A program made the position numbers and the translations under genes. 64,000 nt of DNA from Taeniopygia guttata. Its lineage: Eukaryota; Chordata; Aves; Passeriformes; Estrildidae. The stretch is taken from positions 3,027,001 to 3,091,000 of the forward strand of contig NC_133059.1 in NCBI RefSeq assembly GCF_048771995.1. The letters are read 5' to 3'. This document shows positions 1-64,000 of this stretch, piece after piece. Every line of letters begins with the position of its first letter. Position 1 is the first letter of the stretch. Below the pieces are notes generated by a model that ran no database searches, had not been told where the DNA came from, and saw nothing but the letters and a program-made list of their open reading frames with translations.

Positions 1-970
1 AATGGGGAATAAATGGGGTATAATGGGGGGAAATGGGGAAAAAATGGGGAATAAGTGGGGAATAATGGGGGGAAATGGGGGGTAATGGGGAATAATGGGG
101 GGAAATGGGGAATAAATGAGGAATAATGGGGGGAAATGGGGAATAAATGGGGAATAATAGGGGAAATGGGGAATAAGTGGGGAAAACATGAGGAATATGG
201 GGGGAAAACATGAGGAAAATGAGGGAAATTGGGGGAAAATGGGGAATACATGGGGGAAATGGGGAATAAATGGGGGAAAACATGAGGAAAATGGGGGAAA
301 ATTGGGGGAAATGGGGAATAATGGGGGGAAATGGGGAATAAGTGGGGAATAATGGGGGGAAATGGGGGGTAATGGGGAATAATGGGGGGAAATGGGGAAT
401 AAATGAGGAATAATGGGGGGAAATGGGGAATAAATGGGGAATAATAGGGGAAATGGGGAATAAATGGGGGATAATGGGGGGAAATGGGGGAAAACATGAG
501 GAAAATGGGGTAAAATTGGGGGAAATGGGGAATAATGGGGGGAAATGGGGAATAAATGGAGAATAATGGGGAATAAATGGGGTATAATGGGGGGAAATGG
601 GGAATAAATGGGGAATAAGTGGGGGATAATGGGGAATAAATGGCAGAAAACATGAGGAGAATGAGGGAAATTAGGAATGAATGGGGGAAAACATGAGGAA
701 AATGGGGAAAAACATGAGGAAAATGAGGGAAATGGGGGCAAATGGGGGAAAATAAGGGAATAAATGGGGAATACATGGGGGAAATGGGGAATAATGTGGG
801 GAGATGGGGAATAATGGTGGGAAATGGGGAATAAATGAGGAATAATGGGGGGAAATGGGGAAAAAACATGGGGGGAAATGGGGAATAAATGGGGGAAAAA
901 TCAGGGAAAAATGGGGAAAAAAGGAGTTGGGAATAAGGAAAAGGGAATTAAGAAATGGAAAAATTCATTA
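1..970. repeat. G/A-rich satellite in CLPTM1 intron 7
   Basis: Irregular repeats of ggggaataatgggg and ggggaaaacatgagg types, with G-runs about every 6-12 bases on the plus strand. No exon was found; the expected CLPTM1 exon 8 (FDAVSGDYYP-type sequence) is not here. Confidence 0.85.
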
Positions 971-989
971 ATAACAAAAAAATTACGAA

Positions 990-1910
990 TTTTCCCGGGA
1001 ATTCCGGCTGCTCACACTGGTCTGGGGTGGGTGACACTGGCCCTGACCCTGGGGATGAACTGGGATGAACTGGGATGAACTGGGAGGGACTGGAGCCCTA
1101 CAAACCCCAAACCTGCCCCATTTTTAATGGGAATTTTTGGGTTTTTCGGGAATTTTGGGTTTTTTTGGGAATTTTCCCGGGAATTCCGGCTGCTCACACT
1201 GGTCCAGCGGCGGGGGCACGCTGCCCCTGACCCTGGGGATGAACTGGGATGAACTGGGATGAACTGGGAGGAACTGGAGCCCTACAAACCCCAAACCTGC
1301 CCCGTTTTTAATGGGAATTTTTGGGTTTTTTGTGAATTTTGGGTTTTTTGGGAATTTTCCCGGGAATTCCGGCTGCTCACACTGGTCCAGCGGCGGGGGC
1401 ACGCTGCCCCTGACCCAGGGGATGAACTGGGATGAACTGGGATGGACTGGGATAAACTGGAGCCCTACAAACCCCAAACCTGCCCCGATTTTAATGGGAA
1501 TTTTTGGGTTTTTCGGGAATTTTGGGGTTTTTTTTGGGAATTTTCCTGGGAATTCCGGCTGCTCACACTGGTCTGGGGTGGGTGACACTGGCCCTGACCC
1601 TGGGGATGAACTGGGAGGAACTGGAGCCCTACAAACCCCAAACCTGCCCCGTTTTTAATGGGAATTTTTGGGTTTTTCAGGAATTTGGGGTTTTTTTGGG
1701 AATTTTCCCGGGAATTCCGGCTGCTCACACTGGTCTGGGGTGGGTGACACTGGCCCTGACCCTGGGGATGAACTGGGATGAACTGGGAGGGACTGGGAGG
1801 GACTGGAGCCCTACAAACCCCAAACCTGCCCCGTTTTTAATGGGAATTTTTTTGTTTTTTGGGAATTTTGGGAATTTTTGGGAATTTTCCCGGGAATTCC
1901 GGCTGCTCAC
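990..1910. repeat. CLPTM1 exon 7 donor array, about 180-bp units
   Basis: Five units follow exon 7 in transcript order, with exon-like parts near 1727, 1565, 1373, 1192 and 1011. Those at 1373 and 1192 keep the Ser-Val-Pro-Pro-Pro-Leu-Asp-Gln reading and the gtgagc donor intact; the others carry a diverged version. Spacer sequence is a tttttgggaatttt motif. Confidence 0.88.
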
Positions 1911-2031
1911 ACTGGTCCAGCGGCGGGGGCACGCTGCCCCTGACCCAGGGCGTGTGGTCATCCACCATGTTGATGGTCAGGTTGGGGTGCCAGTGGGAAA
2001 TGACCTCGACCGGCCCGAAATCCTCGGCCCT
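1911..2031 (-). CDS. CLPTM1: CLPTM1 coding exon 7 (last in window)
   Basis: It reads [19 protein letters not shown], then [11 protein letters not shown], then SVPPPLDQ, ending with the T of the next Tyr codon before gtgagc. The acceptor is ccttgcag. Five further copies of the exon end plus donor follow between about 1000 and 1750. Confidence 0.95.
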
Positions 2032-5000
2032 CTGCAAGGGAAAAGGACAAAAAATGGCAAAAAATCCCAAAAAAACCCCTCAAAAATCCAAAAAAACATT
2101 AAAAAACCCAAAAAACAAACAAAATAATAAAAAAAACCAAACCAAAATAAAACTAAACAAAAAAAACAACAAAAAAACCCAAAAAACCAAATAAGAAACC
2201 TCCCAAAACCCTAAAAAAATTTTAAAAACCGTAAAAAATTCCCATAAAAACCCCAAGAAAAACCCCAAAAAAACACCAAAAATCATAAACCCCCACCCAA
2301 AAAAAAACCCTTAAGAAACCACAAAAATAACCAAAAACAAACCACAAAAAAGCAAAAAAAAAAAATCAAAAAAAAATCCCAAACAAACCCCAACAATGCA
2401 AAAAAACCCTCAAGAAACACAAAAAAAAACTAAAAACCCCAAAACAAACAAAAAAACCACAAAAACCCACGAAAAACAAAAGCAAAACAAAAAAGAAACT
2501 AAAAAAAGCCACAAAAATACACAAAAAACCTCAAGAAACCCAAAAAAAGCCAACCCCCCCCCCAAAAAAAATCCAAGGCCAAAAAAACCCCAAAAAACCC
2601 CAAAAAAACAAAACAAAAAAACACTGCAAAAAACCCCCAAAACCAAAAAAGAACCTAAAATCCCCCAAAAAACTCAAAAAAAGCCCAAAAAACACCAAAA
2701 ATCAAAAAAGAACTAAAAAAAACCAAAAAAACACCCAAAACAAAAGACAACCACATGAAACACCAAAAAAACCCCAAAAAAGACCCTAAAAATCCCAACC
2801 CCCCCCAAAAAAAAACTCAAGAAACCCCAAAAAAAGAGACCCCAGAAATTTTTTCTTAATTTGTAAAAAAAAAAATTTAAAAAAAAATTAAAAAATACAA
2901 AAAAACTCCACAAATTCAAAAAAATCCCCATAAAATCCGAAACATCCCCAAAAATCTCCCCCAAAATGATAAAAATCCCCCAAAACCGCAGGAAATCCCA
3001 GGAAATTCCCAAATCCCGGAATTCCCACCTTGATCATTTCGGGATCCGCCTCCGTCTCCCCCGTCAGGAGGTTTTTGGTTTTCTGGAATCGCCGCCGCTT
3101 GTATTTGTTTATCACTGAAAAAATGGGAAAAATCGGGGAAAATTGGGGGAAAATTGGGAAAAATGGGGAAAATTTGGGGAAAATTTGGGGAAAATTTGGG
3201 GAAAATTTGGGGGGAAATGGGGGAAAATGGGAAAAATTGAGAAAAAAGGGGGGGAAATTAGGAACAAATTGGGAAAATGGGGGGAAATGGGGGGAATTTG
3301 GGAACAAATTGGGAAAATGGGGGGGAAATTAGGGGAAAATTGGGGAAAATTTGGGAAAATGGGGGGAAAATGGGGAAATTTAGGAGGAAATTGGGGGGAA
3401 ATAGGGGGAAATGGGGAAAAATGGGGTAAAATGGGGGGAATGGGGAAAAATGGGGGTAAATGGGGGAAATTTGGGAAAAATTGGGAAAATGGGGGGGAAA
3501 TTAGGGGAAAATTGGTGAAAATGGGGAAAATTTGGGAAAATGGGGGGTAAATTAGGGGAAAATTTGGGAAAATGGGGGGGAAATGGGGGAAAATGCGGAA
3601 AAATGGGGTAAAATGGGGGGAAATGGGGAAAAATGGGATTTGGAAAAATCAGATCCCTCCCATCCCTGAGGGATTTGGAACCCAAAAATCTGGGAATTTC
3701 TGGGAATTCTCCCATTCCTGAGGGATTTGGTACCAAAAAAACTGGGAATTTCTGGGAATTCTCCCATTCCTGAGGGATTTGGTACCAAAAAAATGGGAAT
3801 TTCTGGGAATTCTCCCATTCCTGAAGGATTTGAGGCCATTTTTGAGGGAATTTGGGGCCATTCCTGAGGGATTTGGGGCCATTCCTGAGGGGATTTGGGG
3901 CCATCCCTGAGGGATTTGGGCCATTCCTGAGGGGATTTGGGGCCATTCCTGAGGGGATTTGGGGCCATTCCTGGGGGGATTTGGATCCCAAAGCTCGGGA
4001 ATTGATGGGAATTCCCAGAATTTCCCAGGAATTCCTGGAATTCCGTACTCCTGGAAGTGTGCACAGTGCCCAGGCTGATCCCAACCCCATTCCTGAGGAG
4101 ATTTGGGGCCATTCCTGAGGGATTTGGGGCCATTCCTGAGGGGATTTGGGGCCATTCCTGGGTGGATTTTGATCCCAAAGCTCGGGAATTGATGGGAATT
4201 CCCAGAATTTCCCAGGAATTCCGGGAATTCCGTACTCCTGGAGGTGTGCACGGTGGCCAGGCCGATCCCAACCCCATTCCTGAGGGGATTTGGGGCCATT
4301 CCTGAGGGATTTGGGGCCATTCCCGGGGGGATTTTGATCCCAAAGCTCAGGAATTGATGGGAATTCCCAGAATTTCCCAGGAATTCCTGGAATTCCATAC
4401 TCCTGGAGGTGTGCACAGTGCCCAGGCTGATCCCAACCCCATTCCTGAGGGGATTTGGGGCCATTCCTGAGGGATTTGGGGCCTTTCCTGAGGGGATTTG
4501 GGGCCATTCCCGGGGGGATTTGGATCCCAAAGCTCGGGAATTGATGGGAATTCCCCGAAAATTCCCGGAATTTCCCGGAATTCCGTACTCCTGGAGGTGT
4601 GGACGGTGGCCAGGCGCCGGTAGAGGCTCTTCTGCCGCGGGTCGGGGTGGAAGCCGCTCTTGGTGAAGTAGACGTGGACGTAGATGGATCCGTTCCGCTG
4701 CACGCTCTGGGAAAAAAACACGGAAAAGGTCGGGAAAAACACGGGAAAAAAACGGGAAAAACCCAATTAAAAAAACAACCAGAAAGCCTTGGAAAAATGG
4801 CACAAAAAAATCCAGAAAAAATCCAGGGAAAATCCCAAATATCCCACAGAAAAAGCCAGAAAAATTCCCGATCCCACGTGGAATTCTCTTTTCCTGATCA
4901 CAAATTCCCATTTCCCAAACTCCAAATTCCCTTTTCCGACCCCAAATTCCAGTCCCAGATCCCAAATCCCTGGGGAAGATCCCAGGATTCCAGTTCCCAC

Positions 5001-8000
5001 ATAGAATTCCCCTTTGCCTGATCCCAAATTCCCTTTTCCCGACCCCAAATCCCCTTTCCTGATCCCAAATTCCCCTTTCCTGACCCCAAATTCCCTTTTC
5101 CTAATCACAAATTCCCTTTCCCACATCCCAAATTCCCATTCCCAGATCCCAAATCCCTTAGGAAGATCCTGGAATTCCCATTCCCACATGGAATGCTCTT
5201 TCCCAAATCCCAAATCCCCATTCCCAAATCCCAAATTCCCTTTTCCTGACCCCAAATCCCCATTCCCGGACCCCAGAATTCCAGGAATTCCCGGAATTCC
5301 GGGATCCCACCTGGGAGATGTCCACCTCCCCCGCGTGCTCATAGCAGCCGTCGGAATTCCCTTTTCCTGATCCCAAATTCCCTTTTCCAGCCCCAAATTC
5401 CCCTTTCCTGATCCCAAATCCCAAATTCCCATTCCCAGATCCCAAATTCCCATTCCCAGATCCCAAATCCCTCGGGAAGATCCTGAAATTCCCATTCCCA
5501 CATGGAATGCTCTTTCCCAAATCCCAAATCCCCATTCCCAAATCCAAAATTCCCTTTTCCTGATCCCAAATTCCCTTTTCCATCCCCAAATCCACATTCC
5601 CAAACCCCAAATTCCCCTTTCCTGATCCCAAATCCCAAATTCCCTTTTCCTAATCACAAATCCCCATTCCCAAATCCCAAATCCCCATTCCCAGATCCCA
5701 AATTCCCATTCCCAAACCCCAATTTCCCATTCCCAAACCCCAAATCCCCATTCCCAGACCCCAGAACTCCCGGAATTCCGGGAATTCCGGGATCCCACCT
5801 GGGAGATGTCCACCTCTCCCGCGTGCTCGTAGCATCCGTCGGAATTCCAACCCCGAATTCCCTTTTCCAGCCCCAAATTCCCTTTTCCTGATCCCAAATC
5901 CCAAATCCCCATTCCCACATCCCAAATTCCCATTCCCAGATCCCAAATCCCTTGGGAAGATCCTGGAATTCCCATTCCCACATGGAATGCTCTTTCCCAA
6001 ATCCCGAATCCCCATTCCCAAATCCAAAATTCCCTTTTCCAGCCCCAAATTCCCTTTTTCCAACCCCAAATCCCCTTTTCCCAACCCCAAATCCCCATTC
6101 CCAGACCCCAGAATTCCCGGAATTCCGGGAATTCCCAAATCCCACCTGGGAGATGTCCACCTCCCCCGCGTGCTCGTAGCAGCCGTCGGAATTCCCTTTT
6201 CCAGCCCCAAATTCCCTTTTCCTGATCCCAAATTCCCTTTTTCTGATCCCAAATTCCCTTTTCCTGATCCCAAATCCCAAATTCCCTTTCCCAAATCCCA
6301 AATTCCCATTCCCAGATCCCAAATTCCCTTTCCCAGATCCCAAATCCCCCGGGAAGATCCTGGAATTCCCATTCCCACATGGAATTCCCTTTCCCAAACC
6401 CCAAATCCCCATTCCCAAACCACAAATTCCCTTTTCCAGCCCCAAATTCCCTTTTTCCAGCCCCAAATCCCCTTTTCCAGCCCAAAACCTCCACTCCCGG
6501 ACCCCAGAACTCCGGGAATTCCGGGAATTCCGGGATCCCACCTGGGAGATGTCCACCTCGCCCGCGTGCTCGTAGCATCCGTCGGAATTCTCGCCGCTGC
6601 TCCAGTCTCCGTAGACCAAATCCCGCTTTTCCCAGAACAGGGCGGAGCTGAGGTTGAAATCCGTAAAGTGCTCGTGCTCCGAGATGTAAACGTGCAGATC
6701 CTGGGAAAGGGACGGAAACACGGGAATTTGTCCCAAAATCACGGGGATTCATCCCGAAAATCCCAGGAGTCATCCCGAAAATACCAGGGATTCATCCCGA
6801 AAATCCTGGGAATTCGTCCCAAAAATCCCAGGGATTCGTCCCAAAAATCCCAGGGATTCGTCCCTAAAATCCCGGGAATTCATCCCCAGGGATTCATCCC
6901 AAAAATCCCGGGGATTCGTCCCAAAAATCCTGGGATTTTATCCCAAAAATCCTGGGAATTCATCCCCGGGAATTCGTCCCAAAAATCCTGGGGATTCGTC
7001 CCAAAAATCCTGGGGATTTGTCCCAAAATCCCGGGGATTCGTCCCAAAAATCCCGGGGATTTATCCCAAAAATCCTGGGAATTCATGCCCGGGAATTCAT
7101 CCCAAAAATCCCGGGAATTCGTCCCAAAAATCCCGGGGATTCGTCCCAAAAATCCCAGGGATTCGTCCCAAAAATCCCAGGAATTCATCCCAAAAATCCC
7201 GGGGATTCGTCCCAAAAATCCCGGGGATTCATCCCTGGGAATTCGTCCCAAAAATCCCGGGGATTCGTCCCAAAAATCGTGGGAATTAATCCCTGGGAAT
7301 TCGACCCAAAAATCCTGGGAATTCGTCCCAAAAATCCCGGGCATTTGTCCCAAAAATCCTGGGGATTCGTCCCAAAAATCCTGGGAATTCAGCCCCAGGA
7401 ATTCGTCCCAAAAATCCCGGGAATTTATCCCAAAAATCCCTGGAATTTATCCTCAAAATCCTAAGAATTTATCCTAAAAATCCTCAGAATTTATCCCAAA
7501 AATCCTGAGAATTTATCTCAAAAATCCCGGGAATTTATCCCAAAAATCCTGGGAATTGATCCCTGGGAATCCATTCCCAAAATCCCAGGAATTCATTTAA
7601 AAAATCCTGGGAATCCATCCCAAAAATCCCTGGGAACGTTCCCCAGTGTCGCCAGGATCCCAGATTTGGGTTCTGATCCCGGATTTCCCCCCCAATCCCA
7701 CATTCCCACATTCCCAAATCCCAGAATTCCCGAAATTCCTGAACTTCCCGGAATTCCAGCCGACCATGAGGGTGTCCTTGGGGAAGAGGTTCCTGCTGAG
7801 ACTCCGGGTATTGATCCCAGATCCAGGTGCTGATCCCGGATTTCCCCCCAATCCCGGATCCCGGATTTCCCCCCACATTCCCAAACCCCAGAATTCCCGA
7901 AATTCCCGGAATTCCCGGAATTCCGGCTGACCATGAGGGTGTCCTTGGGGAAGAGGTTCCTGCTGGGGTTCCAGGTTCTGATCCCGGATCCGGGTGCTGA

Positions 8001-11000
8001 TCCCGGATTTCCCCCCACATTCCCACATCCCAGAATTCCCAAAATTCCCAAAATTCCCGGAATTCCCAGAATTCCCGCCGACCATGAGTGTGTCCTTGGG
8101 GAAGAGGTTCCTGCTGGAGTTCCAGGTTCTGATCCCGGATTTCCCCCCAATCCCACATTCCCACATTTCCAAACCCCAGAATTCCCGGAATTCCCGAAAT
8201 TCCCGGAATTCCCGGCATTCCGACCATGAGTGTGTCCTTGGGGAAGAGGTTCCTGCTGGGGCTGCGGGCGCCGTTCCCGTCTCCGTCGCTCTCCTGCGGC
8301 GTCGGCGCGCGCCGGAACCAGCTGGAGATGGCCCAGATGATGAAAATCCTGCGGGAACGGGAAAAACGCCGGAATGACGGGGAAAATCCCGCGGAAATTC
8401 CGGGAAAAATCCCGTGGGAATTCCGGGGAAAATCCCTTGGAAATTTTGGGAAAAAACTCTTGGGAATTCCAGGGAAAATCCCTCGGGAATTCTGGAAAAA
8501 ATCCCTTGGGAATTGCCGAAAATCCCTCAGGAATTTTGGAAAAAATCCCTTGGGAATTCCAGAAAAAAATCCCTAGGGAATTCCGGGGAAAATCCCTTGG
8601 GGATGCCAGAAAACCCTTCAGGAATTCTGGAAAAAAATCCCTCGGGAATTCTGGAAAAAATCCCTCGGGAATGCTACAAAATCCCTCAGGAATTCCAGAA
8701 AGGTCCCTTGGGAATTCCAGGGAAAATCCCTCGGGAATTCCAGGGGAAAATCTTTGGGAATTCCAGAAAAAAATCCCTTGGGAATTGCCAAAATACCCCT
8801 TGGGAATTCTGGAAAAAATCCCGCGGGAATTGCTGAAAATCCCTCGGGAATTCTGGAAAAAATCCTTTGGGAATTGCCAAAAATCCCTTGGGAAATCCAG
8901 AAAAAAATCCCTTGGGAACTCCAAGGAAAATCCCTCGGGAATTCCAGAAAAAAAATCCCTTGGGAATTCTGGAAAAAAATCCCTCCGGAATTCCAGAAAA
9001 ATCCTTTGGGAATTCCAGAAAAAAATCCTTTGGGAATTCTGGAAAAAATCCCACGGGAATTCCAGGGGAAAACAAAAAATCCCGCGGAAATTCCGGGGAA
9101 AATCCCGCGGAAATTCCAGGGAAAATCCCTCTGGAATTGCCGAAAATCCCTTGGTAATTCCAGAAAAAATCCCTCGGGAATTGCTGAAAATCCCTCAGGA
9201 ATTCTGGAAAAATCCATTGGGAATTACGGAAAAAATCCCTTGGGAATTCCGGGGGAAAACAAAAAATCCCGCAGGAATTCCGGAAAAAATCCCACGGGAG
9301 ATCCAGAAAAAAATTCCTTGGGAATGCCAAAAAATCCCGCGGGAATTGCCGAAAATCCCTTGGGAATTCTGGAAAAAATCCCTCAGGAATTTCGGGGAAA
9401 ATCCCTCGGGAATTGTGGAAAAATCCCTCGGGAATACCGGAAAAAAATCCCTCGGGAATTCCAGAAAATCCCTTGGGAATTGCTGAAAGTCCCTCAGGAA
9501 TTCTGGGAAAATCCCACGGGAATTCCAGAAAAATCCCTTCAAAATTCCAGGGAAAATCCCTCAAGAATTGCAGAAAAATCCCTCGGGAATTCCAGAAAAA
9601 TCCCTTGGAAATTCCAGGGAAAAACCCTCGGGAATTCTGGAAAAAAACCCTTGGGAATTCCAGGGAAAAACCCTCGGGAATTCTGGAAAAAAATCCCTCG
9701 GGAATTCCAGGGAAAATCCCTCCGGAATTCTGGAAAAATCCCGACCCCTTTAACCCCTTCAGTCCCAATCGATCCCAATCAATCCCAATCAATCCCTTCC
9801 CCCCATTTAACCCCTTCAGTCCCAATCAATCAATCCCAATCGATCCCAATCAATTCCCGCCCATTTAACCCCTTCAGTCCCAATCGATCCCAATGGATCC
9901 CAATCCAATTCCCGACCCCTTTAACTCCTTCAGTCCCAATCAATCCCGATCGATCCCAATCGATCCCAATGGATTCCAATCAATTCCCGATCCCTTCCGC
10001 CCCTTTAACCTCTTCAGTCCCAATTGATCCCCAATGGATCCCAATCGATCCAAATCGATCCCAAAGTGATCCCAATCAATTCCCACCCCTTTAACCCCTT
10101 CAGTCCCAATGGATCCCGATCAATCCCAATCAATTCCCGCCCCTTTAACCCCTTCAGCACCACACTCACCTGAACAGGACGCCCTTCACCACCTGCCAGG
10201 CGTTGGGGGCCGCCGGCGGCTGCTGCTGCCCCGGTGGGCTCTCGGTACCGGTACCGGCACCGGTAACAGCCCCGGCGGCGCCGTTACTGCTGGACACCTG
10301 CGGGACCGGAACCGGAACCGGTCAGTGACACCGGTACTGACCCAAACCCCACCCCGGTACCGGCCCCGGTATCGCCGTTACTGCTGGACACCTGCGGGAC
10401 CGGAACCGGGATGGGTCAGTGACACCGGTACCGGTACCGGTACCGACCCAAGCCCCACCCCGGTTCCAGCCCCGTCCCGATCCCTTCCCGGTCACCGATT
10501 CAGTACCGGCCCCGTCCCGGTAACCGACACCGCTCCGGTACCGAACTGGTGCCAGTCTCACCCCAATCCCTCCCCGGTACCGGCCCCAGCCCAGTCCCGG
10601 TGCCTTTTGCGGTCCTGCCCCATCCGGACCTATCCCGGTCCTGGCGCCGTTCCCTGACCCGGTCCCGGAGCTGTTCCGGGTCCTGGAGCTGTTCCCGGTC
10701 CTGTTCCCGGTCCCGTTTCCCTGTCCCTGATTCCCGTTCCTGGTCCTGGTCCTGGTCGTGTCCCAGTCCCCGGTCCCGGTCCCGTTTCTCTGTCCCCAAT
10801 CCCGTTCCCGGTCCTGGTCCTGGTCCTGTTCCCGTTCCCGGAGCTGTTCCCGGTCCCGTTTCTCTGTCCCTGATCCCATTCCCAGTCCCAATCATGGCCC
10901 CGTTCCCGGTCCCGTTTCCCTGATCCCCGTTCCCATTCCCAGTCCCGTTCTCTGCTCCTGTCCCAGTCCCGGAGCTGTTCCTGGTCCTGTTCCCGGTCCC

Positions 11001-12425
11001 GTTTCTCTGTCCCTGATCCCCGGTCCCATTCCCGGTCCCTGTCCTCTTCCCGGTCCCGTTTCTCTGTCCCTGACCCTGTTCCCGGTCCCGTTCTCTGCTC
11101 CTGTTCCAGTCCCGGAGCTGTTCCTGATCCGTGTTCCTAGTCCTGTCCCAGTTCCCGTTCCCGGTCCCATTTCCCTATCCCCAATCCTGTTCCCGGTCCC
11201 GTTCTCTGCTCCTGCCCCGGTCCCGGAGCTGTTCCCGGTTCCCGGTCCCGGTCCCGTTTCTCTGTTCCCATTTCTCTGTCCCTGATCCCTGGTCCCGGTC
11301 TCTGCTCCTGCCCCAGTCCTGGAGCTGTTCCCGGTCCGGTTTCTCTGTCCCTGATCCCCGGTCCCGTTCCCGGTCCCCGTCCTGTTCCAGTCCCCGTTCC
11401 CGGTCCTGTTCCCGGTCCCGGTCCCGTTCTCTGCTCCTGTTCCCGGTCCCGGAGTTTTCCTGGTGCCGTTTCTCTGCCCCTGTTCCGGTTCCCGGTCCCG
11501 TTCTCTGCTCCTGTCCCAGTCCCAGAGCTGTTCCCGGTGCCGTTTCTCTGTCCCCGTTCCCGTTCCCAGTCCCGTTCTCTGTCCCTGATCCCCGTTCCCG
11601 GTCCCTTCCCCCATCCTGGTTCCTGCTCTCGGTTTCCAGTCCCGTTCCCGTTCCCTGCCCCGTTCCCGGTCCCATTCTCTGCTCCTGTCCCAGTCCCGGA
11701 GCTGTTCCTGGTCCCGTTTCTCTGTCCCAGTCCCAGTTCCCGTTCCCGGTCCCCGTCCTGTTCCCGGTCCTGTTCCAGTCCCCATTCCCGGTCCCGTTTC
11801 CCAGTCCCAGTCCCCGTTCCCGGTCCCGTTCTCTGCTCCTGTCCCAATCCCGGAGCTGTTCCCGGTGCCATTTCTCTGTCCCTGATCCCCATTCCCGGTC
11901 CTGTCCCAGTCCCCATTCCCGGTCCCGTTTCTCTGTCCCTGATCCTGTTCCCGGTCCCGTTCTCTGCTCCTGTCCCAGTCCCCGACTTTGCCCCCGGACC
12001 TTGCCCCGTTCCCGGTCCCGGTGTCCGTCTCTGTTCCCTTCCCTGTCCCCGTTCCCTGTCCCCGTTCCCGTTCCCTGTCCCCGTTCCCGTTCCGGACCTG
12101 TCCCTGTCCCCGGTCCCGTTCCCTGTCCCTGTTTCCCTGTCCCCGTTCCCGTTCCCGTTCCGGACCTGCCCCGGGCCCGTTCCCGTTCCCCGTTCCCGTT
12201 CCCCGTTCCCGTTCCCGTTCCCTGTCCCCGTTCCCGGTTCCGGACCTGTCCCGGGCCCGTTCCCTGTCCCCGTTCCCGGTTCCCTGTCCCTGTTCCCTGT
12301 CCCCATTCCCTGTCCCGGGCCCGTTCCCTGTCCCCATTCCCCGTTCCCTGTCCCCGGTTCCGGACCTGTCCCGGGCCCGTTCCCGTTCCCGGCCCCGCCG
12401 CCGCCTCCGTCCCCGGCGCCGCCAT
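1911..12425 (-). CDS. CLPTM1: CLPTM1, ER multi-pass membrane protein, N-terminal 265 codons (gene continues left of window)
   Basis: CLPTM1-family membrane protein. In mammals it acts in the ER and retains GABA-A receptor subunits; its paralogue CLPTM1L is a glycolipid scramblase. Seven exons run leftward: 12425-12366, 10297-10170, 8348-8225, 6700-6542, 4706-4589, 3114-3029 and 2031-1911. They join to 796 nt in one open frame, ending one base into a Tyr codon. Recognisable conserved stretches are [76 protein letters not shown] and [11 protein letters not shown] hydrophobic segment near residues 57-72 is the likely N-terminal membrane anchor, followed by a soluble domain; the later membrane helices lie outside the window. 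The start ATG follows a CpG-rich promoter and begins [11 protein letters not shown], like mammalian MAAA starts. All introns are tandem repeat, and five of the seven exons have extra donor-end copies. Identity is near certain; the exact N-terminus is less so. Confidence 0.95.
2036..3025. repeat. A/C-rich simple sequence, CLPTM1 intron 6
   Basis: Runs of aaaaacccc and caaaaaa type with no period I can fix and no coding signal on either strand. Confidence 0.75.
3029..3114 (-). CDS. CLPTM1: CLPTM1 coding exon 6
   Basis: It completes the split Met and reads [17 protein letters not shown] to EADPEMIK. The acceptor is ttttttcag and the donor is AAG-gtggga. It is one of the few exons here with no visible copies of its ends. 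Confidence 0.95.
3118..3640. repeat. ggggaaaatt repeats, CLPTM1 intron 5 left part
   Basis: Purine-rich plus-strand repeat of roughly 9-16 bp (gggaaaatggggg types). It forms the end of intron 5 next to the exon 6 acceptor. Confidence 0.8.
3645..4588. repeat. CLPTM1 exon 5 donor array
   Basis: Three further copies of the exon 5 end and donor (near 4395, 4233 and 4046) are separated by cattcctgaggggatttggggc subrepeats of about 22 bp. Each unit also carries GGGAATTCCC (4007, 4194, 4359, 4546), a symmetrical kappaB-type decamer. The left end is three 60-bp units with attctcccattcctgaggg. Confidence 0.88.
4589..4706 (-). CDS. CLPTM1: CLPTM1 coding exon 5
   Basis: It reads [14 protein letters not shown], then [12 protein letters not shown], then LATVHTSR, and supplies the A of the next Met codon. 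The donor is AGGA followed by gtacgg. Three more copies of the exon end plus donor lie near 4395, 4233 and 4046. Confidence 0.95.
4710..6541. repeat. CLPTM1 exon 4 donor array with ttcccaaatccc subrepeats
   Basis: Three long units, of unequal length (about 350-490 bp), each contain a copy of the exon 4 end plus donor (about 6146-6193, 5795-5845, 5306-5357). They are embedded in short cattcccaaatccc repeats. An older part without exon sequence lies at 4710-5300. Confidence 0.88.
6542..6700 (-). CDS. CLPTM1: CLPTM1 coding exon 4
   Basis: It begins [16 protein letters not shown] and ends [15 protein letters not shown]; 53 codons in phase 0 at both ends. The acceptor is tttcccag and the donor is CAG-gtggga. 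The last roughly 45 bases with the donor recur at about 6146-6193, 5795-5845 and 5306-5357. Confidence 0.95.
6704..7640. repeat. 20-bp minisatellite, CLPTM1 intron 3
   Basis: About 40 units of gattcgtcccaaaaatcccg type. No exon copies are seen in it. Confidence 0.85.
7645..8224. repeat. CLPTM1 exon 3 donor array, about 150-165-bp units
   Basis: Three units after exon 3 in transcript order repeat the [10 protein letters not shown] coding end and the gtcgg or gtcagc donor (near 8090, 7931 and 7765). Spacers of the ggaattcccg motif separate them. Confidence 0.9.
8225..8348 (-). CDS. CLPTM1: CLPTM1 coding exon 3
   Basis: It encodes [18 protein letters not shown] and ends [11 protein letters not shown]. 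The first part is the predicted N-terminal membrane segment. The donor is ATG followed by gtcgga, a weak site. The end of the exon with the donor is repeated three more times downstream in the transcript, near 8090, 7931 and 7765. Confidence 0.93.
8352..10164. repeat. two minisatellites, CLPTM1 intron 2
   Basis: 8352-9735 holds about 24-bp units of aatccctcgggaattccag type with AAAAA spacers. 9735-10164 holds units of taaccccttcagtcccaat with ccaatcgat subrepeats. No exon copies are seen. Confidence 0.82.
10170..10297 (-). CDS. CLPTM1: CLPTM1 coding exon 2
   Basis: It reads [15 protein letters not shown] and onward to [13 protein letters not shown], the last stretch matching vertebrate CLPTM1 closely. 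The acceptor is cgcag at 10302-10298 and the donor is AG-gtgag. The acceptor with the first bases of the exon is duplicated once in the intron near 10370-10400. Confidence 0.93.
10282..10435. repeat. duplication over the CLPTM1 exon 2 acceptor
   Basis: The first roughly 15 bases of exon 2, the cag acceptor and about 40 bases of intron recur about 90 bp further into intron 1, near 10372-10435. Confidence 0.75.
10450..12365. repeat. C-rich minisatellite, CLPTM1 intron 1
   Basis: Repeats of gttcccggtcccgtt and of a longer ctctgctcctgtcccagtcc type. The right end (about 12090-12300) repeats the tail and donor of exon 1. Very high GC with strong strand bias. Confidence 0.82.
12366..12425 (-). CDS. 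CLPTM1: CLPTM1 coding exon 1
   Basis: This exon encodes residues 1-20, Met-Ala-Ala-Pro followed by a Gly/Thr/Pro-rich tail ending in Gly-Gln. The donor is CAG then gtccgg, a poor U1 match. The last part of the exon with this donor recurs in the intron near 12241, 12161 and, degraded, 12097. Splicing to the next exon at phase 0 keeps the frame. Confidence 0.75.
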
Positions 12426-12429
12426 CTTT

Positions 12430-12800
12430 GCTGCGCCGCCTCTCGCGAGACTTCCGGGGGCAGCCCCCACGTGACCGCGCGGAGGGGCGGGAATCTCCGC
12501 AAACCGCGCCCTTTTCGTGACGTCATCATCACACCCACCAATAGCAGCGCGCGGCCCGCCCCAGGCGGGAGGGGGTTTCCCCGCCCCGCCCCCTCGGCCG
12601 AGCTCAGCCAATGGGAGAGCGCCCCGCCCCCAGCGCGCGCTCAGGGGGTGTTCCCTTATGTGACGTCACTGGCGCGCTCAGCCAATGGCGGCGCGGTGCG
12701 CTCCCGGCGGGGGTTTCCCCGACCGCGCCCCCGGCGGTGACGTCACGCCGGGCTCAGCCAATGGCGGCGCGGCCCGCGCGGGGATTTCCAGGTCCGGCGG
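12430..12800. promoter_or_regulatory. divergent CLPTM1/RELB promoter: four-fold CRE / CCAAT / kappaB cassette
   Basis: CpG-rich DNA between the two gene starts. CCAAT lies at 12538, 12608, 12682 and 12758. The CRE palindrome TGACGTCA lies at 12518, 12661 and 12738. NF-kappaB-type sites are GGGGGTTTCCCC at 12571 and 12709, GGGGATTTCC at 12780 and a degraded one near 12644. The order CRE, CCAAT, kappaB recurs with a period of about 65-77 bp, so the promoter is a tandem repeat of one module, with the CRE lost in the second copy. No TATA box is evident. RELB transcription is known to be NF-kappaB responsive in mammals, which fits; shared use by CLPTM1 is inferred. Confidence 0.8.
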
Positions 12801-12839
12801 CGGCGCGGCCGCGGGGGGCGGCGGCGGGAGCGGCACCGG

Positions 12840-13193
12840 CGGCTCCGGGACCCCAACCGGGACCGGAACCGGGATCCGCACCGAGACCGGAACCGAGACC
12901 GGCACCGGCACCACCGGGACCCGCACCGGGACCGGAACCGGGACCGGCACCACCGGGACCCGCACCAAGACCGGAACCGGGACCGGGACCCGCACCGAGA
13001 CCGGAACCGGGACCCGCACCGGCACCAACTAGACCCACTCCGGGACCGGGACCCCCACCGGCACCACCGGGACCCGCACCGGGACCCGCACCAGCAGCAC
13101 CGGGACCCGCACCGGGACCGGGACCGGGATCCGCACCGGGACCGGGACCGGCACCAGCGGGACCCGCACCGGGACCGGGACCCGCACCGGGAC
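12840..13193 (+). repeat. accggaaccgggacc repeats in the presumed RELB 5' leader
   Basis: Units of 6-18 bp of accgggacc type run up to the candidate RELB start codon. They would lie in the 5' UTR if transcription starts in the CCAAT region. Confidence 0.7.
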
Positions 13194-13209
13194 ATGGCAC
13201 TGCCGCTCG
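13194..13209 (+). CDS. RELB: RELB candidate first coding exon
   Basis: ATG in a strong context (G at -3, G at +4) opens MALPL, then a good donor G-gtgagc follows. Phase 1 fits the candidate acceptor at 13510. There is no conserved protein to confirm it; translation could instead start at the in-frame ATG at 13540. Confidence 0.45.
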
Positions 13210-16200
13210 GTGAGCGCCGCCCCGCTGCCTCCGGGACCGGCCCGGGGGGAGCAGAACCGGGGATCCCCCCGGTGGCAGAACCGGGGGGAGCGGAACCGGG
13301 GATCCCCCCGGTGGCAGAACCGGGGGAGCGGAACCGGGGATCCCCCCGGTGGCAGAACCGGCGGCACCTCCCGGGGGGTCACGGGGGGACACCGGGGCGG
13401 GAGCGGCGCTCGGGGGGGGGGGTCACGGTGCCGTTTGGGTGCGGGGATTTTACCGGGATCGCTCCTCTCGGGGCTGTCCCGGTGGCGATCCCGGTGCCGT
13501 GTCCCGGTAGGAGCGGCCGTGCAGGATCCCGGGCTGGCGATGGCTCACGGAGCACCGGGGACAGGTAAAGCCCCGCTCCCGGTGTCCCCGTTCCGGTGTC
13601 CCCTCCCGCTCCCGGTGTCCCCTCCCGGTGTCCGTTCCCGGTGTCCCCTCCCGCTCCCGGTGTCCCCTCCCGGTGTCCCCGCTCCCGGTGTCCCCTCCCG
13701 TTCCCGGTGTCCCCTCCCGGTGTCCCTCCCGCTCCCGGTGTCCCCTCCCGGTGTCCGTTCCCGGTGTCCGTTCCCGGTGTCCCCGCTCCCGGTGTCCCCT
13801 CCCGTTCCCGGTGTCCCCTCCCGGTGTCCGGTCCCGCTCCCGGTGTCCCTCCCGCTCCTGGTGTCCGGTCCCGTTCCCGGTGTCCCTCCCGCTCCCGGTG
13901 TCCCCTCCCGGTGTCCGTTCCCGGTGTCCCCTCCCGGTGTCCCCTCCCGGTGTCCCCTCCCGGTCGGAGGCTCCTCACGGGATCGTTTTTCCCGTTTTCC
14001 GCTGATTTTTCCCGGTTTTTCCCCCCGGTTTCCCGGTTTTTCCCGGTTTTTTCCCGTTTTCCCCGTTTCCCCTCCCCGGTTTCCCCACTTTTCCTCCCGG
14101 TTTTCCCGGTTTTTTCCCTGTTTCCCCACTTTTCCTCCCGGTTTTCCCGGTTTTTCCCGTTTCTCACGGCTTTTTTCCCCATTTTCCTCGGGCTTCCCCC
14201 GATTTTTTCCCGTTTTTTTTCCATTTTCCTCGGTTTTTTCCCGGTTTTCCCCGTTTCCCCCCATTATTCCCGGTTTTCCCCCGTTTTCATCGGGTTTTTC
14301 CCGGTTTTCCCGGTTTTTTCCCCCAATTTTTTCCATTTTCCTCGAGTTTTTTTCCCGGTTTTTGCCGGTTTTCCCCCATTTTCCTCGTTTTTTTTTCCCC
14401 GGTTTTCCCGGTTTTCCCCCGTTTTCCTCGGTTTTTTCCCGGTTTTCCCTCGTTATTCCCGGTTTTCCCCCATTTTCGTCGGGGTTTTCCCGGTTTTTTC
14501 CCGGTTTTTTTCCATTTTCCTCGGTTTTTTCCCGGTTTTCCCGGTTTCCCCCCATTATTCCCGGTTTTCCCCCATTTAACTCGGGTTTTTCCCGGTTTTC
14601 CCGGTTTTTTCCCGGTTTTTTTCCATTTTCCTCGGGTTTTTTCCCCCGTTTTCCCAGTTTTCCCGGTTTTCCCCCGTTTTTCCCGGTTTTCCCCCATTTT
14701 CGTAATTTTTTTTCCCCGTTTCTCCCGACTTTTCCCGTTTTCCAGATGATTTGGGTGAGTGGCACCGGAGCCGTTCGGAATCTCCGCCGCTTTCGGGAAT
14801 TTCGGGATCCCGGAGCCGCAGCGAGGAGCTCCGGAATTCGGGAATTCGGGATTTGGGAATTTGGGAATTCGGGAAATTTGGGGAAATTCGGGATTTTGGG
14901 CTTTGGGGAATTCGGGAATTTGGGAATTCGGGAATTGGGGAATTCGGGAATTCGGAAATTCGGGAATTCGGGATTTGGGGAATTCGGGAAATTCGGGATT
15001 TGGGACTTTGGGATTTGGGGGATTCGGGATTTGGGGAATTCAGAAATTTGGGATTTGGGGGATTCGGGATTTGGGGAATTCAGAAATTTGGGATTTGGGG
15101 AATTCAGGAAATTCGGGATTTGGGGATTTTGGGAAATTCGGGAATTCGGGATTTGGGGATTTTGGGAATTCGGGGAGGGGTCGGGTCCCATCCTGGGCGG
15201 ATCCCCACAATTCCCGGTTTTCCCCCCTGAAACCCCCCGAAATTCCCGTTTTTCCCCCCTGGAACCTCCGGAAGTTCTCATTTTTCCCCCAGAATTCCCT
15301 GAAAATTCCCGGGTTTTCCCCCCAAACCTCCCGAATTTCTCTGTATGCCTCCCGACACCCCCCAAAATTCCCTTTTTCCCCCCACAACCCCCCGAAATTC
15401 CCGTTTCCGCCCCAAACCCCCAAAATTCCCTTTTTTTCCCAAAACCCCCCCCCGAAATTACCGAATTTCCCCCCAAACCCCTCAAAATTCCCTTTATTCC
15501 CCCCCGACACCCCCGAAATTCCCTTTTTACCCCCCAAGCCCCCCCAAAAGTCCCATTTCCCCCCCGACACCCCCGGAAATTCCCGTTTTCCCCCCGAAGT
15601 TCCCTTTATCCCCCCGAAATTCCCGTTTTTCCCCCAAGAACCCCCCGAAATTCCTGAAATTCCCGTTTTCCCCCGTTCCGCCAGAACCCCCCAAAATTCC
15701 CGTTTTTCCCCCAGACCCCCCCCCCGAAATTCCCGGTTTCCCCCCCGAAATTCCCCTTTTTTCCCCCCGGACACCCCCCGAAATTCCCTTTTTTCCCCCC
15801 CGAAATTCCCGTTTCCCCCCCACAAGTCCCGTTTTTTCCGACAGAACCCCCCAAAAGTTCCCGGTTTTGCCCCCCGACACCCCCCGAAATTCCCGTTTTC
15901 CCCCCGAAATTCCCTGTATTCCCCTCAGGAACCCCCCGAAATTCCCGAAATTCCCTTTATTTCCCCCATTATCCCCCCGAAATTCCGTTTTTCCCTTTTT
16001 CCCGCAGAAATCCTGGAGGAGCTGATGAAGGCGGACGGTTTCCAGCCCGAACCCGCCCCGGTCCCTCCGCGGCCGCCGCCCCGGGACCCGCCCCGGGACC
16101 CGCCCCGGGAGCCGCCGCTGCACCGGAGCCTCCGCGGCCTCTCGCTGAGCTCCCGGGGCGGCCCCGCGGCGGAAAAACAACCGGAAAAGGCGGAAAAAAA

Positions 16201-19200
16201 TATGGAAAAAAATGTGGAAAAAGAGGAAAAACCGCGACTGGTGATCACGGAACAGCCGAAGCAGCGCGGGATGAGGTTCCGGTACGAGTGCGAGGGGAGA
16301 TCGGCGGGGAGTATCCTCGGCGAGAGCAGCACCGAGAGCAACCGGAGCCTGCCCAGCATCGAGGTGCGAACCGGGAATTACCGGGAGAAACCGGGAGAAA
16401 CCGGGATAAACCGGGAACAACCGGGAACAACCGGGAATGGGGTTCGGGAGGGGCCGGGAGTATCCTCGGCGAGAGCAGCACCGAGAGCAACCGGAGCCTG
16501 CCCAGCATCGAGGTGCGAACCGGGAATTACCGGGAACTACCGGGAGAAACCGGGACCTACCGGGAATTACCGGGGAGAACCGGGAGAAACCGGGAGAAAT
16601 TCTGGAGTACCGGGATAAACCGGGAATGGGGTTCGGGAGGGACCGGGAGCATCCTCGGTGAGAGCAGCACCGGGACCAACCGGAGCCTGCCCAGCATCGA
16701 GGTGCGAACCGGGAATTACCGGGAATTACCGGGAATTACCGGGAATTACCGGGAACAACCGGGAACAACCGGGATAAACCGGGAATGGGGCTCGGGAGGG
16801 GCCGGGAGCATCCTCGGTGAGAGCAGCACCGGGACCAACCGGAGCCTGCCCAGCATCGAGGTGCGAACCGGGAGAGACCGGGAGAAACCGGGAGAAACCG
16901 GGAAAAACCGGGATAAACCGGGAGAACCGGGAGAAACCGGGAATGGGGTTCGGGAGGGGCCGGGAGTATCCTCGGTGAGAGCAGCACCGAGAGCAACCGG
17001 AGCCTGCCCAGCATCGAGGTGGGAACCGGGAACTACCGGGGGGAACCGGGAGAAACCGGGAATTACCGGGAACAACCCGGGAGAAATTCCAGAGAACCGG
17101 GATAAACCGGGAATGGGGCTCGGGAGGGACCGGGAGTATCCTCGGCGAGAGCAGCACCGAGAGCAACCGGAGCCTGCCCAGCATCGAGGTGCGAACCGGG
17201 AATTACCGGGAATTACCGGGAATTACCGGGAGAAACCGGGAACAACCGGGGAGAACCGGGATAAACCGGGAATGGGGTTCGGGAGGGACCGGGAGTATCC
17301 TCGGCGAGAGCAGCACCGAGAGCAACCGGAGCCTGCCCAGCATCGAGGTGGGAACCGGGAATTACCGGGGAGAACCGGGAGAAACCGGGAAAAACCGGGA
17401 ATGGGGTTCGGGAGGGACCGGGAGCATCCTCGGCGAGAGCAGCACCGGGACCAACCGGAGCCTGCCCAGCATCGAGGTGCGAACCGGGAGAACCGGGAGA
17501 AACCGGGAATTACCGGGGAGAACCGGGAATTACCGGGATAAACCGGGATAAACCGGGAATGGGGTTCGGGAGGGACCGGGAGTATCCTCGGCGAGAGCAG
17601 CACCGAGAGCAACCGGAGCCTGCCCAGCATCGAGGTCAGCACCGGGAATTACCGGGATAAACCGGGAATTACCGGGGAGAACCAGGAAAAACCCGGGAGA
17701 ACCGGGAACAACCGGGAATGGGGTTCGGGAGGGACCGGGAGCATCCTCGGCGAGAGCAGCACCGAGAGCAACCGGAGCCTGCCCAGCATCGAGGTGCGAA
17801 CCGGGAGAGACCGGGAATTACCGGGATAAACCGGGGAGAACCGGGGAGAACCGGAAACTACCGGGATAAACCGGGAATGGGGTTCGGGAGGGGCCGGGAG
17901 TATCCTCGGCGAGAGCAGCACCGAGAGCAACCGGAGCCTGCCCAGCATCGAGGTGCGAACCGGGAATTAACGGGAATTACCGGGATAAACCGGGAACTAA
18001 CGGGGAGAACCGGGAAAAACCCGGGAGAAACCGGGAATGGGGTTCGGGAGGGACCGGGAGTATCCTCGGCGAGAGCAGCACCGAGAGCAACCGGAGCCTG
18101 CCCAGCATCGAGGTGCGAACCGGGAATTACCGGGAATTACCGGGAATTACCGGGATAAACTGGGATAAACCGGGATAAACCGGGAGAAACCGGGAATGGG
18201 GTTCGGGAGGCACCGGGAGCATCCTCGGCGAGAGCAGCACCGAGGCCAACCGGAGCCTGCCCAGCATCGAGGTGGGCACCGGGAGAACCGGGAATTACCG
18301 TGAGAAACCGGGAGAAACCGGGAAAAACTGGGAAAAACCCGGGAGAAATTCCGGAGAACCGGGAGAAACCGGGAATGGGGTTCGGGAGGGGCCGGGAGTA
18401 TCCTCGGCGAGAGCAGCACCGGGACCAACCGGAGCCTGCCCAGCATCGAGGTGGGAACCGGGAGAACCGGGAAAAACCGGGAATGGCGGGGAGAACCGGG
18501 AGAAACCGGGAACAACCGGGAAAAACTGGGAGAAATTCCGGAGAACCGGGAACAACCGGGAATGGGGTTCGGGAGGGGCCGGGAGTATCCTCGGTGAGAG
18601 CAGCACCGAGAGCAACCGGAGCCTGCCCAGCATCGAGGTGCGAACCGGGAATTACCGGGAATTACCGGGAATTACCGGGAACAGCACGGGAGAACCGGGA
18701 TAAACCGGGAATGGGGTTCGGGAGGGACCGGGAGTATCCTCGGTGAGAGCAGCACCGAGAGCAACCGGAGCCTGCCCAGCATCGAGGTGCGAACCGGGAA
18801 TTAACGGGAATTACCGGGAATGGCGGGGAGAACCGGGATAAACCGGGATAAACCGGGGAGAACCGGGATAAACCGGGAATGGGGCTCGGGAGGGGCCGGG
18901 AGTATCCTCGGCGAGAGCAGCACCGAGAGCAACCGGAGCCTGCCCAGCATCGAGGTGCGAACCGGGAATTACCGGGGGGAACCGGGAATTACCGGGGAGA
19001 AACGGGAGAAACCGGGAACAACCGGGATAAACCGGGAATGGGGTTCGGGAGGGGCCGGGAGTATCCTCGGCGAGAGCAGCACCGAGAGCAACCGGAGCCT
19101 GCCCAGCATCGAGGTGCGAACCGGGAATTACCGGGAATTACCGGGAGAAACCGGGAAAAACTGGGAAAAACCGGGGAGAACCGGGATAAACCGGGAATGG

Positions 19201-22200
19201 GGTTCGGGAGGGGCCGGGAGTATCCTCGGCGAGAGCAGCACCGAGAGCAACCGGAGCCTGCCCAGCATCGAGGTGCGAACCGGGAATTACCGGGAATTAC
19301 CGGGAATTACCGGGATAAACCGGGATAAACCGGGAATGGGGTTCGGGAGGGACCGGGAGTATCCTCGGCGAGAGCAGCACCGAGAGCAACCGGAGCCTGC
19401 CCAGCATCGAGGTGCGAACCGGGAACTACCGGGAATTACCGGGAATTACCGGGAGAAACCGGGAAAAACCGGGGAGAACCGGGAGAAACCGGGAATGGGG
19501 TTCGGGAGGGGCCGGGAGCATCCTCGGCCAGAGCAGCACCGAGAGCAACCGGAGCCTGCCCAGCATCGAGGTGCGAACCGGGAATTACCGGGGAGAACCG
19601 GGAGAAACCGGGAAAAACTGGGAAAAACCGGGGAGAACCGGGATAAACCGGGAATGGGGTTCGGGAGGGGCCGGGAGCATCCTCGGCGAGAGCAGCACCG
19701 AGAGCAACCGGAGCCTGCCCAGCATCGAGGTGCGAACCGGGAATTACCGGGAATTACCGGGAACTACCGGGAAAAACCGGGAATGGTGGGAATGGGGTTT
19801 GGGATGGGCCGGGGCTGCGGGTCGATCCTGGAGGTGCCCATTATTCCCGTTATTATTCCCGTTATTATTCCCGTTATTCCCGTTATTCCGGTTATTATTC
19901 CCGTTATTCCCGTTATTCCTGTTATTCCCGTTATTCCCGGTGTCATTCCCGTTATTCCCGTTATTCCCGTCATTATTCCCGTTATTATTCCCGGTGTTTT
20001 TCCAGCTGCGGGGCTGCGGCTCCATCCCGTTGTTATTCCTGTTATTCCCGTTATTCCCGGTATTTATTCCCGTTTTTCCAGCTCCGTGGCTGCGGCTCCA
20101 TCCCGTTATTACCATTATTCCTGTTATTCCCGTTATTATTCCCGTTATTCCCGTTTTTTTCCAGCTCCGTGGCTGCAGCTCCATCCCGGAGGTGCCGGTT
20201 ATTCCCGTTATTCCCGTTATTATTCCCGTTATTTATTCCCGATTTTCCAGCTCCGCGGCTGCGGCTCCATCCCGGAGGTGACGGTTATTCCCGTTATTAT
20301 TCCCGTTATTCCCGTTATTTATTCCCGTTTTTTTTCCAGCTGTGGGGCTGCGGCTCCATCCCGTTATTCCTGTTATTCCCGTTATTCCCGGTGTTATTCC
20401 CGTTTTTTTTCCAGCTCCGTGGCTGCGGCTCCATCCCGAAGCTGACAGTTATTATTCCCGGTGTTTTTCCCGGTGTTTTTCCCGGTGTTTTTCCAGCTCC
20501 GTGGCTGCGGCTCCATCCCGGAGGTGCCCGTTATTATTCCCATTATTATTCCCGTTATTCCCGTTATTCCCGGTGTTATTCCCGGTTTTTTTCCAGCTCC
20601 GTGGCTGCGGCTCCATCCCGGAGGTGTCTGTTATTCCCGTCATTCCCGGTATTTATTCCCGTTTTTCCAGCTCCGTGGCTGCGGCTCCATCCCCGAGGTG
20701 ACGGTTATTATTCCCGTTATTATTCCCGTTATTTATTCCCGGTGTTTTTCCAGCTCCGCGGCTGCGGCTCCATCCCGGAGGTGACGGTTATTCCCGTTAT
20801 TCCCGTTATTATTCCCGTTATTTATTCCCGATTTTCCAGCTCCGTGGCTGCGGCTCCATCCCGGAGGTGACGGTCACAGTGTGCCCGTTATTCCCATTAT
20901 TATTCCCGTTATTCCCGGTGTTATTCCCGTTATTCCCGTTATTATTCCCGTTATTCCCGTTATTATTCCCGGTGTTTTCCAGCTCCGCGGCTGCGGTTCC
21001 ATCCCGGAGGTGTCGGTCACCGCCTGCCTGGTGTGGAAGGATTGGCCGCACCGCGTCCACCCCCACGGGCTGGTGGGGAAGGACTGCGCCCACGGGCTGT
21101 GCCGGGTGCTCCTCAGGCCCCAGAGCAACCCCCGACACAGGTCAGGCAGAATTCCCAAAAAAAACCCGGAATTCCGGGAATTTTCCATGTTTTCTGTGGG
21201 ATTTGGGGTGGTTTGGGGTGATTTTGGGGTGATTTTTTGGCATTTCTTGGGTGGTTTTGGGTGGGTTTTGGGCTGTGCCGGGTGCTGCTGCGCCCCCAGA
21301 GCAACCCCCGACACAGGTCAGGCAGAATTCCCGAAAAAAACCCGGAATTCTGGGAATTTTCCCCGTTTTCTGCGGGATTTGGGGCGGTTTTCGGTGATTT
21401 TTGGGCATTTTTTGGGCATTTTTTGGGCGTTTGGGGATGGACTTTGGGTTCTTCCTGGTGCTCCTCAGGCCCCAGAGCAACCCCCGACACAGGTCAGGCA
21501 GAATTCCCGAAAAAACCCGGAATTCCGGGAATTTTCCACCTTTTCTGCAGGATTTGGGGTGTTAGGAGGCGTTTTCCAGGCGTTTTTTTGCTTTTTTGTG
21601 GGGGTTTTTGCATGTTTTTGGGTTCTGCCCAGTGCTCCTCAGGCCCCAGAGCAACCCCCGACACAGGTCAGGCAGAATTCCCAAAAAAAACCCGGAATTC
21701 CGGGAATTTTCCCCCTTTTCTGCGGGATTTGGGGTGGTTTGGGGTGTTTATTGAGCGTTTATTGGGCGTTTTTGGGTGTTTTTGGGTATTTAGGAATGGG
21801 TTTTGGGTTCTGCCCAATGCTCCTCAGGCCCCAGAGCAACCCCCGACACAGGTCAGGCAGAATTCCCAAAAAAAAATCCGGAATTCCGGGAATTTTCCCC
21901 CTTTTCTGCGGGATTTGGGGTGGTTTGGGGCGTTTTTGGGGTGATTTTTTGGCATTTCTCGGGAGGTTTTGGGTGGGTTTTGGGCTGTGCCCGGTGCTCC
22001 TCAGGCCCCAGAGCAACCCCCGACACAGGTCAGCCCAAAATTCCCAAAAAAACCCGGAATTCCGGGAATTTTCCGCGTTTTCTGCGGGATTTGGGGCGGT
22101 TTTCAGTGATTTTTGGGCATTTTTTGGGCATTTTTTGGGCATTTGGGGATGGACTTTGGGTTCTTCCTGGTGCTGCTGCGGCCCCAGAGCAACCCCCGAC

Positions 22201-25200
22201 ACAGGTCAGACGGAATTCCCGGAAAAAACCCGGAATTCCGGGAATTTTCCATGTTTTCTGCGGGATTTGGGGTGGATTGGGATGGTTTGGGGCGTTTATT
22301 GAGCGTTTTTGGGCATTTTTGGGTGGGTTTTGGGTCCTGCCGGGTGCTCCTCAGGCCCCAGAGCAACCCCCGACACAGGTCAGGCAGAATTCCCGGAAAA
22401 AACCCGGAATTCCAGGAATTTTCCACGTTTTCTGCGGGTTTTGGGGTGGTTTGGGGCGTTTATTGAGCGTTTATTGGGCGTTTTTGGGCATTTGGGGATG
22501 GACTTTGGGTTCTTCCTGGTGCTCCTCAGGCCCCAGAGCAACCCCCGACACAGGTCAGGCAGAATTCCCAAAAAAAACCCGGAATTCCGGGAATTTTCCA
22601 CGTTTTCTGTGGGATTTGGGGCGGTTTTCGGTGATTTTTGGGCATTTTTTGGGCATTTTTGGGCATTTGGGGATGGACTTTGGGTTCTTCCTGGTGCTCC
22701 TCAGGCCCCAGAGCAACCCCCGACACAGGTCAGGCAGAATTCCCAGAAAAACCCGGAATTCCAGGAATTTTCCCCGTTTTCTGCAGGATTTGGGGCGGTT
22801 TGGGGCGTTTATTGGGCGTTTTTTGGGCATTTTTGGGTATTTTTGGGTGGGTTTTGGGCTGTGCCGGGTGCTGCTGCGCCCCCAGAGCAACCCCCGGCAC
22901 AGGTCAGGCAGAATTCCCGAAAAAAACCGGAATTACGGGAATTTTCCATGTTTTCTGCGGGATTTGGGGTGGTTTGGGGCATTTATTGAGCGTTTATTGA
23001 GCGTTTTTGGGCATTTTTGGGTATTTTTGGGTGGGTTTTGGGTTCTGCCCGGTGCTCCTCAGGCCCCAGAGCAACCCCCGACACAGGTCAGGCAGAATTC
23101 CCGAAAAAAAACCCGGAATTCCGGGAATTTTCCACCTTTTCTGCAGGATTTGGGGTCGTTTTGGGCATTTTTCAGGCGTTTTTGGGTGCGTTTTGGAGGT
23201 TTTTTGGGTGGTTTTGGTGGTTTTTGGGTTCTGCCGGGTGCTCCTCAGGCCCCAGAGCAACCCCCGACACAGGTCAGGCAGAATTCCCGAAAAAACCCGG
23301 AATTCCGGGAATTTTCCATGTTTTCTGCAGGATTTGGGGTGGTTTGGGGCGTTTTTTGGGCATTTATTGGGCGTTTTTGGGCATTTTGGGGTGGGTTTTG
23401 GGCTGTGCCGGGTGCTCTTCTGACCCCAGAGCAACCCCCGACACAGGTCAGACAGAATTCCCAAAAAAAACCCGGAATTCCGGGAATTTTCCACCTTTTC
23501 TGTGGGATTTGGGGCGGTTTTCGGTGATTTTTGGGCATTTTTTGGGCATTTGGGGATGGACTTCGGGTTCTTCCTGGTGCTCTTCTGGCCCCAGAGCAAC
23601 CCCCGGCACAGGTCAGGCAGAATTCCCGAAAAAACCCGGAATTCCGGGAATTTTCCACCTTTTCTGCGGGATTTGGGGTGGTTTGGGGCGTTTTTGGGGT
23701 GATTTTTTGGCATTTCTTGGGAGGTTTTGGGTGGTTTTTGGGCTGTGCCGGGTGCTGCTGCGGCCCCAGAGCAACCCCCGACACAGGTCAGGCAGAATTC
23801 CCAAAAAAACCCGGAATTCCGGGAATTTTCCACCTTTTCTGCGGGATTTGGGGTGGTTTGGGGCATTTTTGGGTGGTTTTGGGGTGATTTTTTTGGTGGT
23901 TTTGAGGTGGTTTTTGGGTTCTGCCCGGTGCTCTTCTGACCCCAGAGCAACCCCCGACACAGGTCAGACAGAATTCCCAAAAAAAACCCCGGAATTCCGG
24001 GAATTTTCCCCCTTTTCTGCGGGATTTGGGGCGGTTTTCGGTGATTTTTGGGCATTTTTTTGGCATTTTCATGTGGTTCTTTGGGTGGGTTTTGGGCTCT
24101 GCCCGGTGCTCCTCAGGCCCCAGAGCAACCCCCGACACAGGTCAGGCGGAATTCCCAAAAAAACCCGGAATTCCGGGAATTTTCCACATTTTCTGCAGGT
24201 TTTGGGGTGGTTTGGGGTGTTTTTTGGGCATTTATTGGGCGTTTTTAGGCATTTTTGGGCATTTTGGGGGTGGTTTTTGGACTGTGCCAGGTGCTCCTCA
24301 GGCCCCAGAGCAACTCCCGACACAGGTCAGGCGGAATTCCCAAAAAAACCTGGAATTCCGGGAATTTTCCACGTTTTCTGTGGGATTTGGGGTGGTTTTC
24401 GTTGATTTTTCGGAATTTTTTGGGCATTTTTGGGCATTTGGGGATGGACTTTGGGTTCTTCCTGGTGCTCCTCAGGCCCCAGAGCAACCCCCGGCACAGG
24501 TCAGACAGAATTCCCGAAAAAACCCGGAATTCCGGGAATTTTCCATGTTTTCTGCGGGTTTTGGGGTGTTTTGGGGTGTTTTTTTGGCATTTATTGAGCG
24601 TTTTTTGGGCGTTTTGGGGCATTGTTGGGTGGTTTTTGGGCTGTGCCGGGTGCTGCTGCGGCCCCAGAGCAACCCCCGACACAGGTCAGGCGGAATTCCC
24701 AAAAAAAAACCGGAATTCCGGGAATTTTCCATGTTTTCTGCGGGATTTGGGGTGCTTTGGGCATTTAATGAGTGTTTATTGGGCGTTTTTGGGCATTTTG
24801 GGTGTTTTTGGGTGGGTTTTGGGCTGTGCCAGGTGCTGCTGCGGCCCCCGAGCAACCCCCGACACAGGTCAGGCGGAATTCCCAAAAAAACCCGGAATTC
24901 CGGGAATTTTCCGCCTTTTCTGCAGGATTTGGGGTGGTTGGGGGCGTTTATTGAGCGTTTATTGGGAGGTTTTGGGTGGTTTTTGGGCTGTGCCGGGTGC
25001 TCCTGCGGCCCCAGAGCAACCCCCGACACAGGTCAGACCAACATTCCCGAAAAAACCCGGAATTCCGGGAATTTTCCACCTTTTCTGCAGAATTTGGGGT
25101 GGTTTGGGGCGTTTTTTTGGCGTTTTTGGGTGCGTTTTGGAGGTTTTTTGGGTATTTTTGGGTGGTTTTTGGGTTCTGCCGGGTGCTGCTGCGGCCCCCG

Positions 25201-28200
25201 AGCAACCCCCGACACAGGTCAGACAGAATTCCCGGAAAAACCCGGAATTCCGGGAATTTTCCACCTTTTCTGCGGGATTTGGGGTGGTTTGGGGCGTTTA
25301 TTGAGCGTTTTTTGGGCATTTTTGGGCATTTTTGTGTGGGTTTGGGCTCTGCCGGGTGCTGCTGCGGCCCCAGAGCAACCCCCGACACAGGTCAGACAAA
25401 AATTCCCGAAAAAACCCGGAATTCCAGGAATTTTCCCCGTTTTCTGCAGGTTTTGGGGTGGTCTGGGGCATTTATTGGGCGTTTTTGGGCATTTTTGGTG
25501 GGTTTTTTTGCCCATTTCTTCGTGATTTTTCGCCATTTTTTCGGGATTTTTGGGCGTTTCTGGCCCGGGGAATTCGGGAAGTGCCCGGAAAATTTGGGAA
25601 TTTTGGTTTTCCCGGCAGTTTCAGCAATCTGGGCATTCAGTGTGTGAAGAAGAAGGAAATCGAAGCCGCCATCGAGAAGAAGCTGCAGCTCGGGATCGAC
25701 CCCTTCAAAGGTCAGAACCGCCCTTTTCCCGGAATTTCCCGGAATTTTCCCGGAATTTCCCGGAATTTTCCCTGGATTTCCACCTTTCCACCAATTTTCC
25801 TGTTTTTTCCATGTTTCTTCTCTTTTTTTCCCTTATATTTTGTGATTCCCCCGTCATTTTTCTGATTTTTGCTGCTTTTTTCTCTGGTTTTTCTCATTTT
25901 TTCCCATATTTTCCTTTTTTTCCCTGGTTTTTCCATGGTTTCTCCAAGTTTTTCCTGTTTGTTTGGGGTTTTTTTCTTTTTTCCCCCATTTTCCCCATTT
26001 TTCCCCTGTATTTCCTCATTTTTTCCCATTTTTCCAGCAGGATCCCTGCAGATTCCCTTTCCCTGTTTTCTGTCATTCTTCCCTGTTTTTTTCACATTTC
26101 TCCCCAGTTTTTCCCCAATTTTTTCAGCTTTTCCCCATTTTTAACCCATTTCCCCCCCCATTTCTCTCCCATTTTCCCCCTTTTTTTAAAATTTTTTGTT
26201 TCTCCCATTTCTCCCCATTTTCCCCCATTTTTGCCCCATTTCTCCCAATTTCTCCCAGTTTTTCCCCATTTCTGCCCCATTTTTCCCCATTTCTGCCCCA
26301 TTTCCCCCATTTCCCCCGTTTCTCCCAGTTTTTCCGATTTTCCCCATTTCTGCCTAATTTCCCCCCGTTTTTCTCCATTTCTCCCAATTTTTCCCCATTT
26401 CCCCCCACTTCTGCCCTGTTTTCCCCATTTCTGCCCCATTTTCCCCCATTTCTGCCCTGTTTTCCCCATTTCTGCCCCATTTCTCCCGTTTTTTCCCAGT
26501 TTTCCCCGTTTCTGCCCCATTTCTCCCATTTTTTCCCATTTTTCCCCATTCCTGCCCCATTTCTTCCGTTTTTCCCCATTTTCCCCCATTCCTGCCCCGT
26601 TTCTCCTGTTTTTTCCCACTTTTTCCCTGTTCCTGCCCCGTCTCTCCCGTTTTTTCCCACTTTTGCCGCTTTTCGCCCCGTTTCCAGCGGGCTCCCTGCG
26701 GAACCATCAGGAGGTCGATCTCAACGTGGTCCGGATTTGCTTCCAGGCCTCGTTCCGGGACCGCGCCGGGATCCCCCGGAGCCTCAGCCCGGTGCTGTCC
26801 CAGCCCATCTTCGACAAGAGTGAGTCCCAAAATCCCCCAAATTCACCCCAAAAACAGCCCCAAAATATCTGAAAATTATCCCCAAAAACAGCCCCAAAAA
26901 ACAGCCCCAAAACAGCCCCAAAACAGCCCCAAAACAGCCCCAAAAATCCCCAAAACAGCCCCAAAAATCCCCCCCGGAGCCTCAACCCGGTGCTGTCCCA
27001 GCCCATCTTCGACAAGAGTGAGTCCCAAAATCCCCCAAATTCACCCCAAAAACAGCCCCAAAATATCTGAAAATTATCCCAAAAAACAGCCCCAAAACAG
27101 CCCCAAAAATCCCCCCCCAGAGCCTCAGCCCGGTGCTGTCCCAGCCCATCTTCGACAAGAGTGAGTCCCAAAATACCCCAAATTCACCCCAAAAACAGCC
27201 CCAAAATATCCCAGAAATATCTGAAAATTATCCCAAAAAACAGCCCCAAAACAGCCCCAAAAATCCCCAAAACAGCCCCAAAAATCCCCCCCGGAGCCTC
27301 AGCCCGGTGCTGTCCCAGCCCATCTTCGACAAGAGTGAGTCCCAAAATCCCCCAAATTCACCCCAAAAATATCCCAGAAATATCTGAAAATTATCCAAAA
27401 AAAACAGCCCCAAAACAGCCCCAAAAATCCCCAAAACAGCCCCAAAAATCCCCCCCGGAGCCTCAGCCCGGTGCTGTCCCAGCCCATCTTCGACAAGAGT
27501 GAGTCCCAAAATCCCCCAAATTCACCCCAAAAATAGCCCCGAAATGTCCTGAAAATATCCCAGAAATATCTCAGAATTATCCCAAAAAAAATTCCCGAAA
27601 CAGGCCAAAAAAAAAAAAAATTCCCCAAAAGTTCTTTAAAAATTCCCCAAAAACTCCCCCCAAAAACTTTTAAAAATAAAAATAATTCCCCCAAAGTTGA
27701 AAAAAAATCCCAGAAAATGCCAAAAAAGTCCCTCTTAAAAGAAATTCAGAAAAATGTATGAAGTCCTCCAAAATTTCAAAAAAATACCTAAAAAAATCCC
27801 CCCAAAATTCCCCAAAAATTCCCCCCCCAAAATTATAATCAATCAAAAGAATTCCCCAAAAAATTACCCCAAAAATAAAAAATTTTGAAGAAAAAAAAAA
27901 ATCCCCCAAAAATTTGAAAAAAATTTTTTAAATCCCCCCAAAATCCCCAAAAATTCCTTCAAAAATTCTCCCAAAATATAAAATAAAAAACCCCCAAAAT
28001 TTTCCCCCAAAATAAAAAAGAATTCCAGATTTTTCTTTAAAAATCCCCCAAAAATTCGAAAAAAATCCAAAAAAATCCCCCAAAAATCCCCGAAACCCCC
28101 CAAAAATTCCCAAAAAAATTCCCAAAACTTTCCCAAAAATTCCCCCAAAAATTCTCCCCAAAAAAATCCCCCCAAAATTTTCCCCCAAAATAAAAAAGAA

Positions 28201-31200
28201 TTCCAGATAAAAAAAAAAATCCCCAAAAATTTGGAAAAAATCAAAAAAAATCCCCCAAAAATTCCCAAAACACCCCAAAAATTCCCCAAAAATTTCCCAA
28301 ATAATTCCCCCAGAAATTCTCACAAAAATTTAAAAATTCCCCCCAAATATTTTTCCCCCAAAATAAAAAAGAATTCCAGTTTTTTTTTTTTTTAATCCCG
28401 GAAAATTCGGAAAAAAATCCAAAAAAATCCCCCAAAAATTCCCAAAACACCCCAAAAATTCCCCAAAAATTTCCCAAATAATTCCCCCAAAAATTCTCCC
28501 AAAAATTAAAAAAATTCCCCCAAATATTTTTCCCCAAAATAAAAAAGAATTCCAGATTTTTTTTTTTTAAATCCCGGAAAATTCAGAAAAAAATCCAAAA
28601 AAATCCCCAAAAATTCCCAAAAAACCCCTAAAAATTCAAAAAAAAAATCCCAAAAAATTCCCAAAAAATTCCCAAAAAAATCCCGAAGAATTCCCAACAT
28701 TCCCAAAATCCTCGAAATTCCCGAAATTCCCGAAATCCCGCAGAGTCGACGACGACGTCGGAGCTGCGGATCTGCCGCATGAACAAGGAGAGCGGCCCCT
28801 GCACGGGCGGGGAGGAGCTCTACCTGCTCTGCGACAAGGTGCAGAAAGGTGCGCACGGCTGGCATGGATCGGGTCACACCTGGGAACAGCTGGGGCAGCT
28901 GGGCACACACCTGAGTACACCTGGGCACACCTGGGAACACCTGGGCACACCTGGCACGGCTGGGCACACATGGGAACACATGAGAACACATGGAAACACA
29001 CCTGGGCACGGCTAGGAACACCTGGGCACACCTGGGCACACACCTGGGCACACCTGGGCACACCTGGGCATGGCTGGGAACACACCTGGGTACACCTGGG
29101 AACACACCTGGACATGGCTGGCACGGCTGGGAACACACCTGGGCACACCTGGGCATTGCTGGGCACACCTGGGCACACACCTGGGCACAGCTGGGCACAG
29201 CTGGGAACAGCTGGGCACACCTGGGCACACCTGGGCACACCTGGAGGCAGCTGGGAACACACCTGGGCACACTCGGGGCAGCTGTTGCACATCTGGGATC
29301 ACACCTCGGACACCTGGGATATACCTGGGAACACCTGGGAACATCTGGGAACACCTGGGAACACACCTGGACACAGCTGAGCACACAGCTGGGTACACCT
29401 GGGCATGGCTGTGATCACACCTGGGCATGCCTGGGAACAGCTGGGAACACACCTGGGTACACTTTGGCACACACCTGGGCACACCTGGGCACAGCTGGGC
29501 ACACACCTGGCACACACCTGGGAACACCTGGGAACACCTAGGAACACCTGGGCACACACCTGGGCACAGCTGGGGCAGCTGGGCACACACCTGGGCACAG
29601 CTGGGTACACCTGGGCATGGCTGGGATAACACCTGGACATGGCTGGGATCACACCTGGGAACACCTGGGCACACCTGGGCACACCTGGGCACAGCTGGGG
29701 CAGCTGGGTACATCTGGCACACACCTGGGCACACACCTGGGCACACACCTGGGCACGGCTCGGATCACACCTGGGCATGGTTGGGAACACACCTGGGCAC
29801 ACCTGGGACACCTGGGCACACACCTGGGCACACCTGGGTACACCTGGGTACACCTGGGTACAGCTGGGCATGGCTGGGAACACACCTGGGCACACCTGGA
29901 AGCAGCTGGGGACACCTGGGCACACCTGGAGGCAGCTGGGGCAGCTGGGAACACTCCTGGGCACAGCTGTGATCACACCTGGGCACGGCTGGGCACACCT
30001 GGGCACACCTAGGAACACCTGGGCATGGCTGGGAACAGCTGGGAACACACCTGGGCATGGCTGGGCACACCTGGGCACACCTAGGAACACCTGGGCATGG
30101 CTGGGAACAGCTGGGAACACACCTGGGCATGGCTGGGCACACCTGGGCACACCTGGGAACACACCTGGGCATGGCTGGGATCACACCTGGGAACACACCT
30201 GGGTACACATTGGCACACCTGGGCACACCTGGGATAACACCTGGGCACACCTGGGCACGGCTGGGAACACACCTGGGCACACTCAGGGCAGCTGTTGCAC
30301 ATCTGGGATCACACCTGGGACACCTGGGATATACCTGGGAACACCTGGGAACATCTGGGAACACATGGGAACACACCTGGACACAGCTGGCACGGCTGGG
30401 AACACACCTGGGCACACCTGGCACACACCTGGGATCACACCTGGGCACAGCTGGGCATGGCACGGATCACACCTGAGAACACCTGGGCACACACCTGAGT
30501 ACACCTGGGCACACCTGGGCACACCTGGGAACACACCTGGGCATGGCTGGGCACACACCTGGAGGCAGCTGAGCACACAGCTGGGTACACCTGGGCATGG
30601 CTGGTATCACACCTGGACACACACCTGGGCATACATGGGAGCACAGCTGCATTCCCAAATCCCGCATTCCCAAATCCCTCATTCTTATGGAATTCCTGGT
30701 CTTTTTTTCATTCCAAAATCCCACATCCCACATTCCCAAATCCCACATTCCCATGGAATTAATTCCCGTTTTTCCAGAGGACATCGCGGTGGTGTTCCGG
30801 CGGCACCCCTGGGAGGCGCGGGCGGCTTTCTCCCATATCCCACATCCCAAATCCCAAATCCCACATCCCAAATCCCACATTCTGAGGGAATTCCCGCTGT
30901 TTTTCCAATCCCAAATCCCACAGAATTCCTGTTTTTTCCAGAGGACATCGCGGTGGTGTTCCGCCGGGACCCGTGGGAAGCGCGGGCGGATTTCTCCCAC
31001 ATTCCCAAATCCCAAATCCCACATTCCCATGGAATTCTGGCTGTTTTTCCAATCCCAAATCCCAAATCCCACAGAATTCCCGTTTTTTCCAGAGGACATC
31101 GCGGTGGTGTTCCGCCGGGCCCCGTGGGAGGCGCGGGCGGATTTCTCCCATATCCCACATCCCAAATCCCAAATCCCATATCTGACATTCCCATAACTGA

Positions 31201-34200
31201 TCCCAAATCCCGAATTCCCACAGAATTCCCGTTTTTTCCAGAGGACATCGCTGTGATTTTCTGGTGGAAGTCGCGGGTGGATTTCTCCCATATCCCACAT
31301 CCCATATTCCACATTCCCATATCCCAAATTCCTGAATTCCCACAGAATTCCCGTTTTTTCCAGAGGACATCGCGGTGATTTTCCGCCGGGCGCCCTGGGA
31401 GGCGCGGGCGGATTTCTCCCATATCCCAAATCCCACATTCCACATTCCCAAATCCCACATTCCCAAATCCCACATTCCCATGGAATTCCCGTTTTTTTCC
31501 AGAGGACATCGTGATGATTTTCTGGCAGGAGCCGTGGGCGGATTTCTCACATATCCCAAATCCCAAATCCCAAATCCCACATTCCCAAACCCCACATTCC
31601 CACATTCCCATGGAATTAATTCCCGTTTTTTCCAGAGGACATCGCTGTGGTGTTCCGCCGGCCCCCCTGGGAGGCGCGGGCGGATTTCTCCCATATCCCA
31701 CATCCCAAATCCCACATTCCCAACTCCCAAATCCCACAGAATTCCCGTTTTTTCCAGAGGACATTGCGGTGGTGTTCCGCCGGGCGCCGTGGGAGGCGCG
31801 GGCGGATTTCTCCCACATTCCCAAATCCCAATTCCCACATTCCCATGGAATTCATTCCCGTTTTTTTCCAGAGGACATCGCTGTGATTTTCCGCCGGGCC
31901 CCCTGGGAGGCGCGGGCGGATTTCTCTCATATCCCACATCCCAAATCCCATTTCCCATATCTGACATTCCCATAATTGATCCCAAATCCCGAATTCCCAC
32001 AGAATTCCCATTTTTTTTCCAGAGGACATCGCGGTGGTGTTCCGCCGGGCCCCGTGGGAGGCGCGGGCGGATTTCTCCATCCCAAATCCCACATCCCAAA
32101 TCCCACATCCCAAATCTCCAATCCCACATCCCACATCCCATATCCCATATCCCACATTCTCCCAAATCCGACATTCCCAAATCCCGCATTCCCAGGGAAT
32201 TCCGGCTGTTTTCCAGAGGACATCACAGTGATTTTCTGGCAGGAGCCGCGGGCGGATTTCTCCCACATCCCAAATCCCAAATCCCATTTCCCATATCTGA
32301 CATTCCCATAACTGATCCCAAATCCCAAATTCCGAGGGAATTCCCATTTTTTTTCCAGAGGACATCGCGGTGGTGTTCCGGCGGCACCCCTGGGAGGCGC
32401 GGGCGGATTTCTCCCACATTCCCACGGAATTCCCGCTGTTTTCACATTCCCAAATCCCACAGAATTCCCGTTTTTTCCAGAGGACATCGCGGTGGTGTTC
32501 CCACATTCCCATGGAATTAATTCCCGTTTTTTCCAGAGGACATCGCGGTGGTGTTCCGCCGGCACCCCTGGGAGGCGCGGGCGGATTTCTCCCATATCCC
32601 AAATCCCACATCCCAAATCCCAAATTCCCAATCTGACATTCCCATAATTGATCCCAAATCCCAAATCCCACATTCCCACAGAATTCCCATTTTTTTCCAG
32701 AGGACATCGTGGTGGTTTTCTGGTGGAAGTCACGGGTGGATTTCTCCCATATCCCATATCCCAAATCCCAAATCCCAAATCCCATATCTGACATTCCCAT
32801 AATTGATCCCAAATCCCAAATTCCCATGGAATTAATTCCCGTTTTTCACAGAGGACATCGCGGTGATTTTCCGCCGGGCCCCCTGGGAGGCGCGGGCGGA
32901 TTTCTCGCACATCCCACATCCCAAATCCCAAATCCCAAATCCCAAATCCCAAATCCCAAATCCCACATCCCATTCCATACCTGATCCTATATCCCAAATC
33001 CCACATTCCCGTGGAATTCCGGCTGTTTTCACATTCCCAAATCCCACATTCCCATGGAATTCCGGCTGTTTTCCAGAGGACATCGCAGTGGTTTTCTGGT
33101 GGGAGTCACAGGCGGATTTCTCCCACATCCCACATCCCACAGAATTCCCGTTTTTTCCAGAGGACATCGCGGTGATTTTCCGCCGGGCCCCCTGGGAGCC
33201 GCGGGCGGATTTCTCCCATATCCCACATCCCAAATCCCACATTCCCATGGAATTCCCATGGAATTAATTCCCATTTTTTTTCCAGAGGACATCGCGGTGA
33301 TTTTCCGCCGGCACCCCTGGGAGGCGCGGGCGGATTTCTCCATCCCAAATCCCAAATCCCAAATCCCAAATCCCACATTCCCATGGAATTAATTCCCGTT
33401 TTTTCCAGAGGACATCGCGGTGGTGTTCCGCCGGGCCCCGTGGGAGGTGCGGGCGGATTTCTCCCAAATCCCACATTCCCATGGAATTAATTCCCGTTTT
33501 TTCCAGAGGACATCGCGGTGGTGTTCCGCCGGGCCCCCTGGGAGGCGCGGGCAGATTTCTCCCATATCCCAAATCCCAAATCCCAAATCCGACATTCCCA
33601 AATCCCAAATCCCACATTCCCATGGAATTAATTCCCGTTTTTCCAGAGGACATTGCGGTGGTGTTCCGCCGGGCCCCGTGGGAGGCGCGGGCGGATTTCT
33701 CCCAAATCCCACATCCCAAATTCCCACAGAATTCCCGTTTTTTCCAGAGGACATCGCGGTGGTGTTCCCACATTCCCATGGAATTAATTCCCGTTTTTTC
33801 CAGAGGACATCGCGGTGATTTTCCGCCGGGCCCCGTGGGAGGCGCGGGCGGATTTCTCCCACATTCCCATGGAATTCCCATGGAATTCCCATTTTTTTCC
33901 AGAGGACATCGCGGTGGTGTTCCGCCGGGCCCCCTGGGAGGCGCGGGCGGATTTCTCGCACATTCCCACATCCCAAATCCCACAGAATTCCCGTTTTTTC
34001 CAGAGGACATCGCGGTGGTGTTCCGCCGGGCCCCGTGGGAGGCGCGGGCGGATTTCTCACATATCCCACATCCCACATCCCACATCCCAAATCCCAAATC
34101 CCACATCCCACATCCCAAATCCCAAATCCCAGATTCCCAAATCCTGCATTCCCAAATCCTGCATTCCCGCATTCCCAGGGTATTCCCACTTTTTTCCAGA

Positions 34201-37200
34201 GGACATCACAGTGATTTTCTGGCAGGAGCCGCGGGCGGATTTCTCCCATATCCCACATTCCCAATTCCCGAATTCCCATACCTGATCCCACATTCCCAAA
34301 TCCCAAATTCCCGCATTCCCATGGAATTCCTGATCTTTTTGTATTCCCAAATTCCCGCATTCCCATGGAATTCCCGCTGTTTTCGCATTCCTGAATCCCG
34401 CATTCCTAGGGAATTCCTGCTGTTTTTGCATTCCCAAATTCCTGCATTCCCATGGAATTCCTGGTCTTTTTCCATTCCCAAATTCCCAAATTCCCGTGTT
34501 ATTCCCGTTTTTTCCAGAGGACATCGCGGTGGTGTTCCGCCGGGCCCCGTGGGAGGCGCGGGCGGATTTCTCCATCCCAAATCCCACAGAATTCCCACAG
34601 AATTCCCGTTTTTTCCAGAGGACATCGCGGTGGTGTTCCGGCGGCCCCCCTGGGAGGCGCGGGCGGATTTCTCCCACATTCCCATGGAATTCCCATGGAA
34701 TTAATTCCCGTTTTTTCCAGAGGACATCGCGGTGGTGTTCCGCCGGCCCCCCTGGGAGGCGCGGGCGGATTTCTCCCACATTCCCATGGAATTCATTCCC
34801 GTTTTTTCCAGAGGACATCGCGGTGGTGTTCCCACATTCCCATGGAATTAATTCCCGTTTTTTCCAGAGGACATCGCTGTGATTTTCCGCCGGGCCCCCT
34901 GGGAGGCGTGGGCGGATTTCTCACATATCCCACATTCCCAAATCCCACAGAATTCCCGTTTTTTCCAGAGGACATCGCGGTGGTGTTCCCACATTCCCAT
35001 GGAATTCCCATTTTTTTTCCAGAGGACATCGCGGTGGTGTTCCGCCGGCACCCCTGGGAGGCGCGGGCGGATTTCTCCCATATCCCAAATCCCAAATCCC
35101 AAATTCCAAATCCCAAATCCCAAATCCCACATCCCAAATCCTGGAATCCCACAGAATTCCCGTTTTTCCAGAGGACATCGCGGTGGTGTTCCCACATTCC
35201 CACAGAATTCCCGTTTTTCCAGAGGACATCGCGGTGGTGTTCCCAAATCCCACAGAATTCCCGTTTTTTCCAGAGGACATCGCGGTGGTGTTCCGCCGGC
35301 CCCCGTGGGAGGCGCGGGCGGATTTCTCCCACATTCCCATGGAATTAATTCCCGTTTTTTCCAGAGGACATCGCGGTGATTTTCCGCCGGCCCCCGTGGG
35401 AGGCGCGGGCGGATTTCTCCCACATTCCCATGGAATTAATTCCCGTTTTTTCCAGAGGACATCGCGGTGGTGTTCCGCCGGCCCCCGTGGGAGGCGCGGG
35501 CGGATTTCTCGCAGGCCGACGTTCACCGCCAGGTCGCCATCGTGCTGCGGACGCCGCCCTACGCCCACCTGGAGCTGCAGGAACCGGTGCAGGTGGAGGT
35601 GTTCCTGCAGCGCCTGACGGACAGCCAGCGCAGCCAGGCCTTCCGCTTCACCTACCTGCCCCCGGACACCGGTAACCAGCTAACTCACCCGTTAACTAAC
35701 TAACTAACCCGTTAACTAACTAACTAACTAACCGGGTAACAGCGGGCGGGGCAGCGGGAGGTGTTCCTGCAGCGCCTGACGGACAGCCAGCGCAGCCAGG
35801 CCTTCCGCTTCACCTACCTGCCCCCCGACACCGGTAACCAGCTAACTAACCCATTAACTAACTAACTAACTAACCGGGTAACAGCGGGCTGGGCAGCGGG
35901 AGGTGTTCCTGCAGCGGCTGACGGACAGCCAGCGCAGCCAGGCCTTCCGCTTCACCTACCTGCCCCAGGACACCGGTAACCAGCTAACTAACCCGTTAAC
36001 TAACTAACTAACTAACCGGGTAACAGCGGGCTGGGCAGCGGGAGGTGTTCCTGCAGCGCCTGACGGACAGCCAGCGCAGCCAGGCCTTCCGCTTCACCTA
36101 CCTGCCCCAGGACACCGGTAACCAGCTAACTAACCCGTTAACTAACTAACTAACTAACCGGGTAACAGCGGGCTGGGCAGCGGGAGGTGTTCCTGCAGCG
36201 CCTGACGGACAGCCAGCGCAGCCAGGCCTTCCGCTTCACCTACCTGCCCCGGGACACCGGTAACCAGCTAACTAACCCATTAACTAACTAACTAACCCAT
36301 TAACTAACTAACTAACTAACCGGGTAACAGCGGGCGGGGCAGCGGGAGGTGTTCCTGCAGCGCCTGACGGACAGCCAGCGCAGCCAGGCCTTCCGCTTCA
36401 CCTACCTGCCCCGGGACACCGGTAACCAGCTAACTAACCCATTAACTAACTAACTAACCCATTAACTAACTAACTAACCGGGTAACAGCGGGCTGGGCAG
36501 CGGGAGGTGTTCCTGCAGCGCCTGACGGACAGCCAGCGCAGCCAGGCCTTCCGCTTCACCTACCTGCCCCGGGACACCGGTAACCAGCTAACTAACCCGT
36601 TACCTAACTAACTAACTAACCGGGTAACAGCGGGCTGGGCAGCGGGAGGTGTTCCTGCAGCGCCTGACGGACAGCCAGCGCAGCCAGGCCTTCCGCTTCA
36701 CCTACCTGCCCCGCGACACCGGTAACCAGCTAACTAACCCGTTAACTAACTAACTAACTAACCGGGTAACAGCGGGCGGGGCAGCGGGAGGTGTTCCTGC
36801 AGCGCCTGACGGACAGCCAGCGCAGCCAGGCCTTCCGCTTCACCTACCTGCCCCGGGACACCGGTAACCAGCTAACTAACCCGTTAACTAACTAACTAAC
36901 CCATTAACTAACTAACTAACTAACCGGGTAACAGCGGGCTGGGCAGCGGGAGGTGTTCCTGCAGCGCCTGACGGACAGCCAGCGCAGCCAGGCCTTCCGC
37001 TTCACCTACCTGCCCCGGGACACCGGTAACTAACCAGTTAACTAGTTACCTAACTAACTAACTAACCGGGTAACAGCGGGCTGGGCAGCGGGAGGTGTTC
37101 CTGCAGCGCCTGACGGACAGCCAGCGCAGCCAGGCCTTCCGCTTCACCTACCTGCCCCAGGACACCGGTAACCAGCTAACTAACCCGTTAACTAACTAAC

Positions 37201-37404
37201 TAACTAACCGGGTAACAGCGGGCTGGGCAGCGGGAGGTGTTCCTGCAGCGCCTGACGGACAGCCAGCGCAGCCAGGCCTTCCGCTTCACCTACCTGCCCC
37301 GGGACACCGGTAACTAACCAGTTAACTAGTTAACTAACTAACTAACTAACCGGGTAACAGCGGGCTGGGCAGCGGGAGGTGTTCCTGCAGCGCCTGACGG
37401 ACAG

Positions 37405-37449
<45 letters not shown>

Positions 37450-40400
37450 CAGGATAACTGCATGAGGCCTTCCGCTTCACCTACCTGCCCCAGGACACCG
37501 GTAACTAACCAGTTAACTAACCAGTTAACTAACTAACTAACCAACCGGGTTAACTAACCGGGTTAACTAACTAACTAACCAACCGGGTTAACTAACCGGG
37601 TTAACTAACTAACTAACTAACTAACTAACTCACTAACCAACCGAACAGCCGGTGCAGGTGGAGCTGTTCCTGCAGCGCCTCACGGACAGCGACATAACTG
37701 ACTAACCGGGTTAACTAACCAGGATAACCAGGATAACTAACCAGGAAAACTGACTGGGATAACTAACTAACTAACCGGGATAACTAACTAACCAGGATAA
37801 CTATCTAACCAGGATAACTAACTAACTAACAGGGATAACTAACCGGGATAACTAACTAACCGGGATAACAGGATGGGGCACTGGGAACAGCCGGTGCAGG
37901 TACTGATAACCGGGATAACTAACTAACCGGGATAACCAACTAACCAGGATAACTAACTAACCGGGATAGCTAACTAACCGGGATAACCAACTAACCAGGA
38001 TAACCAACTAACCAGGATAACCAACTAACCGGGATAACTAACTAACCGGGATAACCAACTAACCAGGATAACCAACTAACCGGGATAACCAACTAACCGG
38101 GATAACTAACTAACCGGGATAACTAACTAACTGGGATACCTGACTGGGATAACTAACTGACTGGGATAACTAATAACCGGGACAACTAACCAGCATAACC
38201 AACTGGGATAACTAACCAGGATAACTGACTAACCGGGATAACTAACTGCGATAGCTAACCGGGATAACTAACTGGGATAACTAACCAGGATAAGCAACGG
38301 GGATAACTAACCAGGATAACTAACCGGGATAACTAACAGGGATAACTAACCGGGATAACTAACCAGGATAACTAACCCGGATAACCAACAGGGATAACTA
38401 ACAGCCATAACTAACCAGGATAGCTAACTGGGATAACCAACTGGGATAACTAACCGTGATCACTAACCGGGATAACTAACCGGGATAACTAACTAACTGG
38501 CATAACTAACCGGGATAACCAACCGGGATAACTAACGAGGATAAATAATCGGGATAACTAACCGGGATAACTAACCAGGACAACTAACCGGGATAACTAA
38601 CCAGGATAACTAACCAGGACAACTAACCGGGATAACTAACCAGGATAACTCCCGGTGTAATTAATTACCTCCCGCTGTAATTAATTAACTCCCGCTGTAA
38701 TTAATTAATTAATTCCCGGTGTAATTAATTAATTAACCCCCGCTGTAATTAACCCCACAGACAGTTACCGGGTGCAGGTGAAGCGCAAACGGGGAATGCC
38801 CGAACTGCTCGAGGGGCTCTCGGCAACTGGTGCGGACTGGGAGGGACTGGTTTATACTGGGGGGAACTGGGAGGGACTGGGACAAACTGGAACAAACTGG
38901 GAGGGACTGGGAGGGACTGGGAGGGACTGGGAGGGGTTAAAGGGGGACTGGGAGGGACTGGGAGGGACTGGGATTAACTGGGAGGGACTGGGAGGGACTG
39001 GGAGGGACTGGGAGGGACTGGGACAGACTGGGAGGGAACTGGGAGGGACTGGGTTATACTGGGAGGGACTGGGAGGGACTGGGGGGAACTGGGAGGGATT
39101 TTGGGAAAATTTGGGATGAATTTGGGAGGATTTGAGGGGATTTGGGGGGAATTTGGGGGAATTTTGGAGATATTTTGGGGGGATTTTTGGGAAATTTTTG
39201 GGGGGATTTTAGGGATATTTTTGGGGGCATTTTTGGGAAATTTGGGGATATTTTTTGGGAATATTTAGGGGATTTTGGTGGGGTTTTGGGAAATTTGGGG
39301 AATTTTTGGGGGAGATTTTGGGGGAATTTGGGGATATTTTGGGGGGATTTTGAGGGTGATTTTGGGGAATTTGGGGATATTTTTGGGGGGTTTTTGGGGA
39401 TATTTTGAGGGGGATTTTGGGGGAATTTGGGGATATTTTTGGAGGGTTTTTTGGGGGTATTTTGGGGGAATTTGGGGATATTTTTGGTAATTTGGGAATA
39501 TTTTTGGGGGGGTTTGAGGGGGATTTTGGGAATTTTGGGGATATTTTTTGGGGGTTTTTGGGGGATTTTTGGTGGGATTTGGAGGGAGATTTTGGGGGAA
39601 TTTGGGGATATTTTTGGGGGTATTTTGGGGATTTTTTGGGGGATATTTTTGGGGGATATTTTTGGGGGTATTTCGGGGATATTTTTGGGGGAACTTGGGG
39701 ATATTTTTGGGGGGTTTTTGGGGGGGATTTTGAGGGGGATTTTGGGGGAATTTGGGGAATTTTTGGGGGAATTTGGGGATATTTTTGGGGTCTTTTGGGG
39801 GGGATTTTGGGGTAATTTGGAGATATTTTTGGGGGGGATTTTGAGGGGGATTTTGGGAAATTTGGGATATTTTTGTGGGGATTTTTGTGGGGATTTGGGG
39901 ATATTTTTGGGGGTATTTTGGGGATATTTTTGGAGGTATTTTGGGGGATTTTTTTGGGGTATTTTGGGGAAATTTGGGGATATTTTTGGGGAATTTGGGG
40001 AAATTTTGGGGGTATTTTTGGGGTATTTTGGGGGAACTTGGGGATCATTTTGGGCGATTTTGAGGGGGATTTTTGGGGGAATTTGGGGATTTTTTGCGGG
40101 ATTTTTGGGGGCATTTTGGGGAATTTGGGGATAGATTTGGGGGATTTTGAAGGGGATTTTAGGGGAATTTGGGGATATTTTGGGGGTATTTTGTGGCTAT
40201 TTTGGGGGTATTTTTGGGGATATTTTGGGGATATTTTTGTGGGTATTTTGGGGGTATTTTGGGAGTATTTTGGGGTTATTTTGGGGGTCCCGGTGCCGTG
40301 ACCCCCCCCCCGGTGCCCCCAGACCCGTTCGGGATCGAGGCCAAGCGCAGGAAGAAGCCCCCGGGGTACCTGGAGCACTTCGTCCCCCTGGGCCCCCCAG

Positions 40401-41915
40401 GTGCGACCCCAAATCCCAAATTTACCCCCCAAAATCCCAAATTTACCCCCCCAAAATCCCAAATTTACCCCCCAAAATCCCAAATTTCCTCTCCAAATCC
40501 CAATCTCCCATTAATCCCCAATTCCCCCCCAAAAAAAACCCAATTTGTCCTCTAAAAATCCCATTTTCCCCCCAAAATAATACAAATTTTCTCCCTTAAA
40601 ATCCAAATTTCCCCCTAAATCCCAATTCCCTCCCCACAAATTCCCATTTTCCTCCCAAATTCCCGATTTCCCTCCAAAAATCCCGGAGTTTTTCCTCCCA
40701 AATCCCCAATTTCTCCCCAGAATTCCCAATTCCCCTCCCCAATCCCATTTTATTTCTTAAAAAATTCCCATTTTCTCCCCTAAAATCCCCATTCCTCCCC
40801 CCCAAAATTCCCAATTCCCTGCAAGATCCCAATTTTCCCCCCAAAATCCCATTTTATTTCCCAAAAATTTCCCCCCCCAAAATTCCCATTTCCCCCCCAA
40901 ATTCCCATTTCTCCACAAATTCCCGATTTTCCTCCCCGAATCCCATTTTTCCCATTAAAAATTCCCAATTTTCCCCCACAAATCCAATTTTTCCTTCCCA
41001 AAATCCCCAATTCCCCCCCAAAATTCCCAATTTTCCCCCCTAAAATTCCCATTTTCTCCCCCAAAATCCCCAATTTCCCCCAAAAATCCCATTTTTCCCC
41101 CCCAAAATTCCCATTTTCTCCCCCCAAAATCCTCAATTTCCCCCCAAAATTCCCATTTTTCTCCCCCAAAATTCCCATTTCCCCCCCCAAATTCCCATTT
41201 TCCCCTCCCAAAATTCCCATTTTTCCCCCAAAACTCCCATTTCTCCCCCAAAATTCCCATTTCCCCCCCAAAATCCCCAATTTTCCCCCAAAATCCCATT
41301 TTTCCCTTCCAAAATTCCCAATTTTCCCCCACAAATCCAATTCTTCCCTTCCAAAATCCCCAATTCCCCCCCAAAATTCCCAATTTTCCCCCACAAATCC
41401 AATTTTCCCCCCCAAATTCCCATTTTTCCCCCCCAAAATTCCCATTTTCCCCCCCAAAATTCCCATTTTCCCCCTAAGTTCCCGATTTTCCTCCCCAAAT
41501 CCCATTTTATTTCCCAAAAATTTTCCATTTCCCCCCCCAAATTCCCATTTTCTCCCCAAAATTCCCATTTTCTCCCCCGAAATTCCCGATTTTCCCCCCA
41601 AAATTCCCATTTTCCCGATTTCCCGCAGACGGCGCCTTCCCGGCCGATCCGGAGCCTCTGGATCCCCTTCCCCAACTCTTCGCCCCCTTCGGGGTGTCCC
41701 GGGCGGAATTCCCGAAATTCCCGGAATTCCCGGAATTCCCGGAATTCCCGGAGTTCCCCAAGTTCCCGGAATTCCCGGAGCTGCCGAAATTCCCGGAATT
41801 CCCGGAATTCCCGCTGGGCCCGGAGCTGCTCCTGGCCGAGCCCCCCCCGGCCGGGGACCCCCCCCCCATTTCCAGCCTCTTGGGGTCCCACCTCTTCCCG
41901 GGGGGGGAGGGCTGA
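13194..41915 (+). CDS. RELB: RELB, NF-kappaB subunit of the non-canonical pathway
   Basis: Transcription factor RelB, which with p52 or p50 binds kappaB DNA in the nucleus. The 12 exons are 13194-13209, 13511-13564, 14746-14754, 16008-16363, 20983-21140, 25619-25710, 26688-26819, 28744-28848, 35456-35671, 38761-38829, 40323-40400 and 41629-41915. They join to 1572 nt, 523 codons plus stop, with every phase consistent. The Rel homology N-domain starts near residue 100 with [20 protein letters not shown], the DNA-recognition loop (R116 to C121). [47 protein letters not shown] and [19 protein letters not shown] follow. The second immunoglobulin-like domain is encoded mostly by exons 8 and 9. Basic clusters KRKR (387-390) and KRRKK (410-414) are nuclear localisation candidates. 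The C-terminus is shorter than in mammals (579 residues) and carries 12 EFP-type triplets. Seven ends of exons lie inside large tandem arrays. Only the first two exons are uncertain. Confidence 0.96.
13215..14740. repeat. RELB introns 1 and 2 minisatellites
   Basis: Near 13240-13365 there are three units of about 36 bp (ggatccccccggtgg core). 13575-13970 holds 15-24-bp gtgtcccctcccg units. 13985-14740 is cccggttttccccc pyrimidine repeat that serves as the polypyrimidine tract of the microexon. Only exon 2 interrupts it. Confidence 0.8.
13511..13564 (+). CDS. RELB: RELB candidate coding exon 2
   Basis: It reads [17 protein letters not shown] after the split Gly, with donor ACAG-gtaaag. The acceptor cccggtag has a weak pyrimidine tract. 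The end of the exon lines up with the mammalian segment that runs into TDELEI once the microexon is added, which supports the donor and frame more than the acceptor. Confidence 0.6.
14746..14754 (+). CDS. RELB: RELB 9-nt microexon
   Basis: Nine bases, ATGATTTGG, sit between a long pyrimidine tract ending ttttccag and the donor gtgagt. With phase 1 on both sides they give Asp-Asp-Leu and turn the junction into [16 protein letters not shown]. This aligns residue for residue with mammalian TDELEIIDEYIKENGF. Without the microexon the frame survives but three conserved residues are lost. Confidence 0.8.
14820..16000. repeat. RELB intron 3 simple repeats
   Basis: 14820-15175 is gggaattcgggatttgg type. 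15190-16000 is C-rich cccccgaaattcccg type. Neither shows exon copies. Confidence 0.8.
16008..16363 (+). CDS. RELB: RELB exon 4, start of the Rel homology domain
   Basis: It encodes residues 27-145: [12 protein letters not shown], a Pro/Arg-rich linker with RDPP repeats, a Lys/Glu stretch, and [20 protein letters not shown]. It ends in [18 protein letters not shown]. The donor GAG-gtgcga is weak. The last roughly 60 bases with the donor are the core of the array that follows. Confidence 0.97.
16364..19788. repeat. RELB exon 4 donor array, about 160-bp units, about 21 extra copies
   Basis: Each unit repeats the exon 4 end (Ser-Ile-Leu-Gly-Glu-Ser-Ser to Ser-Ile-Glu) and the donor gtgcga or gtggga. 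Then come 12-15-bp accgggaattaccggg and accgggagaa subrepeats. Subtypes differ at the Glu-Ser-Asn codons (gagagc, gggacc, gaggcc). Exon-like copies follow at 16496 onward, every 125-190 bp, to about 19720. Confidence 0.93.
19789..20982. repeat. RELB exon 5 acceptor array, about 12 extra copies
   Basis: Each unit has a ttttccag acceptor and the first 20-30 bases of exon 5 (Leu-Arg-Gly-Cys-Gly-Ser-Ile-Pro), then attcccgtt spacers. Acceptors lie near 20003, 20068, 20160, 20248, 20336, 20410, 20491, 20594, 20666, 20748 and 20836. The real one is at 20982. Confidence 0.92.
20983..21140 (+). CDS. RELB: RELB exon 5, Rel homology domain
   Basis: It reads [20 protein letters not shown], then [15 protein letters not shown], then [14 protein letters not shown]. 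The acceptor is ggtgttttccag and the donor is ACAG-gtcagg. Copies of its first bases fill the upstream intron and copies of its last bases fill the downstream intron. This is the only copy holding the whole exon. Confidence 0.97.
21141..25520. repeat. RELB exon 5 donor array, about 178-bp units, about 24 extra copies
   Basis: Each unit repeats the end of exon 5 ([10 protein letters not shown]) and the gtcagg or gtcaga donor. A ccgggaattttcc segment and tttttgggcattt repeats follow. Subtypes alternate between ctcctcagg and ctgctgcgg versions of the Leu-Arg codons. Unit length is very regular. Confidence 0.94.
25619..25710 (+). CDS. RELB: RELB exon 6
   Basis: It completes the split Ser and reads [20 protein letters not shown], then [10 protein letters not shown], as in mammalian RELB. 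The acceptor is cccggcag and the donor is AAAG-gtcaga. No copies of either end are seen. Confidence 0.97.
25711..26685. repeat. pyrimidine-rich RELB intron 6
   Basis: Repeats of ttccccatttctgcccc over 26130-26650. A diverged copy of the exon 7 acceptor end lies near 26033-26052. No other signal is seen. Confidence 0.78.
26688..26819 (+). CDS. RELB: RELB exon 7
   Basis: It reads [20 protein letters not shown], then [18 protein letters not shown], then PIFDK. The donor is AAGA followed by gtgagt. The last roughly 40 bases with the donor recur four more times downstream. A weak copy of the acceptor end (ttccag followed by a diverged exon start) lies near 26033. Confidence 0.97.
26820..27560. 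repeat. RELB exon 7 donor array, about 140-200-bp units, 4 extra copies
   Basis: Exon-like parts ([12 protein letters not shown]) with gtgagt donors end near 27018, 27160, 27335 and 27500. The spacers are caaaacagcccc repeats. All four extra donors are identical to the real one. Confidence 0.92.
27560..28740. repeat. A-rich RELB intron 7 right part
   Basis: aaaaattcccccaaa repeats with several 150-bp units bearing aaataaaaaagaattccag. Purely intronic; no exon copies. Confidence 0.75.
28744..28848 (+). CDS. RELB: RELB exon 8
   Basis: It reads [18 protein letters not shown], then [16 protein letters not shown], the linker and start of the dimerisation domain. The acceptor is cccgcag and the donor is AAAG-gtgcgc. 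The downstream intron is a short-unit minisatellite without exon copies. Confidence 0.97.
28850..30650. repeat. cacctgggcaca minisatellite, RELB intron 8
   Basis: About 10-14-bp units with longer duplications on top. A block around gctgttgcacatctggg at 29280-29370 recurs at 30290-30380. A roughly 70-bp block at 30010 recurs at 30078. No splice-site copies are seen. Confidence 0.85.
30655..35455. repeat. RELB exon 9 acceptor array, about 38 extra copies
   Basis: Each unit has ttttttccag and the first 57 bases of exon 9 (Glu-Asp-Ile-Ala-Val-Val-Phe to Arg-Ala-Asp-Phe-Ser). catatcccaaatccc repeats follow up to the next acceptor. Units run about 55-200 bp. Subtypes encode Arg-Arg-Ala-Pro, Arg-Arg-His-Pro, Arg-Arg-Pro-Pro and the odd Trp-Trp-Lys-Ser and Trp-Gln-Glu-Pro. 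About seven units are truncated right after gtggtgttcc. Confidence 0.95.
35456..35671 (+). CDS. RELB: RELB exon 9, dimerisation domain
   Basis: It reads [20 protein letters not shown], then [18 protein letters not shown], then [20 protein letters not shown], then PPDT. The acceptor is ttttttccag and the donor is ACCG-gtaacc. It is the last of about 39 acceptor-end copies and the first of about 13 donor-end copies, and the only one carrying the central Ala-Asp-Val-His part. Confidence 0.97.
35672..37500. repeat. RELB exon 9 donor array, about 145-bp units, about 12 extra copies
   Basis: Each unit repeats the exon end from gaggtgttcctgcag to gacaccg with the gtaacc donor, then an actaactaacc spacer. 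Each also has a taacag acceptor-like site, so a 91-nt pseudoexon is possible, which would shift the frame. The last units (after 37377) are broken by pure (CTAA)n. Confidence 0.94.
37500..38755. repeat. gataactaaccggg satellite, RELB intron 9
   Basis: 12-20-bp units of aactaaccgggat type, with small exon 9 remnants at about 37660-37690 and 37880-37900, ending in ttaattaa repeats beside exon 10. Confidence 0.85.
38761..38829 (+). CDS. RELB: RELB exon 10 with KRKR nuclear localisation signal
   Basis: It reads [20 protein letters not shown], then SAT. The KRKRGMP core equals the mammalian one. The acceptor is aaccccacag and the donor is ACTG-gtgcgg. The downstream actggg minisatellite resembles the exon end and may derive from it. 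Confidence 0.95.
38832..40300. repeat. RELB intron 10: gactgggaggg then ttttgggggat repeats
   Basis: 38832-39105 is a 9-10-bp gactgggag repeat resembling the end of exon 10. 39110-40300 is G/T-rich ggggatatttttggg repeat with frequent G-runs on the sense strand. Confidence 0.83.
40323..40400 (+). CDS. RELB: RELB exon 11
   Basis: It reads [20 protein letters not shown], then VPLGPP, matching mammalian DPHGIESKRRKK. The acceptor is ggtgcccccag and the donor is CCAG-gtgcga. Confidence 0.95.
40401..41628. repeat. C/A/T-rich RELB intron 11
   Basis: Repeats of aaaattcccatttt and ccccccaaaattcc. Part of it recurs in blocks of about 330 bp (40950-41060 against 41280-41400). No coding signal. Confidence 0.78.
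41629..41915 (+). CDS. RELB: RELB last exon, short transactivation region with EFP repeats
   Basis: Residues 429-523 and a TGA stop at 41913. It opens [20 protein letters not shown]. Residues 455-490 (41706-41813) are 12 triplets of EFP, KFP or ELP type. The end, [14 protein letters not shown], resembles the mammalian SLVGSNMFPN region. Human RELB has a longer C-terminal region here, so most of it is missing or replaced. The acceptor is tttcccgcag. Confidence 0.93.
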
Positions 41916-43745
41916 GCCTTCCCAAAATTCCCAAAATTCCCAAAAATACTCCCAAAATCCTCCCAAAATCATCCCAAAATCCCCCTCAGAATCCCCCTTG
42001 GAATCCCCAAAAAATCTCCCCAAAATTCCCAAAAATCCGCCTCCAGATCCTCCCCAAATCCCCCTCGGAATCCCCAAAAATCTTCCCAAAATCCCCCCAA
42101 AATTCCCAAAAACTCCCCTCAAAATCCCCCCCAAAATTCCCAAAAATCCTTCCAAAATCATCCCAAAATCATCCTAAAATCCCCCTCGGAATCCTCCTCG
42201 GAATTCCCAAAAATCCTCCCAAAATCATCCCAAAATTCCCAAAAATCCTCCCCAAATCCCCCTCAGAATCCTCCTCATGATCCCCAAAAATCCGCCCAAA
42301 ATCCCCCCAAAATCGCCCCAAAAATTCCCAAAAATTCCCCTCCCAATCCTCCCCAAATCTCCCTCAGAATTCCCCTCGGAATTCCCAAAAATCCTCCCAA
42401 AATCATCCCAAAATTCCCAAAAATCCTCCCCAAATCATCCCCAAATCCTCCTCAGAATCCCCCTCGGAATTCCCAAAAATTCTCCCAAAATAATCCCAAA
42501 ATTCCCAAAAATCCCCCTCCAGATCCTCCCCAAATCCCCCTCGGAATCCCCATTGGAATTCCCAAAAATCCTCCCAAAATCATCCCAAAATCATCCCCCA
42601 AATTCCCAAAAATCCCCCTCCAGATCCTCCCCAAATCCCCCTCGGAATCCCCAAAAATCTTCCCAAAATCCCCCCAAAATTCCCAAAAACTCCCCTCAAA
42701 ATCCCCCCCAAAATTCCCAAAAATCCTTCCAAAATCATCCCAAAATCATCCTAAAATCCCCCTCGGAATCCTCCTCGGAATTCCCAAAAATCCTCCCAAA
42801 ATCATCCCAAAATTCCCAAAAATCCTCCCCAAATCCCCCTCAGAATCCTCCTCATGATCCCCAAAAATCCGCCCAAAATCCCCCCAAAATCGCCCCAAAA
42901 ATTCCCAAAAATTCCCCTCCCAATCCTCCCCAAATCTCCCTCAGAATTCCCCTCGGAATTCCCAAAAATCCTCCCAAAATCATCCCAAAATTCCCAAAAA
43001 TCCTCCCCAAATCATCCCCAAATCCTCCTCAGAATCCCCCTCGGAATTCCCAAAAATTCTCCCAAAATAATCCCAAAATTCCCAAAAATCCCCCTCCAGA
43101 TCCTCCCCAAATCCCCCTCGGAATCCCCATTGGAATTCCCAAAAATCCTCCCAAAATCATCCCAAAATCATCCCCCAAATTCCCAAAAATCCCCCTCCAA
43201 ATCCTCCCCAAATCCCCCTCGGAATCCCCATTGCAATTCCCAAAAATTCTCCCAAAATCCCCCCAAAATTCCCAAAAATCCACACGAAATCCTTCCAAAA
43301 TCCTTCCAAAATCTCTCAAAATCCCCCCAAAATCCCAAAAATCCCCACCAGATCCTTCCAAAATCCCCCTGGAAATCCTCCTTGGAATTCCCAAAAATCC
43401 TCCCAAAATCCCCTCGAAATCCTCCCAAAATTCCCAAAAATCCACATGATATCCTTCCAAAATTCCCGAAAATCCACACGAAATCCTTCCAAAATTCCCC
43501 AAAATCCACATGAAATCCTTCCAAAATTCCCAAAAATCCCCACAAGATCCTTCCAATATTCCCAAAAATCCCTCTCCAAATCCTCCCAAAATCACCCCCA
43601 AATTCCCAAAAAATCCTCCCAAAAATCCTCCCAAAATCCCCCTCAAAATTCCCAAAAAATCCTCCCAAAATCCTCCCAAAATTCCCAAAAATCCGCACGA
43701 AATCCTTCCAAAAACCCCCAAAATTCCCAAAATTCTTCAGGATTT
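41916..43745 (+). repeat. RELB 3' UTR or flank repeats with a 577-bp tandem duplication
   Basis: atcctcccaaaatc repeats follow the stop codon. A block at about 42040-42617 recurs almost exactly 577 bp later (about 42617-43194). No gene is seen. Confidence 0.8.
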
Positions 43746-43752
43746 TGTGTGG

Positions 43753-43758
43753 AATAAA
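43753..43758 (+). terminator. RELB: candidate RELB poly(A) signal
   Basis: AATAAA lies 1.84 kb after the RELB stop, at the end of the C/A-rich 3' repeats and just before the 23-bp minisatellite, with a G/T-rich stretch soon after. If used, the 3' UTR is almost wholly tandem repeat. Confidence 0.55.
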
Positions 43759-43779
43759 ATAATGGATGAACAGCCACGA

Positions 43780-46700
43780 GTGGGTTTGGAACTGGGACCA
43801 GTATGGAACTGGAACTGGGACCAGTTTGGGGCTGGAACTGGGACCAGTTTGGGGCTGGAACTGGGACCAGTATGGAACTGGGACTGGGACCAGTTTGGGA
43901 CAGGAACTGGGACCAGTATGGAACTGGAACTGGGACCAGTTTGGGGCTGGAACTGGGACCAGTTTGGAACTGGAACTGGGACCAGTTTGGAACTGGAACT
44001 GGGACCAGTATGGAACTGGGACCAGTTTGGGGCTGGGACTGGGACCAGTATGGAACTGGAACTGGGACCAGTATGGAACTGGAACTGGGACCAGTTTGGG
44101 GCTGGAACTGGGACCAGTTTGGGGCCGGAACTGGGACCAGTTTGGGGCTGGAACTGGGACCAGTTTGGGGCTGGAACTGGGACCAGTATGGAACTGGAAC
44201 TGGGACCAGTCTGGGGCTGGAACTGGGACCAGTATGGAACTGGAACTGGGACCAGTATGGAACTGGAACTGGGACCAGTTTGGGGCTGGAACTGGGACCA
44301 GTATGGAACTGGAACTGGGACCAGTATGGAACTGGAACTGGGACCAGTTTGGGGCTGGAACTGGGACCAGTTTGGGGCTGGGACTGGGACCAGTATGGAA
44401 CTGGAACTGGGACCAGTTTGGGGCCGGAACTGGGACCAGTCTGGGGCTGGAACTGGGACCAGTTTGGGGCTGGAACTGGGACCAGTATGGAACTGGAACT
44501 GGGACCAGTCTGGGGCTGGAACTGGGACCAGTTTGGGGCTGGAACTGGGACCAGTTTGGAACTGGAACTGGGACCAGTATGGAACTGGAACTGGGACCAG
44601 TTTGGGGCTGGGACTGGGACCAGTTTGGGGCTGGAACTGGGACCAGTATGGAACTGGAACTGGGACCAGTTTGGGGCTGGAACTGGGACCAGTATGGAAC
44701 TGGAACTGGGACCAGTTTGGGGCTGGAACTGGGACCAGTATGGAACTGGGACTGGGACCAGTTTGGGGCTGGAACTGGGACCAGTATGGAACTGGAACTG
44801 GGACCAGTATGGGGCTGGAACTGGGACCAGTATGGGGCTGGAACTGGGACCAGTTTGGGGCTGGAACTGGGACCAGTTTGGAACTGGAACTGGGACCAGT
44901 TTGGGGCTGGAACTGGGACCAGTTTGGGGCTGGAACTGGGACCAGTTTGGGGCTGGAACTGGGACCAGTGTGGAACTGGAACTGGGACCAGTATGGAACT
45001 GGAACTGGGACCAGTATGGAACTGGAACTGGGACCAGTATGGAACTGGAACTGGGACCAGTATGGAACTGGAACTGGGACCAGTTTGGGGCTGGAACTGG
45101 GACCAGTTTGGGGCTGGAACTGGGACCAGTTTGGGGCTGGAACTGGGACCAGTTTGGAACTGGAACTGGGACCAGTATGGAACTGGAACTGGGACCAGTC
45201 TGGGGCTGGAACTGGGACCAGTATGGAACTGGAACTGGGACCAGTATGGAACTGGAACTGGGACCAGTATGGAACTGGAACTGGGACCAGTATGGAACTG
45301 GAACTGGGACCAGTCTGGGGCTGGAACTGGGACCAGTTTGGAACTGGAACTGGGACCAGTATGGAACTGGAACTGGGACCAGTTTGGGGCTGGAACTGGG
45401 ACCAGTTTGGGGCTGGAACTGGGACCAGTATGGAACTGGAACTGGGACCAGTATGGAACTGGAACTGGGACCAGTTTGGGGCTGGAACTGGGACCAGTTT
45501 GGAACTGGAACTGGGACCAGTATGGAACTGGAACTGGGACCAGTTTGGGGCTGGAACTGGGACCAGTTTGGGGCTGGAACTGGGACCAGTTTGGGGCTGG
45601 AACTGGGACCAGTTTGGGGCTGGAACTGGGACCAGTTTGGGGCTGGAACTGGGACCAGTATGGAACTGGAACTGGGACCAGTATGGGGCTGGAACTGGGA
45701 CCAGTTTGGGGCTGGAACTGGGACCAGTATGGAACTGGAACTGGGACCAGTTTGGGGCTGGGACTGGGACCAGTTTGGAACTGGAACTGGGACCAGTTTG
45801 GGGCTGGAACTGGGACCAGTTTGGGGCTGGAAGTGGGACCAGTTTGGGGCTGGAACTGGGACCAGTATGGAACTGGAACTGGGACCAGTTTGGGGCTGGA
45901 AGTGGGACCAGTTTGGGGCTGGAACTGGGACCAGTATGGAACTGGGACTGGGACCAGTATGGAACTGGAACTGGGACCAGTATGGAACTGGAACTGGGAC
46001 CAGTTTGGGGCTGGAACTGGGACCAGTTTGGGGCTGGAACTGGGACCAGTTTGGGGCTGGAACTGGGACCAGTTTGGGGCTGGAACTGGGACCAGTTTGG
46101 GGCTGGAACTGGGACCAGTTTGGGACTGGGACTGGGACCAGTATGGAACTGGAACTGGGACCAGTATGGAACTGGAACTGGGACCAGTTTGGGGTTGGAA
46201 CTGGGACCAGTTTGGGGCTGGAACTGGGACCAGTTTGGGGCTGGAACTGGGACCAGTTTGGGGCTGGGACTGGGACCAGTATGGAACTGGAACTGGGACC
46301 AGTATGGAACTGGAACTGGGACCAGTCTGGGGCTGGAACTGGGACCAGTTTGGGGCTGGGACTGGGACCAGTATGGAACTGGAACTGGGACCAGTTTGGG
46401 GCTGGGACTGGGACCAGTATGGAACTGGAACTGGGACCAGTATGGAACTGGAACTGGGACCAGTTTGGGGCTGGAACTGGGACCAGTATGGAACTGGAAC
46501 TGGGACCAGTATGGAACTGGAACTGGGACCAGTTTGGAACTGGAACTGGGACCAGTTTGGGGCTGGAACTGGGACCAGTTTGGGGCTGGAACTGGGACCA
46601 GTTTGGGGCTGGAACTGGGACCAGTATGGAACTGGAACTGGGACCAGTATGGAACTGGAACTGGGACCAGTTTGGGGCTGGAACTGGGACCAGTATGGAA

Positions 46701-48675
46701 CTGGAACTGGGACCAGTTTGGGGCTGGGACTGGGACCAGTATGGAACTGGAACTGGGACCAGTATGGAACTGGAACTGGGACCAGTTTGGGGCTGGAACT
46801 GGGACCAGTTTGGGGCTGGAACTGGGACCAGTCTGGAACTGGAACTGGGACCAGTTTGGGGCTGGAACTGGGACCAGTTTGGGGCTGAGACTGGGACCAG
46901 TTTGGAACTGGAACTGGGACCAGTATGGAACTGGAACTGGGACCAGTTTGGAACTGGAACTGGGACCAGTCTGGGGCTGGAACTGGGACCAGTTTGGGGC
47001 TGGAACTGGGACCAGTATGGAACTGGAACTGGGACCAGTTTGGGGCTGGAACTGGGACCAGTTTGGGGCTGGAACTGGGACCAGTTTGGAACTGGAACTG
47101 GGACCAGTCTGGGGCTGGAACTGGGACCAGTTTGGGGCTGGAACTGGGACCAGTTTGGGGCTGGAACTGGGACCAGTTTGGGGCTGGAACTGGGACCAGT
47201 ATGGAACTGGAACTGGGACCAGTTTGGGGCTGGAACTGGGACCAGTATGGAACTGGAACTGGGACCAGTATGGAACTGGAACTGGGACCAGTATGGAACT
47301 GGAACTGGGACCAGTTTGGGGCTGGAACTGGGACCAGTTTGGGGCTGGAACTGGGACCAGTATGGAACTGGAACTGGGACCAGTTTGGGGCTGGAACTGG
47401 GACCAGTTTGGGGCTGGAACTGGGACCAGTATGGAACTGGAACTGGGACCAGTTTGGGGCTGGGACTGGGACCAGTTTGGGGCTGGAACTGGGACCAGTT
47501 TGGGGCTGGAACTGGGACCAGTATGGAACTGGAACTGGGACCAGTATGGAACTGGAACTGGGACCAGTTTGGGGCTGGAACTGGGACCAGTTTGGGGCTG
47601 GAACTGGGACCAGTATGGAACTGGAACTGGGACCAGTTTGGGGCTGGAACTGGGACCAGTTTGGGGCTGGAACTGGGACCAGTATGGAACTGGAACTGGG
47701 ACCAGTTTGGGGCTGGAACTGGGACCAGTATGGGGCTGGAACTGGGACCAGTATGGAACTGGAACTGGGACCAGTTTGGGGCTGGAACTGGGACCAGTAT
47801 GGAACTGGAACTGGGACCAGTTTGGGGCTGGAACTGGGACCAGTATGGAACTGGAACTGGGACCAGTTTGGGGCTGGAACTGGGACCAGTTTGGGGCTGG
47901 AACTGGGACCAGTTTGGGGCTGGAACTGGGACCAGTTTGGGGCTGGAACTGGGACCAGTATGGAACTGGAACTGGGACCAGTATGGAACTGGAACTGGGA
48001 CCAGTTTGGGGCTGGAACTGGGACCAGTTTGGGGCTGGTACTGGGACCAGTTTGGAACTGGAACTGGGACCAGTCTGGAACTGGAACTGGGACCAGTTTG
48101 GGGCTGGAACTGGGACCAGTCTGGGGCTGGAACTGGGACCAGTTTGGGGCTGGTACTGGGACCAGTTTGGAACTGGAACTGGGACCAGTCTGGAACTGGA
48201 ACTGGGACCAGTTTGGGGCTGGAACTGGGACCAGTCTGGGGCTGGAACTGGGACCAGTTTGGGGCTGGAACTGGGACCAGTATGGGGCTGGAACTGGGAC
48301 CAGTTTGGGGCTGGGACTGGGACCAGTCTGGGGCTGGAACTGGGACCAGTTTGGAACTGGAACTGGGACCAGTATGGGGCTGGAACTGGGACCAGTATGG
48401 AACTGGAACTGGGACCAGTATGGAACTGGAACTGGGACCAGTTTGGAACTGGAACTGGGACCAGTTTGGGGCCGGGACTGGGACCAGTATGGAACTGGAA
48501 CTGGGACCAGTATGGAACTGGAACTGGGACCAGTTTGGGGCTGGAACTGGGACCAGTATGGAACTGGAACTGGGACCAGTTTGGGGCTGGAACTGGGACC
48601 AGTATGGAACTGGAACTGGGACCAGTATGGAACTGGAACTGGGACCAGTTTGGGGCTGGAACTGGGACCAGTTTG
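43780..48675. repeat. 23-bp intergenic minisatellite, about 210 units
   Basis: Units of ctggaactgggaccagt followed by ttgggg or atggaa (less often ctgggg). Each holds AACTGG-GA-CCAGTT, an inverted repeat with 6-bp arms. Because 23 is not a multiple of 3 and the units rarely contain stops in several frames, ORFs of up to 1839 codons appear on both strands; they are not genes. Confidence 0.96.
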
Positions 48676-48719
48676 TCCCAGTATCAAACTGGGAACAGAA
48701 CCCGGAAGAGGAACCGCTC

Positions 48720-48971
48720 AGGCCCCGCCCCCTCACCAAACCACGCCCCCAGCGGCTGAAGCCCCGCCCCAGCCTCGTTCTGACACCAAGCCACGCCCCC
48801 TTATTCAGCCCCGCCTCAAGCCCCGCCCCAGCCTCGTTCTGACAGTAAGCCACGCCCCAGCGGCTCAAAGCCCCGCCCCAGCCTCGTTCTGACACCAAGC
48901 CACGCCTTTTCCCCCTTTCAGCCCCTGCACTTCCGCGTTCGTCACTTCCGCTTCCGGGTGCGCCGAGCGCG
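48720..48971 (+). promoter_or_regulatory. CLASRP: CLASRP promoter and untranslated exon 1 end
   Basis: Three tandem units of about 50-60 bp contain GCCCCGCCCC GC boxes followed by AGCCTCGTTCTGACA and CCACGCC boxes (near 48761, 48820 and 48871). ETS-type cores CACTTCCG near 48929 and CTTCCGGGT at 48951 follow. The likely untranslated exon ends at 48971 before gtgagc. No TATA box is seen. The transcription start is inferred to lie near 48930-48960. Confidence 0.65.
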
Positions 48972-48984
48972 GTGAGCGGCGATG

Positions 48985-51420
48985 GCGGCGGGGCCGCTCC
49001 CCCCTTAATTAATTAATTATTGCTTAATTAGCGCCCTCCTCCTTCCCCCGGGCCTGCCCCTCGTTAGCGCCCCCTTTAATTCCCCAACTTCTCCCCTTAA
49101 ATTCCCATTTCCCCCCTTCAATTCCCAATTTCCCCTTCAATTCCCAATTTCCCCTTTAATTCCCAATTTCCCCCTTTTAATTCCCAATTTCCCCCATTTA
49201 ATTCCCAATTTCCCTCTTTAATTCCCAATTTCCCCCTTTAATTCCCAATTTCCCCCTTTTAATTCCCAATTTCCCTCCTTTAATTCCCAATTTCCCCCTT
49301 TAATTCCCAATTTCCCCTTCAATTCCCAATTTCCCCTTTAATTCCCAATTTCCCCTTTAATTCCCAATTTCCCCCTTTAATTCCCAATTTCCCCAATTTA
49401 ATTCCCAATTTCCCCCTTTAATTCCCAATTTCCCCCTTCAATTCACAATTTCCCCCTTCAATTCCCAATTTCCCCCTTTTATTTCCCAATTTCCCCCTTT
49501 AATTCCCAATTTCCCCTTTAATTCCCAATTTCCCCCTTTAATTCCCAATTTCCCCTCTTTATCCCCAATTTTCCCATTTTTATTCCCAAATTTCCCCCTT
49601 AATTAATACAATTTTCCCCCCTTAATCCCCAATTTTTATCCCAATTTTTCCCCTTTATTGTCCAACTTTTATTTCAAATTTTCCCCCTTAATTACCCCCC
49701 CAATTACCCCTTAATTAACCCCCAATTTCTTCCTTAATGAATTCCCTAATTCCCAATTTTTATCCCAAATCTCCCCCTTAATTAATCCCTAACTCCCCAT
49801 TAATTACCCCCCAATTCCCCCTTAATTACCTCCTAATTCCCCGTTAATTATCCCGTAAATCCTCCTTAATTAATCCCCAATTCCCCCTTAATTAATCCCC
49901 AATTTCCCCCCTTAATCCCCAATTTTTATCCCAAATTTTCCCCCTTATTTAACCCCCAATTCCCCATTAATTACCCCCTAATTTCCCCTTTAATTAACCC
50001 CCAATTCCCTGTTAATTACCCTCCAATTCCCCATTAATTAAACCCCAATTTCCCCCCTTAATCCCCAATTTTATCCCAAATTTACCCTGTTTGTTCTCCA
50101 ATTTTTATCCTAAATTTCCCCCCTTAATTAACCCCCAACCCCCCTTAATTAACCCCCTAATTACCCCCTAATTCCCCGTTAATTACCGTGCAAATCCCCC
50201 TTAATTAATCCCCATTTCCCCCTTTTTCAACCCCAAATCTCCCCCTTAATCCCCGAATTTATCCCAAATTTACCCCGCTTGTTCTCCAATTTTTATCCCA
50301 AATTTTCCCCCTTAATTAACCCCCAATCCCCATTAATTAACCCCCTAATTAACCCCCTAATTAATCCCCAATTCCCCCTTAATCAACCCCAAATCTCACC
50401 CTTAATCAACCCCAAATCTCCCCCTTAATCCCCAATTTTACCCCAAATTTACCCCGCTTGTTCTCCAATTTTTATCCCAAATTTTCCCCCTTAATTAACC
50501 CCCTAATTACCCCTAATTAACCCCCTAATTAATCCCCAATTCCCCCTTAATCAACCCCAAATCTCCCCCTTAATCTCCAATTTTATCCCAAATTTACCCC
50601 GCTTGTTCTCCAAATTTTATCCCAAATTTCCCCCCTTAATTACCCCCTAATTAACCCCTTAATTAACCCCCTAATTAATCCCCAATTCCCCCTTATTCAA
50701 CCCCAAATCTCCCCCTTAATCCCCAATTTTATCCCAAATTTACTCCCCTTGTTCTCCAATTTTTATCCCAAATTTCCCCCCTTAATTAACCCCCTAATTA
50801 CCCCCTAATTAACCCCCTAATTAACCCCCAATTACCCCCTAATTTCCCCTTAATTAATCCCCAATTCCCCCTTCATCAACCCCAAATCTGCCCCTTAATC
50901 CCCAATTTTATCCCAAATTTCTCCCCTTGTTCTCCAATTTTTACCCCAAATTTCCCCCTTAATTAACCCCCTAATTACCCCCTAATTAACCCCCTAATTA
51001 ACCCCCAATTACCCCCTAATTAACCCCCTAATTAATCCCCAATTCTCCCTTCATCAAACCCCAAATCTCCCCCTTAATCCCCAATTTTATCCCAAATTTA
51101 CCCCGCTTGTTCTCCAATTTTTATCCCAAATTTCCCCCCTTAATTAACCCCCAATCCCCCTTAATTAACCCCCTAATTACCCCCTAATTAACCCCCAATT
51201 ACCCCCTAATTAACCCCCTAATCAACCCCAAATCTCCCTCTTAATCAACCCCAAATCTCCCCCTTAATTCCCAATTTTTATCCCAAATTTACTCCCCTTG
51301 TTCTCCAATTTTTATCCCAAATTTCCCCCTTAATTAACCCCCTTAATTAACCCCCTAATTAATAACCCGTTAATTACCCCCAATTCCAGCCCTTCCCCCA
51401 CCCCTGACTCCTCTTTTCCC
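48985..51420. repeat. CLASRP intron 1 satellite
   Basis: 49080-49600 holds ttaattcccaatttcccc units of about 18-19 bp. 49600-51420 is a higher-order repeat of about 145-195 bp marked by cttgttctccaattttta (50086, 50278, 50457, 50602, 50747, 50927, 51106, 51298). No exon copies. Confidence 0.85.
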
Positions 51421-51458
51421 CCAGGACCCTCCTGCTCCTCCCCCCTTTCCCTTGGCAG

Positions 51459-52020
51459 GTCCTGGAAGGTTCCGGAAGGTCCTGGAAGGTTCCGGAGCCC
51501 CGTGGAAGGTCCTGGAAGGTTCTGGAAGGTTCCAGAAGGTCCCGGAAAGTTCCAGAAGGTCTTGGAAGGTTCCGGAAGGTTCTGGAAGTTTCCAGAAGGT
51601 CCCGGAAGGTTCCAGAAGGTCCCGGAAGGTTCTGGAAGGTCCCGGAAGGTTCCGGAAGGTCCTGGAAGGTTCCAGAAGGTCCCGGAAGGTTCCAGAAGGT
51701 CCTGGAAGGTCCCGGAAGGTCCTGGAAGGTCCCGGAAGGTTCCAGAGCCCTGTGGAAGGTCCCGGAAGGTTCCGGAAGGTCCTGGAAGGTCCCGGAAGGT
51801 CCTGGAAGGTTCCAGAAGGTCCCGGAAGGTCCTGGAAGGTCCCGGAAGGTTCCGGAAGGTCCTGGAAGGTTCCGGAGCCCCGTGGAAGGTTCCAGAAGGT
51901 CCCAGAAGGTTCTGGAAGGTCCCGGAAGGTCCTGGCAGGTCCTGGAAGGTGCCGGAAGGTCCTGAAAGGTTCTGGAAGGTTCCAGAAGGTCCCGGAAGGT
52001 TCCGGAAGGTCCCGGAAGGT
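51459..52020 (+). repeat. CLASRP: GGAAGGT minisatellite, probably inside the CLASRP 5' UTR exon
   Basis: About 55 units of 10 bp (ggaaggtccc, ggaaggttcc, ggaaggtcct). The best acceptor, a pyrimidine tract ending cccttggcag, lies upstream at 51458. I see no ATG in the array, so it could be 5' UTR without blocking the start codon. Confidence 0.75.
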
Positions 52021-52026
52021 GTCGGG

Positions 52027-52125
52027 ATGTGGCACGAGGCGCGGAAGCACGAGCGGAAGCTGCGCGGGATGATGGTGGACTACAAGAAACGCGCCGAGCG
52101 GCGCCGCGAGTACTACGAGAAAATC
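52027..52125 (+). CDS. CLASRP: CLASRP first coding exon
   Basis: MWHEARKHERKLRGMMVDYK, then KRAERRREYYEKI, with donor ATC-gtgagc. The ATG is the first in the exon. The upstream exonic sequence back to a likely acceptor at 51458 is a GGAAGGT minisatellite. Confidence 0.97.
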
Positions 52126-55100
52126 GTGAGCGCAGACCGGTTCCGGCTGGTTCCGGCCAGTTTGGGGGGACCCAGAACCAGTTTGGGGGGTTCTTGTCCC
52201 AGTTTGGGGGCACCCAGAACCAGTTTGGGGGACCCAGAACCAGTTTGAGGGGTTCTTGTCCCAGTTTGGGGGCACCCAGAACCAGTTTGGGATGTCCCTG
52301 TCCCAGTTTGGGGGGTTCTTGTCCCAGTTTGGGGGCACCCAGAACCAGTTTGGGGGACCCAGAACCAGTTTGGGGGCACCCAGAACCAGTTTGGGGGCAC
52401 CCAGAACCAGTTTGGGGGTCCTGAACCAGTTTGGGGGACCCAGAACCAGTTTAGGGGCACCCAGAACCAGTTTGGGGTGACCCAGAACCAGTTTGGGGGC
52501 ACCCAGAACCAGTTTGAGGGGTTCTTGTCCCAATTTGGGGGGGCCCAGAACCAGTTTGGGCCAGTTCACACCAGTTTGGGGGTTCTTGTCCCAGTTTGGG
52601 GGGCCCAGAACCAGTTTAGGCCAGTTCACACCAGTTTGAGGGGTTCTTGTCCCAGTTTGGGGGACCCAGAACCAGTTTGGGGACACCCAGAACCAGTTTG
52701 GGGGCACCCAGAACCAGTTTGGGGGGTTCTTGTCCCAGTTTGGGGGGCCCAGAACCAGTTTGGGGGTTCTTGTCCCAGTTTGGGGGGCCCAGAACCAGTT
52801 TGGGAGGTCCCTGTCTCAGTTTGGGGGGTTCTTGTCCCAGTTTGGGGGGTTCTTGTCCCAGTTTGGGGGGTTCTTGTCCCAGTTTGGGGGACCCAGAACC
52901 AGTTTGGGGGCACCCAGAACCAGTTTGGGGAGACCCAGAACCAGTTTGGGGAGACCCAGAACCGGTTTGGGGAGACCCAGAACCAGTTTGGGCCAGTTCA
53001 CACCAGTTTGAGGGGTTCTTGTCCCAGTTTGGGGGGCCCAGAAACAGTTTGGGAGGTTCTTGTCCCAGTTTTTGGGCCGACATTCCCAGTTTGGAGTCCG
53101 ACATTCCCATTTTTCACCCCAAATTCCCATTTTTTCGCCCCAAATTCCCATTTTTCGCCCCAAATTCCCATTTTTCCCCCCAAATTCCCATTTTTCACCC
53201 CAAATTCCCAATTTCCCCGTCAGTCCCACCCCACTCCTCCTTTCCCCTCCATCCCAGCCGCGTCCCCTCTTTCCCAAAGACCCCTCCCCCCATTCCCACC
53301 TTTCCCATCCGTCCCTAATCCCGGGATTTTCCCGTTTTTCCCAGAAAAAGGACCCGGCGCAGTTCCTGCAGGTGCACGGCCGCGCCTGCAAGGTGCACCT
53401 GGACTCCGCCGTGGCGCTGGCGGCCGAGAGCCCCGTCAACATGTGAGCCTGCCCGGAATTCCCGCCCGGAATTCCCTGGAATTGCCCCTGGAATATTCCT
53501 TGGATCACTCCCCAGGGATGGAGAAAATCGGGATTTTCCAGGAGATGGAATTTGGGCGGTTTGGGGCAAATTTGGAAAGATTCGGAGCCCCTATTCCAAT
53601 TATTCTGAAGGATTTTGGTCATTTCAGGGATAAATTCCCTGGAATTATCTCTGGAATGTTCCTGGGATCACTCCCCAGGCATGGAGAAAATCGGGATTTT
53701 CCTGGGGTTGGAATTTGGGTGGTTTTGGGCAAATCCGGGAGGATTTGGAGCCCTTATTCCAATTTTTCTGAAGGATTTTGCTCATTTCAGGGATAAATTC
53801 CATGGAATTATCTCTGGGATGTTCCTGGGATCACTCCCCAGAGATGCAGAAAATCGGAATTTCCCTGGGGTCTAAATTTGGGCGGTTTTGGGCAAATCTG
53901 GAAAGATTCGGAGCCCCTATTCCAATTTTTCTGAAGGATTTTGGTCATTTCAGGGATAAATTCCATGGAATTATCTCTGGAATATCGCACCCAGGGATGG
54001 AGAAATCCGGGATTTCCCAGGGGTTGGAATTTGGGCGGTTTTGGGCAAATCTGGAAAGATTTGGAGCCCCTATTCCAATTTTTCTGAAGGATTTTGGTCA
54101 TTTCAGGGATAAATTCCATGGAATTATCTCTGGAATATTCCTTGGATCACTCCCCAGGGATGCAGAAATCCGGGATTTCCCTGGGGTCCAAATTTGGGCG
54201 GTTTTGGGCAAATCCGGGAGGATTTGGAGCCCCTATTCCAATTTTTCTGAAGGAATTTTGGTCATTTCAGGGATAAATTCCATGGAATTATCTCTGGAAT
54301 GTTCCTGGGATCGCCTCCCTGGCATGGAGAAAATCGGGATTTCCCAGGGGTCTAAATTTGGGCGGTTTTGGGCAAATCTGGAAAGATTCGGAGCCCCTAT
54401 TCCGATTTTTCTGAAGGATTTTGCTCATTTCAGGGATAAATTCCATGGAATTATCTCTGGAATATTCCTGGGATCGCCTCCCTGGGATGCAGAAAATCGG
54501 GATTTCCCAGGGGTTGGAATTTGGGTGGTTTGGGGCAAATCCGGGAGGATTTGGAGCCCCTATTCCAATTTTTCTGAAGGATTTTGGTCATTTCAGGGAT
54601 AAATTCCATGGAATTATCTCTGGAATATTCCTGGGATCGCCTCCCTGGGATGGAGAAAATCGGGATTTCCCTGGGGTCTAAATTTGGGCGGTTTTGGGCA
54701 AATCTGGAAAGATTTGGAGCCCCTATTCCAATTTTTCTGAAGGAATTTTGGTCATTTCAGGGATAAATTCCATGGAATTATCTCTGGAATATTCCTGGGA
54801 TCGCCCCCCTGGCATGGAGAAAATTGGGATTTCCCAGGGGTTGGAATTTGGGTGGTTTTGGGCAAATCCGGGAGGATTTGGAGCCCCTATTCCAATTTTT
54901 CTGAAGGAATTTTGGTCATTTCAGGGATAAATTCCATGGAATTATCTCTGGAATATTCCTGGGATCGCCTCCCTGGCATGGAGAAATCCGGGATTTTCCA
55001 GGAGATAGAATTTGGGTGGTTTTGGGCAAATCTGGAAAGATTCGGAGCCCCTATTCCGATTATTCTGAAGGAATTTTGGTCATTTCAGGGATAAATTCCA

Positions 55101-58100
55101 TGGAATTATCTCTGGAATATTCCTGGGATCACTCCCCAGGGATGGAGAAAATCGGGATTTTCCATGGGGTCCAAATTTGGGCGGTTTTGGGCAAATCCGG
55201 GAGGATTTGGAGCCCCTATTCCAATTTTTCTGAAGGAATTTTGGTCATTTCAGGGATAAATTCCATGGAATTATCTCTGGAATGTTCCTGGGATCGCCTC
55301 CCTGGGATGCAGAAAATCAGGATTTCCCTGGGGTTGGAATTTGGGCGGTTTTGGGCAAATCTGGAAAGATTCGGAGCCCTTATTCCAATTTTTCTGAAGG
55401 ATTTTGCTCATTTCAGGGATAAATTCCATGGAATTATCTCTGGAATGTTCCTGGGATCACTCCCCAGGCATGGAGAAAATCGGGATTTCCCTGGGGTTGG
55501 AATTTGGGTGGTTTTGGGCAAATCCGGGAGGATTCGGAGCCCCTATTCCAATTTTTCTGAAGGAATTTTGCTCATTTCAGGGATAAATTCCCTGGAATTA
55601 TCTCTGGAATGTTCCTGGGATCGCCTCCCTGGCATGGAGAAAATCGGGATTTTCCAGGAGATGGAATTTGGGCGGTTTTGGGCAAATCTGGAAAGATTTG
55701 GAGCCCCTATTCCAATTTTTCTGAAGGAATTTTGGTCATTTCAGGGATAAATTCCATGGAATTATCTCTGGGATATTCCTTGGATCACTCCCCAGGGATG
55801 GAGAAATCCGGGATTTCCCTGGGGTTGGAATTTGGGCGGTTTTGGGCAAATCTGGAAAGATTCGGAGCCCTTATTCCGATTTTTCAGAAGGAATTTTGGT
55901 CATTTCAGGGATAAATTCCATGGAATTCTCTCTGGAATGTTCCTGGGATCACCCCCCTGGCATGGAGAAAATCGGGATTTCCCAGGGGTTGGAATTTTGG
56001 GCGGTTTTGGGCAAATCCGTGAGGATTTGGAGCCCCTATTCCAATTTTTCTGAAGGATTTTGCTCATTTCAGGGATAAATTCCCTGGAATTCTCTCTGGA
56101 ATATTCCTTGGATCACTCCCCAGGGATGGAGAAATCTGGGATTTTCCAGGAGATGGAATTTGGGTGGTTTTAGGCAAATCTGGAAAGATTTGTAGCCGCT
56201 GTTCCAATTTTTCTGAAAGAATTTTGCTCATTTCAGGGATAAATTCCATGGAATTATCTCTGGAATGTTCCTTGGATCACTCCCCAGGGATGCAGAAATC
56301 TGGGATTTCCCAGGAGATGGAATTTGGGTGGTTTTAGGCAAATCTGGAAAGATTCGGAGCCCCTATTCCAATTTTTCTGAAAGAATTTTGCTCATTTCAG
56401 GGATAAATTCCATGGAATTATCTCTGGAATATTCCTGGGATCGCCTCCCAGGGATGCAGAAAATCGGGATTTCCCTGGGGTCCAAATTTGGGCGGTTTTG
56501 GGCAAATCCGTGAGGATTCGGAGCCCTTATTCCAATTTTTGTGAAGGAATTTTGGTCATTTCAGGGATAAATTCCATGGAATTATCTCTGGAATATCCCT
56601 TGGATCACACCCAGGGATGGAGAAATCCGGGATTTTCCAGGAGATGGAATTTGGGTGGTTTTGGACAAATCTGGAAAGATTTGGAGCCCCTATTCCAATT
56701 TTTCTGAAAGAATTTTGCTCATTTCAGGGATAAATTCCATGGAATTATCTCTGGAATATTCCTTGGATCACTCCCCAGGGATGGAGAAAATCGGGATTTT
56801 CCAGGGGTTGGAATTTGGGTGATTTTGGGCAAATCCGGGAGGATTTGGAGCCTCTATTTCAATTTTTCTGAAGAAATTTTGCTCATTTCAGGGATAAATA
56901 CCATGGAATTATCTCTGGAATATTCCTTGGATCACTTCCCAGGGATGGAGAAATCCGGGATTTCCCTGGGGTCTAAATTTGGGCGGTTTTGGGCAAATCT
57001 GGAAAGATTTGGAGCCCCTATTCCGATTTTTGTGAAGGATTTTGGTAATTTCAGGGATAAATTCCATGGAATTATCTCTGGAATGTTCCTGGGATCACTC
57101 CCCAGGGGGATGGAGAAAATCAGGATTTTCTAATTTTTCTAAATTTGGGTGGTTTTGAGCAAATCTGGGGAGAAATCAGGTTTTATTGGAGTCATCACTC
57201 CCATTTTTTTCCTGGTGGAAAAGGGGGAATTCTGCTCATTCCAGGGAGAAAATCCCATGGGATCCCCACCCTGGAATCACCCCCAGGGCTGGATAAATCC
57301 CAATTTTCCCCCAAAATGAAATTTAACCTGGTTTTACCGATCAACCCAAAGAAAATTCTGCTTTTTTGGGAACCACCTTTCCCCTTTTTTTTGCTGAAGG
57401 AAAGTGGGGAATTCTGAGCATTCCGGGTGGGAATTCCGGGATTTTTCCCATTCCCAAGGCTCGGTTTTTCCCGGCAGGATGCCCTGGCAGGGGGACACCA
57501 ACAACATGATCGACAGGTTCGACGTCCGCGCTCACCTGGATTTCATCCCCATGTACACCCCGGCCCTGCTCAGCCCCACGTAAGATTCCCAAAAAATTCC
57601 CATGAGATTCCCAAAAAAAATTCCCAAAAAAAATTCCCCCACAGTTTTGGGGCTGGCATCCCACCAGGACTGGGTGGGAGGGTCCTAAATCTGTGTTTTG
57701 ACCCCAAAATCTTCATTTGAGCTCGGAAAATCCCCTGAAATTCCACTTTGGATCCCCAAAATCCATCTTGGATCCCAATGATCCCTGTTTTGAGCCCAAA
57801 AATCCACATTGGATCTGTAAAAATCTGTTTGAGCTCCAAAATCCCCCCTTTGGAGCCATAAAATCTGTGTTTTTTTAGCAAAAAATCCCCCTTTGGATCC
57901 TCAAAATCCCCCTTTGGACCCATAAAATCCACATTGCATCCATAAAATCTCCATTTGAACCCCAAAATCCTTGCTTTTGTCCCAAAATTCTCTCAGAATT
58001 CCTGTTTTTCTAGCTCCCTGCAGTATGAATTGAACGAGCACAAATGCAACTACAACCCCTCCGAAATCCCCTTTTTTTTCCCCAAAATCCTCCCTTTTTT

Positions 58101-61100
58101 CTCCCAAATCCTCTCCTTTTAGGGCAAAGTTCCCGTTTGTACTCCAAAGTATCCCTTTAATCCCCAAATCCTTGTTTTGATCCCAAAATCCCCTCAGAAT
58201 TCCCGTTTTTCCAGTTGAGCAGGAATCAGACGAGCACAAATGCAGCTATGAGGGGGGAGACCCTCATAATCCGCCTTTTTTCCTCCCCAAATCCAACTTT
58301 TTTTAGCACAAAATACTTCTTTTATCCCTAAAATTCATCTTTAACCCCCAAAATCCCCATTTTGATCCTAAAATCCCCTCACAATTCACATTTTTCCAGC
58401 TCACCGGAGCAGGAACCAGATGAGCACAAATGCAGCTATGAGGGGGGAGGCCCTCATAATCCTCCTTTTTTCCCCCAAATCCAGCTTTCCCTCCCACCAA
58501 ATCCACTTTGGGACCCCAAAATCCACTTAGAACCCCCAAAATCCCCATTTTGATCCCTAAATCCCCTCAGAATTCCCAATTTCCCAGCATGCCAGAGCAG
58601 GAATCAGACAAGTACAAATGCAACTATGAGGGAAGAAAGCCTCATAATCCACCATTTTTCCCCCCAAATCCACCTTTTTTTAGCACAAAATCTTTCTTTG
58701 ATCCCTAAAATCCACTTTTAACCCCCCAAATCCCCGTTTTGATCCCAAAATCCCCTCAGAATTCCCGATTTTCAAGCTCACTAAAGCAGGAATCAGATGA
58801 GCACAAATGCAACTATGAGGGGCCCTCATAATCCACCTTTTTTCCTCCAAAATCCAGCTTTTTTTAGTACAAAATCCTCATTTGATCCCTAAAATTCATC
58901 ATTAACCCCCAAAATCCCTATTTTGATCCCAAAATCCCCTCAGAATTCCCATTTTTTCCAGCTCACCGGAGCAGGAAGCAGATGAGCAGAAATGCAACTA
59001 TGAGGGGGGAGGCCCTCATAATCCTCCTTTTTTCCCCCCAAATCCAGCTTTCCCTCCCATCAAATCCACTTTGGGACCCCAAAATCCACTTAGAACCCCC
59101 AAAATCCCAATTTTGATCCCAAAATCCCCTCAGAATTCCCATTTTCCAGCTCACCAGAGCAGGAAGCAGATGAGCAGAAATGCAACTATGAGCTGGGAGG
59201 CCCTCATAATCCGCCTTTTTTCCTCCAAAATCCAACTTTTTTTAGCACAAAATCCTCATTTTATCCCTAAAATTCATCTTTAACCCCCAAAATCCCCATT
59301 TTGATTCCAAAATCCCCTGACAATTCCCATTTTTCCAGCTCACCGGAGCAGGAATCAGATGAGCACAAATGCAACTATGAGGGGGGAGGCCCTCATAATC
59401 CGCCTTTTTTCCCCCCAAATCCAGCTTTCCCTCCCACCAAATCCACTTTGGGATCCCAAAATCCACTTTGAACCCCCAAAATCCCAATTTTGATCCCAAA
59501 ATCCCCTCAGGATTCCCATTTTTCCAGCTCACCGGAGCAGGAAGCAGATGAGCAGAAATGCAACTATGAGCCGGGAGGCCCTCATAATCCACCTTTTTTC
59601 CCCCCAAATCCACCTTTTTTTAGCACAAAATCTTTCTTTGATCCCTAAAATCCACTTTTAACCCCCCAAATCCCCATTTTGATCCCAAAATCCCCTCAGA
59701 ATTCCTGATTTTGCAGCTCTCCAGAGCAGAAATCTCACAAGCACAAATGCAACTATGAGGGGGGAGGCCCTCATAATCCACCTTTTTTCCCCCCAAATCC
59801 AGCTTTCCCTCCCACCAAATCCACTTTGGGACCCCAAAATCCACTTAGAGCCCCCAAAATCCCAATTTTGATCCCAAAATCCCCTCAGAAGTCCCAATTT
59901 CCCAGCATGCCAGAGCAGGAATCAGACAAGTACAAATGCAACTATGAGGGAAGAAAACCTCATAATCCACCATTTTTCCCCCCAAATCCACCTTTTTTTA
60001 GCACAAAATCCTCATTTTATCCCTAAAATTCATCTTTAACCCCCAAAATCGCTGTTTTGATCCCAAAATCCCCTCAGAATTCCCATTTTTCCAGCTCACC
60101 GGAGCAGGAATCAGATGAGCACAAATGCAACTATGAGGGGGGAGGCCCTCATAATCCTCCTTTTTTCCCCCCAAATCCAGTTTTTGCTCCCGTCAAATCC
60201 ACTTTGGGACCTCAAAATCCACTTAGAACCCCCAAAATCCCAATTTTGATCCCAAAATCCCCTCAGAATTCCCGATTTTCCAGCTCACCAGAACAGGAAT
60301 CTCACGAGCTCAAATGCAACTATGAGCTGGGAGGCCCTCATAATCCTCCTTTTTTCCCCCCAAATCCACCTTTTTTTAGCACAAAATCTCTCTTTGGTCC
60401 CTAAAATCCACCTTTAACCCCCCAAATCCCCGTTTTGATCCCAAAATCCCCTCAGAATTCCCGATTTTGCAGCTCACCAGAGCAGGAATCTCACGAGCAC
60501 AAATGCAACTATGAGGGGGGAAACCCTCATAATCCACCTTTTTTCCCCCAAAATCCACCTTTTTTTAGCACAAAATCTCGCTTTGATCCCTAAAATCCAC
60601 CTTTAACCTCCCAAATCCCCGTTTTGATCCCAAAATCCCCTCAGAATTCCCGATTTTCCAGCTCACCGGAACAGGAGTCAGACGAGCGCAAATGCAACTA
60701 CGAGCGGTACCGGGGCTTGGTGCAGAACGACTTCGCTGGCAGTGAGTCCATTTTTCCCTGTTTTTTTTGGGAATTCCGGCCGCTCCGGATCCCCCCCGGG
60801 TGGTTCCCGAGGGATTTAGGGAATGATTTGATGCCAAAATTCCCAATCCCAGTCTCGGAGGAGCAGTGCCTGTACCAGATCTACATCGACGAGCTCTACG
60901 GGGGCCTCCAGAAACCCAACGAGGATGAGAAGAAAAAGTGAGGGAAAAACGTTGGAATTCCTGGGAATTCCGGCTGGCAAAACACTGGGAATGTACCCCC
61001 ACACCCTTGGGAATGATCCTAATCCTGGGATAATGCCCCAAATCCCAGTTTTCCCCTCACTCCTTTGTTGGAATCTCCCCCAAAACCATCCTGGGAAGGG

Positions 61101-63243
61101 CTCCTGATTTTGCCTGGGGCATTCTGGCTTGGGATTCCTGTTTTCCCTCTGAATTCAGCTCAGATTTCCCACTTTCCCTCAGAATTTCTCTTTTCCCTCC
61201 AAATTTCCCTTCAGAATTCCCATTTTCCCTCAGAATTCTCATTCTCCCTCACAATTCCCCCTCAGAATTGCCATTTTCCCTCACAATTTCCCTTCAGAAT
61301 TCCCGTTTTCCCTCAGATTTCCAATTTTTTCTGCACAATTCCCCCTCAGATTTCCTATTTTCCCTCAGAATTCCCATTTTCCCCCCAAATTTCCCTTCAG
61401 AATTCCCATTTTCCCTCAGAATTACCATTCTCCCTCTCAGTTCCCCCTCAGATTACCCGTTTTCCCTCAAAATTTCCATTTTCACTCCGAATTTCATCTC
61501 AGAATTCCCATTTTCTCTCAGATTTCCCATTTTCCCTCAGACTTCCCATTTCCCTCCAAATTTCCCCTCAGAATTTCCATTGTCCCCTCAGAATTTCCAT
61601 TCCCTCAGAATTGCCCTTTTCCCTCCAAATTTCACCTCAGAGTTCCCATTTTTTTCCTCAGAATTGACATTTTCCCTCAGAATTCCCATTTTCCCTCACA
61701 ATTCCACCTCAGAATTCCCATTTCTCCTCAGAATTCCCCCTCACAATTCCCATTCCCCTCACAATCCCCATTCCCCTCACAATTCCCCCTCACAATTCCC
61801 CTCTCAATTTCCCCTCACAATTCCCCTCACAATTTTCCCTCCCAATCCCCATTCCCCTCACATTTCCCCTCACAATTCCCCCTCACAATCCTCATTCCCC
61901 TCACAATCCCCATTCCCCTCACAATTCCCATTTCCCCTCAAAATTCCCTCTCAGACTCCTCATTCCCCCTCACAATTCCCATTCCCCTCACAATTCCGCC
62001 TCACAATCCCCATTCCCCTCACAATTTCCCCTCACAATCCCCATTCTCCCTCACAATTCCCATTCCCCTCACAATTCCCCTCACAATTCCCCTTCACAAT
62101 CCCCATTCTCCCTCACAATCCCCATTCCCCTCACAATCCCCATTCTCCCTCACAATCCCCATTCCCCTCACAATCCCCATTCCCCTCACAATCCCCATTC
62201 CCCTCACAATTCCCCTCACAATTCCCCTCACAATCTCCATTCCCCTCACGATTCCCCTCACCATTTCCCCTCACAATCCCCATTCCCCTCCCAATCGACA
62301 TTCCCCTCACAATCCCCCTCACGATTTCCCCTCACAATCCCCATTCCCCTCACAATTCCCCTCACAATCCCCATTCCCCTGACAATTCCCCTCACAATCC
62401 CCATTCCCCTCACAATCCCCATTCCCCTCACAATCCCCATTCCCCTCACAATCCCCATTCCCCTCACAATTCCCCTCACAATCCCCATTCCCCTCACAAT
62501 TCCCCTCACAATCCCCATTCCCCCTCACAATTCCCCTCACAATCCCCATTCCCCTCACAATCCCCATTTCCCCTCACAATTCCCCGTCACCATTTCCCCT
62601 CACAATTCCCCTCACAATTCCCCATCACAATCCCCATTCCCCTCACAATTCCCCTCACAATCCCCATTCCCCTCACAATTTCCCCTCACAATCCCCATTC
62701 CCCTCACAATCCCCATTCCCCCTCACAATTCCCCCTCACAATTTCCTCTCACAATCCCCATTTCCCTCACAATCCCCATTCCTCTCACAATCCCCATTCC
62801 CCTCACAATTCCCCTCACAATTCCCAATTCCCCTCGCCATCCCCATTCCCCCGGGATCCATCCCTCTCCGGGGCTGTGTCCCCGGGCTGGAGGGCTCTGT
62901 TTGCCGGCTCCCGGCAGGCTGGCGGAGAAGAAGGCGTCCATCGGCTACACCTACGAGGACAGCACGGTGGAGGAGCTGGAGAACGCCCTGGAGAAGCGGC
63001 CGGGCGACGACGACGACTCCGAGGACGACTCCAACACGGACGAGGACGAAGTGATCCCGGACATCGGTAACGCTCCCGCGGGTCGCGCGCGGGGTCCCGC
63101 CGGCACTCCGGGGCGCAATTCCAAGATTTTCCATCCGTTTTTCCAGACGTGGAGGTGGACGTGGATGAGCTGAACCAGGAGCAAGTGGCCGACCTGAACA
63201 AGCAGGCTACCACCTACGGCATGGCCGAGGGCGATTTCGTCAG
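52027..63243 (+). CDS. CLASRP: CLASRP (SFRS16), CLK4-associating SR-related splicing regulator, N-terminal 236 codons (continues right of window)
   Basis: Nuclear splicing regulator related to Drosophila suppressor-of-white-apricot; the mammalian protein binds CLK4. Coding exons are 52027-52125, 53345-53442, 57478-57579, 60662-60741, 60853-60937, 62918-63066 and 63147-63243. They join to 710 nt in one open frame, ending AG before gtacgg. The protein starts MWHEARKHERKLRGMMVDYK and continues AQFLQVHGRACKVHLDSAV, MPWQGDTNNMIDRFDVRAHL, SPEQESDERKCNYERYRGLV, EEQCLYQIYIDELYGGLQ, EKKASIGYTYEDSTVEEL, an acidic stretch and LNKQATTYGMAEGDFVR. This is almost the mammalian protein. The N-terminal SWAP/DRY-EERY type domain is complete; the RS domain lies outside the window. 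An untranslated first exon and promoter are near 48720-48971. Confidence 0.97.
52140..53095. repeat. cagtttgggggcacccagaac minisatellite, CLASRP intron 2
   Basis: About 20-24-bp units alternating caccagtttggg, cccagaaccagt and gttcttgtcccagt. It resembles the 23-bp intergenic array in its CCAGTTTGGGG core. Confidence 0.88.
53345..53442 (+). CDS. CLASRP: CLASRP coding exon 2
   Basis: KKDPAQFLQVHGRACKVHLD, then SAVALAAESPVN, ending AT of a split Met. The acceptor is tttttcccag and the donor is gtgagc. Confidence 0.97.
53460..57130. repeat. 163-bp satellite, CLASRP intron 3, about 22 units
   Basis: Each unit contains attccaatttttctgaagg and then tttggtcatttcagggat, an acceptor-like site. The unit ends decay toward exon 57478, where gctcattccaggga-type remnants are seen at 57230-57420. 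No exon sequence is in the unit. Confidence 0.93.
57478..57579 (+). CDS. CLASRP: CLASRP coding exon 3
   Basis: It completes Met and reads MPWQGDTNNMIDRFDVRAHL, then DFIPMYTPALLSP, ending AC of a split Thr. The acceptor is cccggcag and the donor is gtaaga. Confidence 0.96.
57590..60661. repeat. CLASRP exon 60662 acceptor array, about 188-bp units, about 14 extra copies
   Basis: Units have ttttccag and the first 40-50 bases of the exon (Ser-Pro-Glu-Gln-Glu-Ser-Asp-Glu to Cys-Asn-Tyr-Glu), then a tatgaggg to ccctcata hairpin and tccccaaatccac repeats. Acceptors lie near 58013, 58214, 58399, 58586, 58777, 58962, 59149, 59338, 59528, 59716, 59905, 60094, 60284, 60472 and 60661 (real). 57590-58000 holds diverged units without exon copies. 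Confidence 0.94.
60662..60741 (+). CDS. CLASRP: CLASRP coding exon 4 (acceptor end multiplied upstream)
   Basis: It completes Thr and reads SPEQESDERKCNYERYRGLV, then QNDFAG. The acceptor is gattttccag and the donor is gtgagt. The copies in the upstream intron read SPEQESDEHKCNYEG-like and diverge at the ERYRG part; only this copy continues and has a donor. Confidence 0.97.
60853..60937 (+). CDS. CLASRP: CLASRP coding exon 5
   Basis: ISEEQCLYQIYIDELYGGLQ, then KPNEDEKK, ending AA before gtgagg. It follows a 111-bp intron, the shortest intron apart from 63067-63146. Confidence 0.96.
61130..62850. repeat. CLASRP intron 60938-62917 repeats
   Basis: 61130-61740 is ttccctcagaattcccat type. 61740-62850 is a cctcacaatccccattcc minisatellite with 12- and 18-bp units. 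No exon copies. Confidence 0.87.
62918..63066 (+). CDS. CLASRP: CLASRP coding exon 6
   Basis: LAEKKASIGYTYEDSTVEEL, then ENALEKRPGDDDDSEDDSN, then TDEDEVIPDI: a conserved YTYEDST motif and an acidic stretch. The acceptor is cccggcag and the donor is ATCG-gtaacg. Confidence 0.96.
63147..63243 (+). CDS. CLASRP: CLASRP coding exon 7 (last in window)
   Basis: DVEVDVDELNQEQVADLNKQ, then ATTYGMAEGDFV, ending AG before gtacgg. It is nearly identical to mammalian CLASRP. The acceptor is tttttccag after an 80-bp intron. Confidence 0.96.
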
Positions 63244-63249
63244 GTACGG

Positions 63250-64000
63250 CCCGGGAAAACCTCGGGAAAAGCTGGGATCTGACCTCGGGGAGGGCTCCTG
63301 CTTTTCCTTGGGATTTCGGCTCGGGAATCCCGTTTTTCCTTGGGATTCTCTCCTGGAAACCTCCTTAGAATTTTGGCTCGGGAATCCCATTTTTCCTTGG
63401 GATTCTCTCCTGGAAATCCCCTTAGAATTTTGGCTCGGGAATCCCATTTTTCCTTGGGATTCTCTCCGAGAAATCACACTTTTCCTTGGGATTTCGGCTC
63501 GGGAATCCCGTTTTTCCTTGGGATTCTCTTCGGGAAATCCCACTTTTCCTTGGGATTCTCTCCTGGAAATCCCCTTAGAATTTTGGCTCGGGAATCCCAT
63601 TTTTCCTTGGGATTCTCTCCGAGAAATCTCACTTTTCCTTGGGATTTTGGCTTGGGAATCTCTTTTTTCCTTCCGATTCTCTCCTCGAAATCCCACTTTT
63701 CCTTGGGATTCTCTCCTGGAAATCCCCTTACAATTTTGGCTCAGGAATCCTGTTTTTCCTTGGGATTTTGGCTCAGGAATCCCGTTTTTCCTTGGGATTC
63801 TCTCCTGGAAATCCCACTTTTCCTTGGGATTCTCTCCTGGAAATCCCCTTAGAATTTTGGCTCGGGAATCCCATTTTCCTTGGGATTCTCTCCTGGAAAT
63901 CCCCTTAGAATTTTGGCTCAGGAATCCCATTTTTCCTTGGGATTCTCTCCTGGAAATCCCCTTAGAATTTTGGCTCAGGAATCCCATTTTTCCTTGGGAT
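63250..64000. repeat. about 57-77-bp satellite, CLASRP intron after 63243
   Basis: Units of ttccttgggattctctcct, then ggaaatccccttag, then aattttggctcgggaatcc. It runs off the window end. No exon copies. Confidence 0.87.

Follow-up and report, generated by a model that had tools for sequence, protein, structure and literature searches.

The window analysed here, that is, the whole stretch of 64,000 nucleotides, covers positions 3,027,001-3,091,000 of the 4.45-Mb contig C36 in an assembly of Taeniopygia guttata (41 contigs, 1.14 Gb). It encodes three adjacent genes that we take to be CLPTM1, RELB and CLASRP, as they were identified with human sequences and then modelled on the GT-AG sites of the window itself. 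The models combine GT-AG junctions with open frames and comprise seven exons of CLPTM1, 12 of RELB and seven of CLASRP, which gave 48 splice junctions to be examined (Table 1). In all three genes the joined coding sequence is open throughout the modelled exons.

Table 1. Genes and junction-spanning tandem arrays in the window (positions counted from the first base of the window; decoys are the copies of a junction other than the real one).
Feature	Positions	Strand	Details
CLPTM1 exons 1-7	1911..12425	-	First coding exon 12366-12425; gene continues past the left end of the window
RELB, 12 coding exons	13194..41915	+	Frame intact
CLASRP coding exons 1-7	52027..63243	+	Gene continues rightward
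CLPTM1 exon 7 donor array	1015..1910	-	Real junction 1910/1911 plus 5 decoys; 7 or 40 exonic bases, gap-free
CLPTM1 exon 5 donor array	4048..4588	-	3 decoys; 27 exonic bases per unit
CLPTM1 exon 4 donor array	5310..6541	-	3 decoys; 49 exonic bases
CLPTM1 exon 3 donor array	7764..8224	-	3 decoys; 35-44 exonic bases
CLPTM1 exon 2 acceptor duplication	10297..10391	-	1 decoy; spacing 94 bases
CLPTM1 exon 1 donor and low-complexity array (weak)	10471..12365	-	GT kept at 5 of the 31 places aligned (real site included)
RELB exon 4 donor array	16364..19730	+	21 decoys; 57 or 61 exonic bases; median spacing 159
RELB exon 5 acceptor array	20006..20983	+	11 decoys
RELB exon 5 donor array	21141..25391	+	24 decoys; at most 47 exonic bases; median spacing 176
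RELB exon 7 donor array	26820..27499	+	4 decoys; 47 exonic bases in 4 of 4
RELB exon 9 acceptor array	30778..35456	+	38 decoys, upstream of the real acceptor
RELB exon 9 donor array	35672..37501	+	13 decoys; 77-87 exonic bases in 11 of 13
CLASRP exon 4 acceptor array (60662)	58014..60662	+	14 decoys; median spacing 189

Thirteen junctions carry tandem arrays with the splice site inside the repeat unit, 12 of them firmly and one, the donor of CLPTM1 exon 1, weakly. They coincide exactly with the original prediction, which had listed at least 12 such arrays at these donors and acceptors and the same pattern across the neighbouring genes, and it is indeed found in all three. At 12 of the 48 junctions an ungapped 40-mer centred on the junction recurs at 34 or more of its 40 positions within 4 kb, and the array at the donor of CLPTM1 exon 3 was added as the 13th by a gapped search. 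In one block-shuffled control window, no 40-mer recurred at this threshold within 4 kb. As had also been predicted, the units join coding bases to the junction, typically 27-77 of them. They are direct repeats on the intron side of the exon, and the median copy spacing across the junction arrays is approximately 80-400 bases. All 170 aligned decoys (30 from CLPTM1 exon 1 included) lie outward of their own exon; no inward decoys were found in a search that covered the exon and 300 bases beyond it.

Tandem repeats are not confined to junctions. TRF arrays cover 88.6% of the window, with 92% of intron bases versus 22% of exon bases inside them, and 40-mers recur at 78% of intronic, 13% of exon-interior and 25% of junction positions. 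The original prediction had held that junctions are preferred seeds of a common process, as would be the case if splice sites provoked tandem duplication through R-loops, transcription stress or repair. The 13 array-bearing junctions across three adjacent genes are in line with this, as is a slight lead of donors over acceptors in the window (9 of 25 versus 4 of 23). However, a shuffled-position null, run as a rotation of the exon set along the window, points the other way: 12 of the 48 junctions are repeated versus a mean of 36.5 expected (P=0.0013), and by TRF 10 of the 48 lie in arrays versus 41.5 expected (P=0.0003). Relative to the array density of the window, junctions are depleted in arrays, not enriched. 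Junctions in arrays are about three times rarer than rotation expects, which already largely refutes junction-targeted seeding, and on this test we reject it. The donor excess is moreover unclear in a second junction set, taken from outside the window (7 of 17 donors versus 6 of 17 acceptors, one acceptor being ambiguous). Junction-spanning arrays stand out because their coding bases are easily recognised.

The middles of exons had been described as single-copy, and this is mostly so, except that 13% of the exon-interior windows recur and that about 12 in-frame copies of a 9-base unit, translated as repeated Glu-Phe-Pro, form an array in RELB exon 12. This array, which presumably lies in the tolerant C-terminal activation region, is an in-exon expansion occurring where it can be tolerated. 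Purifying selection would be expected to keep the middle of an exon in single copy.

The decoys of an array mostly share the exon position at which they end. In 16 of the 17 arrays with at least three decoys, the ends of the majority fall within 3 bases of a common exon position, and 143 of 205 decoys in 18 arrays are at the dominant exon breakpoint, where breakpoints come from ungapped extension and can be shortened by an indel. From the second set, six of the seven arrays with at least five decoys entered the breakpoint and microhomology analyses. A single dominant breakpoint in most arrays suggests a founding duplication followed by amplification and not repeated seeding, so that these data, too, speak against splice sites as the trigger, a reading that we now consider quite unlikely. 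Microhomology at the exon breakpoints exceeds the control slightly, with a mean percentile of 0.61 over 18 arrays (P=0.047); the signal is weak, we make no claim of it, and it counts against the explanation that we favour below.

Several arrays have more than one breakpoint, namely those at CLPTM1 exon 7 (7 and 40), CLPTM1 aa377 (20 and 42-43), the RELB exon 9 acceptor (55-58 and 20-21) and POLD1 aa563 (31, 36 and 64). In the RELB exon 9 acceptor array, identity to the real edge falls from 98% in the decoy closest to the exon to 56% in the most distant one (Spearman -0.49, P=0.002), which supports the explanation favoured below and makes exchange between array edge and exon plausible. Such a gradient towards the exon is significant in just 3 of 10 arrays; both this and the additional breakpoints count against the explanation that we favour below.

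The arrangement has a published counterpart. Exon stuttering is the exon-overlapping form of the 'sequence stuttering' reported for chicken dot chromosomes in February 2026 (Hron et al., 2026; PMC12954441), so that the original prediction erred in supposing that no named description exists. A literature search for splice-donor minisatellites at exon-intron boundaries retrieved no paper, and among the papers searched the phrase 'exon stuttering' occurs in one. According to the main text of that paper, the chicken cases are local direct tandem expansions in introns, in which a lateral part of the exon is copied together with its splice site into the adjacent intron, with the source at the exon border, a coding part of tens of bases, an intact CDS, and absence from paralogues on other chromosomes (PMC12954441). 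We screened the introns lying wholly inside the window by blastn-short with the length and bit-score thresholds of Hron et al. (at least 20 bases, more than 42.1 bits). This gave 103 exon copies, every one of them on the same strand and in the adjacent intron, and a median distance to the exon border of 0 at all 10 junctions with matches; shuffled introns gave no exon copies at the same thresholds. The finch arrays also include the splice site (139 of 140 dinucleotides kept), leave the frames of the three genes open, and lie in introns of which 92% of the bases belong to TRF arrays. As for a dot-chromosome setting, considered by size and TRF density alone, the contig measures 4.45 Mb, and TRF arrays make up 89% of a 264-kb block of it that includes the window. 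Exon stuttering is confirmed here for a bird that is not the chicken, as the best match to hen egg lysozyme in the assembly has 56% identity over 56 residues. The main text of Hron et al. deals with chicken, does not name RELB or CLPTM1 and does not use the words 'RNA-seq' or 'selection', and we found in it no test of decoy-site survival, of breakpoint sharing, or of junctions versus other intron positions (PMC12954441).

The pattern continues beyond the window. In the second set, formed by the remaining CLPTM1 exons, ERCC1, CLASRP and two POLD1 copies after exclusion of uncertain CLASRP, ERCC1 and POLD1 junctions, 13 of 34 further junctions have decoys. One of the 13, an acceptor of ERCC1 (aa141), is ambiguous: none of its 10 alignments has AG, and we dropped these as misaligned copies of other parts. 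None of the four further CLASRP junctions that were examined has decoys. Exon stuttering as described in chicken also involves intron-length polymorphism within the species; in the single assembly used here, one homologous POLD1 intron measures about 3.0 kb in one copy and 5.5 kb in the other, the two lying on different contigs. Rel-family matches occur on contigs C4, C5, C8 and C33, which would agree with a chromosome order of the songbird type. The paralogue on the 115.6-Mb contig C4, which we take to be REL, has 0 and 2.6% TRF in two 3-kb loci representing part of the gene, and in these loci stuttering is absent, as it is from the chicken paralogues; the one on the 5.6-Mb contig C33, which we take to be RELA, has 78-79% TRF (both labels come from gene positions).

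Repeats of this density raise the question of whether the arrays were collapsed or invented during assembly of a chromosome that is hard to sequence, and such regions are described as difficult both to sequence and to assemble (PMC12954441). Still, several observations argue against an artefact. Firstly, the copies in the ten larger arrays have a mean identity of 59-92%, unlike duplicated reads. Secondly, the modelled frames are intact. Thirdly, the two POLD1 copies are diverged and on two contigs, and they share the stuttering pattern. Lastly, the chicken phenomenon was verified for PHF8 in raw nanopore reads, as its authors state (PMC12954441). An assembly artefact therefore seems very improbable.

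Two other kinds of repeat invite comparison. Ordinary GC-rich minisatellites consist of imperfect units, tens to hundreds of bases long, that follow one another head to tail. The finch arrays resemble them in this, but they fill nearly all introns and include the edges of coding exons. The human IFI6 (6-16) minisatellite reportedly has short 12-base units at the end of an exon in one gene, whereas in the finch the copy spacings are about 80-400 bases and many junctions are affected. The IFI6 units, like those of the finch, each offer a splice donor, and the cited account describes multiple donors of which two downstream units are used (Turri et al., 1995, via PMC4526556). That alternative use is reported to give isoforms, in contrast to the finch arrays, which are known from sequence and whose decoys would nearly all break the frame.

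The best explanation of the locus is in our view exon stuttering in a bird other than the chicken, produced by unbiased tandem duplication that is filtered by selection on exons, and we give it a probability of about 80%. The local direct repeats on the intron side, the open frames, the dominant breakpoints, the depletion of junctions and the intact decoy dinucleotides are observed, and we infer the duplication mechanism, the filter and the choice of the exon-proximal site. Tandem duplications of about 80-400 bases, judging from the median copy spacing, would occur at any point of this gene-rich region, with amplification and turnover. Duplications confined to introns would be unconstrained and would fill them, and those inside a coding exon would mostly break the protein and be lost. 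Duplications across one splice junction would keep the exon-proximal junction intact and thus survive, so that they may represent nearly the sole tolerated entry of an array into an exon. Splicing would then use the copy that is joined to the body of the exon, which is the first among donors and the last among acceptors, and the remaining copies would be decoys.

The decoys have kept their splice sites to an unusual degree. In the 12 window arrays left after CLPTM1 exon 1 was dropped from the decoy statistics other than the outward count (low complexity; GT at 5 of 31), the sole dinucleotide loss among 140 decoys is a TA for GT in the RELB exon 9 donor array, and outside the window GT/AG is intact in 87 of 87 further decoys, the 10 alignments of the ambiguous ERCC1 acceptor being left out. 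Counted as distinct variants, the window has 1 at splice dinucleotides, where the non-CpG dinucleotides of these arrays would predict 7.7 (P=0.006). The initial measurement of retention used junction-centred queries against the real copy, and two of 141 splice-centred decoys failed to match in one such run. Because both the centring and the reference could bias the result, the measurement was repeated with exon-anchored queries and a majority reference. From the second set, only arrays with at least five decoys (7 of 12) entered the exon-anchored, majority-reference and shared/private-variant tests, and the majority-reference test dropped arrays with fewer than two anchored decoys (16 of 19 kept). 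With exon anchoring and the real copy as reference, the splice dinucleotide is kept in 185 of 185 cases versus 81.6% in the control. With the majority reference it is kept in 183 of 183; the figure is 87.7% for the control dinucleotides taken together (P=0.0002, with 16 of 16 arrays free of losses where 10.1 would be expected) and 94.3% for exon-side controls (P=0.013). The effect is thus smaller after exon anchoring and use of the majority reference, yet it persists. Near-perfect survival of decoy sites is not predicted by simple neutral decay, and this counts against the explanation preferred above.

The survival could imply that the decoy sites are themselves under selection, either because they are used in splicing or because exchange turns decoys into the functional edge, in which case only arrays with intact decoys would be safe. 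This would be an addition to unbiased duplication filtered by selection, not an alternative to it. The retention figures given above, in the window and outside it as well as against both majority-reference controls, speak for such selection. So does the distribution of variants in 19 arrays, where shared variants at splice dinucleotides number 0 versus 4.9 expected from exonic and 7.7 from intronic columns. Private variants there number 2, which is below the 7.7 expected from intronic columns (P=0.018) but not significantly below the 4.9 expected from exonic ones (P=0.14). The variant-poor zone is, however, broad around the exon edge and has no sharp peak at the splice site; in donor arrays the variant rate has its minimum within the exon, at -18 to -13. 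Where the window decoys are exonic, third codon positions are the more variable in non-CpG columns (57 variants in 136 columns versus 69 in 282 for first and second positions), which again favours selection and agrees with copies whose line of descent has repeatedly passed through the functional exon. The CpG columns lack this excess: first positions have 12 variants in 32 columns, second positions 22 in 23 and third positions 27 in 33, so that second positions vary most, contrary to a coding pattern. Furthermore, copies within an array are related and the effective numbers are therefore small.

Use of the decoys is also hard to reconcile with the reading frame. If used alone, just 3 of the 140 window decoys would insert an in-frame, stop-free segment, which is contrary to routine use, and judging from these predicted insertions decoy use would mostly be harmful. 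Since nearly all decoys would disrupt the message if used, either splicing is reliably exon-proximal and the decoys are passengers, or selection keeps the decoys functional. The splicing machinery presumably picks by position among near-identical sites. The intact decoys would accordingly be either harmless passengers, young or recycled, or sites that are selected since the edge of the array exchanges with the exon. On this balance we hold selection on the decoy sites to be possible but doubtful. A stronger version seems still less probable and is offered as speculation: with exon edge and decoys in continual exchange, any decoy whose site has died would in time become a lethal exon edge, and selection might therefore preserve the decoys, so that the arrays would act as self-maintaining banks of interchangeable functional edges, with splicing tolerating up to 38 near-identical competitors purely by position.

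At the protein level, identity to the human sequence is 130 of 181 for stuttered codons versus 373 of 467 for unstuttered edges (P=0.035), and stuttered codons do not differ in identity from all other codons (P=0.93). In the Rel-homology region of RELB alone, a subset chosen post hoc, the values are 68 of 104 versus 159 of 191 (P=0.001). Given the comparison with all other codons and the post hoc nature of the RELB result, we do not claim that protein sequence erodes at stuttered edges.

The window extends exon stuttering past the chicken, to the NF-kB gene RELB and its neighbours. An apparent targeting of splice junctions needs no targeting, as junction-spanning duplications can simply be the survivors. 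What is new here, and the part worth pursuing, is the preservation of the decoy splice sites. The arrays constitute a natural experiment on splice-site choice, in which decoys agree with the real site in the dinucleotide and, as a rule, in most flanking bases, and in which nearly any choice of a decoy would break the message. The pick of the exon-proximal copy by the spliceosome is therefore directly testable at this locus.

Residues 420-442 of CLPTM1 recur about 20 times downstream of the source exon, and the donor GT is kept in 19/19 of these decoy copies of the exon edge. Tandem repetition also reaches coding sequence in RELB, where the array of a 9-base unit in exon 12 keeps the frame and reads as repeated Glu-Phe-Pro. 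Motifs of the form GGAATTCC, which resemble this unit, are frequent in nearby introns. Beyond the 3' end of RELB, long open frames extend through the 4.9-kb array of a 23-base unit, on each of its strands.

CLPTM1 and RELB flank a short TRF-free stretch and are oriented head to head, whereas the human genes share the same orientation. By its sequence, this stretch holds several candidate NF-kB-like sites.

In ERCC1, the stretches encoding residues ~201-258 and 271-297 are doubled in tandem, and the duplication seems to cover whole exons. The assembly has two copies of POLD1, one on a contig of 7.9 Mb and the other on one of 82 Mb; matches between the copies are ~69-85% identical. The introns of both consist of tandem arrays (TRF 87-88%), and one homologous intron measures ~3.0 kb in one copy and ~5.5 kb in the other.

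Locations of the features (C36, contig of the window; block, its 264-kb stretch; C39 and C40, other contigs; L042 and L043, POLD1 loci)
Feature	Location	Repeat
CLPTM1 residue 420-442 array	C36:3015030-3018659 (block 88030-91659)	
CLPTM1/RELB head-to-head stretch without TRF arrays, ~400 bases	window 12424-12830	
RELB exon 12 coding array	window 41704-41813	9-base unit CGGAATTCC, ~12 copies
Array 3' of RELB, 4.9 kb	window 43787-48675	23-base unit, ~213 copies, 91% matches
ERCC1 tandem duplication	C36:3175198-3181966 (block 248198-254966)	
POLD1 copy (L042)	C39:445001-454500	
POLD1 copy (L043)	C40:76809501-76819500
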